Of a DNA stretch of 64,000 nt, positions 1-64,000 are shown one piece after another. Every line of letters begins with the position of its first letter. Within the stretch, counting starts at the first letter, position 1. The stretch lies in the IMG/VR virus record IMGVR_UViG_3300024308_000027, positions 16,835 through 80,834 of that record. One strand, 5' to 3'. A program made the translations under genes and the position numbers. Under the pieces are notes generated by a model. The model was given only the letters and a program-made list of their open reading frames with translations, did no database searches and had not been told where the DNA came from. This DNA is from a virus.

Positions 1-66
1 GATGAACTTGCTCCAAAGCAAAAACAGATTCAGGCAATGTTTAAAAAACTCAAGGAATCAAAATGA
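1..66 (+). CDS. C-terminal end of an unknown protein (partial)
   Basis: An open frame enters the window in frame 1 and gives a 21-residue, lysine-rich, probably helical tail ending KKLKESK before TGA. The stop overlaps the next start codon in an ATGA arrangement, which suggests translational coupling. Only the tail is visible, so no function can be given. Confidence 0.7.
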   Translation, partial: DELAPKQKQIQAMFKKLKESK

Positions 67-560
67 AAATTCTAGTCTCAACAAGCGCTAAGCGTAGTAT
101 GCCTGAAGTTGGAAAAGTTTATTGGCTGAGAGAAAAGCAAGAGTTTGCGGTAAGAGGCCGCACTGTAGGACAGTGGATTAAACACGAAAAAGCTGTGCGA
201 GTTAAAAGCATACGTGCTGGAAAAATTACGGTAAAGAATGCTTTTGGTAATTCCAGTGTGACCAAAGTTATACCAATACTTGAAATTGGATCTAAGTTTA
301 TATTTGATAGTTATGTAAAACCTTCAAAGCAAAGTTCTGAGGAAAAGAATATTGAAACCACAGACAAAATTCTGAATGATGCTAAACTTAAAGCATTAAA
401 GGAAAAACAAAAACAATTACGTAAAGAATTGTCTGCTGTTGAAAAGCAAATTGACAAACTAACTGAATTACGCAAACCAGTAGATCGTGCTGGTAAAAAT
501 TCTGGTGGGTATGCTGAATTAGCTGCCTATATTTTAAAAGATGTTAAGAAATCGAAATAA
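63..560 (+). CDS. unknown protein with N-terminal MKILVSTSA, small beta domain and C-terminal coiled coil
   Basis: 165 aa, basic. It opens with MKILVSTSA, nearly identical to the first nine residues of the next gene. Residues about 14-75 form a beta-rich segment starting PEVGKVYW. Residues about 105-136 are a Lys/Glu/Leu heptad-like coiled coil, followed by a Gly/Ser-containing tail. AAGGA sits upstream of the ATG, which overlaps the previous stop. The next gene has the same parts in the opposite order. I do not recognise the family. Confidence 0.85.
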   Translation: MKILVSTSAKRSMPEVGKVYWLREKQEFAVRGRTVGQWIKHEKAVRVKSIRAGKITVKNAFGNSSVTKVIPILEIGSKFIFDSYVKPSKQSSEEKNIETTDKILNDAKLKALKEKQKQLRKELSAVEKQIDKLTELRKPVDRAGKNSGGYAELAAYILKDVKKSK

Positions 561-570
561 GGAAATAAAA

Positions 571-978
571 ATGAAGGTATTAGTGTCAACAAGTGCGGTT
601 CCATCCAAATTAAAGGACGATAAAAAGTATGCTCAACTTTTGGCAAAAGTTGCCAAGTCTAAGGATAAAGTATCTGACGCCAAACTCAAGTTGAAAGAAG
701 CTGAAAAAGAATTAGCGGCTGATATAAAAGAAGCCGATAAATACAAAGTTTCTGTCACAGGCAAGCCAAAACCTAAGTTACCTAAAGTTGGAAATACTTA
801 TGTAATGCAGAGACTTGCACAAATCGGCACAGACAAAGCAAAACCAGCATGGAAACCTGTGGCTACCGTACAAATTGTTTCAGTGGATCAAAAAGAAATT
901 AAATTCAAACGTCCACCATCCACTTCCGTGTATTCAGTAAATACAAAAGATTTGGGTAAGACCGTTAAGTTTCAATGA
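571..978 (+). CDS. unknown protein, domain-order variant of the preceding gene
   Basis: 135 aa. The start at 571 is preferred over an upstream in-frame codon at 541 because AAGGAA lies 5-10 nt before it and because it yields the MKVLVSTSA N-terminus shared with the previous gene. A charged coiled coil occupies residues about 15-65. A beta-rich segment then begins LPKVGNTYVM, resembling PEVGKVYW of the neighbour. The pair therefore looks like paralogs with beta domain and coiled coil swapped. An intrinsic terminator follows directly. Confidence 0.85.
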   Translation: MKVLVSTSAVPSKLKDDKKYAQLLAKVAKSKDKVSDAKLKLKEAEKELAADIKEADKYKVSVTGKPKPKLPKVGNTYVMQRLAQIGTDKAKPAWKPVATVQIVSVDQKEIKFKRPPSTSVYSVNTKDLGKTVKFQ

Positions 979-988
979 TCCAATATTT

Positions 989-1014
989 AAAGCTGGCTTC
1001 GGTCAGCTTTTTTT
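989..1014 (+). terminator. intrinsic terminator, TTCG tetraloop
   Basis: AAAGCTGGC, loop TTCG, GTCAGCTTT followed by more T. The 9-bp stem contains one G-T wobble. It begins 11 nt after the preceding stop and ends the MKxLVSTSA gene pair. Confidence 0.9.
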
Positions 1015-1050
1015 ATGTCTGTACACTTCAACATTTCTTGTTATACGCAT

Positions 1051-1060
1051 ACTGTAAATC
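1051..1060 (+). promoter_or_regulatory. ACTGTAAATC element, copy 1 (candidate phage promoter)
   Basis: ACTGTAAATC preceded by AT, lying between the terminator at 989-1014 and the gene at 1085. The distance from the first base of the element to the ATG is 34 nt, the same as copy 2. No sigma70 -35 hexamer is visible 17 nt upstream. Its position after a terminator favours a transcription start signal. Confidence 0.55.
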
Positions 1061-1084
1061 CATAGGTAATTAAGGAGAAAACTA

Positions 1085-1504
1085 ATGATAGTGCCTGATT
1101 GGTTAAAAGAATTACCTAACAAAAAGTTGTGTCGTTACACAGAAAACAGTGAGAAACTTAGTGCATCTTTTTCACATCATCACATAAAGCCTGACAACCC
1201 AATTTATAAGCGGTTGCAGTCTCTTGTAGGTGCTGATATTATTCACGCACGATACAATGAATATGCACTTGATGATCATATTAGTGAACATATTGATAGT
1301 GCCTTTCCAAACGCACACACTTTTATTATTGAACTAACGCAAGATAAAAGATTGTGGCGGGAAGGCGGATCATTGTTATTTATGCAAAGCAGTGAACTAC
1401 CTTACGTTATAATGATGCCACCTAATACAAAACACAAGGTATTGAAGGGAGATACGGTAAGAAGAACTGTTGTATTTTGGGCAAATGTTGAAGTACCTGC
1501 CTAA
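1085..1504 (+). CDS. 2OG-Fe(II) oxygenase-like protein
   Basis: 139 aa with AAGGAGAAAACTA before the ATG. The residue pattern fits the double-stranded beta-helix 2-oxoglutarate/Fe(II) oxygenases: H69-x-D71 (HID), a distal H117 in PPNTKHKV, and R126/R127 ten residues on in RRTVVFW. The length suits a minimal prolyl-hydroxylase-like domain. Substrate unknown; phage members of this fold are often linked to nucleic-acid or protein modification. The alternative is a catalytically dead cupin-like fold. It has its own upstream ACTGTAAATC element. Confidence 0.5.
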   Translation: MIVPDWLKELPNKKLCRYTENSEKLSASFSHHHIKPDNPIYKRLQSLVGADIIHARYNEYALDDHISEHIDSAFPNAHTFIIELTQDKRLWREGGSLLFMQSSELPYVIMMPPNTKHKVLKGDTVRRTVVFWANVEVPA

Positions 1505-1510
1505 TAACAT

Positions 1511-1520
1511 ACTGTAAATC
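1511..1520 (+). promoter_or_regulatory. ACTGTAAATC element, copy 2
   Basis: Sequence context is CATACTGTAAATCCA, almost the same as copy 1, and the start codon at 1545 is 34 nt from the element. It directly follows the stop of the oxygenase-like gene, so two consecutive genes each carry the element. Confidence 0.55.
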
Positions 1521-1544
1521 CAAGGTTAATACAGGAGAAAACTA

Positions 1545-1961
1545 ATGGTTAAACTAACACCTTATCTTGTGTCCATTTCTTTATTACAGGACAATTTAGA
1601 AATTGCTGTATTGTCAGAAGGCCCATTTGTTCAGTATTATTTTACAGACACAATTACCAAAATAGATTCTTGTGTTATGGTTCCACTTCCAGAATCCATA
1701 ATGCAGGAAGCAGACTGCAACACTGAACTTCAGTCAAAAATAATTCAGATTGTCCAACATGCTTTAGAATCCTCTACTAATCCTGATGATATTCTGGACG
1801 ATCTTGAAAGAGAAATCAATGTCCTCATATTTGATTCGCTTTCAATAAAACAAAGTTTGCAAGCACTCGAAACAACGGTTACAGGTTGCATGGAATCAGT
1901 TCGCCAAAACATTTTAAAAAGCGATGACGTAATTCGCAATCTTATTCTTCAAAACAACTAA
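1545..1961 (+). CDS. unknown protein, 138 aa
   Basis: Acidic protein with a beta-rich N-terminal half (residues 5-50) and a helical C-terminal half rich in Leu, Asp and Ser. There are no cysteine clusters or membrane segments. CAGGAGAAAAC precedes the ATG. It stands between an ACTGTAAATC element and the thymidylate synthase gene, 10 nt downstream, so it is likely co-transcribed with it. Not recognised. Confidence 0.8.
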   Translation: MVKLTPYLVSISLLQDNLEIAVLSEGPFVQYYFTDTITKIDSCVMVPLPESIMQEADCNTELQSKIIQIVQHALESSTNPDDILDDLEREINVLIFDSLSIKQSLQALETTVTGCMESVRQNILKSDDVIRNLILQNN

Positions 1962-1971
1962 GGAAATTTCG

Positions 1972-3231
1972 ATGACTAAATCTCCACCTGGAAAATTAAA
2001 ACAAGGTTACGCATTATTTGGTGACGCAGTTCCTGCAAACCAATTTGACTTTGACTTTTTAGCTCTTGCCGAAAAAATTCTGAACAACGGCACATCTTCA
2101 TCTAACAGAACTCAGCAAGACACCATTAAAACTTTTGGTGAACATTTAGCTTTAGATCTGTTTAGCGGCTTTCCAATGCCTACAACCAAACAATTGTTTT
2201 TAAGGGGAACCGCAAAAGAGTTACATTGGTTTTTAGATGGCAAAACAAACATCCAAGAACTTTTGGATGAAGATGTTCACATTTGGGATGGTTGGGCAAA
2301 TGCTAATGGCGATCTTGGCCCAGTATACGGTGAGCAGTGGCGAGGTCGTGAAGAAATTCATCGTGTTGTCTCAACAGATCCTTACTTTGAAACAAAGTTT
2401 GATTACTTACGTTCATTGTCAGATGATGTTTGCGATCAAAACGATTCACGCTTGCAAGGCCAATCAACTTATTCTTACGAGTATTTTGATAACCCTGCTA
2501 CTCAAGTACGTTCGCATTATTTCATTCGCAAATTTGATCAGATCAAAAACGCGATCTATCGTTTAAAGAACTATCCAGATTGTCGTCGTATTATTGTGGA
2601 TGCTTGGAATCCAAACGTAATTCCTGTTGATGGATTGCCACCAAAAGATCAGGTTGAAATTGGTAAGCAAGCATTACCTGCCTGTCACACAATTTTCCAA
2701 TTTGGTTCTGCCGATGCTGGCGAAAACATTATGGGAGAACGTGCAATTCATAATGTTTACACAATTGACGGTCAAACAACAATCAACGGTTTTCCAGTAG
2801 AATATACTGAAAATGAATTGTATGAAATGTCCGAAGTAAGTTTGCTAAAAATTCTGGCTTCAATGAGCGGTCTTGTTGAGACTAAACGCGAATTAAGTTT
2901 AGCCATGTACCAGCGCAGTCAAGATTTATTTTTGGGCGCTCCATTTAATATAGCAAGCTATGCAATGCTAAATGGCTATGTTGCTGCCGTCACCGGAATG
3001 ATTCCTCGTAAACTGGATATTTTTGTTGGTGATACTCACATATACAAAAATCACATTGAAGCATTTAAGAAACAAGGTAGCAATCTGGAAAACTCTAAAT
3101 CGCTGCCGCTGTTAATTACTTTTGGTGTTGGCCCTCAACAAAAAACTGATCTGCGTGGTCTTGGCAAACAAAACTATCGCGTAGTAGGTTATCAACACTG
3201 CGGTCATATTCCAGCTGATGTAGCAATTTAA
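1972..3231 (+). CDS. thyA: thymidylate synthase (ThyA type) with a large internal insertion
   Basis: 419 aa, against about 264 for E. coli ThyA. It methylates dUMP to dTMP with methylene-tetrahydrofolate. Visible family motifs are GTAKELHWFLDG, GDLGPVYGEQWR, RRIIVDAWNP, the catalytic Cys238 in LPACHTIFQF, YQRSQDLFLGAPFNIASYAML, GDTHIYKNH, and the C-terminal ADVAI (APVAI in E. coli). About 55 extra residues lie between the catalytic strand (FQF) and YQRS, where cellular enzymes have about eight. The N-terminus is also extended. AAGGAAATTTCG precedes the ATG and a terminator follows. It pairs functionally with the dCMP deaminase at 39212. Confidence 0.95.
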   Translation: MTKSPPGKLKQGYALFGDAVPANQFDFDFLALAEKILNNGTSSSNRTQQDTIKTFGEHLALDLFSGFPMPTTKQLFLRGTAKELHWFLDGKTNIQELLDEDVHIWDGWANANGDLGPVYGEQWRGREEIHRVVSTDPYFETKFDYLRSLSDDVCDQNDSRLQGQSTYSYEYFDNPATQVRSHYFIRKFDQIKNAIYRLKNYPDCRRIIVDAWNPNVIPVDGLPPKDQVEIGKQALPACHTIFQFGSADAGENIMGERAIHNVYTIDGQTTINGFPVEYTENELYEMSEVSLLKILASMSGLVETKRELSLAMYQRSQDLFLGAPFNIASYAMLNGYVAAVTGMIPRKLDIFVGDTHIYKNHIEAFKKQGSNLENSKSLPLLITFGVGPQQKTDLRGLGKQNYRVVGYQHCGHIPADVAI

Positions 3232-3238
3232 GATTTGT

Positions 3239-3260
3239 GGTGGGCTTTGTCCCACCTTTT
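3239..3260 (+). terminator. intrinsic terminator after thyA
   Basis: GGTGGG, loop CTTTGT, CCCACC, TTTT, starting 8 nt after the thyA stop. The stem is a perfect 6 bp of mostly G-C pairs. Confidence 0.85.
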
Positions 3261-3277
3261 CCAATTGGAGGTAGTTT

Positions 3278-4063
3278 TTGATCAGTCTATCTAAAAAAGC
3301 TGAATACAAAGAATTTATCAAGGCTGCCACGCAAAACAAATTAACCGACAACATATTAATGACTGGTAATCCGGTCGATACAATTTGTGTGATAACAACA
3401 AAATCAGATCGTTGGGGTAAAGTTGGAAAAGCTTACGGCCACAACTTCGATAAGAATGGTAAGAAAGTTGTATTTCTTCGTTTTATTGCCGAATTTCATT
3501 CTGTGGAATCTTTTTTATATCCAAGTCGTGAATGTAAAATAATTCATCAGCAAATTATGACTGAAGGTGGAATGCTGCAAACCAGCTCAGTATACACAAA
3601 CCAAGACTACAAAGAAACTTTTTCAAAAGGCCGTGGACAAGTAGTGGTTATCCCACCTGATTTTGTAAAGAATCCAAAAGATGAACGCTACTTGCTTTAC
3701 AGAACTTTAATGGATGAATTCCATTGGGGCCGTTCTTTCTTTGTTGGAAAGTTGGTTGTGCGCGATATGCTAGATTTGTGTTTGCATGATATTGCCAAGT
3801 TAATGGATATTCGACTAACTCCATATAGCGAACGTCCAACTCGTGTATTATCACAAAAAGATCTTCCGTTTAAAATAACAACTGGATCAGACATAAAAGC
3901 TGCTAACAAAATGTACAGTGGCTGCGAAATTGCTCTTACTGGTCAAGAACTCGGCAAAATCATTTGTGATTGGTTGAACGTACCACTGCTTTATACTGGT
4001 GACAATTCAAAATATTTTGTTACCTACATTGAACCTAAAAATAAGGGAAAGAGATCTAAATGA
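3278..4063 (+). CDS. unknown protein, 261 aa, TTG start
   Basis: The start is a TTG. GGAGG at 3267-3271 is spaced 6 nt from it, and the first ATG in frame would remove 27 residues with no ribosome site. The product is mixed alpha/beta, basic at the C-terminus, and contains segments VDTICVITTKSDRWGK and GQVVVIPPDFVKNPKDER. The stop overlaps the next ATG. It is the first gene after the thyA terminator, yet no promoter element is visible in the short gap, so read-through is likely. Not recognised. Confidence 0.8.
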   Translation: MISLSKKAEYKEFIKAATQNKLTDNILMTGNPVDTICVITTKSDRWGKVGKAYGHNFDKNGKKVVFLRFIAEFHSVESFLYPSRECKIIHQQIMTEGGMLQTSSVYTNQDYKETFSKGRGQVVVIPPDFVKNPKDERYLLYRTLMDEFHWGRSFFVGKLVVRDMLDLCLHDIAKLMDIRLTPYSERPTRVLSQKDLPFKITTGSDIKAANKMYSGCEIALTGQELGKIICDWLNVPLLYTGDNSKYFVTYIEPKNKGKRSK

Positions 4064-4500
4064 TCATACGTCACTCCACTACACCAGAATCTTTCTTTCC
4101 ACTGGCCGTAAGTCAAATGTCTTGGTTTGCTGGCTTAGAGGCAAATCAAATTGCAATGGCTATGGGAAGAAATTGGACTAATTGTTTACTATACACAAAC
4201 TTGTTCGATGCTGCTAACGCACTGATTAAAATTGGAAGTCAGTATATGGTAGACAGTTTTCTTCCACTTGGATTGCACTCTGAAGATGTTAAGCCCTTCG
4301 ATTTTGTTATTGTACATCCTGAAATCTTTCAAGAACCTGAGTTAGCTATTAAGCAATTGGAAGCCATTATAAAAACTTCTGATCAAGCTGGCCAGTTGTG
4401 TGACTTATTTATTTCCAGTGAAAACATTACACAGGTTAGTATTATACTTGCCAATCTTGGAATGCAAGCAGAATTCATCGAAATACAAATGGAGAACTAA
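4060..4500 (+). CDS. unknown protein, 146 aa
   Basis: The ATG overlaps the preceding TGA (AATGA). The product is mixed alpha/beta with hydrophobic strands such as FDFVIVHPEIF and a helical C-terminus. No catalytic motif or membrane helix is evident. It is followed after 2 nt by the next gene. Not recognised. Confidence 0.8.
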   Translation: MIIRHSTTPESFFPLAVSQMSWFAGLEANQIAMAMGRNWTNCLLYTNLFDAANALIKIGSQYMVDSFLPLGLHSEDVKPFDFVIVHPEIFQEPELAIKQLEAIIKTSDQAGQLCDLFISSENITQVSIILANLGMQAEFIEIQMEN

Positions 4501-4502
4501 CA

Positions 4503-5450
4503 ATGAATATTATTCCAATGTCTTTACCTGAATTGCGCTTTATGCGTGATGCTTATTTAGATCGTTTAGTGAATAATGCTTCAGCCGCATCCGAAGCATT
4601 TACACCAAATTCCGTTGAAGCACTTAGTAAGTACGGTGACTTAATGAGTGTTGCTGCTGTTCTTATGAAAGTTGATTCAGAGTCATCTATTCAATATGAT
4701 CATTCCTACGACCTTACTCATTTATTTGGAACTGAAGGTTCAAAGAATTTTTTGGAAGTTGAAGTTCCCTTTAGTCACAGCAATGAACTGATTGAAGAAT
4801 TTAAAACGGAGGCAGTAGGTAAAATTCAACTGCTTACCGAAAAAAACTCACAAACATTTATATTCGTGAGTGAAAGTTTCGTTCATGGCCGCCATGCGTA
4901 TTTACTTTCCTTGTTTGAAACCTTAAAAAAGTTGGATCATCCAAAAGTAAAGGTTGTTATGGACGAGCGGTTGTACAAGGAGTATTTGGAATTCCGCATA
5001 CACAACTACATAAATCAAAATTTTAAGTTTGGGACTCGATTTGCTTCCTCACTAAAATCCAATAATCTTGGTGTAAAGTTTGTTAACGATTTTGAAGATG
5101 GTCAACAATCAGAAGATTCTACTATGTTCGACCCTGAAACCGCTTTCTTTCCAGATTCGGTATTTGAGGACAGCATAGATCCTCCAACCATTACACAAGA
5201 TTTAATAAATAAGTGCAATGGCCGTTTCACTTTTAGCCCTAAACAACTTAGCACTTTCAAAATTCCTTATTTATTGCAACGAATTGTAATGCTGAAAGCT
5301 TATTACGCACAGCGTTATACAGTTGAGCAAGATCCTAATATCCAGCCAAACTTGCTAATCGTTAATAGTTCTTTGCTAGGTCAGTTGATTGGTGAATTAA
5401 GATTACCGATGGATAAACGTATCTTTACCGAAGATTATTTTAAGGTGTAG
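4503..5450 (+). CDS. unknown protein, 315 aa
   Basis: GGAGAACTAACA precedes the ATG. The N-terminal half is helical and contains a strand-like segment SQTFIFVSESFVHGRHAYLL. The middle (about residues 195-225) is strongly acidic and probably disordered (EDGQQSEDSTMFDPE). The C-terminal 80 residues are ordered again. There are no transmembrane or metal motifs. Tightly linked to its neighbours (gaps of 2 and 1 nt). Not recognised. Confidence 0.82.
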   Translation: MNIIPMSLPELRFMRDAYLDRLVNNASAASEAFTPNSVEALSKYGDLMSVAAVLMKVDSESSIQYDHSYDLTHLFGTEGSKNFLEVEVPFSHSNELIEEFKTEAVGKIQLLTEKNSQTFIFVSESFVHGRHAYLLSLFETLKKLDHPKVKVVMDERLYKEYLEFRIHNYINQNFKFGTRFASSLKSNNLGVKFVNDFEDGQQSEDSTMFDPETAFFPDSVFEDSIDPPTITQDLINKCNGRFTFSPKQLSTFKIPYLLQRIVMLKAYYAQRYTVEQDPNIQPNLLIVNSSLLGQLIGELRLPMDKRIFTEDYFKV

Positions 5451-5451
5451 C

Positions 5452-5946
5452 ATGGAAAACATTTTAACTGCTTTAGAGATCATTCAAAAGAATTTAAAGT
5501 CAATTGCTTTGAACCCTATGATGTATGGCAATAGCTTGTTGCAAGAAACACAAACAATTTGCGATCAAGCCGTAAAGTCTGCTGAAAGTAAAGCATTAAA
5601 CCTTAACGTCAATATTCTTTCTCCACAAACTCGTGAACAACTTCTTGAAATGTTTGAGAATTCACAAGAAGTTATTGCGTTGGAAGTAAGAAAAGCCTTA
5701 ACTGATTTTATAGGTAAGCCAATTCCAGTATCTCATGCGGCCATAGAAAGAATGCACAATACGGTTGATAACTTTATCGGAATTGTTGATCGTGGCCCAA
5801 TGAAAGATTGGAGATCTAATCGAGGTGAACGTCTTAAAGATACGCAAGAATATGTAGATCTTTATCTACTGAATTCTCAACTGCGGGATATTATTTTACG
5901 AAAGGCATCAGATTTCGAGGAAAAACGTAATGTGCCAACGGAATGA
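5452..5946 (+). CDS. unknown helical protein, 164 aa
   Basis: Predicted almost wholly helical, with amphipathic repeats in residues 1-80 and a charged C-terminus containing DRGPMKDWRSNRGERLKD. AAGGTGTAGC lies just before the ATG. The end of the gene overlaps a small frame starting at 5930. Not recognised. Confidence 0.8.
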   Translation: MENILTALEIIQKNLKSIALNPMMYGNSLLQETQTICDQAVKSAESKALNLNVNILSPQTREQLLEMFENSQEVIALEVRKALTDFIGKPIPVSHAAIERMHNTVDNFIGIVDRGPMKDWRSNRGERLKDTQEYVDLYLLNSQLRDIILRKASDFEEKRNVPTE

Positions 5947-6028
5947 AGAATATCCAGATCCTGACAACAAAAAATATTCTGATGACGAAACACATAAACG
6001 TGAAAGTCAAGGTGATGATTGGTCTTAA
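5930..6028 (+). CDS. putative 32-aa hydrophilic peptide
   Basis: ATG at 5930 with GAGGAAAAACGTA upstream, overlapping the previous gene by 17 nt and ending 11 nt before the next start. It encodes a very charged peptide (MCQRNEEYPDPDNKKYSDD and on) with no hydrophobic core. It fills the only gap between two tightly spaced genes, which is the main argument for it. It may be a chance frame. Confidence 0.4.
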   Translation: MCQRNEEYPDPDNKKYSDDETHKRESQGDDWS

Positions 6029-6039
6029 GAGGAAATAAG

Positions 6040-6390
6040 ATGGCGGCAGATCCAAAACAAAAACACGTTCAGTTTACTGAAGAACACATGGCAACAGCTT
6101 TTGGACTGCTGCTTGAAGAATATGAATCTTGGTCAAAGCGTTATATACGTGCAGGTAAAACTCCTCCACCAGTCAGTCAGCTACAAGCGTACAAACCTAA
6201 CAACTTTGAAGCAAACATGGTCAGCATTAAGTACACAACAAGTTTGATTGAAAAGATGCGAAAAGAATTACAGTATCTTGAGCAATCTGTTTGTAGTGCG
6301 CCACACGCAGAAACTGTTTTGAACATGTTGATTACTGTTGGTATAAGTCGTGAAGCACTCGACAGAAAAATCAATTCTACTCTGGAGTAA
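6040..6390 (+). CDS. unknown protein, 116 aa
   Basis: The start at 6040 (ATG, MAADPKQK) is preferred over an in-frame TTG at 6019 because AGAGGAAATAAG directly precedes it. The product is helical and soluble, with a proline-containing linker GKTPPPVSQ around residues 35-45. It is the first of five short genes between 6.0 and 7.5 kb. Not recognised. Confidence 0.8.
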   Translation: MAADPKQKHVQFTEEHMATAFGLLLEEYESWSKRYIRAGKTPPPVSQLQAYKPNNFEANMVSIKYTTSLIEKMRKELQYLEQSVCSAPHAETVLNMLITVGISREALDRKINSTLE

Positions 6391-6393
6391 TTA

Positions 6394-6804
6394 ATGGAAT
6401 TTAAAAAACTTAACGATAGAACACTCGAAGTGCATTTTCCGGCGCAAGGACAATCTGTATTCTACTACGCAGGTCTTGTCGATCCAGAAATTTTGGCAAA
6501 ACATCCAGAAACTCTTCATATCTGTTTAGTGCGTTTTCCAAAAGAAAAAGAAATACTTCCGACTACTTATCAACGTAGAAAACAACGTAGAAATCTAAAC
6601 AAGCAAATTTACGCTTACTTAGATCGAAAACATACTCAATTGGTCGGTAAGCCTTTTCCTCGTAATTTGGTTTCTATATTTGCAGATCCTACAGATGGAA
6701 CTATCGCACAGCGACAAGAATTCCTTGAAGGTTTCGCTGAAAAACATTCTTCTCATTTTAAAAAAGTGTTCACAGATATTTGGCTTCCCTTATTTATCTA
6801 TTAA
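6394..6804 (+). CDS. unknown basic protein, 136 aa
   Basis: It begins MEFKKLNDRTLEV with beta-rich residues 1-45, followed by a strongly basic helix (TYQRRKQRRNLNKQIYAYL) that could contact nucleic acid, then a helical C-terminus ending WLPLFIY. CTGGAGTAATTA precedes the ATG, 3 nt after the previous stop. Not recognised. Confidence 0.8.
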   Translation: MEFKKLNDRTLEVHFPAQGQSVFYYAGLVDPEILAKHPETLHICLVRFPKEKEILPTTYQRRKQRRNLNKQIYAYLDRKHTQLVGKPFPRNLVSIFADPTDGTIAQRQEFLEGFAEKHSSHFKKVFTDIWLPLFIY

Positions 6805-6813
6805 AGGAATATT

Positions 6814-7164
6814 ATGATGAATCAAACTGCAATCAATCTTATGCAAGAACTTGTATCTGTCATTGACAGAATAAATAACAATATAGAACAATTAGTTGAT
6901 GGTTTTGCAAAATCAGGTCAAACAAAAGATCATTGGAAATCATATTCTCTACTATCACTTGAGTACGTGGAATCGACATTTTATATATCCTTTAATAGAA
7001 AGGTTATTTGGGATAGTGAAAATGATCAACACGGCTTACCAGAGAAATCGCTGCATGATTATCTGGTCGAACTTATGTACGCTCGATCTAGACCGAGCGC
7101 TTTGATAACTGAACAGTTACTAAAGGGTATTTCAGGACAACAAGATTTATTAAAGGAATCTTAG
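6814..7164 (+). CDS. unknown protein, 116 aa
   Basis: Tandem ATG ATG after AAAGGAATATT. Helical N-terminal 35 residues, then a strand-rich middle (YVESTFYISFNRKVIWDS) and an Arg/Ser-containing helix. Soluble, without Cys motifs. Gaps of 9 and 8 nt to neighbours indicate one operon. Not recognised. Confidence 0.8.
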   Translation: MMNQTAINLMQELVSVIDRINNNIEQLVDGFAKSGQTKDHWKSYSLLSLEYVESTFYISFNRKVIWDSENDQHGLPEKSLHDYLVELMYARSRPSALITEQLLKGISGQQDLLKES

Positions 7165-7172
7165 GAAGAAAA

Positions 7173-7529
7173 ATGTCTAACCATCAACAAGTGTTTGCTT
7201 TTCTGGAAGATTACAGAGATCTTCAATACGAGTTTGACTCAAAATTACAAGAAGTTTTTGATGCGAACCTTCCACTTAATAAAGACAAGCTGGATGAATT
7301 ACTTAACGGTATTAACGAAAAACTTGCTCAAGATCCTGAATTAGTGTCAGTGCTTGCCATATTCTTAGCCTTAGACCGTGTATCAGAAAACAGAGTTTAT
7401 TATCATGTAGATACTCGCTATATGAATGCCAATGGACGTTCACCTATGAGTGGTCTACGAATAACTTCGGCTAAAAATCTCGAAGAAGAAACAGAATTCC
7501 CTTTAAATAATTCCAGAAATTTTCTGTAA
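7173..7529 (+). CDS. unknown acidic protein, 118 aa
   Basis: GGAAGAAAA precedes the ATG. The first 75 residues are acidic amphipathic helix (LEDYRDLQYEFDSKLQEVFD and on). The rest includes a conserved-looking RVYYHVDTRYMNANGRSPMSG strand-turn region. Not recognised. Confidence 0.8.
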   Translation: MSNHQQVFAFLEDYRDLQYEFDSKLQEVFDANLPLNKDKLDELLNGINEKLAQDPELVSVLAIFLALDRVSENRVYYHVDTRYMNANGRSPMSGLRITSAKNLEEETEFPLNNSRNFL

Positions 7530-7541
7530 CTGAGGTGCGAA

Positions 7542-8333
7542 ATGGACAAAACTACTGTTTTAACTAACGTATTGAATAACTTGGATCAACCTGCAAATTT
7601 GTTGCGCCGATTCTTTAAGCGAGTTAAGCTGAACGGCTTTATTACAACGAGAAGTGATTCTATAGTTATGTCGAATGAACATCTTGAGGCAGAAGCTGAC
7701 AAGCAAATTGGGGTTGGATTTGAAAATCGAGTAATGTCTTGGACATTGGATGGTGCGAGTCACCAATTTAATCTTGAAAAACAATTCACCCCTGATGCTA
7801 TTTACGAAGCTATTAAATCAGTAGATGATTTTGAGGACAGCGTAGAATTTATTATGCTGGCTGGTGAACTTGGATTTTCATCTATCAGTGAACAAGAATC
7901 TTGGTTTAACCATTTTCAACCGAAAAACCAACATTTGTTAGTGCAGAATGGTGAAATAGCTGATTTGAAAATTAAAGATATTGAAGTGTCTTTAGTAACA
8001 GACGGCTTATTTCCCAAACACATGCAAAATCTGAGAAACAAAATCTTCATTTTTCCAGCTGATACTCCTTTAGGAACATTTACCCGTGAAGGTAGTTACA
8101 GTGTCAGCGATCATGGTGAAACTCACTCATGCTTAAATGCACAATTCGGCATTTATGTGAACATGAATCAACCAGTTCTTGTATTAACATTGCCTTTAAG
8201 TGCTGAAGCAGGTAAAGACGATGACTTTGCCTTAGTTGATTTTGATTCTCTGGAAATACCAGATGTTTTAATCGAAATTCAAACACAAGATGAAGATATG
8301 GAAGATTGCGAAGGCGGAGCCTGTAAAATTTAA
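7542..8333 (+). CDS. unknown protein, 263 aa, acidic Cys-containing tail
   Basis: TGAGGTGCGAA precedes the ATG. A helical N-terminus leads to beta-rich central parts. The last 25 residues are highly acidic and end EDCEGGACKI, a CxxxxxC tail that could bind metal or form a disulfide. The gene is followed by 33 nt without a terminator. Not recognised. Confidence 0.82.
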   Translation: MDKTTVLTNVLNNLDQPANLLRRFFKRVKLNGFITTRSDSIVMSNEHLEAEADKQIGVGFENRVMSWTLDGASHQFNLEKQFTPDAIYEAIKSVDDFEDSVEFIMLAGELGFSSISEQESWFNHFQPKNQHLLVQNGEIADLKIKDIEVSLVTDGLFPKHMQNLRNKIFIFPADTPLGTFTREGSYSVSDHGETHSCLNAQFGIYVNMNQPVLVLTLPLSAEAGKDDDFALVDFDSLEIPDVLIEIQTQDEDMEDCEGGACKI

Positions 8334-8366
8334 TAACTTTAACCCACCAATTAGAAGGAAAATCAA

Positions 8367-8804
8367 ATGTCATACTCAGGCATTATTGAGCAACACAAAG
8401 AAACTTTAGAATCTGCTGGATGGACTGTAGAAGTTCACTGTCTCCACAGTTTACCGGATTTCACGGCTTATGTTGACTTCGACAAAAAGTGTTTGTGGTT
8501 GAACAACCCAAAGGCCAGTTATTCAGCCGACCTGTTTGAACGTGTAGTAAATGCTATTTCAAACAGTAGCAATCCAGTGGAAGAAACAAAAGTCGTTGGC
8601 ATGTATCATTATCAATGGAAAGCTGGTGAACTTCTTCAGTATGTAAATCCAGAAGATCCAGATCACACTGAATACAACTATTTGTATTTAAGCGTTACAC
8701 CTGTTCGTGGTGAAATGGCAATGGATCAAGTACGCAAGCTTATGGGAGTCAAATCAACTTTTGAACCGACAGAACAGTTGCAAGAAGTCGAGGTCAGTGA
8801 ATGA
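8367..8804 (+). CDS. unknown protein with a GW-type alpha/beta domain, 145 aa
   Basis: AGAAGGAAAATCAA precedes the ATG. Residues 8-60 (helix, then SAGWTVEV, strand, YVDFDKKCLWLNN, helix) look like the C-terminal domain of the 359-aa gene at 23160 (ALYGWTFEY then HLDYETRTILLNV then helix). The stop overlaps the start of the Tad1/Acb2-like gene (GAATGAG), implying coupled expression. Function unknown. Confidence 0.8.
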   Translation: MSYSGIIEQHKETLESAGWTVEVHCLHSLPDFTAYVDFDKKCLWLNNPKASYSADLFERVVNAISNSSNPVEETKVVGMYHYQWKAGELLQYVNPEDPDHTEYNYLYLSVTPVRGEMAMDQVRKLMGVKSTFEPTEQLQEVEVSE

Positions 8805-9262
8805 GTGATGATCCAACAAAAGGAACTATTTTCATTGCAGTAGATGGTGAAGTTACTGCTGAAAAGATTGCACAGGCAATGGAAGATTACGATGCTGAAC
8901 AAAAGCAAGCTGTTTTAGCTATTCGTAAAACAGAACGCACAATTGTAACTGCTGACGATTTACCTACTCACGGTAATGCAAATCACGTTTACAGTGTAAG
9001 CGCTTTTAACGGAGAACAAAGTATTTGTCTTGCCGCCATTAATTTCCAAAATGGCCCAATTATCGAACATGGTGTCAATGGAATTCAAATGGAAGATCTT
9101 TTGGCAATATGTGCTCACCGCCTTCGTGGTTTTCAAGCTGGCCCATTCGCTTGTAATTCCAATGAACAAGCGCTGCAACATATTGTAAGTGCATTGCATT
9201 GGTTGGATGCACGAACGCAAGATCGTAAACAGCGCGGTGTTGAAGGCACTAACCAACAGTAA
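8801..9262 (+). CDS. Tad1/Acb2-hairpin-like protein, candidate cyclic-nucleotide sponge
   Basis: 153 aa. The C-terminal 65 residues carry a signature widespread in phages: NFQNGPIIEHGVNGI, then DLLAI, RLRGFQAGPFAC, ALHWLDARTQDR and RGVEGT. From memory this is the helical-hairpin domain of Tad1/Acb2-type proteins, which sequester nucleotide signals of Thoeris or CBASS defence; older annotations often miscall it an ABC-type ATPase. No Walker motif is present. The N-terminal 85 residues are a helix plus strands (NHVYSVSAF). It is coupled to the preceding gene by a 4-nt overlap and followed by an ACTGTAAATC element. Ligand binding is not shown by the sequence. Confidence 0.6.
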   Translation: MSDDPTKGTIFIAVDGEVTAEKIAQAMEDYDAEQKQAVLAIRKTERTIVTADDLPTHGNANHVYSVSAFNGEQSICLAAINFQNGPIIEHGVNGIQMEDLLAICAHRLRGFQAGPFACNSNEQALQHIVSALHWLDARTQDRKQRGVEGTNQQ

Positions 9263-9290
9263 TATTGTACACCGGATAATACTGTAAATC

Positions 9291-9300
9291 AGACTATGTA
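9291..9300 (+). promoter_or_regulatory. ACTGTAAATC element, copy 3
   Basis: ATAATACTGTAAATCAG lies in a 64-nt gap, 36 nt from the ATG at 9327. No hairpin separates it from the gene. Confidence 0.55.
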
Positions 9301-9326
9301 TACAGAGCCAATGGAGGCAACATACT

Positions 9327-10298
9327 ATGACTATTAAAACCAAAACAGAAATCGCTTTAGAGCTTCGTGAAATATTACAAGCAGCTGGTGTTAATTTTTT
9401 TAGCGCACAAGATTTGCGTAAAAACTTTAATGTCAGTCAGTACGCGAATGCAATCTTTTCGTTGGGTGCTTTACTTCCACAGACTCCTGATTCAGTTAAT
9501 AAACTGTTGTTGCAAACTGAAAAGATATTCTTTGCACTGACAATTGATGCTGTTGATCCGTCAACAATGACAACAGGCATTTCAAAGCAAGCTCTAAAAA
9601 CACTAAAAGAAGAAAAAGTTCCAGCCAGCCTAATCAATGAAAACAAGCTAAGTGCTGTTCTTGTTTATTTAGGAAACTTCTTGCATCCTGAACATGATGT
9701 CATGGTTCGACTTTCAACTGTTTTAGATCCTGACCAACTTTTTGAATTCTGTAATCAGGCTCAACGTGTTCAATTCCTTGAACGTCTTTTCATTCGCAAA
9801 CCATCCAGTACAATGGAACCGCCAACTCGATTAGTGCGTACCGAACATTATTGTCAGTATTCAGTTGAGGATATTACTGACTTGATTGTGAGTCAGTATT
9901 CTTTGCCTTGGGCCACTCATGTTGGTTACATGAAATCTGATGAATCCGAAATAAACTTACGTGAGCGTATGTTTGTTCTTGCCCGTTGCGTAAATTTAGA
10001 TGGTGAACAATTAATGGTTCGCCATCCAGTTCCAAAATTCAAACCATTTTTAAATACTTCGCCACAGCACCTTAGTAAACTTGGCTGTACTGAAAACTCA
10101 AAAATTCATGGCGAGTATTTGCGAGAAGCAAATGAAATTATTGAACACAACAAAGTTGCTTATACAGAATCTTTACGTACAATCCGTTTTTTCCGTAAAG
10201 ATGAATATGAGTTTGTTACAATGGATGAATTCTTTTTAAACATTGCTAAACCTTTATATGACAACAAAACTTTCGAGGAATGCTATGAAGCGCAGTAG
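9327..10298 (+). CDS. unknown protein, 323 aa; paralog of the gene at 10846
   Basis: GGAGGCAACATACT precedes the ATG. It aligns by eye over its whole length with the 324-aa product at 10846: an AAGV segment near residue 20, WATHVGYMKSDESEINLRERM against WATHIAFHKN..LNVFERI, VNLDGEQLMVRHPV against VNIDGVETLVAHPM, and a similar EHNK..YTESLRTIRFF / ERNRKSYEAATRVFR end. The two flank a lipoprotein gene. Soluble; no catalytic motif recognised. Confidence 0.85.
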   Translation: MTIKTKTEIALELREILQAAGVNFFSAQDLRKNFNVSQYANAIFSLGALLPQTPDSVNKLLLQTEKIFFALTIDAVDPSTMTTGISKQALKTLKEEKVPASLINENKLSAVLVYLGNFLHPEHDVMVRLSTVLDPDQLFEFCNQAQRVQFLERLFIRKPSSTMEPPTRLVRTEHYCQYSVEDITDLIVSQYSLPWATHVGYMKSDESEINLRERMFVLARCVNLDGEQLMVRHPVPKFKPFLNTSPQHLSKLGCTENSKIHGEYLREANEIIEHNKVAYTESLRTIRFFRKDEYEFVTMDEFFLNIAKPLYDNKTFEECYEAQ

Positions 10299-10806
10299 TA
10301 AAGTTGTTCTTGTGTTAATGACAGCTGGATTGGCTGGCTGTGAAGAACCAGTTTATCCAGTAGTGTCTGAGAATGTTGGTCAATGTGCTGCATACTACAA
10401 CAAAGAAAAGTGTTTGAAAGATTTTGCTGATGCAACTGCACTGCACAAACAAGTTGCGCCTCGTTACACGAAACCAGAAGATTGCGCTGAAGATTTTGGT
10501 GCGGGAAATTGTGAAGCAACAGCTGGAAGTAGCGGCGGTTTTGTTTACATGCCTTATATGTCTGGTTATATGTCAAGTGCCACCAATCCATCGAATGCAA
10601 GTTCTTTTGTGCAAAGCCAGCCGCTGTATCGTTCAAAAGATGATCCTTCTGGCTTTCGTACAGCAACAAATGAATTGGTAGCAAGCAAAACTGGACACAC
10701 AAAAGTTTATCCAAGTTCTGTTCCAGTCACCGCTGCTGGAGTTGTAAACCGTGGTGGATTTGGGGCAACAGCCTACAGATACAGCGGTGGAAGTTACGGC
10801 GGTTAA
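10285..10806 (+). CDS. YgiB-like DUF1190 lipoprotein
   Basis: 173 aa from the ATG at 10285, chosen because GAGGAATGCT precedes it and it yields a clean lipoprotein signal: MKRSSK, hydrophobic VVLVLMTAGLA, lipobox LAGC with Cys19. Downstream blocks match E. coli YgiB (DUF1190) as I recall it: APRYTKPEDCAEDFGAGNC, GGFVYMPYMSGYM, SQPLYRSKDDPSG and RGGFG, with a Gly/Ser/Tyr-rich end. The protein should be lipid-anchored in the envelope. The cellular role of YgiB is not established. The gene overlaps the previous one by 14 nt and lies between two paralogs. Confidence 0.8.
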   Translation: MKRSSKVVLVLMTAGLAGCEEPVYPVVSENVGQCAAYYNKEKCLKDFADATALHKQVAPRYTKPEDCAEDFGAGNCEATAGSSGGFVYMPYMSGYMSSATNPSNASSFVQSQPLYRSKDDPSGFRTATNELVASKTGHTKVYPSSVPVTAAGVVNRGGFGATAYRYSGGSYGG

Positions 10807-10845
10807 CCTTAAACTAATGAGCCGACGAAGGCTAAGGAAATAAAA

Positions 10846-11820
10846 ATGGATATAAACATTTTTCGTATTGAACAAGCTGCAATGAAAGATCAGGCAAAAG
10901 CTTATGCAATGCTTAACGACTTGGCTGCTGCTGGTGTGCGTCTTTTTAAACTTGATGAATTACGTGAAGGTTTGACGCCTCCAAAAAATTCTCAAGTTTA
11001 TTCTATTCGACCGTTATGTTGGTTACATCGTGAAGAAGATCCACAACTTGGAATAAACGAATGTCCGTTAGAGGTATTCTTTTTTGCTGAACCTCACAAT
11101 GTAATGAATTCAACGCTGGAAGAAGATGAAAGCGAAGAAGCGCGTATACCAAAATCTATTTTAAATGTTTTAACCAAGTATTTTGGCCTTGGTTTTTCAA
11201 AATTAAGTGAGGCCAAAGAATTATATAGTTTGCACGTTGAAACATCTGAAGGTCGAAAAAGACTTAGTGAAGTTCTCGGTTTTGATGCTGATCCACATCC
11301 AAATGACATTAATTCGCAAACTGAAATTTTGAGTACGCTATTCAAGATAATGCGTTGTACTGCAATTGAAAAAATCTATATTAAAGAATTGTCTCAGTTT
11401 CGCTCACCATTTAGCTTTGAACAAAGATCTCTTTATGGAGTCTATTCAGTTCCAGACCTGCAACATCTGTTTGATAACGATCAAATACCAGATTGGGCAA
11501 CTCATATTGCCTTTCACAAAAATCTGGAAGATAAATTAAATGTCTTTGAGCGCATATTCAACTTTGCTCGACTTGTAAATATTGATGGTGTAGAAACTCT
11601 GGTTGCCCATCCTATGCACAAAATTTTTGATGTAAACAGAGCAACAGGCGAAGAACGAGAACAACTGATAGAGCGTAATAGGAAATCCTATGAAGCTGCT
11701 ACCCGTGTTTTCCGAATGATGAATAAAGAAAAGTTTGTTCTTGCAACTATCAACAGACAAAACAAAACGATTGATCACGATTTCTTCTACGGCAAATTTG
11801 ATGCTATCTGTGAGGATTAA
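10846..11820 (+). CDS. unknown protein, 324 aa; paralog of the gene at 9327
   Basis: AAGGAAATAAAA precedes the ATG. Colinear with the 323-aa gene upstream of the lipoprotein, with best conservation in the second half (WATHI, RLVNIDG, HPM, and the Arg-rich helix ERNRKSYEAATRVFR). It differs by an acidic loop EEDESEEARIP near residue 90. Tight linkage (2 nt) to the next gene. Not recognised. Confidence 0.85.
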   Translation: MDINIFRIEQAAMKDQAKAYAMLNDLAAAGVRLFKLDELREGLTPPKNSQVYSIRPLCWLHREEDPQLGINECPLEVFFFAEPHNVMNSTLEEDESEEARIPKSILNVLTKYFGLGFSKLSEAKELYSLHVETSEGRKRLSEVLGFDADPHPNDINSQTEILSTLFKIMRCTAIEKIYIKELSQFRSPFSFEQRSLYGVYSVPDLQHLFDNDQIPDWATHIAFHKNLEDKLNVFERIFNFARLVNIDGVETLVAHPMHKIFDVNRATGEEREQLIERNRKSYEAATRVFRMMNKEKFVLATINRQNKTIDHDFFYGKFDAICED

Positions 11821-11822
11821 AA

Positions 11823-12086
11823 ATGACAGCTGATTCTATTTCTTTCGATCATATCAAACAGAATGCTAAAAAGTTTATGACTACTCAAGAGATTAAAGAG
11901 CTTGGACTTGTTCCAGATTCAATATCTGCTGGCGAGTATCGTAAAATCGGATTGGCTTCTTGGGTTCCAGCTGAATTACCTGATTGCGCTAAAGGAGCTA
12001 GTTTCTCTGTGGCTTCGACTGATGATCCAAATGTACTGGAAACAATTGTAATCTGGAATACAGACACGTTCAATGTGGAAGCGTAA
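11823..12086 (+). CDS. unknown protein, 87 aa
   Basis: GAGGATTAAAA precedes the ATG. Small soluble acidic protein with a helical first half (TTQEIKELGLVPDS) and strands at the end (LETIVIWNTDTFNVEA). Likely co-translated with the preceding 324-aa gene. Not recognised. Confidence 0.75.
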   Translation: MTADSISFDHIKQNAKKFMTTQEIKELGLVPDSISAGEYRKIGLASWVPAELPDCAKGASFSVASTDDPNVLETIVIWNTDTFNVEA

Positions 12087-12088
12087 AA

Positions 12089-12325
12089 ATGCAAGATATA
12101 TTAAATGTTCTGTACTCAATCTTTATTGCTTGTTTGTTTTGTACGGCGATTCGCTATATCCATGCTAAGCAAAATAATATTTGTTTGGAGAAGGACGTTA
12201 CTTTCAATCGCTTTATAAAAACTATTTTAATCTTGGCTTCCGTCATCATAGTTGGTCAAGCCTATGAGATTAATAACAACGCTCACAAAATCCTTCAAAT
12301 GTTAGAGTCGTTAAAAACGAACTGA
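12089..12325 (+). CDS. small membrane protein, 78 aa, two transmembrane helices
   Basis: Two hydrophobic helices, residues about 3-22 (ILNVLYSIFIACLFCTAIRY) and 42-60 (TILILASVIIVGQAYEI), with a charged loop between. The ribosome site is weak. Its TGA stop is part of the upstream box of promoter P1, so the promoter cassette supplies the end of this gene. Confidence 0.75.
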   Translation: MQDILNVLYSIFIACLFCTAIRYIHAKQNNICLEKDVTFNRFIKTILILASVIIVGQAYEINNNAHKILQMLESLKTN

Positions 12326-12380
12326 TCCAAGTGTGTCAAAAATAGGGGTGGCTTCGGCTGCCCCTTTTTGCTATAATGGG
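12320..12380 (+). promoter_or_regulatory. early-type promoter P1
   Basis: Extended -10 TGCTATAAT (TATAAT at 12372-12377). A weak -35 TGGCTT at 12349-12354 is spaced 17 nt. A 23-nt upstream box at 12320-12342 begins AACTGATC and ends GTGTGTCAAAAA, its last base exactly 30 nt before the first base of TATAAT. The same layout occurs at P2, P3 and P4. The box would cover about -64 to -42, where an activator or the alpha C-terminal domain could bind. Confidence 0.85.
12344..12369 (+). terminator. intrinsic terminator embedded in promoter P1
   Basis: GGGGTGGC, loop TTCG, GCTGCCCC, TTTTT. The stem has two wobble pairs, and an A-tract precedes it, so it could act in both directions. It lies between the upstream box and the -10 and contains the -35, ending the upstream operon without terminating P1 transcripts. 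Confidence 0.85.
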
Positions 12381-12433
12381 GCCAAGAAAAGCAAGAAATG
12401 CCCTTGCACTTATTAACACATTTTGAGGTGCTT

Positions 12434-12835
12434 ATGATTAAACTCGCTATGTTATCCAGACGTATTTTTATTCCATCGAATTTTGATCAATTAAACGATA
12501 TTCCAATAGTGACTTTTGTTTTGCCTGAAACTACTCAGCAAAAAGTTTACGATTTATTGGATGAAGTTGTAAACCTTTTATCAGATGATACAAAGTTATC
12601 ATCAGCACTGCTTTATAAGCAAGCTGAAAGAATTGCTTGCATTATGGACGATGCTATGAATCAATCTAGTTATGTTCCAGACTATGTTTTGGTTGACGGC
12701 ATTCCCTTATTTTTTGTTCAACACGTTGTTGATCAATTACATGCAATAAGTTTGGATAGCGCAACGCTTATTGCTTTACCGCCAAAAAACATTTGTATTG
12801 TGCAAATGAATATGGATCACAAACGTATCATCTAA
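12434..12835 (+). CDS. unknown protein, 133 aa; distant paralog of the gene at 17587
   Basis: First gene of unit P1. The start at 12434 is chosen for the GAGGTGCTT just before it; an upstream in-frame ATG at 12398 has no such site. The C-terminal part PDYVLVDGIPLFFVQHVVDQL ... HKRII resembles YDYVVLDHLPVFIVDAFAKSL ... HRRILI of the 141-aa gene in unit P2. Soluble and helical. Function unknown. Confidence 0.8.
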   Translation: MIKLAMLSRRIFIPSNFDQLNDIPIVTFVLPETTQQKVYDLLDEVVNLLSDDTKLSSALLYKQAERIACIMDDAMNQSSYVPDYVLVDGIPLFFVQHVVDQLHAISLDSATLIALPPKNICIVQMNMDHKRII

Positions 12836-12844
12836 GGAGATACC

Positions 12845-13345
12845 ATGAAGAAAAATAAAGTACCACGCACTTTAGTTGAAAAACGTCTGGTGCGAATTAT
12901 GGAAGGTTGTGTTTTCAAAATACAAAGCGGTGAACTTAAAATCAACTTTGATGCTGGATCAGATGTTACGGTTCCAAGCATGACTTTTGATCTTACTTTA
13001 GAGCAGCTGTACAATCTTTCAAAAACAGTTAGTCGTAAAGGTCTAATTTTTTACTCTAACGACAAACTTTTTCTGTGGTGCAAAGAGCGTAACGGTTTAG
13101 AGTATGATCTTACTTTCGATATTCTTACTGGTATTGCTCGTCGTGTTATGAAACACGGTCAAACAGTTAAACTTGAACTCCACAACTTTGCTGAAAATAA
13201 AGTTGTTCAGGTTAGAAGAACTGGTTCTGTTTTTCAAGGAACCTTAGAAAGTTTGGTTATTCATGCCACACTTACCAGACGCTCAAACAAAATAGAGCGC
13301 AAACAAGATCGTGCAATGCGCGAATTACTTTCAACAATTCTATAG
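12845..13345 (+). CDS. unknown basic protein, 166 aa
   Basis: AAGGAGATACC precedes the ATG. Beta-rich (FKIQSGELKINFDAGSDVTV, DKLFLWCKERNGLEYDLTF), with a basic C-terminus GTLESLVIHATLTRRSNKIERKQDR that might contact nucleic acid. A short GTLESLVIH / STLESLILH match with the gene at 15715 is suggestive but too brief to call homology. Second gene of unit P1. Confidence 0.8.
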   Translation: MKKNKVPRTLVEKRLVRIMEGCVFKIQSGELKINFDAGSDVTVPSMTFDLTLEQLYNLSKTVSRKGLIFYSNDKLFLWCKERNGLEYDLTFDILTGIARRVMKHGQTVKLELHNFAENKVVQVRRTGSVFQGTLESLVIHATLTRRSNKIERKQDRAMRELLSTIL

Positions 13346-13355
13346 GGAAAGAAAA

Positions 13356-15575
13356 ATGGACTCTAAATCTACGTTAGATCTTTTACGCAGCAAAGGCTTA
13401 GATGTTAAGTCATTACAGGACAGCGGTGTTTCGATAGAAGTTATCGATTTGTTTTCAGGAAAAGATCCTGAAGAGGCTGTACGCAAAAATCGAATCAAAC
13501 TTTTACTCAGCAACTTTAAACAGTGTATTCAAGATCCTACACTGTTTTCCATTCCGTATGAACATAACACGGACAGATATTCACATCTTTTAGTTACGTC
13601 TGAAGAAAATGACGAACTTATGGCAAAGATTGTGGCAACCGCTGCTTTTCCAAGATTCTATTTTGGTGAATATCCAAAACAGATAAACTTTTTCAAACTG
13701 ATGAAAGAACTTGGTGTTCTTGCCGATAGTAAAGCGCCAATTCGTTTGATTGACGAAATGATGACAGTTGGCGGCTATCCAAGACATGCACGTAATCAAT
13801 CTGAATTGCAGACCAAAGAAGATTGTTTGTTCTTTATGCAGTTTGCCGTTCCATTAAAAAGATCTGCGGATAAATGGAATTACGCATGGTCAATGAGAAT
13901 GTTGAGAGCAGCCATAAATATTTTAGGCTGGCCTAAGTTGCCTGAATACGCTGAATCAAAAACTTTGAAAGCTAATTCAAGCTTTATTAATTCGCTTTTC
14001 GATATGTTGCCTTTGCGCGAATATAATACATGCAAACAAATGGTTAATGCTGCGGCTTTTTATTTTGAGTATTTGATTGAAGAATGTAAAACTCACGATG
14101 AAAATACTGAGTTAAACAGGTTGAATGCGTGTTTACTTTTCCTCGCATTTATTAGCTCAACATTTACCTGTACTTTTTCTATTTGGGCTTTCTACGTTCG
14201 CAATTGGCCTCAATTAGATGAACGCACTGTAATTGGAAAGTTGGGTAACTCAAAAGAAATGCTGGAAGCCAGAACCAAAGGTTTTGACTTTGGTGAAGTT
14301 GACAGAGTTCTTTTTGAAGTTGCTGCCGATTGCGGCCTGAAGTTTATTGATGAAGAAATCGATGAACAACTTGATAGACTTTTAGAAGCCAAGAAAAAGT
14401 TTGCGCTTCTGGATAAAGTTGATTTGCGGTCTTATTTTGGTCTGGATGAAACGGCCAAGAAAACTTTGATAAGTGACTTCAAGGCCATAACCGAAAATCT
14501 GTCAAGTGCATATTCACACTTGGCCGACATTGAAAAGAGTGGAGAAGTAAATAACCTTTTAACTCAGACAATGGAAAACCTGAAGGCAAAACATGTGAAC
14601 ATCAAACTTCAGATCGAATACGTAGAAAGTCTGCAACTTGATCCTTCTCGCGGTGAAGAGTTGTTAACTGAAATTCGTGGCCCTATCGAACTTCGGGTTA
14701 CAGATGAATCTTTAGGAAAGTCTGACGCACAATCTGAACGACTCTTCTTGGAGCACTTCAGCAAAGCACTTGAGTCTGATAAACGTCTTAGCGAATTGAC
14801 TGCTACTCTGGCACAGGCTAAAACAGTTGTACACAAGCAAGATATTATTGTGGAAATGGTTGATTGTTCGGATTCACTTGCTTTGGCTGTAGTGCGAGTT
14901 GAATCGTGGATAGATACTTTGGTTGTTAGCGCCAACGAATACGTGTTGATTGCTGAAAAGTATGTTTTGAAATCAGAAGATCTAAAAGAAGTTTCTACGG
15001 AAAAAACTGATGAACTTCAATTGGCACTTCTTGAGAATAAAGACCTGTTGCTTGAGATAGCGGATCTCAAAAACAAGCTTAGCAAGAAACACGAAACGCA
15101 AGAAAGTATTGTTGTTGCCAAATATACGGATGCAACATTAAATGCGTTAACGGATGAACCAACTTTGTGTGATGTAGTTACAATCATCAAAGAAATGTTT
15201 CCGGCCACTCGCTTTCTGGATATGTCGAATCTGGAAAGCAATACGTATCGCCATCCACGTAAACTTTTAAAAATGTTGGTTCGTTTGTGTGGGCCTTACT
15301 TTCAAGCAATCACTTCAGGTATTCCTGATTCAGAAGCGATGGATATTCTTGGCAACAAATACAAAGCCAACGAAAGCGAAGTTGTAATGACTAACAAAGT
15401 ATTGAGTGCAATGCGTGTATTTAATGTTGAAGGAAAGCCGCAAACTTTTATCCAGCATTTAACGCTTGGTACTCGTCGCAGTGAAGATGCTACTATTCAA
15501 GTTCACTTCAAAATCATTGACGGTGTATTATGGATAGCGCGTATTGGTGAACATTTGCCAGTGAAAGGAAACTAA
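13356..15575 (+). CDS. large coiled-coil protein, 739 aa, unknown
   Basis: The start at 13356 has AGGGAAAGAAAA before it; the frame extends 45 nt upstream but without a ribosome site. A helical N-terminal domain (1-340) precedes a region of long charged helices (about 345-620). A compact C-terminal domain follows, with RHPRKLLKMLVRL, TRRSEDATIQVHFKI and LWIARIGEHLPV. The His/Arg pattern and the IGEHLP end recall C-terminal domains of large unknown bacterial coiled-coil proteins, from memory only. Largest gene in the window and last in unit P1, so plausibly a major early effector. Confidence 0.85.
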   Translation: MDSKSTLDLLRSKGLDVKSLQDSGVSIEVIDLFSGKDPEEAVRKNRIKLLLSNFKQCIQDPTLFSIPYEHNTDRYSHLLVTSEENDELMAKIVATAAFPRFYFGEYPKQINFFKLMKELGVLADSKAPIRLIDEMMTVGGYPRHARNQSELQTKEDCLFFMQFAVPLKRSADKWNYAWSMRMLRAAINILGWPKLPEYAESKTLKANSSFINSLFDMLPLREYNTCKQMVNAAAFYFEYLIEECKTHDENTELNRLNACLLFLAFISSTFTCTFSIWAFYVRNWPQLDERTVIGKLGNSKEMLEARTKGFDFGEVDRVLFEVAADCGLKFIDEEIDEQLDRLLEAKKKFALLDKVDLRSYFGLDETAKKTLISDFKAITENLSSAYSHLADIEKSGEVNNLLTQTMENLKAKHVNIKLQIEYVESLQLDPSRGEELLTEIRGPIELRVTDESLGKSDAQSERLFLEHFSKALESDKRLSELTATLAQAKTVVHKQDIIVEMVDCSDSLALAVVRVESWIDTLVVSANEYVLIAEKYVLKSEDLKEVSTEKTDELQLALLENKDLLLEIADLKNKLSKKHETQESIVVAKYTDATLNALTDEPTLCDVVTIIKEMFPATRFLDMSNLESNTYRHPRKLLKMLVRLCGPYFQAITSGIPDSEAMDILGNKYKANESEVVMTNKVLSAMRVFNVEGKPQTFIQHLTLGTRRSEDATIQVHFKIIDGVLWIARIGEHLPVKGN

Positions 15576-15597
15576 CAAAAATCTGTAAAAGTAAGTG

Positions 15598-15661
15598 AAC
15601 TGATCGAGGTGTGTCAAAAATAGGGGTTGTCGATTCACCCCTATTTTGCTATAATAGGCAC
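15598..15661 (+). promoter_or_regulatory. early-type promoter P2
   Basis: TATAAT at 15650-15655 within TGCTATAAT. -35 TTGTCG at 15627-15632, 17-nt spacer. The upstream box at 15598-15620 begins AACTGATCGAGG and ends GTGTGTCAAAAA, again 30 nt from the -10. Box variant and downstream AGGCACAT are shared with P4. An 11-bp perfect inverted repeat, AAAATAGGGGT / ACCCCTATTTT (15617-15647), brackets the -35 and could terminate upstream transcription or regulate the promoter. Confidence 0.88.
15617..15647 (+). terminator. hairpin with A- and T-tracts inside promoter P2, probable bidirectional terminator
   Basis: Perfect 11-bp inverted repeat with a 9-nt loop (15628-15636). The GGGGT/ACCCC core is flanked by A4 and T4. 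It occupies the same place as the P1 terminator, between box and -10, so it may end the 739-aa gene transcript. Confidence 0.6.
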
Positions 15662-15714
15662 ATTGAAACAAAGCAAGAACATAAAGTTTGTTAGTTAAAC
15701 AAGAGGATATTACG

Positions 15715-16428
15715 ATGAAAACAAAAACTATGGAAGCTGTGTTAGACCTTTTAGTTTCTATGCTGAAACAAAAATCAAGCAAAGTAGAAATCAGTTTAGA
15801 TGGAAACTTTGTTGTTATTCGTGGCGAATATGATGAAGATCTTTGTGAGGTTGTCGTCATGTCCATCTATGAAGTTCTACGTATAGAGAAAATTGATTTA
15901 GCTGACGAGAATGATTTTACGTTGGACAATTCTATGCGGATTATTCGTTTGTCTGAAATCTCGAATGAGACTTACGAAATATGGATCGACACACAGATCA
16001 AAACTAAATGTACCCAATCGTTCAATCTTCCTGTTGAAAAAGTTTGTGAATATTTGCGCTACTTGTGTGCCACATTTATTGCTGGCAGCGTAGAGAAAAA
16101 AATTCAATTGTACAGAGATTATTTTCTTAGTCCACATGCTCTAAACGAAAATGAAACTATGTACTTTCGTAACGGCTTACCTTTAGGGATAGGTACGCTT
16201 GAAGCACTAAACTACAATCCTGTAGTATTAGCTATGTATGAAACTGAACCTAAGTGCGTCAGTTTAGCTCAACTTCTTCCAAGTGAAATAAAAAGAGCCA
16301 GAAATAAAAGATCTACGTTAGAGTCGTTAATACTGCATGGACAGGCCATTAATTTTTCTCGTCCATTGTACCCACATCAGATTCTATGTTTAGTCAGATC
16401 GAAAGATTTGGTCGAAAGATATAAATAA
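15715..16428 (+). CDS. unknown protein, 237 aa
   Basis: First gene of unit P2. The ATG at 15715 follows AGAGGATATTACG, a version of the window's standard leader; an in-frame TTG upstream at 15688 lacks a site. Strand-rich N-terminal third with acidic loops, then helices, then a basic stretch EIKRARNKRSTLESL near the end. Not recognised. Confidence 0.82.
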   Translation: MKTKTMEAVLDLLVSMLKQKSSKVEISLDGNFVVIRGEYDEDLCEVVVMSIYEVLRIEKIDLADENDFTLDNSMRIIRLSEISNETYEIWIDTQIKTKCTQSFNLPVEKVCEYLRYLCATFIAGSVEKKIQLYRDYFLSPHALNENETMYFRNGLPLGIGTLEALNYNPVVLAMYETEPKCVSLAQLLPSEIKRARNKRSTLESLILHGQAINFSRPLYPHQILCLVRSKDLVERYK

Positions 16429-16453
16429 GTTAGTTTAACAAATGGAGAAAATC

Positions 16454-16699
16454 ATGAGTGATAAAAAAGTTCGTGCTGCTCAATCTCGTGTAAACATTGC
16501 AGAGAGAATGAGCGATATTACCGCTTGGCTGGAAAGTCAGGATGAAAATCTTTCTTTCGGTCTGAGATCCATCGTTGACGCAGAAAAGCTTTACGACTAT
16601 TTTACTTCAGACGAATCGCCAGATCGTTATGCAGATGGATCTGATGAAAAAGTTCGTGATGCACGAATTGGCGTCCTTGGCTATGACCCGCTGGCATAG
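16454..16699 (+). CDS. unknown acidic helical protein, 81 aa
   Basis: Starts at the ATG preceded by GGAGAAAATC; an ATG four codons earlier overlaps that ribosome site and is less likely. Helical, Asp/Glu/Ser rich, ending GVLGYDPLA. Hairpin H1 follows 10 nt after its stop. Not recognised. Confidence 0.75.
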   Translation: MSDKKVRAAQSRVNIAERMSDITAWLESQDENLSFGLRSIVDAEKLYDYFTSDESPDRYADGSDEKVRDARIGVLGYDPLA

Positions 16700-16709
16700 T
16701 TGTTTACTA

Positions 16710-16733
16710 GAGTACATTGCATTCAGTGTACTC
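16710..16733 (+). other. intergenic hairpin H1 of the wobble-stem family
   Basis: Arms GAGTACATTG and CAGTGTACTC, loop CATT. Ten pairs with a T-G wobble at pair 8 between A-T (pair 7) and T-A (pair 9). No T-tract follows, so it is not a standard terminator. It lies 40 nt before the ATG at 16773. Confidence 0.75.
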
Positions 16734-16772
16734 AATGAAAACAATTGTACTTGACAAAAAGAGGATAACAAA

Positions 16773-17084
16773 ATGGAAGCAAAAGAAATTTTAAAGCAAA
16801 TACTGGCGTCAACTTTTACCGTTAATAAAGCTAACGGAACTGTGACTCTGGTTGTGGATCAGGAAGTTATTGATCGTGCTGTTGTGCTGGCTAATACGCC
16901 AGACGTTCACGAATTCACTCTTTACTTTATTGGTGGTAAAAAAGAGGTTGTAAGGGGTGCAACTATTGCAGATGCTTGCAACAAAGCAGGTTACGGCCAA
17001 GGAGCCATATCTGCCTTAGATTTTTACTGCAAAGTTGATGAAGGTAGTTATACCTATGTTGACGGAAACTGGAAAAAAGATTAA
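16773..17084 (+). CDS. conserved phage-type protein of unknown function, 103 aa
   Basis: AGAGGATAACAAA precedes the ATG. The C-terminal half, TLYFIGGKKEVVRGATIADACNKAGYGQGAISALDFY in pieces, resembles a short domain I recall from many phage hypotheticals (G-x-x-x-V-x-G ... A-x-x-x-A-G-Y-G-x-G-A ... A-L-D-F-Y). Soluble, alpha/beta. It follows hairpin H1, which may control it. Confidence 0.75.
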   Translation: MEAKEILKQILASTFTVNKANGTVTLVVDQEVIDRAVVLANTPDVHEFTLYFIGGKKEVVRGATIADACNKAGYGQGAISALDFYCKVDEGSYTYVDGNWKKD

Positions 17085-17096
17085 TTGGAGAAATGT

Positions 17097-17525
17097 ATGA
17101 CCAAACAAAATGTAATGAAACTTACGTCAGAAAACGTGACAGCAATTTTTCTTGATTCTCTTTTTCGTGAAGAGGAAGTTGCAGATAAAGGGCCAATGCT
17201 TGAAGAAGGTACTTATCTTTTAGGTTCAGGTGTTGTCACAAAAGTTGGCTTTCATCCAGAGCGTTGTCGCGGCCACAAAGAATCTGTTGTTGATATGTTA
17301 AATCAACTGGATGATTCTTTCAAAAGAACTGAAGGTGAAACTTTTCTGAATATGTGTGCTGATAAAAGTGGTGCGCTCTGGACTGGCCAACAAAGAATTG
17401 TTGATCAACTTGTATGTCTTGGCGTTGCACTTGAGTTACTGACTTTAACGCCACGGGAAAGAAATTCCAGTTTACCCGGCGGAGTTCCTTTTGTAATGGT
17501 GAAACTTTCTTCTCAAACCGAATAA
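17097..17525 (+). CDS. conserved protein of unknown function, 142 aa
   Basis: The start at 17097 is set by TTGGAGAAATGT. The pattern GFHPERCRGHKESVVDML, ETFLNMCADKSG, WTGQ, VDQLVCLGVA and SSLPGGVPFVMV matches a small family I recall from phages and bacteria (GFxPxRxxxHRxxIxxLLxxLPxxF ... FLNAC ... LPGGMPY). Function unknown. Between hairpins H1 and H2. Confidence 0.75.
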   Translation: MTKQNVMKLTSENVTAIFLDSLFREEEVADKGPMLEEGTYLLGSGVVTKVGFHPERCRGHKESVVDMLNQLDDSFKRTEGETFLNMCADKSGALWTGQQRIVDQLVCLGVALELLTLTPRERNSSLPGGVPFVMVKLSSQTE

Positions 17526-17536
17526 GTTTGTTTGTA

Positions 17537-17559
17537 GCGTACATTACTTTAGTGTACGC
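17537..17559 (+). other. intergenic hairpin H2 of the wobble-stem family
   Basis: Arms GCGTACATTA and TAGTGTACGC, loop CTT, with the same pair 7-9 triplet (A-T, T-G, T-A) as H1. It is 28 nt upstream of the ATG at 17587, and downstream bases are AATCAAAAATTC with no T-tract. Confidence 0.75.
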
Positions 17560-17586
17560 AATCAAAAATTCTTAAAGGAGAATATT

Positions 17587-18012
17587 ATGCAATTAATAAA
17601 TACGTTAAATTTTTTGTTTCTTTCTGAGTTTGGTGATACACATTACTCAATAGAAAAGTCTGGACATCGTGCTGGACTTTTAAGCGAAGCCAGTAGAAAG
17701 GCAATGAATGAAAGTTTTGTTTTGACCGTTAATCCAGAGATATTAACTCAAGATCTTTTCGAGGCAGCCGCTGGAAAAGATCATTGCCCTTACGCACGTT
17801 CAGCCTTAAACTATGCGGCCAAGTATGTGATCTCTGAATTTTACCAAGGTAAATATGATTATGTTGTGTTAGACCATTTACCTGTATTCATTGTTGATGC
17901 GTTTGCAAAAAGTTTGTGGGATAAATACGAAATCAAATCTGCGGTAAGTGGTTTAATCGGGTCTGGTAATATTTTAATGAGTTACTACCCGCATCGTCGA
18001 ATTTTAATATAG
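17587..18012 (+). CDS. unknown protein, 141 aa; distant paralog of the gene at 12434
   Basis: AAGGAGAATATT precedes the ATG. Its C-terminal 55 residues align with the first gene of unit P1 (DYVVLDHLPVFIVD / DYVLVDGIPLFFVQ and a final basic HRRILI / HKRII). The N-terminal half differs. Function unknown; presence in two early-type units suggests a duplicated early effector. Confidence 0.78.
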   Translation: MQLINTLNFLFLSEFGDTHYSIEKSGHRAGLLSEASRKAMNESFVLTVNPEILTQDLFEAAAGKDHCPYARSALNYAAKYVISEFYQGKYDYVVLDHLPVFIVDAFAKSLWDKYEIKSAVSGLIGSGNILMSYYPHRRILI

Positions 18013-18021
18013 GAGAATATT

Positions 18022-18654
18022 ATGAAACCGCATCTTAAAAAACAAGTGAAAAGAACTGCTTTGCCAAAACATATTGAATCTGCTGTTCATATGCCAGCGC
18101 ATGAACTTACTTTGGCTCAAGCACGGGAAATGTTTGAAAAAATTGGTGAGCCAATTCCTGCACCACAAAACGATGGACTTTCTTTAACAGACATAAGTAT
18201 TCCTCCGCAATCATTGGCCCAAAAGCTCGGTGAATGGTACGGTGGTGAGGTTGTAGTAAACGGCTGTTTGCGTAGAGGTGAAATGTTGGTCATTGCTGGT
18301 ACGTCTGACGCAGGAAAATCTCAGCTAAGTAATGTAAGACTTAAACAACTTTTTCCAACTTTGCAATTTGAGGCCGCAAATTTAAAGTCAGATGAGTTGC
18401 TTGCTGAATTTGTATTGCAATACCCCCAATATAAAATAAAGGCAACTGATTCTGAAATTTCTGCTGTTGCGTATTGCAAAAATTTTATTGCAGAACTGGT
18501 GGTGAATGTAGATCCAATGAAAGAAGATCATCGCTACTGGCATACAATAACAATGTTACACACTGACGAACGTATTGATGTTGGGCCATACGCAGCAACG
18601 CCACTTGAGGCAATCCAGCGACATAGTTTGACGTTCGCGGCAAACCTTATATAA
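18022..18654 (+). CDS. P-loop protein with a short, atypical C-terminal part, 210 aa
   Basis: AGGAGAATATT precedes the ATG. Walker A GTSDAGKS spans residues 93-100, after RRGEMLVIA, the usual strand of RecA/KaiC/DnaB-like ATPases. Residues 1-90 are basic then helical. Only 110 residues follow and no Walker B (hydrophobic stretch ending DE/DD) is seen. They look like a separate strand-helix domain (YKIKATDSEISAVAYCKNFIAEL ... ERIDVGPYAATPLEAIQRH). Either a degenerate P-loop fused to another domain or a remnant ATPase. Confidence 0.6.
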   Translation: MKPHLKKQVKRTALPKHIESAVHMPAHELTLAQAREMFEKIGEPIPAPQNDGLSLTDISIPPQSLAQKLGEWYGGEVVVNGCLRRGEMLVIAGTSDAGKSQLSNVRLKQLFPTLQFEAANLKSDELLAEFVLQYPQYKIKATDSEISAVAYCKNFIAELVVNVDPMKEDHRYWHTITMLHTDERIDVGPYAATPLEAIQRHSLTFAANLI

Positions 18655-18681
18655 ATTTTTTCTTTTTAAGAGGATAGAATT

Positions 18682-19146
18682 ATGGAAACTTTTTGGTTTT
18701 TAGTTGACGGCCTTGTTCAACTTTTTGGTTGGCTTTGTGTTGCTTTTGTTGCATTCATCTTGTTATGGATGATTTGGGATTACCTGAAAATATCTTGTGT
18801 GATGTTCTTTGTGTTGTTACGTAACGTCTGCTTAAAGAAAGACTATTTGAAAAAGCATGGCTACAAAGTTTTCTGGCTTACGTTTTTAGGTTGCTTTAAA
18901 TTCAGCAATTTTACTGGTGCAAGTGGAGGCACAGTTCATTATGAATTTAAAGGTTGTCCAGCTGATCTTTTCAGAATTAAATTTGACTTCCAAAATTTTC
19001 TACCTAAGTGGACTGTAACAAAGAATCATAATATTTCAGCAAACTATTCGGTTACAGCTGCTGACTTGATTTCTGAAAACATAGGAGATTCTTCAGATAC
19101 CGCAAAAAGTTTGAAAGAAGAATTGTTGAACAACGATCAGAATTGA
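18682..19146 (+). CDS. membrane protein, 154 aa
   Basis: AGAGGATAGAATT precedes the ATG. Residues 5-50 form two closely spaced hydrophobic helices (VQLFGWLCVAFVAFILLWMIW and ISCVMFFVLLRNV). The rest is soluble with strands, probably cytoplasmic given the following lysines. Function unknown. Confidence 0.78.
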   Translation: METFWFLVDGLVQLFGWLCVAFVAFILLWMIWDYLKISCVMFFVLLRNVCLKKDYLKKHGYKVFWLTFLGCFKFSNFTGASGGTVHYEFKGCPADLFRIKFDFQNFLPKWTVTKNHNISANYSVTAADLISENIGDSSDTAKSLKEELLNNDQN

Positions 19147-19197
19147 ATAAACTTTTCGCGGCCATAGAAAAACTTGAATCAAATGTAAGGACGATAA

Positions 19198-19479
19198 ATG
19201 GAAACCCTTTACTTCTTTTATAGTGAAAAACAAAAAGCAATTAAGCAAGTAATTGCAAAACAGAATAACCACAAAGTCAATATTAACCATGTTGTGGACG
19301 CAAACGGTGTTATCCATGAATACACGCTTGCAACTAAATCTAGGACAACAACCGCAAATTTTGATGACCTTGTTTTTCTGTGTGAAGCAACTATGGCCTG
19401 TGTTATCAGTAATGGTTTTCCACAAGGACACTGGGCCAAAGAACACATGCACAAATTTAATCTTGGAGTAAGCAAATGA
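19198..19479 (+). CDS. unknown protein, 93 aa
   Basis: AAGGACGATAA precedes the ATG. Small, basic, soluble. Residues 20-50 are strand-like (HKVNINHVVDANGVIHEYTLATK). It overlaps the next start by 4 nt. A 51-nt gap upstream holds no clear signal. Not recognised. Confidence 0.72.
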   Translation: METLYFFYSEKQKAIKQVIAKQNNHKVNINHVVDANGVIHEYTLATKSRTTTANFDDLVFLCEATMACVISNGFPQGHWAKEHMHKFNLGVSK

Positions 19480-19799
19480 ATATAATGTATTTTGTCTTAG
19501 CTATTCCAGCCATTATTTTTGTGCTTGGCCTGTATAGAGTATTGAGTGTTTGTTTGCATCAAGATCGTACTGGCGCATTAACCATTCGTGTAGGCTGGTC
19601 GAACTATGTCATTCGCAGATCTAGTGAAACTGGGAATCTTTCTGTTTACCGAATAGATGATGATTTTTGCTACGATGAAATTTTGGTTGATAGCAAAAAG
19701 TTTGAAACCTACGTCATAGATCTAGTGTTCACACATTTTAAAGATGTGATGCCGGATCAGGCTAAGACCAAACGCTTCTTGCGTAAATTTTACTGGTAA
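19476..19799 (+). CDS. single-pass membrane protein, 107 aa; tandem paralog of the next gene
   Basis: The ATG overlaps the previous stop (AAATGAA). One N-terminal transmembrane helix (residues 4-24) precedes a domain with IRVGWSNYVIRR, KKFETYVIDLVFTHF and a basic end KRFLRKFYW. These correspond to IRVGLSHYRFTR, KKLAEYLTRLIDDNF and KRWLRKFL in the next gene. Function unknown. Confidence 0.78.
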   Translation: MNIMYFVLAIPAIIFVLGLYRVLSVCLHQDRTGALTIRVGWSNYVIRRSSETGNLSVYRIDDDFCYDEILVDSKKFETYVIDLVFTHFKDVMPDQAKTKRFLRKFYW

Positions 19800-19810
19800 G
19801 GAACTTTATA

Positions 19811-20146
19811 GTGGACTATGTATTTCTTACACTTATCGTTTTGATGTTTGCTTGTCTAATCTACAAACTTTTTACCGTCCGAATTTTATTTCAACGGAGG
19901 TTAGGTGAGCATTTTTATTACATACGTGTCGGATTAAGTCACTACAGATTTACCAGACACAATTGCGCTTTAGGTGTTGTGTACAAACATGATGCTCACG
20001 ACTTTAGTAAAGCTGTTCCAATTGCCGACAAAAAGTTGGCTGAATATTTAACGCGATTAATTGACGACAACTTTCCGCCAGAAGGTCGCTATGATCCAAC
20101 TATTGTTGTGAGCCGTGTTAAACGCTGGCTACGCAAATTTCTTTAA
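19811..20146 (+). CDS. single-pass membrane protein, 111 aa, GTG start; tandem paralog of the previous gene
   Basis: GTG start at 19811 with AAGGA 8 nt upstream; no ATG is available before the transmembrane helix (residues 3-20). The soluble domain matches the previous gene block by block, including the final Arg-rich helix. A recent-looking duplication with diverged sequence. Function unknown. Confidence 0.76.
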   Translation: MDYVFLTLIVLMFACLIYKLFTVRILFQRRLGEHFYYIRVGLSHYRFTRHNCALGVVYKHDAHDFSKAVPIADKKLAEYLTRLIDDNFPPEGRYDPTIVVSRVKRWLRKFL

Positions 20147-20158
20147 GGGGAATTAAAA

Positions 20159-20962
20159 ATGTCTAAAGGTTTTGATATACTGTTTTTAATTAGTCGTGCT
20201 TTGGAAGAAATAACAAAAGTTGTTGACGCCAAAGTTTTAATCAGCTGCATGAATGATCTTGAAACAGCTGAACAGCGTCAAATGTTAGAAAAGCTGATGA
20301 AGGATTCTATCATAGGTAGTTTAACAAAAGATCCGGTATTCACTGAATCGTTTGTAAATCAGATTTTCGATGGCCCAACCCTTTCTATGGCCTACAACTA
20401 TCTTAAGTTAAATCTCAGATTAGAATGTGAGAAACTCAAGATGTTAGAAAAGTTTCAAACACATCAATCTGAATTGACTGGCACTGAATGGAACTTGACC
20501 ATAGAAAAAACTATGAGCATGATCAGCGCTAAGAATCCAGAGCCGTTCTGCAATGCTATGCAGCATGTGCTGAATCAATGTGCTTCTTTGCGTGAAGTAC
20601 GAACGCTTTATCTGTATTTAGAAAGAGCATTGAAGTTAGGTTCCTTTACCTGCCGAAATTCAAAAAACATGAAGTTGTATGTGTTTGACGATAAAACAAA
20701 CCAACTATTGCAGGACATAAATTCAAAGTGCATATCTAAAGCCTTTGAGGAGTACGGTCAGAAAGAAGTCCGGTTGGTTTTTCAATTGATTATTGAAGAT
20801 CAAACTAAAGCTTCATGGGAACCCGACGACTTTATTGTAAGGGATTACCTTATAGTAAAGCTAACAGCTAACACAACTGAAACTTTGGTTATGTATGCGT
20901 ACAATCCAGCGTCAGCTAGTTTTCCAGAAGCAGAGTGGCTGACTCGCCTCGAAAAATTCTAA
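20159..20962 (+). CDS. unknown protein, 267 aa; distant paralog of the gene at 42620
   Basis: AAGGGGAATTAAAA precedes the ATG. Mostly helical. The C-terminal half aligns with the 277-aa gene in unit P3: LYLYLERALKLGSF / FIWYIERSISLGTL, then CISKAFEEYGQKEVRLVFQLI / EIARVFEEHGTDAVELVFDFT, then ASWEPDDFIVRDYLI / KSWAVHDYFI. Function unknown. Confidence 0.8.
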   Translation: MSKGFDILFLISRALEEITKVVDAKVLISCMNDLETAEQRQMLEKLMKDSIIGSLTKDPVFTESFVNQIFDGPTLSMAYNYLKLNLRLECEKLKMLEKFQTHQSELTGTEWNLTIEKTMSMISAKNPEPFCNAMQHVLNQCASLREVRTLYLYLERALKLGSFTCRNSKNMKLYVFDDKTNQLLQDINSKCISKAFEEYGQKEVRLVFQLIIEDQTKASWEPDDFIVRDYLIVKLTANTTETLVMYAYNPASASFPEAEWLTRLEKF

Positions 20963-20973
20963 GGAGCATTGCT

Positions 20974-21351
20974 ATGGATTATGAAAGGTATAAAAGCATA
21001 GTAATAGCCATAGCAAAAGCTTTTGGCTGTTTTGCAGCTGTTACTTGTTGTGCTTTGTTGTATACAGAAGTTTGCCGCGAAACAGTTAGCAAACTTTTTG
21101 TGGATGCTTGGCTTACCGTCAGCATTATGATTTATCTTGTTCTGGTGTCTGCATTAACATGGTTTAATACAAAATATTTGTTTAGCAGACGCAAAAGAAT
21201 TCAAGAATGTGCTGCGGGTCAGCTGGATAAACTCACAAAGCAATTAGATGTTGAATGGCATGAGATAAGAATCTTTGACATTTTTACAAGTCTTATGGTT
21301 GTTATCACTATTCTGCAATTAGGTGCAATGTTTGTTAGAAGGATAGTCTAA
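20974..21351 (+). CDS. membrane protein, 125 aa, three transmembrane helices
   Basis: The ATG at 20974 follows AAGGAGCATTGCT; the frame runs further upstream without a site. Hydrophobic helices at about 9-30, 42-62 and 98-118, with a charged cytoplasmic-looking segment (SRRKRIQECAAGQLDKL) between the last two. The stop overlaps the next start by one base (TAATG). Confidence 0.78.
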   Translation: MDYERYKSIVIAIAKAFGCFAAVTCCALLYTEVCRETVSKLFVDAWLTVSIMIYLVLVSALTWFNTKYLFSRRKRIQECAAGQLDKLTKQLDVEWHEIRIFDIFTSLMVVITILQLGAMFVRRIV

Positions 21352-22205
21352 TGTACGTTTCAACTTTTGAAGAACTCAATCAACTACGGATTGCCAAAGA
21401 TGCGTATGAAGATGCTGTTATTTGGGATCATGATAAAAATAAAGAGGCAAGAGAAAAACATCTTGCCTTAGTTCAATCTAAATATCCAGATCTCACATTT
21501 TCGTGGACATCGGCTTATCAAGGTGATGGAACTTTGCCACTATTGATAACAAGTTCCTCTTACAATCTGGATAGTGTAAATCATGAGATAGGTCACGCAC
21601 TGCATTTTCTGCATGTTAAACCTAAGCGTCTTGGTTTTCACAACTTTGCTTTTGATCTTGCAACTGAGTTTGTTTTTGATCGCAACGTGAACGCAGTTAA
21701 AACAACTAAGCCTGTAGAAAATGAATTGGCTGCAATTGCAATTCAAATGCGATTAAATGAAATCTGCGGTATTCCAGCTAAAATGAATCGTGCAGTTATC
21801 TACGGTCTTATTGACATGATCGTTAATGACTTCAGGTTAGAGGGTTGCCAAAACATTCCGGTTACTCGCTACCATACGCGCAGAAAACTTTACTCTTATT
21901 TAAAAGGCAAGGTTCGTTTTATAAACAAAAAGATTGAGAAACTAAATAAAACAGTGCCTCAACCTACACCAGCTGATCTTGATGATTCTGTTTATAGAGA
22001 ACAGCTTTTAAAGTTGTGTGCCCAACGAAATGCGATAGAGGCTCAATCTACTAAAATCTATAGCCAGCAATCTAGGCAGCATGAAATGGATCGCTACAAC
22101 TGGTGCATTAAAAAATTTGAACAACTTCTGAATGTGTACACTTTGGAATTTGTTAGTTCATTACTCAGCCAATTACCAAAGGCATTATCTGAATTAAGGA
22201 ATTAG
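21351..22205 (+). CDS. zinc metalloprotease-like protein (HEIGH motif), 284 aa
   Basis: HEIGH at residues 78-82 in SVNHEIGHALHF, with a candidate third ligand Glu106 in FDLATEFVFDR: the HExxH plus downstream Glu arrangement of gluzincin-type peptidases. The C-terminal 100 residues are helical and basic. There is no signal peptide, so it would act in the cytoplasm. Substrate unknown. A structural, non-catalytic HExxH cannot be excluded. Start overlaps the stop of the membrane protein before it; the SspB-like gene follows after 1 nt. Confidence 0.6.
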   Translation: MYVSTFEELNQLRIAKDAYEDAVIWDHDKNKEAREKHLALVQSKYPDLTFSWTSAYQGDGTLPLLITSSSYNLDSVNHEIGHALHFLHVKPKRLGFHNFAFDLATEFVFDRNVNAVKTTKPVENELAAIAIQMRLNEICGIPAKMNRAVIYGLIDMIVNDFRLEGCQNIPVTRYHTRRKLYSYLKGKVRFINKKIEKLNKTVPQPTPADLDDSVYREQLLKLCAQRNAIEAQSTKIYSQQSRQHEMDRYNWCIKKFEQLLNVYTLEFVSSLLSQLPKALSELRN

Positions 22206-22206
22206 T

Positions 22207-22668
22207 ATGAATATTTTTCAATCCACAAAAGTTTCTCGCATTATGCAAATTTGTGATTCTGTTCGTACAGGTAAAAGCCGTGTGCGAATGACTTTTCTTA
22301 TTAAAGCCGCTGTCGCAGGTGAAGATCCACAGGCAGCACCTGATATTCTTGTGGCAAAAAAATTGAATGTCTCACCAAATTTAATGGCTAATCCAACTGT
22401 AGATCGTGAAGGAATTCTACACGTTTTTATTCATCGTGGTGCGTGTCCAGATCTATTGATCGATGAAGAGTTTGTTACCGGTTATGTGACAGTAAACAAA
22501 GCACCTTGTCACTTCCAAGTACCAATCGGCTGTGTTCTTCAAATAGAAGATCTCACGCTTGGTTTGTGTGCGTCGTTTGAAGTTGATATGAATCTTTTCA
22601 TTGGTGAAAATCAGCCAGTAGTTGAAGAAGTAGCTAAGCAAAAAACACATTTGAGGGTTGTAGAATGA
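22207..22668 (+). CDS. SspB-like ClpXP adaptor candidate, 153 aa
   Basis: The C-terminus THLRVVE resembles the ClpX-binding tail of E. coli SspB (ALRVVK), set off by a charged linker (NQPVVEEVAKQK). The core also follows the SspB fold order: PDILVAKKLNV, a strand pair GILHVFIHRGACPDLLIDEEFVTGYVTVN in pieces (SspB GQIVLNIAPRAVGNLEL ... FNARF), then CHFQVPIGCVLQIED (SspB RQVSVPLAAVLAIYA) and an acidic stretch. SspB tethers ssrA-tagged substrates to ClpXP. A phage copy could redirect that protease. Identity is by-eye alignment against recalled sequence. Overlaps the next start by 4 nt. Confidence 0.6.
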   Translation: MNIFQSTKVSRIMQICDSVRTGKSRVRMTFLIKAAVAGEDPQAAPDILVAKKLNVSPNLMANPTVDREGILHVFIHRGACPDLLIDEEFVTGYVTVNKAPCHFQVPIGCVLQIEDLTLGLCASFEVDMNLFIGENQPVVEEVAKQKTHLRVVE

Positions 22669-23150
22669 TAGTCTTGTATGATGCTTCAAAAAGTTTACAG
22701 TTAATTGCACCGAATCCAGAAGCCATTGCTTTTAGTCAGCCTTTATTCGCGTTCAACAATTACGAGGAATTAGTAGAAGAACTGCGAAAACTTTTGGTGT
22801 TGAGTCCTGATATTTGTTTTGCTGCTGTAGTAAGTGGCAGACTTTTTACCATTCGTAAATTGATTGCACATGCAGCTCTTTATGTAGATCACTTGACCAG
22901 CGGTGATTATGAAGATCGTTATTGTCTATCAAATGTAGATTTGGCTGTACGTGCGATTGAAGAATACAAAACAACTGGCGAAGTTCGTTATTGGCAAAAG
23001 CACCATAATCAAAGATTGCGGGTCATAGGTGATCTGATGTTTCATGAAAGTGATCCACCTATTCCAGAATGTTCTTTGCGTTGTGTTCCGTGGAATACAG
23101 TCGAACTTAAAAAACAATATCCATACGATTCAATTCTGGATAAATTTTAG
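22665..23150 (+). CDS. unknown protein, 161 aa
   Basis: ATGA-coupled to the SspB-like gene. Mixed alpha/beta with a hydrophobic strand SPDICFAAVVSGRLFTI near the middle and two Cys close to the C-terminus (PECSLRCVPW). Coupled synthesis suggests a linked role, but no family is recognised. Confidence 0.78.
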   Translation: MIVLYDASKSLQLIAPNPEAIAFSQPLFAFNNYEELVEELRKLLVLSPDICFAAVVSGRLFTIRKLIAHAALYVDHLTSGDYEDRYCLSNVDLAVRAIEEYKTTGEVRYWQKHHNQRLRVIGDLMFHESDPPIPECSLRCVPWNTVELKKQYPYDSILDKF

Positions 23151-23159
23151 AGGTAACTT

Positions 23160-24239
23160 ATGCGCGGTATAAACTGTACCAAGGACGAAGAAATTGTTTT
23201 GGTTGGAATGCGAAGCCCTTTAGAACAGCAAGTTCTTTGGGTAAAAGTCTTAGCTGGATCAGATAAGAAAGAAATTTATGTTGCGGTCAATGCTGAAGAA
23301 GCAAAGATCAAAACCGGAAAACTTAGAACTTACTGCGAGGCAGTGCAAATTGTCAATGAAGAAGATGGTGTGGACTTTTTAACGCCATTTATTTTAAGAT
23401 TAAGTGAAGCAGAATCTAAGTCTTATTGGGAAGCATTGAGTAAAGATGTTTCACCAACTGATGAAGTAGATTTGCTGCAAGAAACATTGTGCGAAGTTTT
23501 AGGAATGCAGCCTCCATGCAAGTCTCATATAAACAAAGATATTATCAATGTTTATGCAGTGCGATTGACGAATTCAGCTAAGAAGCCGGAAAGTGAACAC
23601 AACATATCAAGCATTGTTCCTGTAGGATCTATTCGTTTGTCGAAAAGTGTGCAAAGGGAGTTCAAAAAACTTGCGCCACCTTCATTGATGTCTTTTGAAT
23701 CTCTTTTAAAATCTGAGATCAAGAAAATTGAATTCAAAATGGAATCTTATGGTGAAGAAAGAGAACTCTTAGAGACTTATTTAAAGTTGATGAAAAAGAT
23801 TCCGGCTGAAAGATTGTTTACAAATCCCGAAGCTGTGGCATTAAGATCTAAGCGGCCAGAATTGAGTAAGAAACCTGACAACAGTATTTTGCAAACTTTA
23901 AGAAAATCTCGCATGGAAACTTTTCGTGCGGAACTGGCTTTGTACGGATGGACGTTTGAATATGAAAATGTTTTGTATGTAGAAGGCGATTCAGCGCATC
24001 TTGATTATGAAACTCGTACCATTCTTTTGAATGTAGATAATGCAAAACTGGCCGAAAGATTGTGTCAGGATATAATTGAACAGGTTACTCAATCAGATGC
24101 ACAAAACAGAAAGCAAGGCATTCATGGTCTTACTAAAATCGTTTATACTGTGTCGCCAAGCGTAACCAGCATAAGCCATTTGACAACATTAGATTCTGTT
24201 CGCTTGTACTGGGAAGCAAAATCTAAGAAGAATTCTTGA
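23160..24239 (+). CDS. unknown protein with C-terminal GW-type domain, 359 aa
   Basis: AGAGGTAACTT precedes the ATG. Beta-rich N-terminal domain (1-90), helical middle with charged EIKKIEFKMESYGEERELLE, and a C-terminal domain (from about 255) with ALYGWTFEY, HLDYETRTILLNV and a helix. That domain resembles residues 8-60 of the product at 8367. It ends SVRLYWEAK; VRLYWEG also ends the gene at 44743. Function unknown. Confidence 0.8.
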   Translation: MRGINCTKDEEIVLVGMRSPLEQQVLWVKVLAGSDKKEIYVAVNAEEAKIKTGKLRTYCEAVQIVNEEDGVDFLTPFILRLSEAESKSYWEALSKDVSPTDEVDLLQETLCEVLGMQPPCKSHINKDIINVYAVRLTNSAKKPESEHNISSIVPVGSIRLSKSVQREFKKLAPPSLMSFESLLKSEIKKIEFKMESYGEERELLETYLKLMKKIPAERLFTNPEAVALRSKRPELSKKPDNSILQTLRKSRMETFRAELALYGWTFEYENVLYVEGDSAHLDYETRTILLNVDNAKLAERLCQDIIEQVTQSDAQNRKQGIHGLTKIVYTVSPSVTSISHLTTLDSVRLYWEAKSKKNS

Positions 24240-24251
24240 GAGGAAAGCAGA

Positions 24252-24653
24252 ATGGATTGCGAAACACTGTTAGCCAAGGCCGTTAAAGCAAAAGAAGTGT
24301 GCTTTAACTATGGATCATGGCCTAAAATAATGAAAATGTTTTCTGACGGCTTACGTCCAGAATTCTGGTTTCCCTTTACTGTTGTTGAAAATCCAGACGA
24401 TCTTGAAAAAGTTTGTCGCAATGCAATGGAACACAATAGCAGGTATTGGGCCATATCTATTTGTCGGGTTAATGGTGAATATCGTGGCCTGTTGATTTGT
24501 AGTTTCCGTTTTAAAACTGATGTTGTGTTGGCGGAACTTGCAAACTACTTTGCTGGCGAATTAACTGATTCTACGCATGAGCGCATTTTAACTTTTACAG
24601 TACCAGCACCAAGCTTCTGGTCTGTGTTCAAACTACCTAGGTACATAGAATGA
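24252..24653 (+). CDS. unknown protein, 133 aa
   Basis: GAGAGGAAAGCAGA precedes the ATG. Alpha/beta, with strands WAISICRVNGEYRGLLICSFRF in the middle and several unpaired Cys. It overlaps the next gene by 4 nt. Not recognised. Confidence 0.76.
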   Translation: MDCETLLAKAVKAKEVCFNYGSWPKIMKMFSDGLRPEFWFPFTVVENPDDLEKVCRNAMEHNSRYWAISICRVNGEYRGLLICSFRFKTDVVLAELANYFAGELTDSTHERILTFTVPAPSFWSVFKLPRYIE

Positions 24654-25255
24654 AATACACTGTAGGTCAACAAATTTGGATCATTGGTTTTGTTCTTACC
24701 AACTTACAACGCAAAGAAAAAGAATTGGATATTTTCTTTAACCGTCCGAAACCGGATTACTATAGCATTGATCAGATTCTTTTACGTCAGATTACTGTCA
24801 CTGAAGTAATCGGATCAACCGGCGCTACTGGATCACAAAATGCTTATATTGCAGTGGATTCAGAAGGTAATATATTTACCTGTGACAAAACTTACATGGA
24901 ATATTCGCCTTATGAATCTGGTTTAGAATGGATTCTGGATGCGTGGGATAAAAAGTTGGTTGAAGATCCAAAACACGATGCCGATGCCTTTCACATTGAA
25001 ACTTTGGCGCGTGGTCTAACATTCAGCTATATGTATCTGCCAAAATTCTTATCCGAAATTTCTGGCGTTCTTGTATTGAGCAGTGGTAAAACTCGCGCAC
25101 AAGAAAGTTCTGAATGGCCGAGACTTCAGGCTATTATTGATCGTACTGTTACCGAATTCAGACAAGCAACTGGCAAAACTATTGTTAGTCGCATTGAAGA
25201 AACTAATGTCAGCGGTAAATCTCCGGTCAATCGTTTGGTTTGGGAAGTAGTATGA
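24650..25255 (+). CDS. unknown protein, 201 aa
   Basis: ATGA-coupled start. It begins KYTVGQQIWIIGF, a small beta-barrel-like opening similar in style to VGQVYHLRP at 52354. The middle carries a Gly/Ser/Thr-rich turn GSTGATGSQNAYIAVD, the end is helical. Overlaps the XRE regulator start by 4 nt. Not recognised. Confidence 0.76.
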   Translation: MKYTVGQQIWIIGFVLTNLQRKEKELDIFFNRPKPDYYSIDQILLRQITVTEVIGSTGATGSQNAYIAVDSEGNIFTCDKTYMEYSPYESGLEWILDAWDKKLVEDPKHDADAFHIETLARGLTFSYMYLPKFLSEISGVLVLSSGKTRAQESSEWPRLQAIIDRTVTEFRQATGKTIVSRIEETNVSGKSPVNRLVWEVV

Positions 25256-25494
25256 AAACTACATTCAATAAGGTCTTAGGTAAAAACATCAAAAGCAGAA
25301 GAACTGGCTTAGGTATGACTCAGATGCAATTGGCAGTGTCAACATCTATTGATATGAGTTTTATAAGTCGTTTGGAAAGAGGTGTTGTAAATTCGAGTGT
25401 TGAATCACTTATAAAAATTTCAGATGCTTTAGGTTGCAATGTCATAGACATAATTCCTAAAACGAATTATCCAAAGAAAGAATTGAAAAAGTAG
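25252..25494 (+). CDS. XRE-family helix-turn-helix regulator, 80 aa
   Basis: Classic Cro/C1-type HTH: LGKNIKSRRTGLGMTQMQLAV, then SFISRLERG (recognition helix region), then SVESLIKISDALGCNVIDII, filling nearly the whole protein. It should bind DNA as a dimer. The start at 25252 overlaps the previous TGA; GGGAAGTAGT is the ribosome site. Its operator is unknown; the recurrent promoter boxes in this window are possible targets (inference). Confidence 0.88.
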   Translation: MKTTFNKVLGKNIKSRRTGLGMTQMQLAVSTSIDMSFISRLERGVVNSSVESLIKISDALGCNVIDIIPKTNYPKKELKK

Positions 25495-25503
25495 GGGAAT
25501 ACG

Positions 25504-26817
25504 ATGTCAAACAAAACCATTGCAGATTTAGAAAAAGATTTGGAAGTTGCGGCCAGACGTAATGCTGAATTGTATTCAGCTCTTTTATTGGCGCATGGAA
25601 TTGCCACTCGCGTTATTTCCATGACAAACTTTGATGAAAGTCAGGTTAGCGATTGGCGGCCACAAGTTGAAGCTGCTTTAAAATTAGGTCAACTTGAAGT
25701 AAAGTCCAATGGCATTTATGGAGAAATAGAATACACGCCAGAAAACACTTTGTATGAATTATCGTTATCAAAAAGATTATGCAAGGTTCAGCTTATTCGT
25801 CTGGACTTCGATAAAACACCGGCTAAGCTTTTGTTTGTTATTGCCGCAGATAAACTTGCCGCGTTACTGGAAAGTAAATTGGATCGTGCTACTTTAGCGA
25901 ACAAATTAGTGAATTGTTCCGATTATGCTTATTCTTTAGGTAATCAGCGTCTTATAAAAAATATTATGGATCTCGAATACTCGGATTCAGAAGAAGAAAC
26001 CAGTTTTATGCGTCACTGGAATGCCAATAAATTTCCAACAAGCATAGATGATATAGATTTTGCTTTGCGTATTGTAACCAGAAAAGATTCTATTTCAGTT
26101 TATCACGATAACGTGAATGTAAAGTTGGATGGCCTGTCCTACAAAGCTGAAGTAAATCCAGAAGGCGGAGTTACTGTTGATGCCTTGATAGAAGCTAGTG
26201 ATTGGGCTACGCGAGTCGGTCAAGATAAAAGCCGTTTGTTTCGTTCTTCAGACGAATTAGCTGAAGTTAAATTTAATCAAATGATGTCAGGCGAACCAAA
26301 ACGCTCGGAAGAACAAGACAAAAAGTTTGCTGAGGATATGGTACGACTTAATCGTTTTACCGTGGTTAAGTTTACCTGTGCGTTTAACGAGAATTATGTG
26401 CTTGATGTTTTGGTACATGATTCTGCCTTCCCACACATTCAGGCTAAATTGAATCACGTTTTAGCTAATACGGATCAGTCAACTTCTCAAATGTATTTTA
26501 TATTTCGTGCGGCGAAACTGATTTTAGAGCACTCAGAAATATTTTATGACGAATCAGCTGCTCTAAAGAAAGCTCGTTACGAACTTGAATCTGTGCCTGT
26601 AGAGATTAACGAACATTTCAAACAGTATATTCTTGAGCGTAATGCAACTTTTTCGGGTGCCAAATTAATTCATCTGGATAATGAAAATGTTTTCCATTAT
26701 TCAGATTTTGAGTTCGATTCATCTGGTCTTGCACTGACTGATACTTCTTTTGGTAGTATCGTAGCCTTGAGTCCAGAAGATCACAAAGCCGCACACGACA
26801 ACGAAAAGAAACATTAA
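25504..26817 (+). CDS. unknown protein, 437 aa
   Basis: AGGGGAATACG precedes the ATG. Acidic, helical N-terminus (KTIADLEKDLEVAARRNAELY) with alternating strand regions (SISVYHDNVNVKLDGLSYKAEV, TVVKFTCAFNENYVLDVLV). C-terminus acidic and His-rich (DHKAAHDNEKKH). No catalytic or membrane motif seen. Follows the XRE gene after 9 nt. Confidence 0.8.
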   Translation: MSNKTIADLEKDLEVAARRNAELYSALLLAHGIATRVISMTNFDESQVSDWRPQVEAALKLGQLEVKSNGIYGEIEYTPENTLYELSLSKRLCKVQLIRLDFDKTPAKLLFVIAADKLAALLESKLDRATLANKLVNCSDYAYSLGNQRLIKNIMDLEYSDSEEETSFMRHWNANKFPTSIDDIDFALRIVTRKDSISVYHDNVNVKLDGLSYKAEVNPEGGVTVDALIEASDWATRVGQDKSRLFRSSDELAEVKFNQMMSGEPKRSEEQDKKFAEDMVRLNRFTVVKFTCAFNENYVLDVLVHDSAFPHIQAKLNHVLANTDQSTSQMYFIFRAAKLILEHSEIFYDESAALKKARYELESVPVEINEHFKQYILERNATFSGAKLIHLDNENVFHYSDFEFDSSGLALTDTSFGSIVALSPEDHKAAHDNEKKH

Positions 26818-26832
26818 TTTAAGGAGTTTGTT

Positions 26833-27495
26833 ATGTTAGAAACCAAACAAGAAGTTCAACTGCGACTAATCGCACATTTTATTCAACAGCTTAAGCAGGT
26901 CAATACTCCAATTGCTGGCTATCGTGATATAGATGCAACTGGCGGTTTATTAACTGATGAAATGAAAATAGTTCAGGAAGCTCGCGTTGACTTGGCTGCT
27001 TTCTTTGAAAAAATTCATTTGCCCTACATTCAGGATCTCGAATTCAATAAAAGAAGCGCATTAAGAATCAGTGCTTTGTTGTTGAGTGAACCGACACAAA
27101 AAGAAATGGAAAAACTTGCCAATTTTTGGGCAATGCAGATTACGGTCGGTGAAGAAAAAGAAGTTTTATGTACCGCGATTGTTCGTGAAATTCATGTAAG
27201 TACAATCGAAACTTTTGTTCATCAGATGGTTGAAGTTGGAGCGCATAGACTTCGTATTTGCGATCTGATAAAACATTTTGCCGAAATTTATTGTGATGCA
27301 ACTGGCCGCATGGTTAAAACTTGCATAGACTACACAGCGCATAAAAGTTTCTCTGCTCATGCTTTTTTGCTTACTTCACAAAATGAAGGTGGTGGATTCT
27401 TTGCACATACAACAACACTGAATATTGTTGGCGATAAAATTTACCAAAGTTTCTCCGACGATTTTCCTGATGTCAAGGTTAAAGATGAAAGCTAA
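26833..27495 (+). CDS. unknown protein, 220 aa
   Basis: AAGGAGTTTGTT precedes the ATG. Helical first half (ETKQEVQLRLIAHFIQQL), then a His-containing region (VHQMVEVGAHRLRICDLIKHFAE). The last 11 nt overlap the GNAT gene. Not recognised. Confidence 0.78.
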   Translation: MLETKQEVQLRLIAHFIQQLKQVNTPIAGYRDIDATGGLLTDEMKIVQEARVDLAAFFEKIHLPYIQDLEFNKRSALRISALLLSEPTQKEMEKLANFWAMQITVGEEKEVLCTAIVREIHVSTIETFVHQMVEVGAHRLRICDLIKHFAEIYCDATGRMVKTCIDYTAHKSFSAHAFLLTSQNEGGGFFAHTTTLNIVGDKIYQSFSDDFPDVKVKDES

Positions 27496-27949
27496 ACTAT
27501 ATGCTGGACACGAAGGAACTAAACTAATCCTTGAAGATGGTACTTCGCGTGAAGTGGAGATAATTTCCGAACCAAAAACAAGTGAGGCTCCTATGGAAGC
27601 TATTAAAAAGTTTTTGACTTCAAATCTGGATTCAGTTCTTCCTGCGGAAAGCTGGTTCCATGAAGAAAATTTTTCACTGTATTTACGCACCAGTAAAAAT
27701 GCGTATAAAGGTCGTGGACTAAAAGCCGTTTCTTTAACTCACATTAATGTGTATGAGGAAATGCGCGGCCAAGGCATATTCACAAACTTTTTGGCCGAAC
27801 TTGAAGTTATGGTCAAACAAGCTGGCTATGAAGCTTTGATTGTTGAGGCAGAAAATTCCGAAAGAATGAAAACATTTTTATTACGTAAAGGCTTTGAAGT
27901 CAAATATATTCATGACGGAATAAATGATTTCATAAAAGTATTGGAGTAA
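27485..27949 (+). CDS. GNAT-family N-acetyltransferase, 154 aa
   Basis: The start at 27485 is preferred because CAAGGTTAAAG precedes it and the product then has normal GNAT size. Acetyl-CoA-binding motif A is visible as INVYEEMRGQGIFTNFL (R-G-x-G) followed by the helix ELEVMVKQAGYEALIVEA and the C-terminal RKGFEVKY strand. It transfers an acetyl group to an unknown amine; phage GNATs may modify host proteins. A second, different GNAT lies at 40225. Confidence 0.75.
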   Translation: MKAKLYAGHEGTKLILEDGTSREVEIISEPKTSEAPMEAIKKFLTSNLDSVLPAESWFHEENFSLYLRTSKNAYKGRGLKAVSLTHINVYEEMRGQGIFTNFLAELEVMVKQAGYEALIVEAENSERMKTFLLRKGFEVKYIHDGINDFIKVLE

Positions 27950-27952
27950 TCT

Positions 27953-29038
27953 ATGTCAATGGTTATACGTTTGTTTGCTGTGGAAGAAGAATGGCTTCAT
28001 ATTTTAAATCGTATAGTTGATGAATTGCGAGTCAGATACGCTTCGTATCTAACTACGAAAGTAAAAACTCAAGCAGATAAATCAACTTATGTTTGGGCAG
28101 AAATGGGAATTACTGACGATGGAGACACTGTTACATTTAATGTATCTATGCCGTCAGCCGCCGTGGATGCGTCAACCATTTATCTGGATCGTGAAAAACT
28201 CTTTATTCCAATACACTTGCAAAGTCAAAGACCTATCTCATTTATTTTTGATGAAGGTGCTGCCGTAGATGAAGTGTTTTGGTTTTGCTTAAAACGACTT
28301 TGTGTGTTTGGTGACATTTATTATATGGAGGACACTGACAAAAACTCCATTAGTAAAAATTTAACTCGCCAGCAAAAACGCAAATTGCATTCAGTTGATA
28401 TAAATCTGACTGAGGCTTCAAAAGCTATCGAACAGATGGATGCCAAGTCAGATACATTTTTGCAGAAAACGGTGGAAAGCTTACTAGCTCAAATGCTTGT
28501 AAGTACAGGCACTATCAATTCGGTGGTCGATATAAAATCTTTGATAGAAGTGGAGGGAAGCCCTAAGCTTCATTGGCAGACAGGCCAGCCATATTTTACC
28601 AATTGTTTCCGTAGTAAGGTAAATGATCTGTGTGCTAAAGCGCGTGATTATGATCATTTAGACTTTACTACAGCAACCGCTCACGTAAAAGCAATGTTCG
28701 ATAACATTTATTTTAGTGACTATGACCTTGTACGCTTTTGGTTTTGTTATCTGGATTATCTGGAAAAGCGAGAAATTGCTTTACCTATTAACGTGCATCC
28801 GATGGGCTATAAAAAGTTTATACTTAGTCTGCCTTCAGTTGCTTATGAAAAAGTTGCACACGAAGATCAGTCATTTTCTCATATAGAAAGAGCGCAAGTA
28901 TATTTCCATTTGGGAGATTTTATCTATTTAGCTTATTTTGAAATTGAAGTTAACTTACGTAGAAATACGAATGAAGTAAAGTTCAAGCTAACTCCTATTG
29001 TCAAAGAAAATCCTAAAAGACCTATTACTGATTGGTAA
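27953..29038 (+). CDS. unknown protein, 361 aa
   Basis: TTGGAGTAATCT precedes the ATG. Mixed alpha/beta, with aromatic-rich segments FWFCLKRLCVFGDIYYMED and YDLVRFWFCYLDYLEKRE. No recognised motif. Three nt downstream of the GNAT gene, so likely co-expressed with it. Confidence 0.8.
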   Translation: MSMVIRLFAVEEEWLHILNRIVDELRVRYASYLTTKVKTQADKSTYVWAEMGITDDGDTVTFNVSMPSAAVDASTIYLDREKLFIPIHLQSQRPISFIFDEGAAVDEVFWFCLKRLCVFGDIYYMEDTDKNSISKNLTRQQKRKLHSVDINLTEASKAIEQMDAKSDTFLQKTVESLLAQMLVSTGTINSVVDIKSLIEVEGSPKLHWQTGQPYFTNCFRSKVNDLCAKARDYDHLDFTTATAHVKAMFDNIYFSDYDLVRFWFCYLDYLEKREIALPINVHPMGYKKFILSLPSVAYEKVAHEDQSFSHIERAQVYFHLGDFIYLAYFEIEVNLRRNTNEVKFKLTPIVKENPKRPITDW

Positions 29039-29042
29039 TCTT

Positions 29043-29216
29043 ATGGCAAAAATTGGTTGGAAGAAAGCAAACGGAAAGTTTGTTATTGGTAAGGACGGTA
29101 TTTATTTCCCACTCAAAGATCTTGAAGAAGTAAAGGCACTTAAAGAGGTGTTGGAGGATATTGAGTCAGGTAGAAACCGTTTTGAAATAAAAGACAACAG
29201 AAATAAGGCGAATTAA
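29043..29216 (+). CDS. unknown protein, 57 aa
   Basis: Starts at the ATG at 29043 (MAKIGWKKANGKF); longer TTG-initiated versions overlap the previous gene. A short beta-hairpin (KANGKFVIGKDGIYFPL) precedes an acidic helix. The ribosome site is weak (TTGGTAATC). Not recognised. Confidence 0.65.
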   Translation: MAKIGWKKANGKFVIGKDGIYFPLKDLEEVKALKEVLEDIESGRNRFEIKDNRNKAN

Positions 29217-29217
29217 A

Positions 29218-29823
29218 ATGGAAGATATACAAAGTGTTTTAAAGCGTGTTGGTGTATGTACAACCTGTAATCAACTTATCCAACATGAAATTGCAGCGCC
29301 TTTTGCTTCATGTGGTTGTGGGACTGCTGAGTGGCATAAACTCGATTCTGATTTTATGCAGTACCAAAAACGTGTGTACGAGAACACTGTTGATCTACTG
29401 GAAAAACAAAACCGTATTCTTAAGTACATGCAAAGTTTGAGTGCTAAAGTTAAGTTTAGTCTTACAGTACATTTGCCTGTTGTAGAAAGTGGTGTTGCTG
29501 TTCAATGGATAGATCGTGTTGTCAAAGAAGTTAGCTATTCTGTAACCGCCAAAACAAGATCCTTTGACGCGCACGAATTTCCGGTTGTTGCACTGCACGC
29601 AGATCTCAAGTTGTGTACAAAGTTTGACGCACGAATCGAAGTGCTGGTAAATCTGCATGAACTAAATGATGTTACCAAGCTTAATCCGTTTAAAATGCTA
29701 GAGCGTAAGTGCAGCAAAAAGACAGATCGGCTATCAGTGATTTATACTGAACGTGCTTCAAAAGCTGTTACAGGGATCTGGACTTCAATTCCAGCACATG
29801 ACGAAAATGTAGTTAAAACCTAA
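29218..29823 (+). CDS. zinc-ribbon-type protein, 201 aa
   Basis: N-terminal Cys pattern CTTC (residues 14-17) and CGCG about 20 residues on, in VCTTCNQLIQH ... ASCGCGTAEWH, fitting a small zinc ribbon. The rest is strand-rich (VKFSLTVHLPVVESGVAVQWID). It starts 1 nt after the preceding stop and is followed by an ACTGTAAATC element overlapping its stop region. Function unknown. Confidence 0.7.
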   Translation: MEDIQSVLKRVGVCTTCNQLIQHEIAAPFASCGCGTAEWHKLDSDFMQYQKRVYENTVDLLEKQNRILKYMQSLSAKVKFSLTVHLPVVESGVAVQWIDRVVKEVSYSVTAKTRSFDAHEFPVVALHADLKLCTKFDARIEVLVNLHELNDVTKLNPFKMLERKCSKKTDRLSVIYTERASKAVTGIWTSIPAHDENVVKT

Positions 29824-29833
29824 ACTGTAAATC
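29824..29833 (+). promoter_or_regulatory. ACTGTAAATC element, copy 4
   Basis: AAACTGTAAATCCAAGG starts directly after the TAA of the zinc-ribbon gene. The next ATG (29846) is only 22 nt from the element, shorter than the usual 34-36, but the following gene at 29953 could also be its target. Confidence 0.5.
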
Positions 29834-29845
29834 CAAGGGAAAGGT

Positions 29846-29941
29846 ATGCTTAAATTTAATCGAGTAGAGCGGATCGTATTTCCAATTATTTGCATAATTG
29901 GCTTTTCTTTTGGTTTTTGGTTAGGAACCGTAACACGCTAA
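29846..29941 (+). CDS. 31-aa single-helix membrane peptide
   Basis: AAGGGAAAGGT precedes the ATG. Basic N-terminus (MLKFNRVERIV) then one hydrophobic helix (FPIICIIGFSFGFWLGTV) and a final Arg. It fills the gap between the ACTGTAAATC element and the next gene. Typical of phage small membrane peptides; role unknown. Confidence 0.65.
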   Translation: MLKFNRVERIVFPIICIIGFSFGFWLGTVTR

Positions 29942-29952
29942 GGAAAATACTG

Positions 29953-30213
29953 ATGAATCCTTTTGAACCGCCAACTTTTGCAAAAATAGTTTTTCTTGAT
30001 CAGCCTGACGGAACTGATCACCTTAAAGTTAAACAGCCTGTTCCTGTGAAACTAAGGCCAAAAGAAAGTGAATGCTCTTTGCCTTTAGGTGCTGTTCCGT
30101 GTCGTATTGTAGATCCAAAAACTGGACAACCAACAGGGCAAATTGCATACATGCCAAGAAGCCTTTACAACAAAGTATTAAATGCTTTAGATGCAGATAA
30201 GGAAACAGAATGA
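29953..30213 (+). CDS. unknown protein, 86 aa
   Basis: The ATG at 29953 follows AAGGAAAATACTG. Proline-rich, mostly strands (EPPTFAKIVFLDQPDG, GAVPCRIVDPKTGQP) with a short C-terminal helix. Overlaps the next gene by 4 nt. Not recognised. Confidence 0.75.
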   Translation: MNPFEPPTFAKIVFLDQPDGTDHLKVKQPVPVKLRPKESECSLPLGAVPCRIVDPKTGQPTGQIAYMPRSLYNKVLNALDADKETE

Positions 30214-31007
30214 AAAATTTAGCAGACGCAGCCGGATCAGGAATACAATTAATTGGGTTAAGCAATCGCCTTACAATTCCAATTGTTTGGCTTCCAGTTG
30301 AAAGAACATTATTTTCTTTAGATCAACCTGTGCAAGTTACCGATCATTATTATGCAGCTGATATGACCGACCTTTATACAGAAGATTGTCCAAGCTATTT
30401 AGATCGTGTAATTGGAACACACTTCAAAACGGATCTAACTTCAAAATTGACATATAAAGTTGTTCCTGAGACAGTACATTTAGCTAAAGTTGGTTCTTCT
30501 TTTGGAATAAATATTAGCAACGCAGATCTTGAATATAGCGAATCCGACAACTTTGCTTTGTTCTGGCAGTATCTTTTGCGACACAACAATTTTCCAGTAT
30601 ATTCGACCTCTGATTTAATAGACAGTGAAAACATAATGACGCTGTATGCGGTTGAGTTTACGCAGGAAGGCAATGCAAGACACCCTGAAGATAATGCAAC
30701 TATCTCAACCAGTTTTTGCAAAAAAGTTGGCTATTTGGATGCCGACAAAATAGAGCATGAATTTTTTCAGACTAAATTTCGACATACTCTGAATATGTTA
30801 AACAAGTCAATACCTATGCCAATTGCCGACTTTTTAAAATTGTTGGGAGAAGGCACTTCAATGAAAAAGATGGACTGCCCTATGGAACTATTCGAGGTTT
30901 TACATCATCAATATAGAACGTATAAACATTTGATCGATTTAAAAGTATTTACACCTGAACAACTGTTCAACGATCCAGAAAACTATCGTGGAAACAAAAA
31001 TGATTGA
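30210..31007 (+). CDS. unknown protein, 265 aa
   Basis: ATGA-coupled start. Strand-rich first half (IPIVWLPVERTLFSLDQPVQV) and helical second half ending near CPMELFEVLHHQYRTYKHL. No membrane helix. Its end overlaps the next gene by 8 nt. Not recognised. Confidence 0.78.
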   Translation: MKNLADAAGSGIQLIGLSNRLTIPIVWLPVERTLFSLDQPVQVTDHYYAADMTDLYTEDCPSYLDRVIGTHFKTDLTSKLTYKVVPETVHLAKVGSSFGINISNADLEYSESDNFALFWQYLLRHNNFPVYSTSDLIDSENIMTLYAVEFTQEGNARHPEDNATISTSFCKKVGYLDADKIEHEFFQTKFRHTLNMLNKSIPMPIADFLKLLGEGTSMKKMDCPMELFEVLHHQYRTYKHLIDLKVFTPEQLFNDPENYRGNKND

Positions 31008-31410
31008 GTACATGCTCAATGACTTTCTTCTGGCCTACGCGAAGTCTTTTGCACTTCGCTTAGGTTGGGTAGAAGGTTCGTGGCCTTGTGCCAAATACAT
31101 GCAAAAGAAAATTCGTGATGGAAAATTTATTAGTGGTGGAGTTAAAAACTACAATCCAGTTTTACTTCGTTTGAACGGTGGTTACGTTCTTTACTGGCTT
31201 GATATGTTACCAATATTACGTGAACCTTCGGTGATAACTCCACAGCTAGAAACCTTCTTTTCACAAATCTATCAAAACATTTTATTGGCCGGAACGCATG
31301 GGCCGCAGGATAAACTTGTGACCATTGCAGATCCTGACGTTGGCGATATATCACTAACAATGAACATGATTTTGATATGGTTTAATAGTAGAGGCAAATC
31401 GCCTTTCTAG
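31000..31410 (+). CDS. unknown protein, 136 aa
   Basis: Starts at the ATG at 31000 inside the end of the previous gene. Helical N-terminus (MLNDFLLAYAKSFALRLGW) then GSWPCAKYMQKK, a hydrophobic strand YVLYWLDMLPIL and a Gly/Asp-rich loop. Soluble or peripherally membrane-bound. Not recognised. Confidence 0.75.
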   Translation: MIEYMLNDFLLAYAKSFALRLGWVEGSWPCAKYMQKKIRDGKFISGGVKNYNPVLLRLNGGYVLYWLDMLPILREPSVITPQLETFFSQIYQNILLAGTHGPQDKLVTIADPDVGDISLTMNMILIWFNSRGKSPF

Positions 31411-31418
31411 GGAGTCTT

Positions 31419-32177
31419 ATGTATTATATGAATCTTAATAAACAGGATGTGTTACCTTCAATACACAAATCTGTTGTAATACCAATTTCGTACTCAGTCA
31501 GTCCTGTTGCATTTATTCCGATTGTGCGAAAGAATAGCAGCAAATCAAACGAAGTTATTTGCGTACATATTTCTAAAGAGTGTGCAAGCGGTAATTCTTT
31601 TGAACATGCTGTGGAAATGAAGGCCATAGTTATTCCTTTTACCAATAAAGATCATTACCGTAAAGACAATTTTTATGCTGCTGCATTTTGTTTTAGTGGT
31701 GAATCTGCCCAAAGTTTTGTTAGTGCTATACAACATATCGATCAAACTTATTGGTTATTACCAAAACATCATATTGATAATTGTTGGGCCAAACTTTATG
31801 ACATGGGAGCAGAATTGAGTTCTACCACAGGCCAAACAAAAATGTTCTACTTGGAGCGTGAATCAAAAGTATGGCCTAAAGGAAGTTGTGTTAATCACTG
31901 GCTAAATATTGGATTTATTGATTGGCCTGAAATAGACAATTTTATTCCAGTTGCTTTAGAGCGAACAGTCAAAGTAAGATCTCATATCATGACTTTGAAT
32001 GATGCACGTAGACAATTAAATTCAGGAGAGTTTGAAATAGATTGTGTACGCAATTGGAATTTCACTCGACCAAAAGTAGGTAAAGCTAAACCCAGTAGTA
32101 GAAAAAGTGCTATGGTTAAATTGGTTGAACTTGGTTTGTTTTCGGAACTTCAACTATTTGGAGATATAGATGTTTAA
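31419..32177 (+). CDS. unknown protein, 252 aa
   Basis: GGGAGTCTT precedes the ATG. Mixed alpha/beta with repeated strands VIPISYSVSPVAFIPIV and a basic stretch KVGKAKPSSRKSAMVKL near the C-terminus. Not recognised. Confidence 0.78.
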   Translation: MYYMNLNKQDVLPSIHKSVVIPISYSVSPVAFIPIVRKNSSKSNEVICVHISKECASGNSFEHAVEMKAIVIPFTNKDHYRKDNFYAAAFCFSGESAQSFVSAIQHIDQTYWLLPKHHIDNCWAKLYDMGAELSSTTGQTKMFYLERESKVWPKGSCVNHWLNIGFIDWPEIDNFIPVALERTVKVRSHIMTLNDARRQLNSGEFEIDCVRNWNFTRPKVGKAKPSSRKSAMVKLVELGLFSELQLFGDIDV

Positions 32178-32195
32178 AACGGAAAAGGTAAGATT

Positions 32196-32345
32196 ATGAA
32201 AGCGAAATTAATATCAGCGCTTGCTATAGTTGCTTTATGCTTGTGTGCTTTTCATTACAATCAAAATTTGGAGCCTGACTGCCTTACAATAGCGGATCTC
32301 CAAATGAACCCTGACAATGTTTGTATTCGACCTATTAAGGATTGA
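32196..32345 (+). CDS. 49-aa exported or membrane-anchored peptide
   Basis: AAAAGGTAAGATT precedes the ATG. MKAK, then the hydrophobic LISALAIVALCLCAF, then a short acidic region with two Cys (DCLTI ... NVCIR). It looks like a signal peptide or anchor with a tiny periplasmic part that could form one disulfide. It occupies an otherwise empty gap between two genes. Confidence 0.65.
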   Translation: MKAKLISALAIVALCLCAFHYNQNLEPDCLTIADLQMNPDNVCIRPIKD

Positions 32346-32348
32346 ATT

Positions 32349-33503
32349 ATGTTTAACCTTCACACAAATTCACTTACACAACAACTGTCCAATTTTTTAA
32401 ATAATTGGTTGAACTTCGTTTTTGAGAAAGCGAAAAATATTCAGAAAAATTCCTTAGATCCTAAGTTTACTATTGAACAAGCTTTGATAACAGTTTTAGC
32501 TGACTCAACTTGTTCAAGTGTATTGAGCTTACGAAAAAGATTTCTTCAGGAATTTGCGCTTGACATTCCAAATTCCGCGCATGATTTTATTGATATGAGA
32601 ATCAATCATGCTATTTCTGAAGCATACAGCGTAGCCAAATTAGATTCTTACAGGTTAAGCTACGAAAATTTATTTTACATTACCGAAAGCAGGTCAATGG
32701 TTCTTGATGCTCTTCCAGATAATTTGTTTGATCAATTTTCTAAGTTAACTGGAAAACATAAATGGACAACCTCAAAAGTTGTGCTGCACAAATTAAAGCA
32801 TGGTTTAACTCCGGCTGAATCTCAAATCATCTATAGAATACGTTTAGTAGATGCTGATAACAATTTGCAGTTTTGTTTGTTCTCAACTGGTGAAGATCAA
32901 CATTTTGGCATTGTGCAAAATGAATTGTATTATTCTTTTGGTGACACTTCGTTTGTTCAAAAATACGTACCGAATGTAGATGAAACAAATTCGTGGTTGC
33001 GTAAAATCGAAGCGTTTTATACAATGGAGCGTTTGCTATCCCGTGAATTTGAAGATGACAGACAAAGCACAACTCATTGTGAATTCACTGAACTAAATCA
33101 TCGTTGCATGATGGCTATGAAATTGGCATGTTCTTTAGTGCATCATGAATCTTGGATGCCGGATCAGAATCCTTACAGACCAAACAATGTTTGGCAAGCA
33201 ATGGGGCCAGAATATTTGTGCAGAACAGAGTTTCTTAACATTGCTTATGCTGAACATGCGTTACAAAAACATGAGCGCTATGATGTACAACGATTCTCTG
33301 GCATTTCAAAAGTCGAAGGTGAGTACATAGATGTATCGAGGAAAACTCACAGAATACCAAAATGTGTTCACGGTTATCATGCGGATTCAAAAAATTATCC
33401 AATAGGTAAACTTGTCCCCTTCACTATGGAAATGATTGAGAGTCACTTTGCCAAAGAATTTGGCTTGGACAGAAAAGTTTGCTTTACTGACGTAGGAAAG
33501 TAA
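32349..33503 (+). CDS. unknown protein, 384 aa
   Basis: AAGGATTGAATT precedes the ATG, 3 nt after the small exported peptide gene. Helical N-terminal half and a His-rich C-terminal half (CEFTELNHRCMM, SLVHHESW, KTHRIPKCVHGYH) that may bind metal, although no standard metalloenzyme motif is seen. Soluble. Not recognised. Confidence 0.8.
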   Translation: MFNLHTNSLTQQLSNFLNNWLNFVFEKAKNIQKNSLDPKFTIEQALITVLADSTCSSVLSLRKRFLQEFALDIPNSAHDFIDMRINHAISEAYSVAKLDSYRLSYENLFYITESRSMVLDALPDNLFDQFSKLTGKHKWTTSKVVLHKLKHGLTPAESQIIYRIRLVDADNNLQFCLFSTGEDQHFGIVQNELYYSFGDTSFVQKYVPNVDETNSWLRKIEAFYTMERLLSREFEDDRQSTTHCEFTELNHRCMMAMKLACSLVHHESWMPDQNPYRPNNVWQAMGPEYLCRTEFLNIAYAEHALQKHERYDVQRFSGISKVEGEYIDVSRKTHRIPKCVHGYHADSKNYPIGKLVPFTMEMIESHFAKEFGLDRKVCFTDVGK

Positions 33504-33504
33504 T

Positions 33505-34041
33505 ATGGAAAAATTAATCCAATCAGGTCTACTGCTTTCATTTGCCTTTGGTATTATTTGTTTGATTGCTTACGGCATTCAAAACTTTATCAATAGCAGA
33601 AAGATTCGTAAACAGTTAGAAGCGTTCTATGTCAAAATGCTTGTTGATATTGAACGTGCTGAAATTCGTTTTGCAAATGAACATTACGTTCCTCATTGGG
33701 TTGTCGGCGATAAAAATAATTGCATATCGCTATCAGTAGATCCAAACGGAAAACCGATTATTCTTATTGAAGCTTTGCATCCAGAATATCCTATTGTTTG
33801 GTACATGGATAAAGCTTGGAGATTTAAACTGGAATCGTTTACCTACATAAGTAAACAAGAACCCGTTGGAATATACCAACATATTAATAGCGGTTGGCGA
33901 GATTTTCCAGCTAAGAATGAAATTTGCTTGAACAATTTAACTGGCAAACAGCATATGGACATTGTGAGAGCAATTTACAATAGATCTTGGTCTACGTTAG
34001 TTGCGTTACAAAATAAGGAAATAGAAGTTAGCTATGCTTAA
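33505..34041 (+). CDS. single-pass membrane protein, 178 aa
   Basis: N-terminal transmembrane helix at residues 6-25 (SGLLLSFAFGIICLIAYGI), followed by a basic stretch SRKIRKQ and a strand-rich soluble domain (CISLSVDPNGKPIILIEALH). Starts 1 nt after the preceding stop and overlaps the next gene by 8 nt. First of a run of membrane proteins. Confidence 0.78.
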   Translation: MEKLIQSGLLLSFAFGIICLIAYGIQNFINSRKIRKQLEAFYVKMLVDIERAEIRFANEHYVPHWVVGDKNNCISLSVDPNGKPIILIEALHPEYPIVWYMDKAWRFKLESFTYISKQEPVGIYQHINSGWRDFPAKNEICLNNLTGKQHMDIVRAIYNRSWSTLVALQNKEIEVSYA

Positions 34042-34468
34042 ATTCAATATTGCTATGGGTGTTCTTTATCTGCTGTGTGCCTTGGCATTATATCAAAACG
34101 TGAATAATGCAATGGAAGCAAGTTATGTTGTTTCCGCATTATTTGTGTGCGTAAATTTTGTTGCCATATTAACACAAATCTATGCAAGATATTTGAGATT
34201 CAGTTGTTTTTCAAAAGCGATGGTTGCCGTCAATGAAGCTTTTTTCCTTTGTATTCTGCAAAGTAATGGCTATGATAAGTTACCTGCAAAAGTCAAATTA
34301 GATGCGCGTGACATATTGCGTGACGGTGTTTTGCCTGTTCAAAGATATACCAAACGAGATCTTGTTGAACTCGTTGAATATGCTGACGCACGAATAGATG
34401 ACATTCGTAGTGCAGCCACATATTTTACTCAACTACTTTCTGAAATTCGAGAGGCTAAAAATGAGTGA
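34034..34468 (+). CDS. membrane protein, 144 aa, two transmembrane helices
   Basis: Helices at about 3-20 and 32-52, then a soluble, helical domain with Arg/Asp-rich VKLDARDILRDGVLPVQRYTKRD. The start lies inside the end of the previous gene and its end overlaps the next start by 8 nt. Function unknown. Confidence 0.78.
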   Translation: MLKFNIAMGVLYLLCALALYQNVNNAMEASYVVSALFVCVNFVAILTQIYARYLRFSCFSKAMVAVNEAFFLCILQSNGYDKLPAKVKLDARDILRDGVLPVQRYTKRDLVELVEYADARIDDIRSAATYFTQLLSEIREAKNE

Positions 34469-34886
34469 TTCATACCAAAATCTGATGACACCAAGTAGAG
34501 ACATGAAATTTTTGTTGGATGTCGTAAGTGAAGTCAACGGTGAAATGTACGACGCGGCTGCAAATCCAAATATTCAGATGGATGCACGTTTGCGTAAAGT
34601 CGAGGTAGAAACCGGCGATTTTGGACTGACCGTTGTTGTGCATACGTCCGAAGAAGTTTTAATAAAATACATGGGTGTAGTTATTTGGAATTCAGAAGAT
34701 GATCCAAGATATTCACCAAAGTATGGCCATACTGACGATGGAAAAGAAGTTACTTTGATGACACTTAAAGACTTTTTACTACACAGAATGTATGAGATAG
34801 CTGACTTCAGTTTTGTTCTGATAAAGCAGATGCACAAACAAGCAGATCTTATTCCGCAACGCGAATTACCACTTGAGGAAGATTGA
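34461..34886 (+). CDS. unknown protein, 141 aa
   Basis: The ATG at 34461 follows GAGAGGCTAAAA. Soluble and acidic: a strand pair VEVETGDFGLTVVVHTSEEVL, an Asp-rich turn EDDPRYSPKYGHTDDG and a helical C-terminus. One nt before the next membrane protein. Not recognised. Confidence 0.76.
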   Translation: MSDSYQNLMTPSRDMKFLLDVVSEVNGEMYDAAANPNIQMDARLRKVEVETGDFGLTVVVHTSEEVLIKYMGVVIWNSEDDPRYSPKYGHTDDGKEVTLMTLKDFLLHRMYEIADFSFVLIKQMHKQADLIPQRELPLEED

Positions 34887-34887
34887 T

Positions 34888-35382
34888 ATGGCTCCATTTA
34901 TTGTAATAGTCACCTTGCTTGTGATGATAATGGTTTGGGTGTTCTTTGTGTCCATTCAAAGCAGATCAATTCTTAAACGTGAATTTTCAGTTCACTGGCG
35001 AAATGGAAATTCAGTAAAAGATTCGGTTTCTAAATACACGTTAAGTCTTGAAATGTTTCGCAGTGGATTGAGTTCGGTGCCTGATGAAAAATTTCATCTT
35101 ATTCTATCAGAGCTTTTGAGTGAAAAGAACTTTCACGATTTTGATAACATCAAAGTATTTGATTCAGATCACAATCCAGTAAATTCTTACCCTTCGTTTT
35201 CCATATGTCAGACTGGTGAAGTGTCTTTGATGTTAAGTTCAAAAGAAACTAAGACAGTAGAATTCTTTAAATTGGTGAAGGGCGTTAGTTTAAAAATTGT
35301 TTTCACAGAAAACGCTTTAAACTTTGTTTTGCAGCAAGGCGATCTCAGAATAAGTCAGGTTGTTGTATCTCATGGAAATTGA
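34888..35382 (+). CDS. single-pass membrane protein, 164 aa
   Basis: The ATG at 34888 follows GAGGAAGATTGAT. N-terminal transmembrane helix at residues 3-24 (PFIVIVTLLVMIMVWVFFV), then a soluble domain with Ser-rich strands. Its last 11 nt overlap a 49-codon frame. Function unknown. Confidence 0.78.
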   Translation: MAPFIVIVTLLVMIMVWVFFVSIQSRSILKREFSVHWRNGNSVKDSVSKYTLSLEMFRSGLSSVPDEKFHLILSELLSEKNFHDFDNIKVFDSDHNPVNSYPSFSICQTGEVSLMLSSKETKTVEFFKLVKGVSLKIVFTENALNFVLQQGDLRISQVVVSHGN

Positions 35383-35521
35383 AAAAGCAATGAACAAAAT
35401 GATCAGATGGCTGGCCAACTATTCTAGCACCAAGCCAATTCAACCAACACAAGCTAGCAGACAACAAGCTGAAGAAATTCATAAAAAGTTTGCTAAATGT
35501 CATCCCGATAAAAGTAGTTAG
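35372..35521 (+). CDS. 49-aa peptide ending in a J-domain-like HPDK
   Basis: ATG at 35372, overlapping the previous gene by 11 nt and followed after 10 nt by the next. Helical N-terminus, a Pro/Gln/Ser linker, then AEEIHKKFAKCHPDKSS. Basic helix plus HPDK is the core of DnaJ J-domains (helix II and HPD loop), but helix III is absent. It may be a truncated J-domain, a mimic that touches DnaK, or coincidence. Confidence 0.45.
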   Translation: MEIEKAMNKMIRWLANYSSTKPIQPTQASRQQAEEIHKKFAKCHPDKSS

Positions 35522-35531
35522 GAGAAATTAA

Positions 35532-36107
35532 ATGTTACCTCCAATTCTTGATTTTATAAAGAGTGTACGGGAAAGTTTTGGCGGAGCCGAATTCGTTTAT
35601 ACAAATGGAAGCTGTTATAAATTTGCCCGTATGCTTCAATCTATTTACGGGGGTGAAGTTGTTGATAAAGCAGCTCACCAAGTTCTACTTTTAGATGGTC
35701 GTTTGTATGATATTACTGGCGATCTAGGTAAAGCATTCAAGTACAACGATGCTGACGAAAAGTACAGAGATTATGCAGTTCTTGAAGGCCGTCAACTAGC
35801 CTTTTATGAAAACGAACACGCACGGTTTGATTTGTCTTTGGATAAAGACAAGATTACTTCAATCTTCGGTATGGATCAGTTACAAACTTTGGTTGTGCGT
35901 GAAGCTCAATTGTTGGAATGGGATTATGGTGTCGAAGTTGTAGCCAGCATGATTGTATCGCAGTGGCCTGTTGGAAAAGATCAGCCAATTCTTTGTGTGG
36001 CAACTGAAGATAACAAAGAATTGCAGGATTATATTAATCAATCTATTGAAATTTCACAACAAGGTCGCAGAATTTTCTTATACTTAAAATGGCCGCAAGA
36101 GGTTTAA
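35532..36107 (+). CDS. papain-like-fold candidate, 191 aa
   Basis: AGGAGAAATTAA precedes the ATG. NGSCYKFARMLQSIYGG, then HQVLLLDGRLYDITGD about 20 residues on, fits a G-x-C-Y-x-x-A ... H ... G-x-x-Y-D-x-x-G pattern I associate with small papain/NlpC-fold proteins of phages (Cys on a helix, His on a strand, Asp next). Catalysis is uncertain. The C-terminal half is helix and strand with no other motif. Confidence 0.5.
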   Translation: MLPPILDFIKSVRESFGGAEFVYTNGSCYKFARMLQSIYGGEVVDKAAHQVLLLDGRLYDITGDLGKAFKYNDADEKYRDYAVLEGRQLAFYENEHARFDLSLDKDKITSIFGMDQLQTLVVREAQLLEWDYGVEVVASMIVSQWPVGKDQPILCVATEDNKELQDYINQSIEISQQGRRIFLYLKWPQEV

Positions 36108-36108
36108 C

Positions 36109-36984
36109 ATGACTGCATACAGCAAAAAAGGCTTTGTAGATAACATTCATTTTTTATCACCGGAAATAAAACTGACTATTTTGTTGGCTGGCGGCCTGAA
36201 TCTTTTCAAGCACAATGAAGATTACAATTTATCTTGGGTACGTCGAAAAGACTTGGATGCGGCCAAAGTTTGGAATCAAGGAAGCTTGGTTAAATTCAAG
36301 TCCGGTGAGAAACAAAAGGCTCAAAAAGAATACTTTGATTTTGTATTTGGATTGATGGTAAAGGCACTTAAGGAATCTGATACCAAATTTGAAAAGTCCT
36401 TCTATCGTGGAATAGATGTTTCTTTGATAGATGAAAAAGTTCTTAATAGCTTTAGTACAGATGAAGTCTTGAATTTTATACGTAAACATCATGACACACA
36501 TTTACATCTAGTGGACTATAAAACTGTAAATCGCTTATCATGGTGGATGGTAACAAGTTTAATGTCTGACATTCCACAGCTTAAACCTGCTTTGTCTATT
36601 TTCAATTGGTCTACGCCTAAGCGCATGGATTTAGATGTTTTAATCAGTGCATTATTCAAATTGCCTGATTTATTTGACAACTTTTCTTTTAGTGATCGTT
36701 TTATTGAAGAATGCGGCCTGAGATTAAATAAACCTATTTATTTCATTACTCAGATTCTTCATCACTTACGTAAAAGAAATTTGGTTCGTGGTGGAGAAAT
36801 CCCGCACAATAAAACAGAATTATTTTTACGTTACGCAAGAAATTGCAAATCATTGGACAGCGAAAGTCTCAAGTACGTGGAAAACATTTTCAGTTCGTGT
36901 ATAAGTGAGGACACTTTTAATCTGATAAAGAAAATACACGATTCTTTTAGACTTAAACTTCCAGTTTTTACAGAATCTAAGTGA
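36109..36984 (+). CDS. unknown protein, 291 aa
   Basis: Soluble, largely helical and basic. His-rich patch RKHHDTHLHLVDYK near residue 130 and an Arg/Asn-rich ILHHLRKRNLVRGGEIPHNK near 225. An ACTGTAAATC match lies inside the frame at 36523. Starts 1 nt after the previous stop; only GAGGTTTAAC is available as ribosome site. Not recognised. Confidence 0.8.
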   Translation: MTAYSKKGFVDNIHFLSPEIKLTILLAGGLNLFKHNEDYNLSWVRRKDLDAAKVWNQGSLVKFKSGEKQKAQKEYFDFVFGLMVKALKESDTKFEKSFYRGIDVSLIDEKVLNSFSTDEVLNFIRKHHDTHLHLVDYKTVNRLSWWMVTSLMSDIPQLKPALSIFNWSTPKRMDLDVLISALFKLPDLFDNFSFSDRFIEECGLRLNKPIYFITQILHHLRKRNLVRGGEIPHNKTELFLRYARNCKSLDSESLKYVENIFSSCISEDTFNLIKKIHDSFRLKLPVFTESK

Positions 36985-36990
36985 GGAATT

Positions 36991-37338
36991 ATGGAAAAGA
37001 AAGATAAAGCAGCTCATTTTGCGTTGGGCGGTGTTCTAGTTTTACTGCTCATGTTAGTGACAACTGTAATTACCTACATTGCATTAGACTACATGGAAAG
37101 CACTCAATACGAAAAGATGATTCGTAATAAAAACGTATTGGGTGCTCAAATACTGGAACTGCAAAAGCTTGATGTTGAGTACACGCATTTCAGTTGCTTA
37201 CCAATTACCGATGCAGTTGTATTGCATTCTAAGCATGGCCAAACTTTATTACACAAGGCTAACGGTAATCTGGCTACTTGTGCCGAAACACTAGGCATAA
37301 ATTTGAAAGAAGTACGAGTTGTTATGGAATCCAAATGA
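36991..37338 (+). CDS. single-pass membrane protein, 115 aa
   Basis: GAGGAATT precedes the ATG. KKDKAAHFALGG leads directly into one transmembrane helix (residues 10-31), and the remaining 80 residues carry two Cys (FSCLP, LATCAE) and may lie in the periplasm. Overlaps the next gene by 4 nt. Function unknown. Confidence 0.76.
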   Translation: MEKKDKAAHFALGGVLVLLLMLVTTVITYIALDYMESTQYEKMIRNKNVLGAQILELQKLDVEYTHFSCLPITDAVVLHSKHGQTLLHKANGNLATCAETLGINLKEVRVVMESK

Positions 37339-37718
37339 ATAACATAAATCTTGTTATGCGCGATGAAGCGCACTTACCAAATAACATAAAGTTTGGGCCA
37401 GTAGTAGAAAAGGAAAATAATACTGGTCAGATTCAACATTCGATTAATGATCAAAATGGAAAGGCTCGAATTTCAGCTCTGTTAAAAGTTCAGGCTAAAC
37501 TGCTTCAAACTCAGGCTAAGCGTTTAGGTTACATTCGTTTTCTGGATAAGCTTAAACAGGAACAAGCTGAAGTATTTTTTACGGGAAATGCACTTGAGCG
37601 AATTTGCTACATTGAAGCACTTCACGAATTTCAACTGTTGATTATTTCTAAAGTTGTGAAATGTGATGCACTAACTCAAAACTTTTTGATACTACAATCC
37701 AGAATAATGGAGAATTAA
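37335..37718 (+). CDS. unknown helical protein, 127 aa
   Basis: The start at 37335 overlaps the previous stop (AAATGAA). Polar N-terminal 40 residues, then long amphipathic helices (ISALLKVQAKLLQTQAKRLGY) suggesting a coiled coil or helical bundle. Ends immediately before the next ATG. Not recognised. Confidence 0.75.
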   Translation: MNNINLVMRDEAHLPNNIKFGPVVEKENNTGQIQHSINDQNGKARISALLKVQAKLLQTQAKRLGYIRFLDKLKQEQAEVFFTGNALERICYIEALHEFQLLIISKVVKCDALTQNFLILQSRIMEN

Positions 37719-38663
37719 ATGGAAATTTTTAGTATAACCGTTTTTGTTTTCGGCATAATATTTTTGCTTATAGCACTGCATCATATTCAGCCAGCTTATC
37801 CTTTGGCTTGGCTTAAAAATGATCGTTCCGGCAAAATCAAACCAATCAGATTTGAAAGCAAACCCAATTTGATTCAACTGTGCATATTTTTATCAGTAGC
37901 TTGCTGTTTAGCTTGGTTGGAAGTTACTCATGAAATAGTGGTTGCAGAGATCACAGAATTTGATTTAAAGGTTTTCATATTCAGCATATTATTTTATGTA
38001 AGCGCCATGATCGCTTCTCCACTTTTAGTATTATCTCATATTATACACAAGCACAAAAAGTATTTGAAGGATACGTTGGATCAAGCGGCTATCGAACTCG
38101 GATTCGCAATCAACTCATTTGCAGATTTAAGATCCTTGGGTCTTAAACAACTGTCTTTTGTTTTGACGAAGATTGAAGCCAGTGGAATTCTTGAAGTATC
38201 GAAATTTGATGATTTTACTATAGATACTCACAGTTCAATATCACACGAAAGATGGAAAGTATTTTTACCAATAGATGAAAACCACGGCAACAGCGTAGGC
38301 TTTAATTCTCAGTATGATGTGCGTGGGCCAGCTGGCATCAAAGCTAATTCTGAAGAGCCAATGTTCGACAATCCGTTTTCCCATCTTTATCCTAAATACG
38401 AAAGCCATAACAAAGACACGCTTGCCTGTACATGGTTGTATTGTCTACACAATAATGTTGTTATGGATAAATTGATCATTAAATTAAGATCTAATCTAGT
38501 GTTAGATCCGAATAAAACCAATGTTGATTTTTTCATGATTTCTGTATTCTGGCCTGTGTACTTATTGAAGTATTTGCTGGTAAACTTTTTTGCGTTGATC
38601 TCAGTGCTATCAAGCTGTATTGGTAATATGTTCAATAAATATGTTGAAAAACATTCTGTGTAA
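37719..38663 (+). CDS. multi-pass membrane protein, 314 aa
   Basis: Hydrophobic helices at about 3-22, 50-67, 84-110 and near the C-terminus (residues 265-300, FFMISVFWPVYLLKYLLVNFFALISV in pieces). A soluble loop of about 150 residues lies between helices 3 and 4 with a DFTIDTHSSISHERW segment. GGAGAATTAA supplies the ribosome site. Function unknown. Confidence 0.78.
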   Translation: MEIFSITVFVFGIIFLLIALHHIQPAYPLAWLKNDRSGKIKPIRFESKPNLIQLCIFLSVACCLAWLEVTHEIVVAEITEFDLKVFIFSILFYVSAMIASPLLVLSHIIHKHKKYLKDTLDQAAIELGFAINSFADLRSLGLKQLSFVLTKIEASGILEVSKFDDFTIDTHSSISHERWKVFLPIDENHGNSVGFNSQYDVRGPAGIKANSEEPMFDNPFSHLYPKYESHNKDTLACTWLYCLHNNVVMDKLIIKLRSNLVLDPNKTNVDFFMISVFWPVYLLKYLLVNFFALISVLSSCIGNMFNKYVEKHSV

Positions 38664-38672
38664 GGAATTACA

Positions 38673-39215
38673 ATGAGTTCAGATAATCTTTTTCATTTAG
38701 AGTCTAGCAAAAATAAATTGCGGTTTTGGGATGCACAAAATCTGGTTTATCCTCCACTGACAACTTTCGATGAATTTCCCATAGTTGATATGAGTACACA
38801 TTCAGCCATAGCCTTCGATTGTCCAACTATGGTTGTCCTTAACAAGCTACACTTGGACTCGTTTCGTACAGGGAAAAGAATTTATTTGCTTATTAATTAT
38901 TTTCCCACGACACGAGATAACGCTCTTAAGCAGCTTAAGCTTTATGTTGAGCGTAAAGTAGGTCAAATAGATTGGAATCGCGTAACCTTCGTTAGTGTTC
39001 CAGTAGATACCAGAAGAATTGCTTCACGTAGATCTCAAATCAGAGATATAATTCTTTACACATTTGATATGCAAAGTTCTTTAACTTGGACTGATGCAAA
39101 TCGAGCCAATATGACGAAAGATGGCGATTGTTTGATCTCAATTGATTTCATGTACGATCCGCTACCGACACCGGAACGTATTAAACTTGATGTTGTCATT
39201 GGAGAATCAGTGTGA
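38673..39215 (+). CDS. unknown protein, 180 aa
   Basis: AAGGAATTACA precedes the ATG. Alpha/beta with strands RIYLLINYFPTTRD and VTFVSVPVDTRRIASRRSQIRD, the latter Arg-rich. The stop overlaps the GTG start of the dCMP deaminase by 4 nt, so the two are translationally linked. Not recognised. Confidence 0.78.
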   Translation: MSSDNLFHLESSKNKLRFWDAQNLVYPPLTTFDEFPIVDMSTHSAIAFDCPTMVVLNKLHLDSFRTGKRIYLLINYFPTTRDNALKQLKLYVERKVGQIDWNRVTFVSVPVDTRRIASRRSQIRDIILYTFDMQSSLTWTDANRANMTKDGDCLISIDFMYDPLPTPERIKLDVVIGESV

Positions 39216-40183
39216 CTAAACTTTCATATCTACAACAATTTCCAACGCTGAAAACTTATGTGCTGGATATGTTTGTTGCGGCACAGCGTAGCAAGGTTAC
39301 GCGAAAGAAAATGGGTAGTATTATTCTTCAGCATACTACTGGTCAAGTTTGGCAGATTTTAAGTGATGGCTGCAATGGAGTTGCCAGCGGATCAGATCAT
39401 GTGTTTGAAGTTGATGGAATTACACTGCCTGAAGTTATTCACAGTGAAATAAATGCTATTAAAAAAGCAAATTTTGCAAACATACCACACAGATCTCACA
39501 GACCAAAATCTGAAAAGTTTGGCCGTTGTGTAATGTTGGTTATGAGTACGCCTTGTATTAACTGCTCTCAAGCGATCATCAAAACTGGTAAAATTGACCA
39601 CGTTATTTTTGTTGACAGTTACAGAGTGCAAGCAGGTTTAGAGTTACTTGATGAAGCTGGAATTACTTGGGAACAAGTGAGTGCCATGCGTATAAGCGAA
39701 TTGTTGGAAACTCAAGACCAAATAAAATTTGAACTTATGGTCAGCAGATTCCAACAAAACTTTCTGTTACGCATCCAAAATTTTATCACAGCAGCTCATG
39801 TGGCCATGTTGGATGAAAAAGATTTGAATGAACTTAACTTGTTTGTTCGAGGTGCTACACTGTACAATCCAGAAGAAGATTTTGGTGAATTTTGTGATGA
39901 AATGAATCCTGCTTATTATGGTGCAAGTCGCTATCGTAGTTTGCGCTACGGAATGATCAGTGTGGCCGAACTTTTAAAGGAACGTGCAAAAACTTACGGA
40001 ACTATGAAAGATGCTGCTTTTGAAATAAACAATAAAAGCATTGGTGAAGATCCACCAGCTGTATTGGATGTTGTGTTTAAAATGCGTTTAGTCAATGGCA
40101 TAGTAATGGTTGTTGGTTTCAATAGTGTTTTTCAATTATTCGTGGCTGTAGATACAAAAGAGCCTTCACTTAAAATTTGTTGA
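39212..40183 (+). CDS. dCMP deaminase family protein with a C-terminal extension, 323 aa, GTG start
   Basis: Zinc site H77-S-E79 (HSEINAI) and P114-C115-x-x-C118 (STPCINCSQAI), followed by KIDHVIFVD, as in T4 dCMP deaminase. It should convert dCMP to dUMP for the ThyA encoded at 1972. About 165 residues follow the deaminase core, roughly doubling the usual length, with no recognised domain. GTG at 39212 has GGAG 7 nt upstream and overlaps the previous stop. An intrinsic terminator follows. Other nucleoside or RNA-editing-type deaminase activity is the alternative. Confidence 0.8.
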   Translation: MTKLSYLQQFPTLKTYVLDMFVAAQRSKVTRKKMGSIILQHTTGQVWQILSDGCNGVASGSDHVFEVDGITLPEVIHSEINAIKKANFANIPHRSHRPKSEKFGRCVMLVMSTPCINCSQAIIKTGKIDHVIFVDSYRVQAGLELLDEAGITWEQVSAMRISELLETQDQIKFELMVSRFQQNFLLRIQNFITAAHVAMLDEKDLNELNLFVRGATLYNPEEDFGEFCDEMNPAYYGASRYRSLRYGMISVAELLKERAKTYGTMKDAAFEINNKSIGEDPPAVLDVVFKMRLVNGIVMVVGFNSVFQLFVAVDTKEPSLKIC

Positions 40184-40187
40184 TTAC

Positions 40188-40210
40188 AAGGCAGCTTCGG
40201 CTGCCTTTTT
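40188..40210 (+). terminator. intrinsic terminator, TTCG tetraloop
   Basis: AAGGCAGC, loop TTCG, GCTGCCTT then TTT. Perfect 8-bp stem starting 4 nt after the dCMP deaminase stop. It closes the long 18-40 kb unit. Confidence 0.92.
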
Positions 40211-40224
40211 CGTTTGGAAAAATC

Positions 40225-40647
40225 ATGGAATTAAAAATCTTTGAAAACGAAAATCTGATTAAAGGCGCAGAACTAGCTATTAAGCATAGACTGTATGTTA
40301 GTGGTTGGCAGCTAATTAAAAACCTGCGGAACATAGTAAATGAAGAACAATCGAAAGACATAAAGAAAGAAATAGTTTTGGCCTTTATTGATGATATACC
40401 AGTTGGTATTTTGTACAGAGAAACCTTTAGATCAAAGAATAGATCTATTTACAGTCTATATCATCATTTCTTTATACGTGGTAAATTCAGAGGTCTTGGT
40501 ATTGCTAGAAAAATGTTTGAGTATTTACCAAGGCCAAAACAAAAACACAAGCTGTTTGGTACGGTTGGAACAAGCGGAACTGAAAAGTTCTTTAGAAAGT
40601 TGGATGAAAAGTTTATTGTTTATGACTGGACGGTTCCAGTCAACTGA
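40225..40647 (+). CDS. GNAT-family N-acetyltransferase, 140 aa
   Basis: The ATG at 40225 follows TTTGGAAAAATC just after a strong terminator, so it probably relies on read-through or an unseen promoter. Motif A: HHFFIRGKFRGLGIARKMFEYL (R-G-L-G), preceded by the strand EIVLAFIDDIPVGILY and followed by a short C-terminal strand. Basic overall. Acceptor unknown. Its TGA stop lies inside the upstream box of promoter P3. Confidence 0.7.
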   Translation: MELKIFENENLIKGAELAIKHRLYVSGWQLIKNLRNIVNEEQSKDIKKEIVLAFIDDIPVGILYRETFRSKNRSIYSLYHHFFIRGKFRGLGIARKMFEYLPRPKQKHKLFGTVGTSGTEKFFRKLDEKFIVYDWTVPVN

Positions 40648-40706
40648 TCCAAGTGTGTCAAAAATACCTATTGATGGGACAAGCGGTTTTTGCTATAATG
40701 GCTACA
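40642..40706 (+). promoter_or_regulatory. early-type promoter P3
   Basis: TATAAT at 40694-40699 in TGCTATAAT. -35 TTGATG at 40671-40676, 17-nt spacer. The upstream box at 40642-40664 is identical to that of P1 and again ends 30 nt before the -10. Unlike P1 and P2 there is no strong hairpin between box and -10. The leader to the ATG at 40732 is only about 25 nt. Confidence 0.88.
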
Positions 40707-40731
40707 AGTTAAGCAAACAAGGAAAGCAATT

Positions 40732-41073
40732 ATGGTATCTTTAGTTAAAGAAGAAAAGTTTGAATATTCAGACGCTATCAGCTTTATGTACAATGCGTTA
40801 TGTACTGATTTAAAAGCTGTTGCGTTATTAACAAGGGCGTCAACTATTGACGAACTTCCGCAAGATCTTATTTTGAGTTCTGCAAGATCGGTTGTTCGCT
40901 CGTATTTAATTAATCATTGTGGCCGTAAAGGAAAAGCCAAGGCTGTCGATGAAAACATAGAAAAGTTGGTAAAACTGTTAGTCGGCTATCTGTGGCTTCA
41001 AATAGATCAGACTAAAAATTTAGTTGCAGCACAAAAAGAAATGGATGCTGCTATTAATTCAATTTTAAAGTGA
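40732..41073 (+). CDS. unknown helical protein, 113 aa
   Basis: First gene of unit P3. AAGGAAAGCAATT precedes the ATG. Predicted all-helical and soluble, with a basic patch HCGRKGKAKAVDENIEKLV. Very short leader from P3 implies efficient early expression. Not recognised. Confidence 0.78.
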   Translation: MVSLVKEEKFEYSDAISFMYNALCTDLKAVALLTRASTIDELPQDLILSSARSVVRSYLINHCGRKGKAKAVDENIEKLVKLLVGYLWLQIDQTKNLVAAQKEMDAAINSILK

Positions 41074-41080
41074 GGCTAGT

Positions 41081-41629
41081 ATGAAAAAAGAAAAGTATGT
41101 TGGCCAGTTTTTTAGTACCAAAGAAATTGAAACATCTGGTGATTTTAACCAAAGGCCGATCTTTGAACTCGAAAATGAAATCGGCACTGTTACCCGCATT
41201 TACACCAAAGGTCTGGAAACCAAACTTTGCGAGGTCGAAGGTTGGTCACAGATTAATTGGGTTTACATTGGCGAAGATTGCGATATGAATGATGTTTTTT
41301 CAGTCGCAACTGAAGTCGAAAGAAAACAAATCATGCCATTGCTTGAGAGAAAAGAATTTGGTGATCTGTTTATGTATGTACCAAAAGTAGAAGTTAAATC
41401 TATGGCCGCAAGCTTATTTCCAGATCAACCAAAACCGTTGATTAAACTTTTCAATCTGGTTGATAAAGATCGTCACGAAAAGATTGAAGATCGTGGCCAG
41501 TTTAGCTTGCGTCAGATTTTTGATGCAACTGACTGGGATGATGTAGAGACTGATGCAATCAGTGACATGAAAGTCGGCGATGTGTTGAAATTTGATGAAG
41601 GTAAGTTGATTGTCACACGTACACAATAG
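41081..41629 (+). CDS. unknown protein, 182 aa; related to the next gene
   Basis: GTGAGGCTAGT precedes the ATG. The N-terminal half ends with KLCEVEGWSQINWVYIGEDCDMNDVFSV, equivalent to LLKVEGWAELEFVYVRTTSEWIPLFNL (in pieces) of the gene at 41691. The C-terminal 70 residues are extra. Acidic and soluble. Followed by hairpin H3. Confidence 0.78.
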   Translation: MKKEKYVGQFFSTKEIETSGDFNQRPIFELENEIGTVTRIYTKGLETKLCEVEGWSQINWVYIGEDCDMNDVFSVATEVERKQIMPLLERKEFGDLFMYVPKVEVKSMAASLFPDQPKPLIKLFNLVDKDRHEKIEDRGQFSLRQIFDATDWDDVETDAISDMKVGDVLKFDEGKLIVTRTQ

Positions 41630-41639
41630 TTGATTAATA

Positions 41640-41664
41640 GCATGTATTCTCTTTGAGTACATGC
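41640..41664 (+). other. intergenic hairpin H3 of the wobble-stem family
   Basis: Arms GCATGTATTC and GAGTACATGC, loop TCTTT. Ten pairs with A-T, T-G, T-A at pairs 7-9 as in H1 and H2. It lies 27 nt upstream of the ATG at 41691. Confidence 0.75.
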
Positions 41665-41690
41665 ACTTTAGTTTTCTAACGGAGGATAAT

Positions 41691-42056
41691 ATGAAACAAT
41701 TTCCAATTACTGGAAAAAGATATACACTGGCTCAAATCGTAAACGATCTTGAACTAGATGATAGTCCATTTTTGCGCGTAAACATGGAAGGTACTCAAGT
41801 TCCTTTGCAGACTTCACACTTTCTTAAAGAAGATTTACTGAAGGTCGAAGGTTGGGCAGAACTCGAATTCGTTTACGTGAGAACAACGAGCGAATGGATT
41901 CCACTGTTTAATCTGGTTCCAGAACACAAAGAAAAGTTTGTAAGTCTTTGTGATGTACGGACTACGATTTATACTGACTGGGATGTTTGTGAAGATGGCT
42001 ACTGGATAACACCAAAAGCTTTCCCACGCAAACAATATTACGAAGAACGTGATTAA
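41691..42056 (+). CDS. unknown protein, 121 aa; related to the previous gene
   Basis: The start at 41691 follows GGAGGATAAT; an upstream in-frame ATG sits inside hairpin H3 and is unlikely. It shares the VEGW...VY block with the 182-aa gene at 41081. The stop codon is in the loop of the hairpin at 42046. Function unknown. Confidence 0.76.
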   Translation: MKQFPITGKRYTLAQIVNDLELDDSPFLRVNMEGTQVPLQTSHFLKEDLLKVEGWAELEFVYVRTTSEWIPLFNLVPEHKEKFVSLCDVRTTIYTDWDVCEDGYWITPKAFPRKQYYEERD

Positions 42057-42069
42057 TCCCAATCACGTT
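42046..42069 (+). other. perfect 9-bp hairpin H7 over a stop codon
   Basis: AACGTGATT, loop AATCCC, AATCACGTT, followed by TAATCTTTTC. Perfect stem with the TAA of the preceding gene at the stem/loop junction. It resembles the H1-H6 family (ATT in the 5' arm) but has T-A in place of the wobble. The T-rich flank allows a terminator role. Confidence 0.55.
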
Positions 42070-42102
42070 TAATCTTTTCAACCTGTTACCGGAGTAACCG
42101 CT

Positions 42103-42324
42103 ATGAAAGAAAAAAGTTTTGGCTGGAAGTGCAAATTTGTAATGCGTTATTTTGTAATGTTGTTTCCCTTTGCCTTGCTTTTCTTAGGTTTGTTTATTGT
42201 TACCGTCCTGTGCAACCTCGGTAGACTTTTTGTTGCTCTACATGAATGGTATTGGGAAAGTAAGAGCATTAAAAAGTTTATCATTTCTATTAAACATTGG
42301 GTTTATCAAACCAAACCTAATTAA
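42103..42324 (+). CDS. small membrane protein, 73 aa
   Basis: GGAGTAACCGCT precedes the ATG. One long or two short hydrophobic helices in residues 9-40 (VMRYFVMLFPFALLFLGLFIV), with basic N-terminus and a basic soluble end. Function unknown. Confidence 0.74.
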   Translation: MKEKSFGWKCKFVMRYFVMLFPFALLFLGLFIVTVLCNLGRLFVALHEWYWESKSIKKFIISIKHWVYQTKPN

Positions 42325-42342
42325 ATTGCTAAGGGGAAATAA

Positions 42343-42537
42343 ATGCAATTAATGGTGATCGAAGATACGCACTTACAAGGTGCTGTGTGGCGATACGACT
42401 TCAATGACGGCAGTAGTGTAGAAGTTGCCGAAGTCTTGAGTACAAATCCACCAAGCTTGAAGAAAGTTTCTGGCGATTTTACACCCGAACGAATTGCCGC
42501 TATTGAAAAGTACGGCTTTCTAAAAGTTCAACCTTAG
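42343..42537 (+). CDS. unknown protein, 64 aa
   Basis: AAGGGGAAATAA precedes the ATG. Small beta-rich domain (AVWRYDFNDGSSVEVAEVL) with a short helix (TPERIAAIEKYGFLKV). Soluble. Hairpin H4 follows 10 nt after the stop. Not recognised. Confidence 0.72.
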   Translation: MQLMVIEDTHLQGAVWRYDFNDGSSVEVAEVLSTNPPSLKKVSGDFTPERIAAIEKYGFLKVQP

Positions 42538-42547
42538 TGTATTTTGA

Positions 42548-42571
42548 TTGGGCATTCTTTTGAGTGTCCAA
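42548..42571 (+). other. intergenic hairpin H4 of the wobble-stem family
   Basis: Arms TTGGGCATTC and GAGTGTCCAA, loop TTTT. Pairs 7-9 are A-T, T-G, T-A; an extra G-T occurs at pair 5. The outer stem sequence is unlike H1-H3, so structure rather than sequence is kept. It is 48 nt before the ATG at 42620. Confidence 0.75.
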
Positions 42572-42619
42572 AATTAACTACTCTAGTTAAAAGCAACCCG
42601 TTCCAAAGGAGGAACCGCT

Positions 42620-43453
42620 ATGTTACTATCAACACCAAACCATCAGTTAGATATTTCTGTAATCTTTGCAAAAGCCAGTACGATGATCAAAGAAGATGCG
42701 TACAACGGAAAAATGATTCACCGCGTTCTAGGTAAAGCTGATTTAGATGGATCAGCCAAAACCCATTTATTTGGTGTAATGCGTGATACTCTTGCCTTTC
42801 AAATTAAACGCACAAATTTACTTACGTGTGAAGAAGGCGATAACTTAGGCAATGAAAGCTATATTAAAAAGTTGTTGACTGACGGCGTTGTCAATGCAGC
42901 TTTGGATAAAATGTTTGCAATCATTACTATGGATCGTGCGTCTGCTGTGTTAGAAAACAAACTTGGTGAAGCACTGTTCAAAGCTGAGTATGAAGAAGCA
43001 CAAGCTTTAATAGATAAGTTTTGTGTCAAACTTAATTCAGTAGATCTTGATCCTGTGTTACGTAATTGCTGTGTCCACGTTGCGTATCAATGCGGTACGA
43101 ATGATACACTGAAAAAGTTTATCTGGTATATAGAGCGTAGTATTTCTTTGGGTACTTTGAAGTCAGCCAAAAAGTTTAGCGACAATGAAACTTCATTGTG
43201 TGGTCGTTTAGCAGTCACAACACACCAACATGAAATTGCTCGTGTCTTTGAAGAACACGGAACAGATGCAGTCGAACTTGTTTTCGATTTTACTCCAACA
43301 GACTCTACGCTTAAAAGTTGGGCAGTGCATGATTACTTTATTGGAAGTAAGATAAAGTTTGAACTTCAACGGGCCACAACAGACGTTAAAATAACTGATC
43401 TGGACGGCGAAACAAAAGCCTTTTATATGCACTTGCGTTCATTGGTCGTTTAA
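42620..43453 (+). CDS. unknown protein, 277 aa; distant paralog of the gene at 20159
   Basis: AAAGGAGGAACCGCT precedes the ATG. Helical, with the C-terminal half matching the 267-aa gene at 20159 (IERSISLGTL, VFEEHGTDAVELVF, SWAVHDYFI). The N-terminal halves are less alike. Preceded by hairpin H4. Function unknown. Confidence 0.8.
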   Translation: MLLSTPNHQLDISVIFAKASTMIKEDAYNGKMIHRVLGKADLDGSAKTHLFGVMRDTLAFQIKRTNLLTCEEGDNLGNESYIKKLLTDGVVNAALDKMFAIITMDRASAVLENKLGEALFKAEYEEAQALIDKFCVKLNSVDLDPVLRNCCVHVAYQCGTNDTLKKFIWYIERSISLGTLKSAKKFSDNETSLCGRLAVTTHQHEIARVFEEHGTDAVELVFDFTPTDSTLKSWAVHDYFIGSKIKFELQRATTDVKITDLDGETKAFYMHLRSLVV

Positions 43454-43463
43454 GGAGTACACT

Positions 43464-44060
43464 ATGAAAGTAGAAATCAAAGATTTATTTGACGCCAACA
43501 GCGTTGAAAGTGCATTAAGTTTTTTATTTAATGCTACAAAAGAAGATCGATTAGGCAATACCATTAAAGAAGTCGAGCGTGTTGCCTACCTAAGTTTTAT
43601 AGGTGCATACGATGCAACAATTCGCAGACCCGACAAAACTGAGTATGCCGAACAAATGATCGATGCCATTAAAGTTGTGCGTTTGTGTGCAACAGGCATC
43701 GAAAGCATTGGTTGCTTAACATATGGCCAAAAAGTTGCTGCCTTTAACAAAGTGTCTTTAAAAACCGAAGTATCATTGGTTTTTATTTGGGTAGCCAGTG
43801 TTACAGAATACGAATTAAATTGGGGCAGTCGTCCTGATGGTTACGTATTGGCAATAGAACCTGAAGATTTACAGACGTTGTTGAAATCTGATAACGGGCT
43901 TCATCTTTGCGGCAATTCAACAATCTTTTCTAAGGCCAATGAATTTTACCGTAGAGAGCTTACAGAAGATGGCCGCGAAACAATGCGTAAAGCACTGGCC
44001 GAGGGCAAACGTGCAATCTGGATCGATAAGATTGATAAACTTATTAAGCCAGTAACATAA
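43464..44060 (+). CDS. unknown protein, 198 aa
   Basis: AAGGAGTACACT precedes the ATG. Helical N-terminal half, central strand EVSLVFIWVASVTEYELNW, and a charged helical C-terminus (DGRETMRKALAEGKRAIW). Ten nt to both neighbours. Not recognised. Confidence 0.78.
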   Translation: MKVEIKDLFDANSVESALSFLFNATKEDRLGNTIKEVERVAYLSFIGAYDATIRRPDKTEYAEQMIDAIKVVRLCATGIESIGCLTYGQKVAAFNKVSLKTEVSLVFIWVASVTEYELNWGSRPDGYVLAIEPEDLQTLLKSDNGLHLCGNSTIFSKANEFYRRELTEDGRETMRKALAEGKRAIWIDKIDKLIKPVT

Positions 44061-44070
44061 GGAATTTACT

Positions 44071-44517
44071 ATGAAATACGTAGTTGCTGTTACTAAAGGT
44101 GAACTTTCTCGTAAAGTTCCTTTGATTATGCCGAATCAATTTGTTCACGCCGAAATGTTTAAAATTCTAAAGCAGATGATCCGCGAATCTTTTGATGAAG
44201 ATTGCGAAATTTTTTCGGCTGGTGAAATAAGTTTCTTTGGCTCGTCTATTGTTTGCAGTGGTAAAAGTTCAACACTTGGAGTCAGTTCACATCCAGATGA
44301 TGCAGAGCTTATCAAGTGTTATGACTATACAATGGGCGTGGACATTGGTGGCGTTAGCTTTAGTTCGATTGTAAATAAAGCTGGATCAGTTGTCGAACTT
44401 ACTTCTGATAGTATTGTTGAACTTGCTGACGGTCAATTCAGAAAAGTTGGCGATCTGATGGAAGGCCATGTTATTAAAGTCGGTGATAGCTTTGGCGTTA
44501 TCACTGTTCTGGATTAA
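44071..44517 (+). CDS. unknown protein, 148 aa
   Basis: AAGGAATTTACT precedes the ATG. Beta-rich (VGVDIGGVSFSSIVNKAG, VVELTSDSIVELADGQ and GHVIKVGDSFGVITVLD), suggesting a barrel or beta-sandwich. A single pair of Cys lies near residues 70-85. Not recognised. Confidence 0.76.
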   Translation: MKYVVAVTKGELSRKVPLIMPNQFVHAEMFKILKQMIRESFDEDCEIFSAGEISFFGSSIVCSGKSSTLGVSSHPDDAELIKCYDYTMGVDIGGVSFSSIVNKAGSVVELTSDSIVELADGQFRKVGDLMEGHVIKVGDSFGVITVLD

Positions 44518-44527
44518 GGATAAATTT

Positions 44528-44734
44528 ATGGATCTTTTTCCACACCAAAAGAAAACAATTGAGTTCTTGAAGAACGCAGCCGATACCGCTTTTTTTATTC
44601 AGCGCACTGAGCCTTTACCGACAGATCAACTTTCTGTTGTTATTGCGAAAAAGCGGCCTGAATCTTCCGGTAAACTCAAACTTATTATTGACTGTAATAA
44701 GTCAGTTTTATCAGAAGAGACTGATAAAAAGTAA
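44528..44734 (+). CDS. unknown protein, 68 aa
   Basis: Start at 44528 set by AAGGATAAATTT. Helical FPHQKKTIEFLKNAADTAFF followed by strands (SVVIAKKRP, KLKLIIDCNK) and a Lys-rich end. Soluble. Not recognised. Confidence 0.7.
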   Translation: MDLFPHQKKTIEFLKNAADTAFFIQRTEPLPTDQLSVVIAKKRPESSGKLKLIIDCNKSVLSEETDKK

Positions 44735-44742
44735 GGCAATAA

Positions 44743-45381
44743 ATGGCGGGACTTACCCGCCTTTCTTTTATGGATAGAATGATGCAAGAAAAAGAAAAAT
44801 CAAAGTTTGCTCGTGGTTGCACTAATTTACCAAACTACGTAACGAAGGCACTTTCAAAAGAAACTATTAAACTTTTGTCAACAAATGGTCATGGGCTTTC
44901 CTTTCCAGACAAAGGTTATTTGCAAGTTCGTTTAGTGCGTGAAGGTGTTCGATATGGAACGCATTTTAATTATGCTAAACATGGCGGAATACAAGCAACT
45001 GTAGATCACGCTATTCAATATTACAAACAATTATTGGTAGATATTCCTTATGTTCCAACTGTAAAAGGTGGCGGCTTCAACAACATTCGTTTTTGTACCA
45101 AAACTAATTCACGTAACGGCAGAACAGAATATTACCATGTTGTTACCTATATCGATCCGGTTTCTGGAAAAAGAGCCACCAGAAGTTTTTATCATGGGAC
45201 GAATCCTCCATCGGCAGGTCAATGGCTTCACGGCCAACATACAGCACTTTACTTTCAGATTGAACAGCAAAGAATAGCTGATCAGTTTGGAACAAAGATC
45301 AATCACAGAAAGTTTGATAGCTGGAAAACCGTTCGCTTGTATTGGGAAGGCGCACCAGCCTTAGACTACGATTCAATTTAA
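44743..45381 (+). CDS. putative AP2-like DNA-binding protein, 212 aa
   Basis: Two regions look like AP2/integrase-type beta-beta-beta-alpha units: LQVRLVREGVRYGTHFNYA followed by the helix TVDHAIQYYKQLL, and YYHVVTYIDPVSGKRATRSFY followed by TALYFQIEQQRIADQFG. AP2 domains are common in phage homing nucleases, but no HNH motif is present. The first codons overlap a terminator-like hairpin; ATG 44743 has AAGG upstream, while the alternative ATG at 44770 has none. It ends VRLYWEG, like the C-terminus at 23160. Confidence 0.45.
   Translation: MAGLTRLSFMDRMMQEKEKSKFARGCTNLPNYVTKALSKETIKLLSTNGHGLSFPDKGYLQVRLVREGVRYGTHFNYAKHGGIQATVDHAIQYYKQLLVDIPYVPTVKGGGFNNIRFCTKTNSRNGRTEYYHVVTYIDPVSGKRATRSFYHGTNPPSAGQWLHGQHTALYFQIEQQRIADQFGTKINHRKFDSWKTVRLYWEGAPALDYDSI
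44745..44769 (+). terminator. terminator-like hairpin overlapping a start region
   Basis: GGCGGG, loop ACTTA, CCCGCC, then TTTCTTTT. It starts 2 nt inside the annotated reading frame of the 212-aa gene. It may be a real terminator for the upstream genes, with the 212-aa gene beginning at 44770, or a coding stretch with dual use. Confidence 0.65.
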
Positions 45382-45392
45382 GTGAGAAACCA

Positions 45393-45884
45393 ATGAAATT
45401 AATTACACCAAAAGATCTTGTAATGCTGTCACCTGATAAAACTTTAGAGTTGTTAAACAATAAACTTATTGAAGTAGTGACAGACAATTGGGTTCAGCGT
45501 GAGCGCCAGTCAGATTTGTTAAGTTTAGATCTAATGGCCGCCACTCCATTGAGTGTAGCCATGTTTCAACACAAAGAATATTTGACTGAAAAGTTTATTG
45601 ATGCTGGTTGGACGAAAGTTGAGATCGGTCACAGTGAACTTGAAGGTCATGTCAGTATTACTATTTCAAATAATCCACTTGAGAAAAATAATACGGCTGA
45701 AGATGTACGTAGCTTTGAACTGGTTAATAGTGATCAACAGCGTTGGGTTCGTTCACTCAAGGGACTTCAGGAAATCTTAGCTTTGACTGAATTAGATCTG
45801 TACTCAATAGACTATTTGGAGAAGGGCTGCTCTTATAAAAATTTAGGGCCAACAAGTTGGTATGTGATAACCCGATTACATTAA
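45393..45884 (+). CDS. unknown protein with a GW-type domain, 163 aa
   Basis: The ATG at 45393 follows AAGTGAGAAACCA. Residues about 60-95 (HKEYLTEKFIDAGWTKVEI, then VSITISNN) resemble REKVKAHYLSLGWVKVTV / IINITLWK in the product at 51152. Helical N-terminus. Last gene of unit P3. Function unknown. Confidence 0.76.
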   Translation: MKLITPKDLVMLSPDKTLELLNNKLIEVVTDNWVQRERQSDLLSLDLMAATPLSVAMFQHKEYLTEKFIDAGWTKVEIGHSELEGHVSITISNNPLEKNNTAEDVRSFELVNSDQQRWVRSLKGLQEILALTELDLYSIDYLEKGCSYKNLGPTSWYVITRLH

Positions 45885-45903
45885 AAACTGTTGAAAGTAA
45901 CTG

Positions 45904-45965
45904 AACTGATCGAGGTGTGTCAAAAACAGCTATTGTAGGTACATACTATTTTTGCTATAATAGGC
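45904..45965 (+). promoter_or_regulatory. early-type promoter P4
   Basis: TATAAT at 45956-45961 in TGCTATAAT. -35 TTGTAG at 45933-45938, 17-nt spacer. The upstream box at 45904-45926 is identical to that of P2 and ends 30 nt before the -10. The AGGCACAT after the -10 is also shared with P2. Leader to the ATG at 45989 is about 20 nt. Confidence 0.88.
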
Positions 45966-45988
45966 ACATCTTAACAAGGAGACAAATC

Positions 45989-46222
45989 ATGTCATTAGCT
46001 AAAATGTTCGTAGGTCAAAAAGTTGTTGTTTCGTTTCGTGATGCACCAGACCATGATGGTATCGTAATTGACTTTGATAAAAGCGAGGTCACACGCGCAC
46101 TATCAAAAGGAGGCGACGTATCAATTCGTGTTCTGTTGAAAAATCCGAACACCGGAAAGTTCAGTCAACATTCAGTAGTTCAATCGCAGATAAGCCAATT
46201 CGGTTCAGCTGTAGAAGTTTAA
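45989..46222 (+). CDS. unknown beta-rich protein, 77 aa
   Basis: First gene of unit P4; AAGGAGACAAATC precedes the ATG. Strands KMFVGQKVVVSFRDAPDHDGIVIDF (in pieces) and VSIRVLLKNPNTGKF suggest a small SH3-like barrel. An intrinsic terminator follows 6 nt after the stop, so this may be a one-gene early transcript. Function unknown. Confidence 0.78.
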   Translation: MSLAKMFVGQKVVVSFRDAPDHDGIVIDFDKSEVTRALSKGGDVSIRVLLKNPNTGKFSQHSVVQSQISQFGSAVEV

Positions 46223-46228
46223 TAAATA

Positions 46229-46264
46229 AGGTCGTGTTGTCTTAGGATCGCACGACCTATTTTT
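46229..46264 (+). terminator. intrinsic terminator after the first gene of unit P4
   Basis: AGGTCGTG, 14-nt loop, CACGACCT, ATTTTT. Perfect 8-bp stem with T-tract, only about 270 nt from the P4 start. Downstream genes then need read-through, antitermination or another promoter. Confidence 0.85.
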
Positions 46265-46279
46265 GATCTGGAGAATATT

Positions 46280-46780
46280 ATGAAAAGTTCTAAAAGTAAA
46301 CCAACTAAAGCAGCAAAAACTAGGTTGGTAGAAAATCCTGACTACATACAGCTTTTGAAAGAAGCGAAAAGCGTTTCGTATAACCAAGCTTTAAGTTCTA
46401 TTGTAAAGTTGTTACATACAGCACAACGACTGAAAGAAACAGCAGTAAAGTTTGATTCTAAAACAGGCAAGCCTGTAAGATTTATTACAGCGGAAGATGA
46501 ATCTTCATTTCCAAAGTATCTCTTCTTTATGCCTGATAGCAGTATGGGAATAGAAGTTCACAAGTCGGTTGCTAAAAAGTTGACGGCTTTGTTGAATAAA
46601 CTGGAAGAATTAAATGGATCTATTGTTATACGTGATGCCGAAAAGGAGGACTCGCAAAACTTGGCCACGATAGTTATGGAAAGTATTTCAACAGGCGGTG
46701 GACATAACAGCATGACAACTTATTCCAATGCTTTGGTTTTCCGTTCAATATTATTAGAAGAATCTATTGATATTTCATAA
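46280..46780 (+). CDS. unknown protein, 166 aa
   Basis: GGAGAATATT precedes the ATG. Lys/Ser-rich basic N-terminus (KSSKSKPTKAAKTRL), helices, then a strand region FPKYLFFMPDSSMGIEVH and a Gly-rich STGGGHNSM loop. Soluble. First gene after the P4 terminator. Not recognised. Confidence 0.78.
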   Translation: MKSSKSKPTKAAKTRLVENPDYIQLLKEAKSVSYNQALSSIVKLLHTAQRLKETAVKFDSKTGKPVRFITAEDESSFPKYLFFMPDSSMGIEVHKSVAKKLTALLNKLEELNGSIVIRDAEKEDSQNLATIVMESISTGGGHNSMTTYSNALVFRSILLEESIDIS

Positions 46781-46793
46781 TAGGATTTATACT

Positions 46794-47084
46794 ATGTCAA
46801 TGTCTAACCAATCGGTTGCCTTTGTTGCAATAATCAATGTCGTATGGATTGCTGTGCTCGGCCTTACAATGTTGAACAAAGAAAAGCGAGAACAAACAGA
46901 AAAGTTTGTTGCGTTTCGTGAAGCCATTCAAACATGCACCACAAAAGACTTTCCAGAAGATCCTGCAATTTGCTTTGATACTGAAAGACTTATGGAAAAT
47001 CGCTTGTCAACTTGTGCGGCGCAAAAAGAAGCAGCTTGCATGAATCGTATGAAATTGATTATGGATTCACATTTAGTAAAATAA
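46794..47084 (+). CDS. single-pass membrane protein, 96 aa
   Basis: The ATG at 46794 follows TAGGATTTATACT. Transmembrane helix at residues 6-24 (SVAFVAIINVVWIAVLGLTM), then a soluble, probably periplasmic part with four Cys (QTCTTK, AICFD, STCAAQ, AACMNR) that could form two disulfides. Function unknown. Confidence 0.76.
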   Translation: MSMSNQSVAFVAIINVVWIAVLGLTMLNKEKREQTEKFVAFREAIQTCTTKDFPEDPAICFDTERLMENRLSTCAAQKEAACMNRMKLIMDSHLVK

Positions 47085-47095
47085 GTTGAATTCTA

Positions 47096-47120
47096 GCAGA
47101 CATTTTCTAAAAGTGTTTGC
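47096..47120 (+). other. intergenic hairpin H5 of the wobble-stem family
   Basis: Arms GCAGACATTT and AAGTGTTTGC, loop TCTAA. Pairs 7-9 are A-T, T-G, T-A, with an extra G-T at pair 4. Preceded by TTCTA, as is H6, whose arms are nearly identical. No T-tract follows. Confidence 0.75.
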
Positions 47121-47133
47121 AGTGAAATCAGTT

Positions 47134-47150
47134 TTGTTCTGATATAAAAG
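47134..47150 (+). promoter_or_regulatory. possible extended -10 promoter
   Basis: TGATATAAA (TATAAA at 47143-47148) in the 154-nt gap before the 420-aa gene, the largest gap in the window. It matches an extended -10 but no convincing -35 lies 16-18 nt upstream. The rest of the gap shows only hairpin H5 and A/T-rich sequence. Confidence 0.3.
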
Positions 47151-47238
47151 TTAAGTAATAATAGTTTGCCGACTTTTGTTACACAAAAAGTAAATTGCGT
47201 GAATCATTTGCAGTTAATTTTAACTTAAGGAAACAAGT

Positions 47239-48501
47239 ATGCTTAAAGATTTTCGTATGCCTCTGGACGCCCGTGAATTTTCACGTATTAAAGAATTAAA
47301 TCACAAAGGAAAATTAAAGAGAATATTTTGTGTAAAAAGCGAAATGATGTTTAGAATAACTTTATTTCCAGAAGTTGCTGCATTCATCAATGAGGCAGTA
47401 AATTCCGAAACAATGATGCGAACACTTATAGATCTCCCTGATGAATTTTCGTATCCAGCCGATATGTACAAATTAAACTATTTTGACTGTGACGAGTCTC
47501 ATGATTTAGCCCATAGTTTAGAGAGATTTTTAAAGAAAATTTTAAATTTCGAGTTAGGAGTGCAACTGGAAAATGTGTACAAGACGGCAATAGCTTATGT
47601 TAAAGCTTGTTGGTCTAAGCCTCCATACAGTTTTTTAGCATCTTTGGATTCAGATCCAGATCCTGATTCAGTCGAAGATAAATACACTGAAATAAAACTT
47701 ATTATTCTACATAGAATAGTTGCTCTATACATGGGTAAGATAAGTGAATTTCTAGTGGATAATAGAAAATCTAAATTAACAAAATTACAAAAACTATTTC
47801 TGGAAAATTATTTTTTTATTAATGGTATGTTAGATGCCGGACTAAGAATGTACAATGCTTATCCAGATAAAACACGCGCTGTCATGTCTTTCAGTGAAGT
47901 GAGTTTTAAAAATAGTGTTTTTAATGAAAAAACTATTAAAACTTTAAAGGATAAAATTGGTTCGCTTCGGTTTAAAATCAAAAAACAACGCGATCAAATG
48001 TCTGACTGGTTTAGTCTTTTCTTAGATAGTTACATTCAACATTTAAGCAGAATTAATATCGCAAGTTTTTACGAATACGATCCTGTTGATTTGGGTGCTT
48101 ACATAATAAGTCCAAGTGCTGAAGTAATAAGCTCAAATGTTTATACTGAATTGACAAAAGCTATACCTTTTTTCTTCAATAACCGCGATTTTAAGGAAGT
48201 AGAGGCTCAAGTTTTTTATGGGTGTTCTAATAAATCGATGCGCGGTGAACTGGACTATTGTTTGGAATACAGAGAAGCTGAGGAGAAATGTCATTGGACG
48301 GCAGACGAAGAATATGAGTATGCAGATTTTGGAACAATAATGTATGAAACCGAGCTGCCTTCTCACATATATCTATCCAAAAAAGATAGTGCTGAAGTGT
48401 TATGTATAACATCATATAACGGAAGATATTATTGTGATTTCTTCAAGTTAAGTGCTGATAAAAAATCTAAATTGAACCTCCAACCAGTCTTGCTTTACTA
48501 A
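47239..48501 (+). CDS. unknown protein, 420 aa, possible independent cargo gene
   Basis: AAGGAAACAAGT precedes the ATG. Helical in its first 270 residues with an acidic insert SLDSDPDPDSVEDKY near 140, and a Cys/Trp/Glu-rich stretch EAEEKCHWTADEEYEYADFG near 350. Its codon use looks more A/T-rich (many ATA, AAA, TTT) than neighbours, and it has the longest upstream gap with a possible own promoter. Together this suggests a later acquisition. Not recognised. Confidence 0.78.
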   Translation: MLKDFRMPLDAREFSRIKELNHKGKLKRIFCVKSEMMFRITLFPEVAAFINEAVNSETMMRTLIDLPDEFSYPADMYKLNYFDCDESHDLAHSLERFLKKILNFELGVQLENVYKTAIAYVKACWSKPPYSFLASLDSDPDPDSVEDKYTEIKLIILHRIVALYMGKISEFLVDNRKSKLTKLQKLFLENYFFINGMLDAGLRMYNAYPDKTRAVMSFSEVSFKNSVFNEKTIKTLKDKIGSLRFKIKKQRDQMSDWFSLFLDSYIQHLSRINIASFYEYDPVDLGAYIISPSAEVISSNVYTELTKAIPFFFNNRDFKEVEAQVFYGCSNKSMRGELDYCLEYREAEEKCHWTADEEYEYADFGTIMYETELPSHIYLSKKDSAEVLCITSYNGRYYCDFFKLSADKKSKLNLQPVLLY

Positions 48502-48521
48502 ATACCCTAGAGGACAATAGA

Positions 48522-49121
48522 ATGACTGATGTATTTTTGAAAATGAATTTACCTTCATCGCTTCAAGAAATTCTTGAAGCCACTGATTACGAAGGTTCAG
48601 CAATGTTGGACATACTTAAGCAAGGTATGTCTCAAATTGATCCAAGGCTTTCTCTGGCAAACCGTACAATTTTGGTTTGTGAAGGTATTCGCTACAATCC
48701 ATACAAGCCTGAACTGCGAAAAAGTTTGGCATGTTTTACTTTTACAGGCCATGAAGTTTGTGCTTACGGTGAAAAACAAAAAGATGGTACTTTCGATATT
48801 CGTGATGAATTCGCAAGACTTACCATTCAAAAATTTGCTGATCCTCAGTTGGTAGCAATGCTTATTCACTCGTTCACTTACAAAGACATTGCATATACTC
48901 AGCAAGAGCCTTCATGTAATGTGAGTACAAAAGTTTATTCACCTTTGTACGAAATGGTGTTTGAACGTGTAAATCATTGCGTGTTATTTGATGATGACAA
49001 ACGGCCACAACAGGTCATTCATTACTATCACCCATTTATTTATTTGGGTGGTAATAAATCAGCCGAACTCTTGCATCAAAAAGTTGGCAGTTCTTTCCGT
49101 GAAATGATGGCGAATCGTTAA
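48522..49121 (+). CDS. unknown protein, 199 aa
   Basis: GAGGACAATAGA precedes the ATG. Mixed alpha/beta with Cys scattered through strands (TILVCEGIRYNPY, LACFTFTGHEVCAYGEKQ) and an aromatic VIHYYHPFIYLGG segment. Soluble. Not recognised. Confidence 0.78.
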   Translation: MTDVFLKMNLPSSLQEILEATDYEGSAMLDILKQGMSQIDPRLSLANRTILVCEGIRYNPYKPELRKSLACFTFTGHEVCAYGEKQKDGTFDIRDEFARLTIQKFADPQLVAMLIHSFTYKDIAYTQQEPSCNVSTKVYSPLYEMVFERVNHCVLFDDDKRPQQVIHYYHPFIYLGGNKSAELLHQKVGSSFREMMANR

Positions 49122-49129
49122 GGAGATTT

Positions 49130-49432
49130 ATGAGCGAACAAGTTAAAATAACTGATCTAAAAAGTTGGTGGGCGGCATTAACAGATCATGTGCTTCCGAA
49201 TCTGGAAGAATATAAAAAGATCAAAAGTATTCGCCACCATGTTGTTGAAGTTCAACGCTTAGGTGCAGAAATTAAAGCAGCCAATTCTTACACCAAAGAA
49301 AAAGCTCTTGAGATTTCACAAGCATTACATGGAGTCTGGTTTTACGCGCCCGACAATCCTTCAATGTTTGATATGCCTTGCTGGTTTATCATTTGCGATT
49401 TATGCTCTGAAAACTGGGTGATTCACGAGTAG
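49130..49432 (+). CDS. conserved-looking small protein, 100 aa
   Basis: AAGGAGATTT precedes the ATG. Helical, ending ALHGVWFYAPDNPSMFDMPC then FIICDLCSENW. The W..xPDNxS...P...xCDLCSE pattern recalls short phage hypotheticals that I cannot name. Followed by hairpin H6. Confidence 0.74.
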   Translation: MSEQVKITDLKSWWAALTDHVLPNLEEYKKIKSIRHHVVEVQRLGAEIKAANSYTKEKALEISQALHGVWFYAPDNPSMFDMPCWFIICDLCSENWVIHE

Positions 49433-49442
49433 TTTATTTCTA

Positions 49443-49465
49443 GCAGACATTTTGTAAGTGTCTGC
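49443..49465 (+). other. intergenic hairpin H6 of the wobble-stem family
   Basis: Arms GCAGACATTT and AAGTGTCTGC, loop TGT. Pairs 7-9 are A-T, T-G, T-A. Outer stem matches H5 except that pair 4 is G-C instead of G-T. It lies 35 nt before the ATG at 49500, and no T-tract follows. Confidence 0.77.
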
Positions 49466-49499
49466 GCTGAAGTAAATTGTTTCAATAAAGAGAGGATAT

Positions 49500-50222
49500 A
49501 TGAAAAAGTTTGACATTCAATTGGCTATGGCCGGACATCCTGTTGTTACATTGGACGGTCGTAAAGTAACAGATTTTAAAATCGAATTTCCAAAGGCTCC
49601 GCAAAATTTTGCGGAAGCACGAGACACTGAAAATTATACTCAGGGTATTTCAGCTGTCATTCACAATCCAACAGGTCAGCACCGCTACAAATTTTATTTT
49701 GATGGTACTGCTCATTTGTATGGTGGAACAACTTTATCGGATTTGCAAATGGCAGATACTTCGGAAATTAAACCAGTTTCTAATAAGCCTGTGCCAGCTG
49801 AACCAGTTTCACTTATAGAACTAATGAGTTCTTTTGTGCGCTTACGTATAGACTATAAGTTTTGGCAATTGCGTGAAGTTGATCAGGATTCTCCGCAACT
49901 AGCTGTAATGAACTTCGCAAGCGGTTCTGAAAAACTTGTGTTAACAAGTAAAATGGTTGAAGTATCTTTGCTTGTTAAAGCAGATTTGTCTGAAAAGATC
50001 TCAGCGCTGATTTACCTCAGCGTACAAAAAACGGACTTTATTCGTGAGATCGCCCACGATGTCTGGAACAAAGATCGCTGGTATTCGGAAATGGATGAAG
50101 TTTACGAATTTCTTAACAACAAAAAGTTGTCGGTTATTGCAATTCGTTTACCTACAGGCAATCCAAAATTTGTTATTGAAGTTCAGTTGACTAAGGAGGG
50201 CGATTTATGCCAATTACCTTAA
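49500..50222 (+). CDS. unknown protein with a phage-type N-terminal FDIxxAxAGxPVVTLDGR motif, 240 aa
   Basis: AGAGAGGATAT precedes the ATG. The opening KKFDIQLAMAGHPVVTLDGR and later YFDGTAHLYGG match a small beta domain I recall at the N-terminus of many phage hypotheticals. Residues 100-240 form a second, helix/strand domain. Overlaps the next gene by 16 nt. Function unknown. Confidence 0.76.
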   Translation: MKKFDIQLAMAGHPVVTLDGRKVTDFKIEFPKAPQNFAEARDTENYTQGISAVIHNPTGQHRYKFYFDGTAHLYGGTTLSDLQMADTSEIKPVSNKPVPAEPVSLIELMSSFVRLRIDYKFWQLREVDQDSPQLAVMNFASGSEKLVLTSKMVEVSLLVKADLSEKISALIYLSVQKTDFIREIAHDVWNKDRWYSEMDEVYEFLNNKKLSVIAIRLPTGNPKFVIEVQLTKEGDLCQLP

Positions 50223-50677
50223 CACCAGTTCTTGAAGTCATTTATCAGCAAGAGCGCCTGAAACCACGGCTTCAAAAAGTTGTGAATTATTTTGCTGCTT
50301 TAAAGGCGCAACGACCAATACACATTTACGAGATTTATTTAGCGTATGCTGGTGAATGTGGCAGCCCTTTCAAACCGCGTGAGTACACAACAAGTCATGC
50401 GGAAGTCCGATTGATTGCAAGTCTTTTGCATGAAGGTATTGTAGGTCAACGCTTTTGGCCAACAGATATTTTAAAGTTCGTTGGGCCAGAAGAAAACGCA
50501 GAAAAGTTTGCGATTGTAAATGGCGAGTATATGAAAAAACTTATGACCAATCATATCAACAAAGAATTGGTTCCGTTTGTTCCTGATGCTCATTACTTGC
50601 TGTTCAACAATCAGTTTTATTGGCCTGTAGATAACAAAGAAGCTGATGCGTTTTACACACGTTGGCTTGACGTATAG
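50207..50677 (+). CDS. unknown protein, 156 aa
   Basis: AAGGAGGGCGATTT inside the end of the previous gene precedes the ATG, so overlapping translation is likely. Helical, with PFKPREYTTSHAEVRLIASLLHEG reading (in pieces) like a winged-helix segment, but too weak to assign. Not recognised. Confidence 0.74.
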   Translation: MPITLTPVLEVIYQQERLKPRLQKVVNYFAALKAQRPIHIYEIYLAYAGECGSPFKPREYTTSHAEVRLIASLLHEGIVGQRFWPTDILKFVGPEENAEKFAIVNGEYMKKLMTNHINKELVPFVPDAHYLLFNNQFYWPVDNKEADAFYTRWLDV

Positions 50678-50686
50678 GAGATTCAA

Positions 50687-51142
50687 GTGAACGAAAGGAT
50701 TGAAAATTTTAGGCAGCTGATAATGGCAAAAGTAAAGGAACATAAAGACCTTGAATTTTGTGAAGCTTTTGGCCGTATGAATGTTGTAGGAAAAATATTG
50801 CCAAACAATTGTTGCTTTGACGAAGAGGTGACTGAAAGTTTGTTACCTATTCCCGAAGATTTTGATATAGGTGCGAAAAGAATCCAAGGTATGTACGATC
50901 AGATCTCGCATATTTTTAGCAAAGAAGAAATCTTGGTTATCTTTGCGGCAACCGGAGTCTTTCAAGGAATAATATCTGCACTAAATGGACTCAAGGCAAA
51001 AGAGGGTATACGTTATCTTCGTGAAAGTTTTAACGTAAGTAACAATGCTTTTACTGTGACAGCTTACACGGATATTATTGTGGATGATGTTCGCACCTGT
51101 GCTTTTGTAAGTTTCAGAATACCAAAACCAACTTTTAATTAG
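50687..51142 (+). CDS. unknown protein, 151 aa, GTG start
   Basis: GTG start with AGGAG 6 nt upstream; the next in-frame ATG loses 12 residues and has a poorer site. Helical N- and C-terminal parts around an ILVIFAATGVFQGIISAL hydrophobic segment that could be a buried helix. Not recognised. Confidence 0.75.
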   Translation: MNERIENFRQLIMAKVKEHKDLEFCEAFGRMNVVGKILPNNCCFDEEVTESLLPIPEDFDIGAKRIQGMYDQISHIFSKEEILVIFAATGVFQGIISALNGLKAKEGIRYLRESFNVSNNAFTVTAYTDIIVDDVRTCAFVSFRIPKPTFN

Positions 51143-51151
51143 GAGAACGAA

Positions 51152-51637
51152 ATGTTCAAACCAGATGCTTTAGCTCCAAAAACAAATTTGACATTGGCCG
51201 ATTTATTGGCTGAATTGGATAAACAATTTCAGGGTAAAGTTGAGGCCGGATGGTTTATCAACTGGCATCCAGACCATATCTACCTTCAGCTGGATCTGTA
51301 CAAAGATTTTGGCAGCGCGTTATTTGTGTTACGTGAAAAAGTCAAAGCCCATTATCTATCCTTGGGTTGGGTCAAAGTTACTGTAACGACTTCAGGTGAA
51401 AAAGGTGAACGTGAAGGAATTATTAATATCACGCTTTGGAAAACTTTGGAAGAAGAACCGACAGCAAAGATTGACAGAGCAACGGCACGACTTCAAGCCG
51501 AAGGAAAGTTGCTGGCAGAAGTAAATGACATAAAAGCTGCTTTATCTGGAATGCAAATTCATCGGACTCAACAAAAAGAGTTTGATATTATTTGTCTGTC
51601 GTTGGCGAATATTGAAACGATTGCAAAAACTATCTAA
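51152..51637 (+). CDS. unknown protein with a GW-type domain, 161 aa
   Basis: AGGAGAACGAA precedes the ATG. REKVKAHYLSLGWVKVTV and IINITLWK parallel the domain at 45393. Helical C-terminus (KIDRATARLQAEGKLLAEV). Function unknown. Confidence 0.76.
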   Translation: MFKPDALAPKTNLTLADLLAELDKQFQGKVEAGWFINWHPDHIYLQLDLYKDFGSALFVLREKVKAHYLSLGWVKVTVTTSGEKGEREGIINITLWKTLEEEPTAKIDRATARLQAEGKLLAEVNDIKAALSGMQIHRTQQKEFDIICLSLANIETIAKTI

Positions 51638-51647
51638 GGTGGTTTGT

Positions 51648-52130
51648 ATGCTTGATGTTTTGAGAAGTGCTTGCATTATAAGTGGAACTCCAATTTTCCC
51701 TATAGGTAAGAAAACGGAAAAGCGAATCTATAGGGTGCTTGGTGACACAGAAATTTGGCCTTTGTTTGAAAGCTATGTTAATGTACGGCATAAATTTCTT
51801 GCCAGATGGAAAGGTCTGAATCATGCAGTTGCCTGTAAGCTAATGGAAGTTGCTTATTCAGATAAGATTGATCAAGTGACTGCGAATCGTCTTGCGGATT
51901 TAGCTGAATACCTTATGGACGTTAAATTTTGCGGCTACGAAAGTTTACCGCCAGCGCCACTACTTGATTCTAAAGATGTTATGTCGTTGGATAAGCTTTT
52001 GAAAAAAGTTGGTGTTAAAGTAAATTTGATAGAGTATGTTGGTTCTTATGAAACCGAATGGAATAAATTAAACGGCGAATTGCGAAACTTAGAGCAAAAG
52101 CTTTTAGAGTTCAGAAGAAATGCAGGTTAG
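51648..52130 (+). CDS. unknown helical protein, 160 aa
   Basis: Start at 51648 follows TAAGGTGGTTTGT; upstream in-frame starts overlap the previous gene. Predicted helical throughout, with a short PPAPLLDSKD linker near residue 105 and a charged C-terminal helix. Not recognised. Confidence 0.76.
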   Translation: MLDVLRSACIISGTPIFPIGKKTEKRIYRVLGDTEIWPLFESYVNVRHKFLARWKGLNHAVACKLMEVAYSDKIDQVTANRLADLAEYLMDVKFCGYESLPPAPLLDSKDVMSLDKLLKKVGVKVNLIEYVGSYETEWNKLNGELRNLEQKLLEFRRNAG

Positions 52131-52142
52131 AAGGAGACAGAA

Positions 52143-52343
52143 ATGAGTGAATTTTTATTTCTGCTTCTTTTTCTGTTATTCTGGTTTGGTTCTGGAATAC
52201 TCGCTGTAATTATTATGCCGAAGGAAGAATTTTTCGATGTAAAAGGTACTGAACTTTTTAGGTTGGAATGTATTCTTCTTGTTCTGCTTGGGCCGTTCGC
52301 ACTAATACACGCGATGGACAGGTGTTTAAAAGTAAAAAGATAG
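52143..52343 (+). CDS. small membrane protein, 66 aa, two transmembrane helices
   Basis: AAGGAGACAGAA precedes the ATG. Helices at 4-25 (FLFLLLFLLFWFGSGILAVI) and 40-58 (LECILLVLLGPFALIHAM), basic C-terminus KVKR, so both ends are probably cytoplasmic. Function unknown. Confidence 0.76.
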   Translation: MSEFLFLLLFLLFWFGSGILAVIIMPKEEFFDVKGTELFRLECILLVLLGPFALIHAMDRCLKVKR

Positions 52344-52353
52344 AGAGGATATT

Positions 52354-53472
52354 ATGGAAATTAAAGTAGGTCAAGTTTATCATTTACGTCCACAGTTTTC
52401 TGTTGGATCTCCAGTAATCACCGTTACTGAAATTTTTCACGGGCAATTCCGTGCCGAAGAATTAGATGGGGCTTTCTATACAGATCTGCTGACTGACAAA
52501 TATTTTGTTCAGCATCGTGATCCAAAAACCGGCGAAACGCTGCGCGAACTTTTTGATCGTTTGCGTTTTGAATTCAGCACATACGCTGAAGATTCAGGTT
52601 CCGGCTATTGTGGTATGAGCTTTAACGAATGGTTAGATTGGCTGGCCGCGAAAAAGTCTATCACTCAGGAAGTAGCTGACAATCATAAAGAACGGATTGT
52701 GCGTGATCCGAATGTAGATCCGCGTGAAGCAGAAAAACGGGTTTCTAAATACAAAAACTATATGATGTTGGATTGTGCTACAGCGCTTTGCCTTCATCTG
52801 ATAGAAAATGGCCCGTTGAAAACTACGTCAATGGAAAAGCTTTTGGCCGCAAGTAAATCACGCACGGCTATACGCAAAGAACTTACACAGCTTTGCATGA
52901 ATTCAGCGGGTGATCGTTTTATGATTCGTGCTGGCTCACGTAAGAACAAACGTAAGTTAGAAAAGCACGAACTTAAATTAATAAAGCGCAATGTTCGTAA
53001 TGTTGATGCAGCTGGTCGTGCGCGTACAGCCAAACTTTGGGCCATGCAAAATGCAACACACTTTTACCGTTATTTTTATTACAAACTTTTAATGCAGCGT
53101 GATTGCGTTAAATTGCTGACACGACTCAATGTTACTATTGAGCGTTATGTAGCAAAGGCCGAGGCTAAAGAAATCGAAAATCCAATGTTTGTTAGTAACA
53201 AAGGCGGTAAAAGCATTCGTGGTAACACGCATCTGGCCTCTATGCTAATTCAGGACATGAATCACTTTAATTGTGATCACAATTCTTGCGTTAAAGAACT
53301 TTTGGATAACGCAGAAGAAGTTATCAACAGCGATCAAATGAAATTGCTGACGGCAAGAGAACGTGATTACGTAATGGTGAAAATTCAGGACATCGAAGAA
53401 AGTGTTCGTGTTCTGAAAGAGTGCGGAAAAACGGTCAAGAAAATGATTGTTGGTCTGCTAGAAATCAAGTAG
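52354..53472 (+). CDS. unknown basic protein, 372 aa
   Basis: AGAGAGGATATT precedes the ATG. N-terminal small barrel-like part (IKVGQVYHLRP), then a helical, strongly basic core (GSRKNKRKLEKHELKLIKRNVRN) that could bind nucleic acid, and helical C-terminal third with three Cys. Followed by a hairpin. Not recognised. Confidence 0.8.
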   Translation: MEIKVGQVYHLRPQFSVGSPVITVTEIFHGQFRAEELDGAFYTDLLTDKYFVQHRDPKTGETLRELFDRLRFEFSTYAEDSGSGYCGMSFNEWLDWLAAKKSITQEVADNHKERIVRDPNVDPREAEKRVSKYKNYMMLDCATALCLHLIENGPLKTTSMEKLLAASKSRTAIRKELTQLCMNSAGDRFMIRAGSRKNKRKLEKHELKLIKRNVRNVDAAGRARTAKLWAMQNATHFYRYFYYKLLMQRDCVKLLTRLNVTIERYVAKAEAKEIENPMFVSNKGGKSIRGNTHLASMLIQDMNHFNCDHNSCVKELLDNAEEVINSDQMKLLTARERDYVMVKIQDIEESVRVLKECGKTVKKMIVGLLEIK

Positions 53473-53474
53473 TA

Positions 53475-53493
53475 GGGTGGGAATTTTCCCACC
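53475..53493 (+). terminator. possible terminator hairpin
   Basis: GGTGGG, loop AATTTT, CCCACC, starting 4 nt after the preceding stop. The stem equals that of the thyA terminator, but AATTTGTAC rather than a T-tract follows, so termination may be weak. Confidence 0.5.
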
Positions 53494-53513
53494 AATTTGT
53501 ACAAGAGGATATT

Positions 53514-54110
53514 ATGAAAATATTACAGATGTTACCTAGTCACAGTGAAGTGGATATTTCGTTTATGGAAATGCACGAGAATTTACCACCTTACTTTGAA
53601 AGATCAGTACCTGTAGTGTTGTTCAACATTCTGGACTTTTCTATTCTTAATCATTCATCTAGCTTTGATGAACTGCAAAACAATCTGGCTCAGGCTGCCG
53701 AAAGCTTTATTATTTTCGTGCCGAATGTAAGTTTGAAGTTGGCTCAAAAAGTTTGCGCTATTACAATAGAAGCAATGCTGGTTCCCAGTGTGGAATTTTA
53801 TCATAGCAAAGTGGTATGTAACTCACCAGATCATCCAGATTACAATCTAAGTCTGAACGATCTAGTTGAAAAGACACGCACCAGACTTGTTAATCAGATA
53901 TTAGCTCTGAATACTGTGGATGATTGTTCGGATTTTATGATCGAATATCAAATCACATTGAAGGGTGTTATTAAAGCGTACCAAACTAACGAAAAAGAAG
54001 GCTATCGAATAGATGCGTTCGCAAACTTTTTAGCAAAGTATGGAACTTCTGCTGATTGGGTTTTAGAAATTTTCAAAGATTTTCATATTGGAAATCAATT
54101 TAACCATTAA
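53514..54110 (+). CDS. unknown protein, 198 aa
   Basis: Start at 53514 set by AGAGGATATT; upstream in-frame codons read through the hairpin and previous gene. Hydrophobic strands SVPVVLFNILDFSIL and FIIFVPNVSLKLAQKVC, then helices. The final bases abut ACTGTAAATC copy 5. Not recognised. Confidence 0.78.
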   Translation: MKILQMLPSHSEVDISFMEMHENLPPYFERSVPVVLFNILDFSILNHSSSFDELQNNLAQAAESFIIFVPNVSLKLAQKVCAITIEAMLVPSVEFYHSKVVCNSPDHPDYNLSLNDLVEKTRTRLVNQILALNTVDDCSDFMIEYQITLKGVIKAYQTNEKEGYRIDAFANFLAKYGTSADWVLEIFKDFHIGNQFNH

Positions 54111-54119
54111 CTGTAAATC
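54110..54119 (+). promoter_or_regulatory. ACTGTAAATC element, copy 5
   Basis: The first A is the last base of the preceding TAA stop. 36 nt separate the element from the ATG at 54146, as for copy 3. AT-rich TTTATATAT follows. Confidence 0.55.
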
Positions 54120-54145
54120 AGAGTTTATATATCAGAGGATATTTT

Positions 54146-54790
54146 ATGGACAACGTAGTTTCTATTTCGGTCGGAATTATTCCGCAGCACATGCGTACAA
54201 ACTTGGAATACCCAAAGGATGCAGATCAATATGAAGCATGTGGATTACTTCACATGATTCATCTTAGTTTTTTGATTGAGTATGCTTACACGCACATGCT
54301 GTCAGCGCACATCAAAAAAGATTGTGCATTTCTTCAGGCACTTGAGCCAGACAATTTTGCATATTTACCGAATCACGTTATTGATGTTTTTGATTCCGTT
54401 GATTTTGCGTATATGCCAATGCTAAGCATTTTGTTTGCAGCTTACGTGTGCGATTCTTTGACAGCCAAACAAGTGATGGATCTTTATGCAAAAGCAATTG
54501 ATTTGGATCATGAGTATAGAACAGTAGGTTTTGTTGGTATCGGTGGAAAGGTTCGCAGCCTTGCACAACCAGAGTATTCAATGCTTACTCGCTTTATTTA
54601 TTACACGGCCTTTGGTAAGTTTGAACCAGATCTGTTTGCTGAAACGGATCGTGTAGTTTATTCAGACACGCCATTAACCGAGGCCAAATTAGCTGACGCG
54701 CGTTTTCAAGTGCTGTATTACTACAAACACCAACAGCAAAAGTTTTTATGCCGCAGTGGTTCTGAAAACACATTGGAGATAAGCGAATGA
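54146..54790 (+). CDS. unknown protein, 214 aa
   Basis: AGAGGATATTTT precedes the ATG. Helical, with hydrophobic central segments (YMPMLSILFAAYVCDSL) that are probably buried rather than membrane-spanning, a Gly-rich turn FVGIGGKVRS, and a basic, Lys/Gln-rich C-terminus. Overlaps the next start by 4 nt. Not recognised. Confidence 0.77.
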   Translation: MDNVVSISVGIIPQHMRTNLEYPKDADQYEACGLLHMIHLSFLIEYAYTHMLSAHIKKDCAFLQALEPDNFAYLPNHVIDVFDSVDFAYMPMLSILFAAYVCDSLTAKQVMDLYAKAIDLDHEYRTVGFVGIGGKVRSLAQPEYSMLTRFIYYTAFGKFEPDLFAETDRVVYSDTPLTEAKLADARFQVLYYYKHQQQKFLCRSGSENTLEISE

Positions 54791-55434
54791 GCCGACAAAA
54801 GGAAAATCAGATGCCGCGCAAACTTAAAACAGTTGATTATGTAAAGGTGCAACATTCAGAAGCTGGAATTCTTTTTGAAGTAAAGTTGATGTCTGGTCAA
54901 ACTTTAACTGCCAACACAGAAACTGTGGAAAACCTTGAAATAGTTGATGACAAGATTTTCTCAGTAGGCAACATGATTGCTGGTTTCAAATATTCGGTTG
55001 GTGAAAGTTTGCGTATCGGCACACTTAACGTACAAGGTTCAGGTTTAACTCCGACTGCTGCAATGAATGCTTGGAGAAAAGCTACTCTGGAATGTTCTGA
55101 TGTTGGTATCAAAATTCCGTTTCTGGAATTTGTTGCTGACGCCATTCAGGTAATTGAAAAGAAACACAGCGCTTTAAAAACTTCGTATGCAACTCAGTTA
55201 ATGAACTGCCGTACAAAAGTAGTTGTTGATGGAAATGTCCAAAATGAATGTGAACTTTATTCTTTCCGAGATTTTGTTGAGTTCTATGCTTGTTCTGACA
55301 CTCAGCGGGTTTGGATGGTTTCGCGTTTTTATGTAAGCAGCGGTTATAAAATTTCTAATCCTGTTTTACTTTCCCTGTTTGAAGATTTTGCGGCTACTCG
55401 TGGTTGCAAATACAACGATTATGTTTTGGAGTAA
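54787..55434 (+). CDS. unknown protein, 215 aa
   Basis: Two starts are plausible: ATG 54787 (coupled, TTGGAGATAAGCGA upstream) and ATG 54811 (AAAAGGAAAATCAG upstream). Beta-rich N-terminal 90 residues (YVKVQHSEAGILFEVKLMSG) and a helical rest. Soluble. Not recognised. Confidence 0.76.
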   Translation: MSRQKENQMPRKLKTVDYVKVQHSEAGILFEVKLMSGQTLTANTETVENLEIVDDKIFSVGNMIAGFKYSVGESLRIGTLNVQGSGLTPTAAMNAWRKATLECSDVGIKIPFLEFVADAIQVIEKKHSALKTSYATQLMNCRTKVVVDGNVQNECELYSFRDFVEFYACSDTQRVWMVSRFYVSSGYKISNPVLLSLFEDFAATRGCKYNDYVLE

Positions 55435-55436
55435 CC

Positions 55437-56042
55437 ATGAATTTTGTAAAGCAATTTGCAATAGATGATCAATTGTACGCACACTTTAAACGCGAGTGGG
55501 ATGCAGTTAAAAATCTTGAGCCTGAAGATTCAATTCACGCAATAGATCCTGCGTTATCAGATGTTTTGCACCATATCAACACAAACTATGGTGTGACATC
55601 TTTGTATTCGTGCAGCGGCCAATCTTTCTCAATGGGTCAAATTGAAAAACATTTTGGCTTTCCTAAAAAGGCGAGAGAGTTTGCACCAGACTCTTCTGGT
55701 TACATGCTGCTTGTGTACACAGTTGAAGGTGTTGACGCCATTGAACTGATTTTAGAAAATATCATTAACGTCAAGTCACTGCGTATAGAGTTTGTTCCGT
55801 CCTTTACTGATATTTTCGACGGTGTTTCAGAAAAAGGCCAGCGTGTAGATTTTCGTGGTGTAGTAATTCGCTGGAAAACAAAAGATCTTCCTTTGGTAAT
55901 GAAAGCTTTGCTTCCTCGTAGATTTCAAGAAACGGAAGAAGAGTTTGAACAGCGTATTAAACTTTTAATAGAGCTTGACGAAGCTGCTCACCTTGAAGCA
56001 GGTAAGACCTATTATTTAAAAAGACAGGGTGAACGCAAATGA
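55437..56042 (+). CDS. unknown protein with an N-Y-G-V-T-S-x-Y-S-C-S-G segment, 201 aa
   Basis: The ATG at 55437 follows TTGGAGTAACC. HINTNYGVTSLYSCSGQ near residue 45 resembles the 'IN..G..T..SCSGH' signature of TYW3-like and related phage proteins, which have a conserved Cys at that turn; the rest does not match clearly. The C-terminal 50 residues are charged helices. Overlaps the next gene by 4 nt. Confidence 0.65.
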   Translation: MNFVKQFAIDDQLYAHFKREWDAVKNLEPEDSIHAIDPALSDVLHHINTNYGVTSLYSCSGQSFSMGQIEKHFGFPKKAREFAPDSSGYMLLVYTVEGVDAIELILENIINVKSLRIEFVPSFTDIFDGVSEKGQRVDFRGVVIRWKTKDLPLVMKALLPRRFQETEEEFEQRIKLLIELDEAAHLEAGKTYYLKRQGERK

Positions 56043-57187
56043 TGCAGCACTTTTTTATCTGTCTTTTGTTTGGATTCGTCACAACTTTCGTGTGTTGGTT
56101 CAGACATAAAGATGCACCAGTTGATCCGAATATACCTAAGTATAGACGACCTAGAATTGAGCATACCAACTTTGAGAAAATAACGCTCAAAGAATTTGGT
56201 ATAAGCGCACTAGGTAATACGTTTGTTGCGGCTTTCAGTATGATATTTTTCTTTATCTACTTAACAACAGCCTCTTCTGACTTTGAAATATTAAATGGTA
56301 GTGTGGTTGGAAAACAACGCGATGAAGTTAGCTGTAGCCATTCTTTTTCTTGCCCTCCATGCCGTGATGTATGTACAAAACGAAGTGATGGAAGCAAAAG
56401 TTGTACGCGCGAATGTTCAACGTGTTACGAACATGACTACGATGTTGACTGGGATGTATTTACCACAGTCGGATCATTCACCATTTCTCGTGGCCCAAAC
56501 AATAGACAAGGTTTAAATACCCCACCTTATTGGGCTTCTTTGCGAGTAGGTGATCCTGCATCAGCCGAAAATAGTTATGAAAACTTTCTGTTGATAGGCG
56601 ATAACAGTCTGAATTTCAAATCAGAAAGTTTGGAAGAGCGTTATGATGGAACTCTGCACAATTATCCAGAAGTATACAACTACTTTGATTATAATCGCGT
56701 GTTGAATACAACCAAAGCTGGAACCAGTTGGCTAAACGAAAAAGTTAGTCGTTGGCTCACTGTTAAAGGAAGTCAGAAGCAAATCAACATTATTTATATT
56801 TTGACCGAAGAAAGCCCTGATTATTTTTATGCCACTATGTCAAAATGGGCGGGTGGCAAAAAGAATGATCTGATAATAATGTTGGGCATGAATCAAGAAG
56901 GTAATGAAATTCTTTGGTTCAACGCAAATACATACGCAAAAGGAATGAACAACAGGGAACTATTGACAGAACTTAAATTCATGTCTGTCGGTAAACCGTT
57001 CACTCCTCAGTTAGTGGATTCGCAATTAGACATGGTGGATAAACTTTTTGTTCGTTTACCTGCCGAGACTTTTGCTAAAAAGAAATCTGAAGTTCAGATA
57101 CCGCTGTGGTTTTCATTTATCATGGCATCCTTAAACTTGTTAGTCAGTTATTTTATTTCACGTAAAATGAGGGAAGTAAATTTATGA
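56039..57187 (+). CDS. Cys-rich membrane protein conserved in large phages (by memory), 382 aa
   Basis: Hydrophobic helices at about 3-20, 55-78 and 355-373. The 275-residue region between helices 2 and 3 begins with a seven-Cys cluster (CSHSFSC, PPC, DVC, then KSCTREC, STC), which suggests an oxidising, periplasmic location with disulfides. It also holds FTISRGPNNRQGLNTPPYW. It precedes a LemA-like gene with 4-nt overlap, a pairing I recall from other large phages. Function unknown, probably envelope-related. Confidence 0.68.
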   Translation: MMQHFFICLLFGFVTTFVCWFRHKDAPVDPNIPKYRRPRIEHTNFEKITLKEFGISALGNTFVAAFSMIFFFIYLTTASSDFEILNGSVVGKQRDEVSCSHSFSCPPCRDVCTKRSDGSKSCTRECSTCYEHDYDVDWDVFTTVGSFTISRGPNNRQGLNTPPYWASLRVGDPASAENSYENFLLIGDNSLNFKSESLEERYDGTLHNYPEVYNYFDYNRVLNTTKAGTSWLNEKVSRWLTVKGSQKQINIIYILTEESPDYFYATMSKWAGGKKNDLIIMLGMNQEGNEILWFNANTYAKGMNNRELLTELKFMSVGKPFTPQLVDSQLDMVDKLFVRLPAETFAKKKSEVQIPLWFSFIMASLNLLVSYFISRKMREVNL

Positions 57188-57771
57188 ATATGAAAATGCA
57201 AAAAGGTTCGGCACTGGGTATTTTTCTCGGTATATTAGGTTCGTTGTTTTTAATTGTAGCTGCATTTGCTGCAACCTACTTTCACTACAAAGATCGCGGT
57301 TCAGATTTTCAGGTAAAGATAGGTTCAACTTATCGCCTTGCTCAATCCGCTTTAAGTAAGTACACACTTAAAATGCAGGATCTAAAAGGTCTGAAAAACA
57401 TGGACACTCAAGCATTGAAAGATCTTTTAACTTCCAGCAATACTTCGCGTTATGGTGCTGACGGTTCTCAAGCGGCTGTTCAGTGGTTGAAGGAAAATAA
57501 TATTCCGGTCAACAACGAATTAGTAACAAAGATGGCAGTGCTTATTGATTCAGGCCGTGATGAATATGGAGTGCATCAGGAAAATTTGAATACTGATTGT
57601 ACAACCTTTAAATATGAATTAGGTCGCAGCTGGAGTGGCATGTGGTACAGCATGGCTGGCCGTCCAGACGAAAGCAACAAAAAGGAATTCAGCTTAGCCA
57701 TGTGTGATCTGGTTTTAGATGCTTCTACAGTTGAAGCCTACGAAACTAAACAAGCGAAATCTGTTTTCTGA
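57184..57771 (+). CDS. LemA-like membrane-anchored protein, 195 aa
   Basis: One N-terminal transmembrane helix (residues 10-32), then a helical domain. SRYGADGSQAAVQWLKENN, then VLIDSGRDEYGVHQENL and the final DASTVEAYETKQAKSVF agree with the phage version of the LemA family as I remember it (R-Y-G..GSQA...W.KE.N, I.AGR..F...Q..L). Cellular LemA proteins are membrane-attached helical bundles of unclear role. Coupled to the Cys-rich membrane protein upstream and closed by a terminator. Confidence 0.68.
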   Translation: MNMKMQKGSALGIFLGILGSLFLIVAAFAATYFHYKDRGSDFQVKIGSTYRLAQSALSKYTLKMQDLKGLKNMDTQALKDLLTSSNTSRYGADGSQAAVQWLKENNIPVNNELVTKMAVLIDSGRDEYGVHQENLNTDCTTFKYELGRSWSGMWYSMAGRPDESNKKEFSLAMCDLVLDASTVEAYETKQAKSVF

Positions 57772-57775
57772 TAAA

Positions 57776-57798
57776 GGGGCTTCGGCCCCATTTATTTT
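57776..57798 (+). terminator. intrinsic terminator, TTCG tetraloop
   Basis: GGGGC, loop TTCG, GCCCC, ATTTATTTT. Five G-C pairs with a broken T-tract, starting 4 nt after the LemA-like gene. Confidence 0.82.
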
Positions 57799-57808
57799 GG
57801 AGATTAAA

Positions 57809-58543
57809 ATGTCTAAAGAGTTGTCAGATTCCGAAATTTACGCTTTAAGAAAGTTTGCGGATGCTGAGCAGTTAAAAGTATTAGATGCCTACCATGATCA
57901 GTGTAAAATTGTTGGGTATGTTCAACGCTTTATGCAGAAAGTGGGGAAGTTGATTCCTAGAGAGGAGAACACAACAGAAGCCGATAAACTACTTGACCAA
58001 ATCTTTCAGTCTGAAATAACAGAACTCGAACAAGAACTTGCTGAAGATTTCCCTTTTCTTGCCGGAAGATCTTTAGAGTTCAAGCTTGAAAAAGAAAACT
58101 CTTACTACATGCTTTCTTATAATGAATTTGGTAAGGATATTCTTGATTGCAGATATGGAGAAGCTTTACGTTTGTCTGAAATAATCAATCAGTTACTTCC
58201 TTTACAAGAAGCTGATAAGAAACGCGAACAGTTAGAATACGAACAACGACAGATTGAAAGAAGAAAAAACTTTTATATGCCTTTTGATATTGTTCGTGCT
58301 GATTATGACAAAGCCGATGTTACTCCAATGACTCCAACTGAATTACGGGATTCTGGTTTAATACCAAAAGGCTATGAATTAGTTCCGGTGGATTTATTAG
58401 CTATGTTGGTTTGGGCCGGAGAAGATGCTTACTCTTTAGCCGTAGCGCCTTATGCAAAAGAGGTTAAGCAAGCTAGTAATGCTGGTAAAAATATTTTAGG
58501 TCGCAGACAATTTCAAGGCAAATCGAATAAGGGGAAATTATGA
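57809..58543 (+). CDS. unknown helical protein, 244 aa
   Basis: The ATG at 57809 follows TTGGAGATTAAA, after the terminator. Charged helices, with a predicted coiled coil near residues 140-165 (ADKKREQLEYEQRQIERRKN), then an LVPVDLLAMLVWAGEDAY segment. Overlaps the next gene by 4 nt. Not recognised. Confidence 0.78.
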   Translation: MSKELSDSEIYALRKFADAEQLKVLDAYHDQCKIVGYVQRFMQKVGKLIPREENTTEADKLLDQIFQSEITELEQELAEDFPFLAGRSLEFKLEKENSYYMLSYNEFGKDILDCRYGEALRLSEIINQLLPLQEADKKREQLEYEQRQIERRKNFYMPFDIVRADYDKADVTPMTPTELRDSGLIPKGYELVPVDLLAMLVWAGEDAYSLAVAPYAKEVKQASNAGKNILGRRQFQGKSNKGKL

Positions 58544-59184
58544 AATATGAAGAACGCTTTCCACATTTAGTATCTAACGAGCCGCATTTACTTATGGATC
58601 GTTGCGCCATTTCCGACAACTTTCGATACAACCACAGTTCTACGCTTTATCCAGAAATTAGTTCTACAACAGTAGAGTTGTTTGGTTATCATTGGTGCGT
58701 TTTCTGCAAAGCCGAAGCTGCCAATATTCAAGGCAATTGGCATAGCAGTAACAGTCGTAACAGTTCAGTGACTGGTCATCGTTGTACATGCAAAGGTGCA
58801 ATGCAAGAAATTTATATACGTGCGGCATTAAGCTTATTGAATTGCGAGATAGCTGATCAACTTGCGATTCGCCACTATAAGCTTTGGGAAAAGAACGATG
58901 AAATTCAGGAAGATTTTATTCGCACTATCTTAAATAAAATTCGCCGTCTTTCAATTTCTGATGTACGTTGCATGGGCAACGGTAAAATAACTGTTGGTAA
59001 GGCAGAAGTTCCGTTCAAAGATCATCAAATATCATCTGCTCGTAAAAAGTCAATATTTGTTGAAAGTGGTTCAGTTGAATTCGTTAAAGAAGTTGACAAG
59101 GTTATAAAGAAAATTTGGCAACTGAAACGAGCTGAAGAAAAGTCTATGCGAGAAAAGATTAACAAAGTTTGGTTTAACCTGTAA
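58540..59184 (+). CDS. zinc-finger-type protein, 214 aa
   Basis: WCVFCKAE near residue 50 and HRCTCKG near residue 80 form a CxxC ... CxC arrangement typical of a zinc ribbon. The remainder is helical and basic (KVIKKIWQLKRAEEKSMREK). ATGA-coupled to the previous gene. Possible nucleic-acid contact; function unknown. Confidence 0.65.
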   Translation: MKYEERFPHLVSNEPHLLMDRCAISDNFRYNHSSTLYPEISSTTVELFGYHWCVFCKAEAANIQGNWHSSNSRNSSVTGHRCTCKGAMQEIYIRAALSLLNCEIADQLAIRHYKLWEKNDEIQEDFIRTILNKIRRLSISDVRCMGNGKITVGKAEVPFKDHQISSARKKSIFVESGSVEFVKEVDKVIKKIWQLKRAEEKSMREKINKVWFNL

Positions 59185-59202
59185 AACTGTGGAGAGGATA
59201 TT

Positions 59203-60324
59203 ATGCACTTTTTAGGTCACATTCATTTAATTGATTTACCTGTAGAGCCACGCTTTCTTGTCGTGGATAAAGAACACAACTTACTATTTGGCATAACCTA
59301 CGAACGTGATATGGTTGCCTGTTATGTGAGTGAAGGAATTCCATCAAGAATTCTAAATGCTCTTGGCGATCTAAATGTCACAAATCTTGCTTTTGCAACA
59401 GATAAAGGTTTAACATCTGATGCAGAAGAAAACTTTTTAATCAAGATGCTTATGCAAGACAATCAGGTTAAGCGTCTTGAAATTATCTCTATGTCGCGCT
59501 GGTTAGATCACTTGGATAACCGTAAACTAACGTCAATGCGTATTCAACTGATTCATCAATTTTTAAGTGTGGACAATAAAGTCAATCCAGAATACGCATT
59601 AAACTTTTCTTTTAGTGATCTGGATCTAATACGATTCGCTATTGTTCATAGTGAACGTATCGATTATAGACCATACATGGCTGTGCTTTTAGGTGTGTAC
59701 GAAAAGGCTAACGGATTTTTCAACGATATGGCCTTTTGCAATATCACGCCTTACAAAAAACAAGTGCTTAGATCTAAAACAGGAATCTTTGCCGACGAGC
59801 TTTTAAAGTTGACTGAAGAACAAATAGAAAAGACTGCTCAAGCTTTAAGTGTTAACTTTGGGTCTTGGACTCCTATCATGGGACACGAAAAGACTTTAAA
59901 GGATTTTTTAAAGCAACATAAAGCGGATATATTTTCAGGTTGTGTTATTCACATTCCGCTTTATGTGTTTTATGTAATGCGTAGATTTTTTAAACAGGTT
60001 GAGGTCAAAGATTTTTCGGTGTCTGCGAGAGATCACTTTTCAACTTCGCACGGAATTATTCGCGCACAAGAATTTTACATTTTAGTAGATAAACTTGTTC
60101 GCGTTTGTGGCAAAGAAGATTCTATACCAGAGACAAGAGAAGCAATACATTGCATTATGGAAATTGCAAAACACTGGCGGGATTTTTCAAACGAATTTTC
60201 TGTAATGGTTCGAGTGCCTTTGTCTGAAAAAATAAAGCTGGATATTTGGCATAAAGCGTTATCGCAAGGTCGTTCTTATCCAAAAGAATTTATGTCACAC
60301 TTAAACTGGATCTCAATGGTGTAA
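59203..60324 (+). CDS. unknown protein, 373 aa
   Basis: AGAGGATATT precedes the ATG. Helical, with N-terminal strands (DLPVEPRFLVVDKEHNLLFGI) and a CVIHIPLYVFYVMRRFFKQ segment near residue 250. No motif recognised. The next gene starts 2 nt after its stop. Confidence 0.8.
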   Translation: MHFLGHIHLIDLPVEPRFLVVDKEHNLLFGITYERDMVACYVSEGIPSRILNALGDLNVTNLAFATDKGLTSDAEENFLIKMLMQDNQVKRLEIISMSRWLDHLDNRKLTSMRIQLIHQFLSVDNKVNPEYALNFSFSDLDLIRFAIVHSERIDYRPYMAVLLGVYEKANGFFNDMAFCNITPYKKQVLRSKTGIFADELLKLTEEQIEKTAQALSVNFGSWTPIMGHEKTLKDFLKQHKADIFSGCVIHIPLYVFYVMRRFFKQVEVKDFSVSARDHFSTSHGIIRAQEFYILVDKLVRVCGKEDSIPETREAIHCIMEIAKHWRDFSNEFSVMVRVPLSEKIKLDIWHKALSQGRSYPKEFMSHLNWISMV

Positions 60325-60326
60325 CT

Positions 60327-60644
60327 ATGCCAATGTTTGTTTGCGAAGTTTGTGGTTGCGTAGAAAATACAGGCTGTGGTAACTGGTGGACACGTTTCGA
60401 CAATCATAAAAAAGTTTGTGATATTCCAGATGGTACTGCATTATGTTCAGCTTGCACACCAACACACTATAAAAGCGGTGAAGTTGATAAAAGTGCTGGC
60501 AAATGGCATATGTATTTCACTCGACGCCTTTGGGACGGTAAGACTCAGGTTTTAAACATGCGGCCAGAGGACTACGAAAACTATATTAAAAAGTTTGAGG
60601 GTAAAACATTTACCGAAATCGTTAAGCCATCAAGTCTTATCTAA
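60327..60644 (+). CDS. zinc-finger protein of a phage-type family, 105 aa
   Basis: FVCEVCGCVENTGCGNWW at residues 4-21 and LCSACTPTHYKSGEVD at about 40-55, then KWHMYFTRR. Two CxxC pairs point to a rubredoxin-like or zinc-ribbon fold. The 'C-x-C-G-x-x-E-N-T ... L-C-S-x-C ... W-H-x-x-F' layout is common among phage hypotheticals as I recall. The stop touches ACTGTAAATC copy 6. Confidence 0.72.
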   Translation: MPMFVCEVCGCVENTGCGNWWTRFDNHKKVCDIPDGTALCSACTPTHYKSGEVDKSAGKWHMYFTRRLWDGKTQVLNMRPEDYENYIKKFEGKTFTEIVKPSSLI

Positions 60645-60654
60645 ACTGTAAATC
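60645..60654 (+). promoter_or_regulatory. ACTGTAAATC element, copy 6, followed by a terminator
   Basis: Directly after the zinc-finger gene stop. The following ATG (60717) is 72 nt away because a terminator hairpin (60665-60704) sits between element and gene, an arrangement not seen at the other copies. Confidence 0.5.
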
Positions 60655-60664
60655 AACTATTAAC

Positions 60665-60704
60665 TAGGGAGCTGGATTATTTCTGGTTCCCTATTTCTAT
60701 TTTT
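60665..60704 (+). terminator. intrinsic terminator or leader hairpin
   Basis: TAGGGAGCTGG, loop ATTATTT, CTGGTTCCCTA, then TTTCTATTTTT. Eleven pairs including three wobbles. It would end the zinc-finger transcript, but it also lies just downstream of element copy 6, so a transcript starting there would begin with this hairpin. Confidence 0.8.
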
Positions 60705-60716
60705 GGAGCAAAATTT

Positions 60717-62051
60717 ATGAAACTGAATCATCTTTATGCTACCGCTATTTCACTGGCTAATGGCAGGACAAGCGAATACACATCTTTTACAATCACAGCC
60801 ATTGGTGATATGCTTATAAAGCTCTTTAGCAACAGCGGTATAAAATCTATACTTGATATATTGCCTAACATTCATTTTGTTGCATTCGATGAAAATGAGA
60901 CTACTGATATTCCAGAGCGTGATGAAATAACAGCTCATGACATTTTTGATATTGACGCCATAATGCACGAAAAAGGATTGCTGCATAAAGCAATGAGTTC
61001 TACGCCAGTAGCCTTGGCAGGTAGCGGCAAATTTGATGTAATTTCAAAAATCCGTATATCAGCTGGAAAACTTTTCAAGCCTAAAACTATAGCTGAGTTT
61101 AATCAAAAGTTGAATCAGCGTTATCAAGATTTTAGGGTAGCGAATTCTCGTATTCTGCATTCTACAGTTGACTGTATTGAATATTTAAAAGAAATTGAGG
61201 CATCGTTAAGTCGATTGGAAAATAAAGAAGAACAAGGTTTTAGCAGAAATGCTTTGCAAGATTTTATTTTCCTGTATGAATCGGTGGCAGATTACAATTC
61301 AAAATTCCTTGATAGTAGCTTTAGCAAAAATCTTGTTACACCGGAAAAACTAATGGGGTTGCGTAAAATAAATGATCTGAAAGCCTCTGTATTATCTACT
61401 TTGAATACAGCCATTAAATCTACAGAAGGCTACGATTCTATTTTTATACAAAATAGCTATGAATCTTTGTGTACAGCAGTAGAAACTTTAATAGTGGCCG
61501 CAGAAACTTTAAGAGGTGCTACACAGCCTGTACTGGAAATGGATCAAGACGCTTATAGTCTTTGGCTATTCAATTGTTTGGTACTGCATAAACTTGCATT
61601 TTCAGCTAAAGTGCAAGGTGGTGAGGAATTTCAGTTTGCTGGAAATGTGACTCAAGCTTATTTAATAGAGAAACTGATTTTGTTTAAATCTCAACTGTTC
61701 AATTCATCTAAGGATTATGTTCAAGAAGAACATAAGTCAAAAGCTGTTGTCGATCCTATTGAAGATGCTCGTAAAAAGTTTATTGATGCACTTCAAACTG
61801 GGAAGCCACTGTCTGCCGAAGATTTTAAAAAGATGCAGTTTATTCACGAACTTTCTGTATTCGATTTTGCTACCAGCATGTTAACTTCTGGCATGACCAA
61901 ATGTTTGGAAGATAGAGAAACTGGACTGCTTATGATGCGTGAGGCCGTAAGAAATGCGTCATTAAATTCTACAGAAACCGTTACAACTGCTTTGGATGAA
62001 GCGCAAGAATTCATGTTGACTAAACTAAAAGAAAATTTGGAGAAGAAGTAA
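60717..62051 (+). CDS. unknown helical protein, 444 aa
   Basis: TTTGGAGCAAAATTT precedes the ATG. Long helical protein. Residues 140-200 and 380-444 look like coiled coils (CIEYLKEIEASLSRLENKEEQ; TALDEAQEFMLTKLKENL), and a short SSTPVALAGSGKFDV region lies near 100 without a true P-loop. Soluble. Not recognised. Confidence 0.8.
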   Translation: MKLNHLYATAISLANGRTSEYTSFTITAIGDMLIKLFSNSGIKSILDILPNIHFVAFDENETTDIPERDEITAHDIFDIDAIMHEKGLLHKAMSSTPVALAGSGKFDVISKIRISAGKLFKPKTIAEFNQKLNQRYQDFRVANSRILHSTVDCIEYLKEIEASLSRLENKEEQGFSRNALQDFIFLYESVADYNSKFLDSSFSKNLVTPEKLMGLRKINDLKASVLSTLNTAIKSTEGYDSIFIQNSYESLCTAVETLIVAAETLRGATQPVLEMDQDAYSLWLFNCLVLHKLAFSAKVQGGEEFQFAGNVTQAYLIEKLILFKSQLFNSSKDYVQEEHKSKAVVDPIEDARKKFIDALQTGKPLSAEDFKKMQFIHELSVFDFATSMLTSGMTKCLEDRETGLLMMREAVRNASLNSTETVTTALDEAQEFMLTKLKENLEKK

Positions 62052-62052
62052 T

Positions 62053-62349
62053 ATGTGGTTACTTGTTTTAGCAATAATTACTTCGTCATACGTAAATGGT
62101 GGGCGCAGCAATGCAATAGAAGTTATTCAAATGTCTGACTTGGACTCTTATGAAACTTGTGTTAGTAGAGCAGAAGCAATAAAAGCGAAAAATCCAAGTT
62201 TCACTGTGGGGCAAGATTCTGTAGTTGTTGTGGTTAATTACAACTGCTTTGAAAATAAGCCAACTAAATTAAAGTTGGCTGTTCCTACACCCAAACCTTC
62301 TGACGTAAACACAATGTTTCGCACAGGACAAGACAATGGAATTAAATAG
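62053..62349 (+). CDS. small exported protein, 98 aa
   Basis: TTGGAGAAGAAGTAAT precedes the ATG. MWLLVLAIITSSYVNGG looks like an uncleaved or short signal peptide, followed by SYETCVSRAE and VNYNCFEN, two Cys that could pair in the periplasm. This resembles short exported proteins common in phages. Overlaps the next gene by 14 nt. Confidence 0.7.
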   Translation: MWLLVLAIITSSYVNGGRSNAIEVIQMSDLDSYETCVSRAEAIKAKNPSFTVGQDSVVVVVNYNCFENKPTKLKLAVPTPKPSDVNTMFRTGQDNGIK

Positions 62350-62599
62350 TCGGAACGAAACTTTTTCTCTGGTTATTGAGTTCATAAAAATCTTTTTGAA
62401 GATTGGAAATTGCTGTGCAAGTATTAACATAGCAAAATCTGGAACTTGGGGCGAAGAAGATGAAGATGTCAAAGAAGTTCGTTTGTTAGGAATATACACC
62501 AAAACTTTTAAGCAATCGGATTCAAATTTTTATACACTGAGCTTTGTTTGTGTGCCACTTTGGATCATGATCGGTATCAACTTAGATAAAAGGAAATAA
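62336..62599 (+). CDS. unknown protein, 87 aa, possible membrane association
   Basis: ATG within the end of the previous gene. Amphipathic first 40 residues (SLVIEFIKIFLKIGNCC), acidic WGEEDEDVKE, then a hydrophobic TLSFVCVPLWIMIGINL near the end that could insert in a membrane. Not recognised. Confidence 0.68.
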   Translation: MELNSRNETFSLVIEFIKIFLKIGNCCASINIAKSGTWGEEDEDVKEVRLLGIYTKTFKQSDSNFYTLSFVCVPLWIMIGINLDKRK

Positions 62600-62600
62600 C

Positions 62601-62963
62601 ATGCAAGCTTATTTATTGGTAGCCAGTTTAATAGCCACTATTATTGGCTATATCTCTGTGATGAAGGTAGAGCGTGAAGCGTTTACAGCAAGAGATACAA
62701 GTAAATGCAATTCCGATGTTTTATGTACAGTTCTACTTGGATTGTTTGCTTACCAACTTTTGATGGTTGTTTCGCTGGTTCGTGTGGGTACAGAAGCGAA
62801 TACAGGCATGGTTGAAGCCTTAGTTTTGTATAGCAGCCTGAGTGTACTACTCGGAATAATCTGCTTAAAAGTAGAGGATTTTTACTTAAGCTCTATATTA
62901 AAGCGTAAGTTGGTAACTGATTCTACTTCTCTTATTTTAATTTCGGTGGCCGCCTTTGTTTAG
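62601..62963 (+). CDS. membrane protein, 120 aa, about three to four transmembrane helices
   Basis: AAAGGAAATAAC precedes the ATG. Hydrophobic helices at about 3-20, 42-60 and 73-90, with a further hydrophobic end (LILISVAAFV). The charged SKCNSDVLC segment lies between helices 1 and 2. Overlaps the next gene by 8 nt. Confidence 0.75.
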   Translation: MQAYLLVASLIATIIGYISVMKVEREAFTARDTSKCNSDVLCTVLLGLFAYQLLMVVSLVRVGTEANTGMVEALVLYSSLSVLLGIICLKVEDFYLSSILKRKLVTDSTSLILISVAAFV

Positions 62964-63201
62964 TTTATCAATTTCAGATCTAGTTAGCTACCTGCCGTGG
63001 TTGCTTTCCGCTATATCCATTTGGCAGACGGTGTTGGCTGGAAATCTAAATCGCAATGCTTGGCTGATAGGTTTATTTAATCAAGTGCTTTGGCTTATTT
63101 GGATAATACTCAGTAAAAATTGGGGTTTGTTGCCAATGAACATTGCAATGTGGATTGTTTATATACGTAACCATAGAAAATGGCGTAAACAGTTGGAGTG
63201 A
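62956..63201 (+). CDS. small membrane protein, 81 aa, TTG start
   Basis: TTG at 62956 with GGTGG 6 nt upstream; no ATG precedes the first helix. Three helices (about 8-25, 36-53, 55-70) with GNLNRNAWLIGLFNQVLWL and WGLLPMNIAMWIVYIRN. This resembles short three-helix proteins I recall from other phages, distantly like half-transporter folds. Transport is not demonstrated. Confidence 0.68.
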   Translation: MFSLSISDLVSYLPWLLSAISIWQTVLAGNLNRNAWLIGLFNQVLWLIWIILSKNWGLLPMNIAMWIVYIRNHRKWRKQLE

Positions 63202-63203
63202 CT

Positions 63204-63845
63204 ATGTTTAATCACAAAATCACAATGCACGACATTGATAGACCTGCGGCTTCAAGAACTTGGTGCAAGTTCGTGATGTCAAGAACTGAATATACGATAA
63301 TAAAATTGCGTATTTCAAAAAGTTGTACAGGTCTATCGATTAACTCGGCAAATCCTATAGCTGACGATATACTTAATTATATTCTGCCGTTCATTTGTTC
63401 GGCGTCAGCGAAGGACATCGACAAGATAAATAATTCAGAAGTTGTACACTTGTGCGTTGGACACCCAAGACCTGCAATTGAGTATGCTGAATTAAAGTTT
63501 CTTACTGTAGGTAAATTGTCGTTGCTTCCAAATTTGTTTAATCGAGTTTTGTACTCTGCCTATGTAGAAACGCTTTACGCTAAAAAGAACGCCGAAGCTG
63601 AAGCATTAGATTATACAGCAAGTTATGCGTTTTCTGACTATCCGGTTTCTCAGGTAGTGGTCTGTATAGACAAAGATAAGGAGTTAGAGTTGCAGCCAAC
63701 TTTATTTCCACCTAGAAAATTAGAGTGCAAGCAGATAGACTGGTTTACACACAAAGGCTGGAAAGTGTTAGAGCAAGTTGAAGAAAAACTTACTTTAATA
63801 AAGTTCAGAAAGGCAAATCTAGTTATATATTCAGACAGGATTTAA
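63204..63845 (+). CDS. unknown protein, 213 aa
   Basis: The ATG at 63204 follows TTGGAGTGACT; an in-frame GTG two codons earlier overlaps the previous stop region. Alpha/beta with a helical centre (FNRVLYSAYVETLYAKKNAEAEALDY in pieces) and C-terminal strands GWKVLEQVEEKLTLIKF. Not recognised. Confidence 0.76.
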   Translation: MFNHKITMHDIDRPAASRTWCKFVMSRTEYTIIKLRISKSCTGLSINSANPIADDILNYILPFICSASAKDIDKINNSEVVHLCVGHPRPAIEYAELKFLTVGKLSLLPNLFNRVLYSAYVETLYAKKNAEAEALDYTASYAFSDYPVSQVVVCIDKDKELELQPTLFPPRKLECKQIDWFTHKGWKVLEQVEEKLTLIKFRKANLVIYSDRI

Positions 63846-63846
63846 T

Positions 63847-64000
63847 ATGATTAAAATTGAAAAAGTTGATGGCGAAAGATATGTGAAAGTTGAATCAGAT
63901 CCTTTGGATTCAAGAGATCACATAGAAATCAAAACACCTAGCGCACATGCAATGCAGGTTCCTATTGATAAACAAATTGCGGTATTAATGATTCAAGCAC
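63847..64000 (+). CDS. unknown protein, N-terminal fragment (runs off the window)
   Basis: ATG at 63847, 1 nt after the previous stop, open to the window end (51 codons). Strands (MIKIEKVDGERYVKVESD) and then a polar segment and DKQIAVLMIQA. Ribosome site is weak (CAGGATTTAAT). Too short to assign. Confidence 0.65.
   Translation, partial: MIKIEKVDGERYVKVESDPLDSRDHIEIKTPSAHAMQVPIDKQIAVLMIQA

Follow-up and report, generated by a model that had tools for sequence, protein, structure and literature searches.

The six intergenic hairpins H1-H6, found in a 64,000-nucleotide stretch of phage DNA (the window), are in all likelihood RNase III processing sites of the T7/T3 kind, at which the transcripts of polycistronic and probably early jumbo-phage operons are predicted to be cleaved. 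Their structure, covariation, strand and position are established, as is a covariance model common to them and the T7/T3 sites. The phage is a tailed jumbo phage of ~319 kb with a 983-aa TerL of phrog_17415.

Six covarying hairpins between co-directional genes

The initial annotation had described six hairpins with 10-bp stems. All six are present, with RNAfold energies of -11.1 to -14.5 kcal/mol (5-nt flanks included) and an eleventh pair added by RNAfold in H5. The upper stems hold standard pairs in 60 of 60 cells. Seven of the ten pairs change on both sides and none of 500 shuffles reaches the covariation score, in agreement with the compensatory changes claimed at the outset. The only invariant pairs are 7 (A-U), 8 (U·G) and 9 (U-A), again as described. 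The 5' flank (AGT...), which had escaped the initial annotation, is also conserved. When the window was scanned under constraint (10 pairs, ATT/AGT), the + strand returned H1-H6 alone and the - strand one match, within an ORF. At gathering score, the window matches none of 4227 Rfam families.

Each of the six lies between co-directional ORFs, which presumably share one transcript. The next start codon follows the upper stem after 26-48 nt, or 118 nt for H5, close to the 25-50 nt and about 120 nt first given. As had been claimed, no U-tract is visible by eye 3' of the stems. A terminator scan restricted to positions 35001-55000, which covers H3-H6, listed H3 as terminator-like (tail ACTTTAGTTT) and did not list H4-H6. 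The region of small genes around the hairpins differs between close relatives.

A promoter-like motif with a putative promoter function was located by pattern match at the following positions; for each window hairpin, the nearest copy lies ~1 kb or more upstream:

15610..15655, + strand: promoter-like motif TGTGTCAAAAATA-N-TTTTGCTATAAT, ahead of H1 and H2
40654..40699, + strand: promoter-like motif TGTGTCAAAAATA-N-TTTTGCTATAAT, ahead of H3 and H4
45916..45961, + strand: promoter-like motif TGTGTCAAAAATA-N-TTTTGCTATAAT, ahead of H5 and H6

Each hairpin is the top of a longer two-part element

The hairpins as first described are real, but they form only the upper half of the element. Each sits on an imperfect lower stem of ~12 pairs, separated from it by an asymmetric 2x3-nt internal loop; both parts had been overlooked. 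The whole forms an irregular hairpin that spans about two helical turns and has its internal loop ~10 bp under the terminal loop. In all six elements the lower stem contains the stop codon of the upstream gene, a feature likewise missed before, and the upper stem begins 10-11 nt past that stop. The elements are listed below with the bit score from model R2 (a covariance model of 12 jumbo-phage copies only) and with cut positions predicted by alignment to T7.

16696..16748, + strand: H1 full element; upper stem 16710-16733; internal loop UA/AAU; TAG stop of ORF 16442-16699 in the lower stem; predicted cut after 16736; 60.3 bits
17523..17574, + strand: H2 full element; upper stem 17537-17559; internal loop UA/AAU; TAA stop of ORF 17097-17525 in the lower stem; predicted cut after 17562; 61.4 bits
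41626..41679, + strand: H3 full element; upper stem 41640-41664; internal loop UA/ACU; TAG stop of ORF 41081-41629 in the lower stem; predicted cut after 41667; 52.4 bits
42534..42586, + strand: H4 full element; upper stem 42548-42571; internal loop GA/AAU; TAG stop of ORF 42343-42537 in the lower stem; predicted cut after 42574; 56.9 bits
47082..47135, + strand: H5 full element; upper stem 47096-47120; internal loop UA/AGU; TAA stop of ORF 46794-47084 in the lower stem; predicted cut after 47123; 54.7 bits
49429..49480, + strand: H6 full element; upper stem 49443-49465; internal loop UA/GCU; TAG stop of ORF 49130-49432 in the lower stem; predicted cut after 49468; 63.2 bits

Further copies in related phages

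The covariance search of this genome and related phages that the initial annotation had suggested found further copies. Model R1, built from H1-H6 alone and spanning the upper hairpin with short flanks, recovered unseen copies in the relative G002 (E 7.5e-6, 7.5e-5 and 0.0015), so the hairpin family is more than a chance resemblance. The copy with E 7.5e-5 recurs at the start of the contig, in the form of a 127-bp repeat. Five of the eight R1 matches in G002 entered an alignment of 12 copies; the three left out were the contig-start repeat and those at 225322 (E 2.8) and 164330 (E 3.5). The other seven rows are H1-H6 and one copy elsewhere in the same phage species (G001, 67566); a copy in G003 is the same site as the latter and was not counted.

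In the extended structure, 85.6% of cells are paired compared with 64.5% after shuffling, and 19 of 22 pairs change on both sides, pairing counts that are favoured because three rows (G001 67566, E 0.56; G002 276781, E 0.52; G002 276359, E 5.4) are weak R1 matches kept by eye for their structure. Covariation reaches 0.637, against 0.245 for shuffled alignments and at most 0.197 when the structure is slid. Pair 8 is U·G in all 12 copies, the final base of the 3' internal loop is U in all 12, and an A-U pair lies ten pairs below the loop in 10 of 12. The lower stem contains 20 G·U and 2 A·C pairs, which indicates sense-strand RNA; the upper stem without pair 8 has 3 and 0. Together with the covariation and the orientation of all 12 copies along their flanking genes, this bears out the claim of a structured RNA on the sense strand.

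One uncounted candidate in G002 (266924-266991) scored 22.7 bits with R2 (E 0.11) and 30.6 bits (E 0.0015) with model R3, which combines the R2 set with eight T7/T3 sites. By eye the U·G is missing from it; should the candidate be genuine, pair 8 would no longer be invariant.

Matches of one IMG/VR pattern scan were confined to G001, and those of another to G001 and G002. R2 gave two weak matches at E<=5 in six reference phage records and three at E<=1 in records of 19 of 32 TerL-derived loci (G017, G018 and G019), those in G018 and G019 being rejected on reading the sequences; negatives in both sets are weak, because the first-look filter missed all T3 sites and five of six T7 sites. With default filters, R2 gave five matches at E<=5 in the whole of XacN1 and Y3. 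Two represent the opposite strands of one palindrome that lies between convergent XacN1 genes (24.4 and 22.3 bits), and the other three lie near 17 bits. R3 lists none of R2's XacN1 matches.

A model of jumbo-phage copies picks out T7 and T3 RNase III sites

R2 predates the comparison with RNase III sites, which was conceived only once T7 had been folded at its cut positions. With filters off, it returned eight matches at E<=10 in T3. The best seven (E 0.0004-0.56) all coincide with annotated RNase III sites, of which T3 has ten; the eighth (E 3.7, - strand) does not, and R1.3, R3.8 and R13 were missed. Like all six elements here, four of the ten annotated sites in T3 extend into the end of the gene before them. 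In T7, also with filters off, R2 gave six matches at E<=10 (E 2.3e-5 to 4), all on the + strand, at the known or expected places of R18.5, R1.1, R0.3, R0.5, R4.7 and R1. The second contains nt 5887, which is described as the R1.1 cut in PMC8708148. This nucleotide forms the final base of the 3' internal loop.

All 12 T7/T3 sites recovered share the A-U located ten pairs below the loop. U·G at pair 8 occurs in 7 of these 12, compared with 12 of 12 jumbo-phage copies, the T7/T3 count being biased upwards because its rows are the sites that R2 recovered.

In T4, lambda, K1F, phiYeO3-12 and SP6 (340,478 bases, default filters), R2 gave three matches at E<=5, none of them in T4 or lambda. The phiYeO3-12 match is the annotated putative R1, the K1F match starts at the end of gene 18 and precedes 18.5, and the SP6 match lies between SP6p05 and SP6p06. 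At these filters, R2 misses four of the five annotated sites in phiYeO3-12 800-7500. R3 gave 24 matches at E<=5 in 1,026,450 bases: 23 in T7, phiYeO3-12, K1F and SP6, with three of the seven in T7 belonging to its training set, and one weak match (E 3.2) in Y3. At the same threshold it matched nothing in T4, lambda or XacN1. One T7/T3 alignment had been set aside for R3, as one of its matches was antisense and one lay inside an ORF, and another was substituted.

Hairpin shape alone is not specific, and model R1, limited to the upper hairpin and short flanks, has no match in T7 or T3. The ranking of T3 and T7 sites by R2, with its silence in T4 and lambda at default filters, suggests that the elements are most likely T7-type RNase III sites. 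That a model made of jumbo-phage copies only should pick out T3/T7 sites strongly favours RNase processing among the roles first proposed; nothing found points to translational repression or antitermination.

Proposed mechanism and significance

In the transcript, the irregular hairpin would form from the sequence around the stop codon and the spacer that leads to the next ribosome-binding site, and a dimer of host RNase III would bind its two stacked helices. We take the enzyme to be the host's, because RNase III (PF14622, one family) was found in none of three phage records by a search that was positive in 9 of 14 control genomes. The cut is predicted in the 3' strand of the internal loop, directly past the invariant U. 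Cleavage, possibly early in infection, would split the upstream from the downstream cistrons of long mRNAs, leaving the upper hairpin as a 3' end that may protect the upstream message, and a short leader of 23-45 nt (115 nt for H5) before the next gene. PMC6993053 notes conflicting reports of one or two cuts in R1.1. A double cut, if used, would remove the hairpin rather than leave it as a 3' end.

RNase III sites separating cistrons are textbook knowledge for T7; in open-licence papers, we found no report of such sites in jumbo phages. The elements described here yield nucleotide-exact cut predictions and a searchable site model. A second, diverged natural set with freely varying stems separates the fixed features (the pair-8 wobble with G on the 3' arm, the U before the predicted cut and the A-U below) from the shared history of the T7 group. 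We suggest only tentatively, at somewhat less than an even chance, that two unrelated phage lineages share one detailed RNA code for RNase III, with G·U eight pairs above an asymmetric loop, U before the cut and A-U ten pairs below. In that case, the natural cut sites of phage mRNA do carry positive identity elements for RNase III, and R2 and R3 can be used to look for them across phages and bacteria in general.

Alternative readings

The hairpins could instead be operators, comparable to that of T4 gp43, for a phage-encoded RNA-binding protein acting as stabiliser or translational repressor, their likeness to RNase III sites coming only from the long irregular hairpin form. The invariant U·G of pair 8, together with the conserved flank AGT...UA, could be read by a protein, and the copies do precede a ribosome-binding site and start codon. 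Yet across the 12 copies the terminal loop (3-6 nt) is constant in neither length nor sequence, the family model ranks T3/T7 RNase III sites above all else in those genomes, and T4, which bears such operators, gives no match at default filters. We consider this reading improbable.

Slightly less probable still is that the hairpins are mainly recombination modules, in which a gene and its trailing hairpin move together, as proposed for PeSL cassettes of T4-type phages. The near-identical genome G001, in an absence that the initial annotation had overlooked, lacks both H3 and the gene upstream of it, with the junction at shared ribosome-binding-site sequence:

41081..41629, + strand: small ORF, 182 aa, directly upstream of H3 and absent with it from G001

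Two G002 copies 422 bp apart are also identical over 39 nt, and of the six genes downstream of H1-H6, the H3 one alone has a blastp match (E<=1e-3) among the genes that follow G002 copies. Against mobility as the main function, the six stems within one genome differ, unlike recently spread repeats, and the compensatory changes, the G·U bias and the constant orientation speak for selection acting at the RNA level. Shuffling may ride on the sites as a side effect and need not compete with RNase III processing.

Factor-independent termination without a normal U-tract is very unlikely: stable stems do follow stop codons and H3 was flagged as terminator-like, but no U-tract is seen by eye, the conserved loop-proximal pairs and lower stem would be superfluous, and the upper stem of one of the five G002 copies begins ~30 nt after the TATAAT of the promoter motif, where termination makes little sense.

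Two readings at the DNA level were rejected. The integron attC R box is GTTRRRY at the 5' end; it fits one of the six hairpins (H5, by eye). For attC or REP-like single-stranded DNA hairpins, the stems moreover differ between copies, and the G·U bias points to RNA. The covariation speaks against a DNA operator, as does the asymmetric T·G, which is never made symmetric.

Comparison with known systems

The gp43 protein of T4 targets the mRNA that encodes it, and the sites of RegA have a high A+U content. Both operators resemble H1-H6 as RNA signals at phage translation starts, but they differ in that R2, at default filters, gives no T4 match.

A PeSL element is a strong early promoter fused to a stem-loop terminator. 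Such promoter and stem-loop cassettes of T4-type phages (PMC4503421) share with H1-H6 small intergenic stem-loops in a small-gene region that differs between close relatives. Unlike them, the window hairpins have no U-tract and the promoter motif lies well upstream; with no fused promoter in the window, the PeSL assignment was rejected. The separate promoter-like motif TGTGTCAAAAATA-N-TATAAT resembles PeSL more than the hairpins do.

The closest likeness is to the T7/T3 RNase III sites (R0.3, R0.5, R1, R1.1, R4.7, R6.5 and R18.5). Both sets are intercistronic, irregular two-part hairpins with a ~10-bp upper stem, an asymmetric internal loop ending in U on the 3' side and an A-U ten pairs below; the recovered T7/T3 sites also carry G on the 3' arm at pair 8, and one covariance model finds both sets. 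The internal loop is smaller here than the 4/5 loop described for T7 R1.1 in PMC6121014. Loop size varies among T7 sites, since RNAfold gives 2x3 for site R1 and no comparable loop for R1.3. Our stems are A/T-richer and variable, whereas the recovered T7/T3 sites have a near-fixed AAGG.../...CCUU, and the carrier, a jumbo phage with its phrog_17415 TerL, is unlike T7 and T3.

Architecture of the hairpin element

The six intergenic hairpins reported in the initial annotation are present in the window and fold as it described, with upper stems at:

16710–16733, + strand, H1
17537–17559, + strand, H2
41640–41664, + strand, H3
42548–42571, + strand, H4
47096–47120, + strand, H5
49443–49465, + strand, H6

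Pairs 7–9 are invariant across H1–H6, as claimed there, and the proposed compensatory changes are borne out: both sides are altered at all seven other pairs, and 60/60 cells are paired. Folding with the flanks revealed a second, lower stem beneath the upper one. In most copies, an asymmetric internal loop, 2 nt on its 5′ strand and 3 nt on its 3′ strand, separates the two.

We aligned 12 copies, comprising the six of the window, one from G001 (a near-identical jumbo-phage genome), and five from G002 (a more distant relative). The paired fraction is 98.3% in the upper helix and 75.0% in the lower helix, and double changes occur at 19 of 22 pairs, with shuffled and slid controls far lower. Pair 8 is U·G in all 12 copies, the 5′ nucleotides of the internal loop are UA in 10/12, and its third 3′ nucleotide is invariably U. 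The lower helix contains 20 G·U versus 2 A·C, the bias that folding of the sense RNA would produce, and this upholds the earlier claim of a structured RNA on the sense strand. All six upstream genes in the window have their stop codon inside the lower stem, with the upper stem starting 10 or 11 nt past it.

The hairpin shape by itself is not specific. A shape-only scan of the virus record containing the window (80,834 bases in total) gave 13 matches on the + strand, of which H1–H6 and no others have U·G at pair 8; the − strand gave 3 matches, none with U·G. The corresponding scans found U·G in 9/43 matches in G001 (6 of these 9 being known copies) and in 9/29 in G002 (2 of 9).

Related genomes and further copies

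G001 is a 319,518-base record, probably complete given its 127-bp terminal repeat. It aligns with the window's record in blocks of 92–99% identity that cover most of that record's length. Its large terminase (TerL) is a member of phrog_17415, and its best TerL matches in annotated phages (among 30 of 182 records listed) are from Dickeya, Erwinia, Yersinia, and Alcaligenes phages at ~40% identity. G002 has 286,584 bases and a TerL identity of 63%. Window positions 15001–35000 have no DNA match to any annotated phage record. The G001 TerL (14314–17265 of locus L028, − strand) seems to have its Walker A motif interrupted by an intein-like insert, reading CVTGDT ... HN-SGKS in TerL alignment A4. 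A 419-aa ORF at window 1972–3231 matches a thymidylate synthase profile (266 positions) in two stretches and possibly carries an insert.

The covariance search proposed in the initial annotation, run with a model built from the six window copies alone and covering the upper hairpin with short flanks (R1), yielded additional copies in both genomes; covariance E-values here and below are rough. R1 recovers all six hairpins in the window and five in G001, where H3 is missing along with its preceding gene and the flanks join inside a shared ribosome-binding-site sequence. One extra weak match in G001 lies at 67566 (E 0.56), on the opposite strand among genes of that strand. G002 holds copies at E 7.5e-6, 7.5e-5 (a single place, duplicated at the contig start), and 0.0015, two weaker copies (E 0.52 and 5.4) that match one another exactly across 39 nt, and a possible additional site that seems to lack U·G. 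Preceding the extra G001 copy (67546–67566; 7546–7566 of locus L019) are a GGAG sequence and, after it, an ORF of six codons (ATGAAGGCACTTCTTATCTAA) whose stop codon stands 10 nt before the upper stem, the same spacing as in the window.

Correspondence to T7 and T3 RNase III sites

T7 regions around what we take to be the cut positions fold on the same plan as the jumbo-phage element, with 9–13-bp upper stems. RNAfold draws the 2×3 loop in R0.3, R1, and R1.1, and draws R1.3 without it. A second model (R2), built before this folding and from the 12 jumbo-phage copies only, was run on the whole T7 and T3 genomes with filters off (E≤10). In T7 it gave six matches, all on the + strand (E 2.3e-5 to 4), presumably the following sites, whose names agree with the neighboring genes of the annotated T3 sites:

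36811, + strand, R18.5
5842, + strand, R1.1
847, + strand, R0.3
1422, + strand, R0.5
13848, + strand, R4.7
3097, + strand, R1

In T3, with ten RNase III recognition sites annotated in its record, R2 gave eight matches: the top seven are R0.5, R1, R0.3, R1.1, R18.5, R4.7, and R6.5, and the eighth (E 3.7) lies elsewhere; R1.3, R3.8, and R13 were missed at these settings. With default filters and E≤5, R2 gave no match in T4 or lambda and one each in phiYeO3-12, K1F, and SP6; many true sites are therefore lost under such filters. A third model (R3), trained on the 12 jumbo-phage copies plus eight sites from T7 (three) and T3 (five), gave 24 matches at E≤5, some of which were compared with annotation: 7 in T7, 8 in phiYeO3-12, 5 in K1F, 3 in SP6, and a weak one in Y3, with none in T4, lambda, or XacN1.

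The R2 matches in K1F (NC_007456, 36441–36509) and SP6 (NC_004831, 2114–2174) fall where these records annotate no RNase III site. R3 confirms the former (45.8 bits), at the same place as R18.5 in T3; the latter is absent from the R3 list, which contains other SP6 places.

Among the roles initially put forward (regulator binding, RNase processing or stability, antitermination), RNase processing is the one supported by the recovery of annotated T3 sites. The six hairpins are real and well explained, and most likely belong to a known kind of element that gives sharp predictions. Searches of open-licence papers turned up no account of RNase III sites from a jumbo phage.

Promoter-like motifs

A promoter-like motif, TGTGTCAAAAA followed after about 25 nt by TTTTTGCTATAAT, was located by pattern match (TGTGTCA...TATAAT) in the window at:

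12332, + strand
15610, + strand
40654, + strand
45916, + strand

Two hairpins follow each of the motifs at 15610, 40654, and 45916, ahead of the next match, and none lies between 12332 and 15610. The motif has further copies in G001 and G002, and one G002 hairpin copy lies ~30 nt behind such a motif. We infer that these motifs are early promoters, with the hairpins in their transcripts. By eye, the motif spacers at 12332 and 15610 contain an inverted repeat that resembles a terminator and runs out into T's. G002 1–127 repeats 282240–282366, near the other contig end; these 127 bases hold the promoter motif and hairpin, and are perhaps an assembly overlap hinting at two contexts behind the promoter-hairpin.

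Predicted cuts and comparison with known sites

In the 12 recovered T7/T3 sites, a sample biased by selection on R2 score, pair 8 is U·G in seven and C-G in five, with G always on the 3′ arm. An A-U ten pairs below the loop occurs in all 12 and in 10/12 jumbo-phage copies. The R1.1 cut is placed at T7 nt 5887 in PMC8708148. This is the final base of the 3′ internal loop, and the equivalent base is U in 12/12 jumbo-phage copies; equivalent cuts are thus predicted at:

after 16736, + strand, H1
after 17562, + strand, H2
after 41667, + strand, H3
after 42574, + strand, H4
after 47123, + strand, H5
after 49468, + strand, H6

A PF14622 search, positive in 9/14 control genomes, found no RNase III in the three phage records, so the cutting enzyme is assumed to be that of the host. 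By analogy, the elements would separate cistrons, and the upstream message would retain the upper hairpin at its 3′ end. Alternatively, double cutting would destabilize that message instead. R1.1 is cut once or twice depending on the authors (PMC6993053), and is cut twice when forced into full pairing (PMC8708148). The jumbo-phage element differs from R1.1 in its smaller internal loop, that of R1.1 being 4/5 (PMC6121014). A terminator-like repeat inside a promoter-like motif, as at 12332 and 15610, is reminiscent of the PeSLs of T4.
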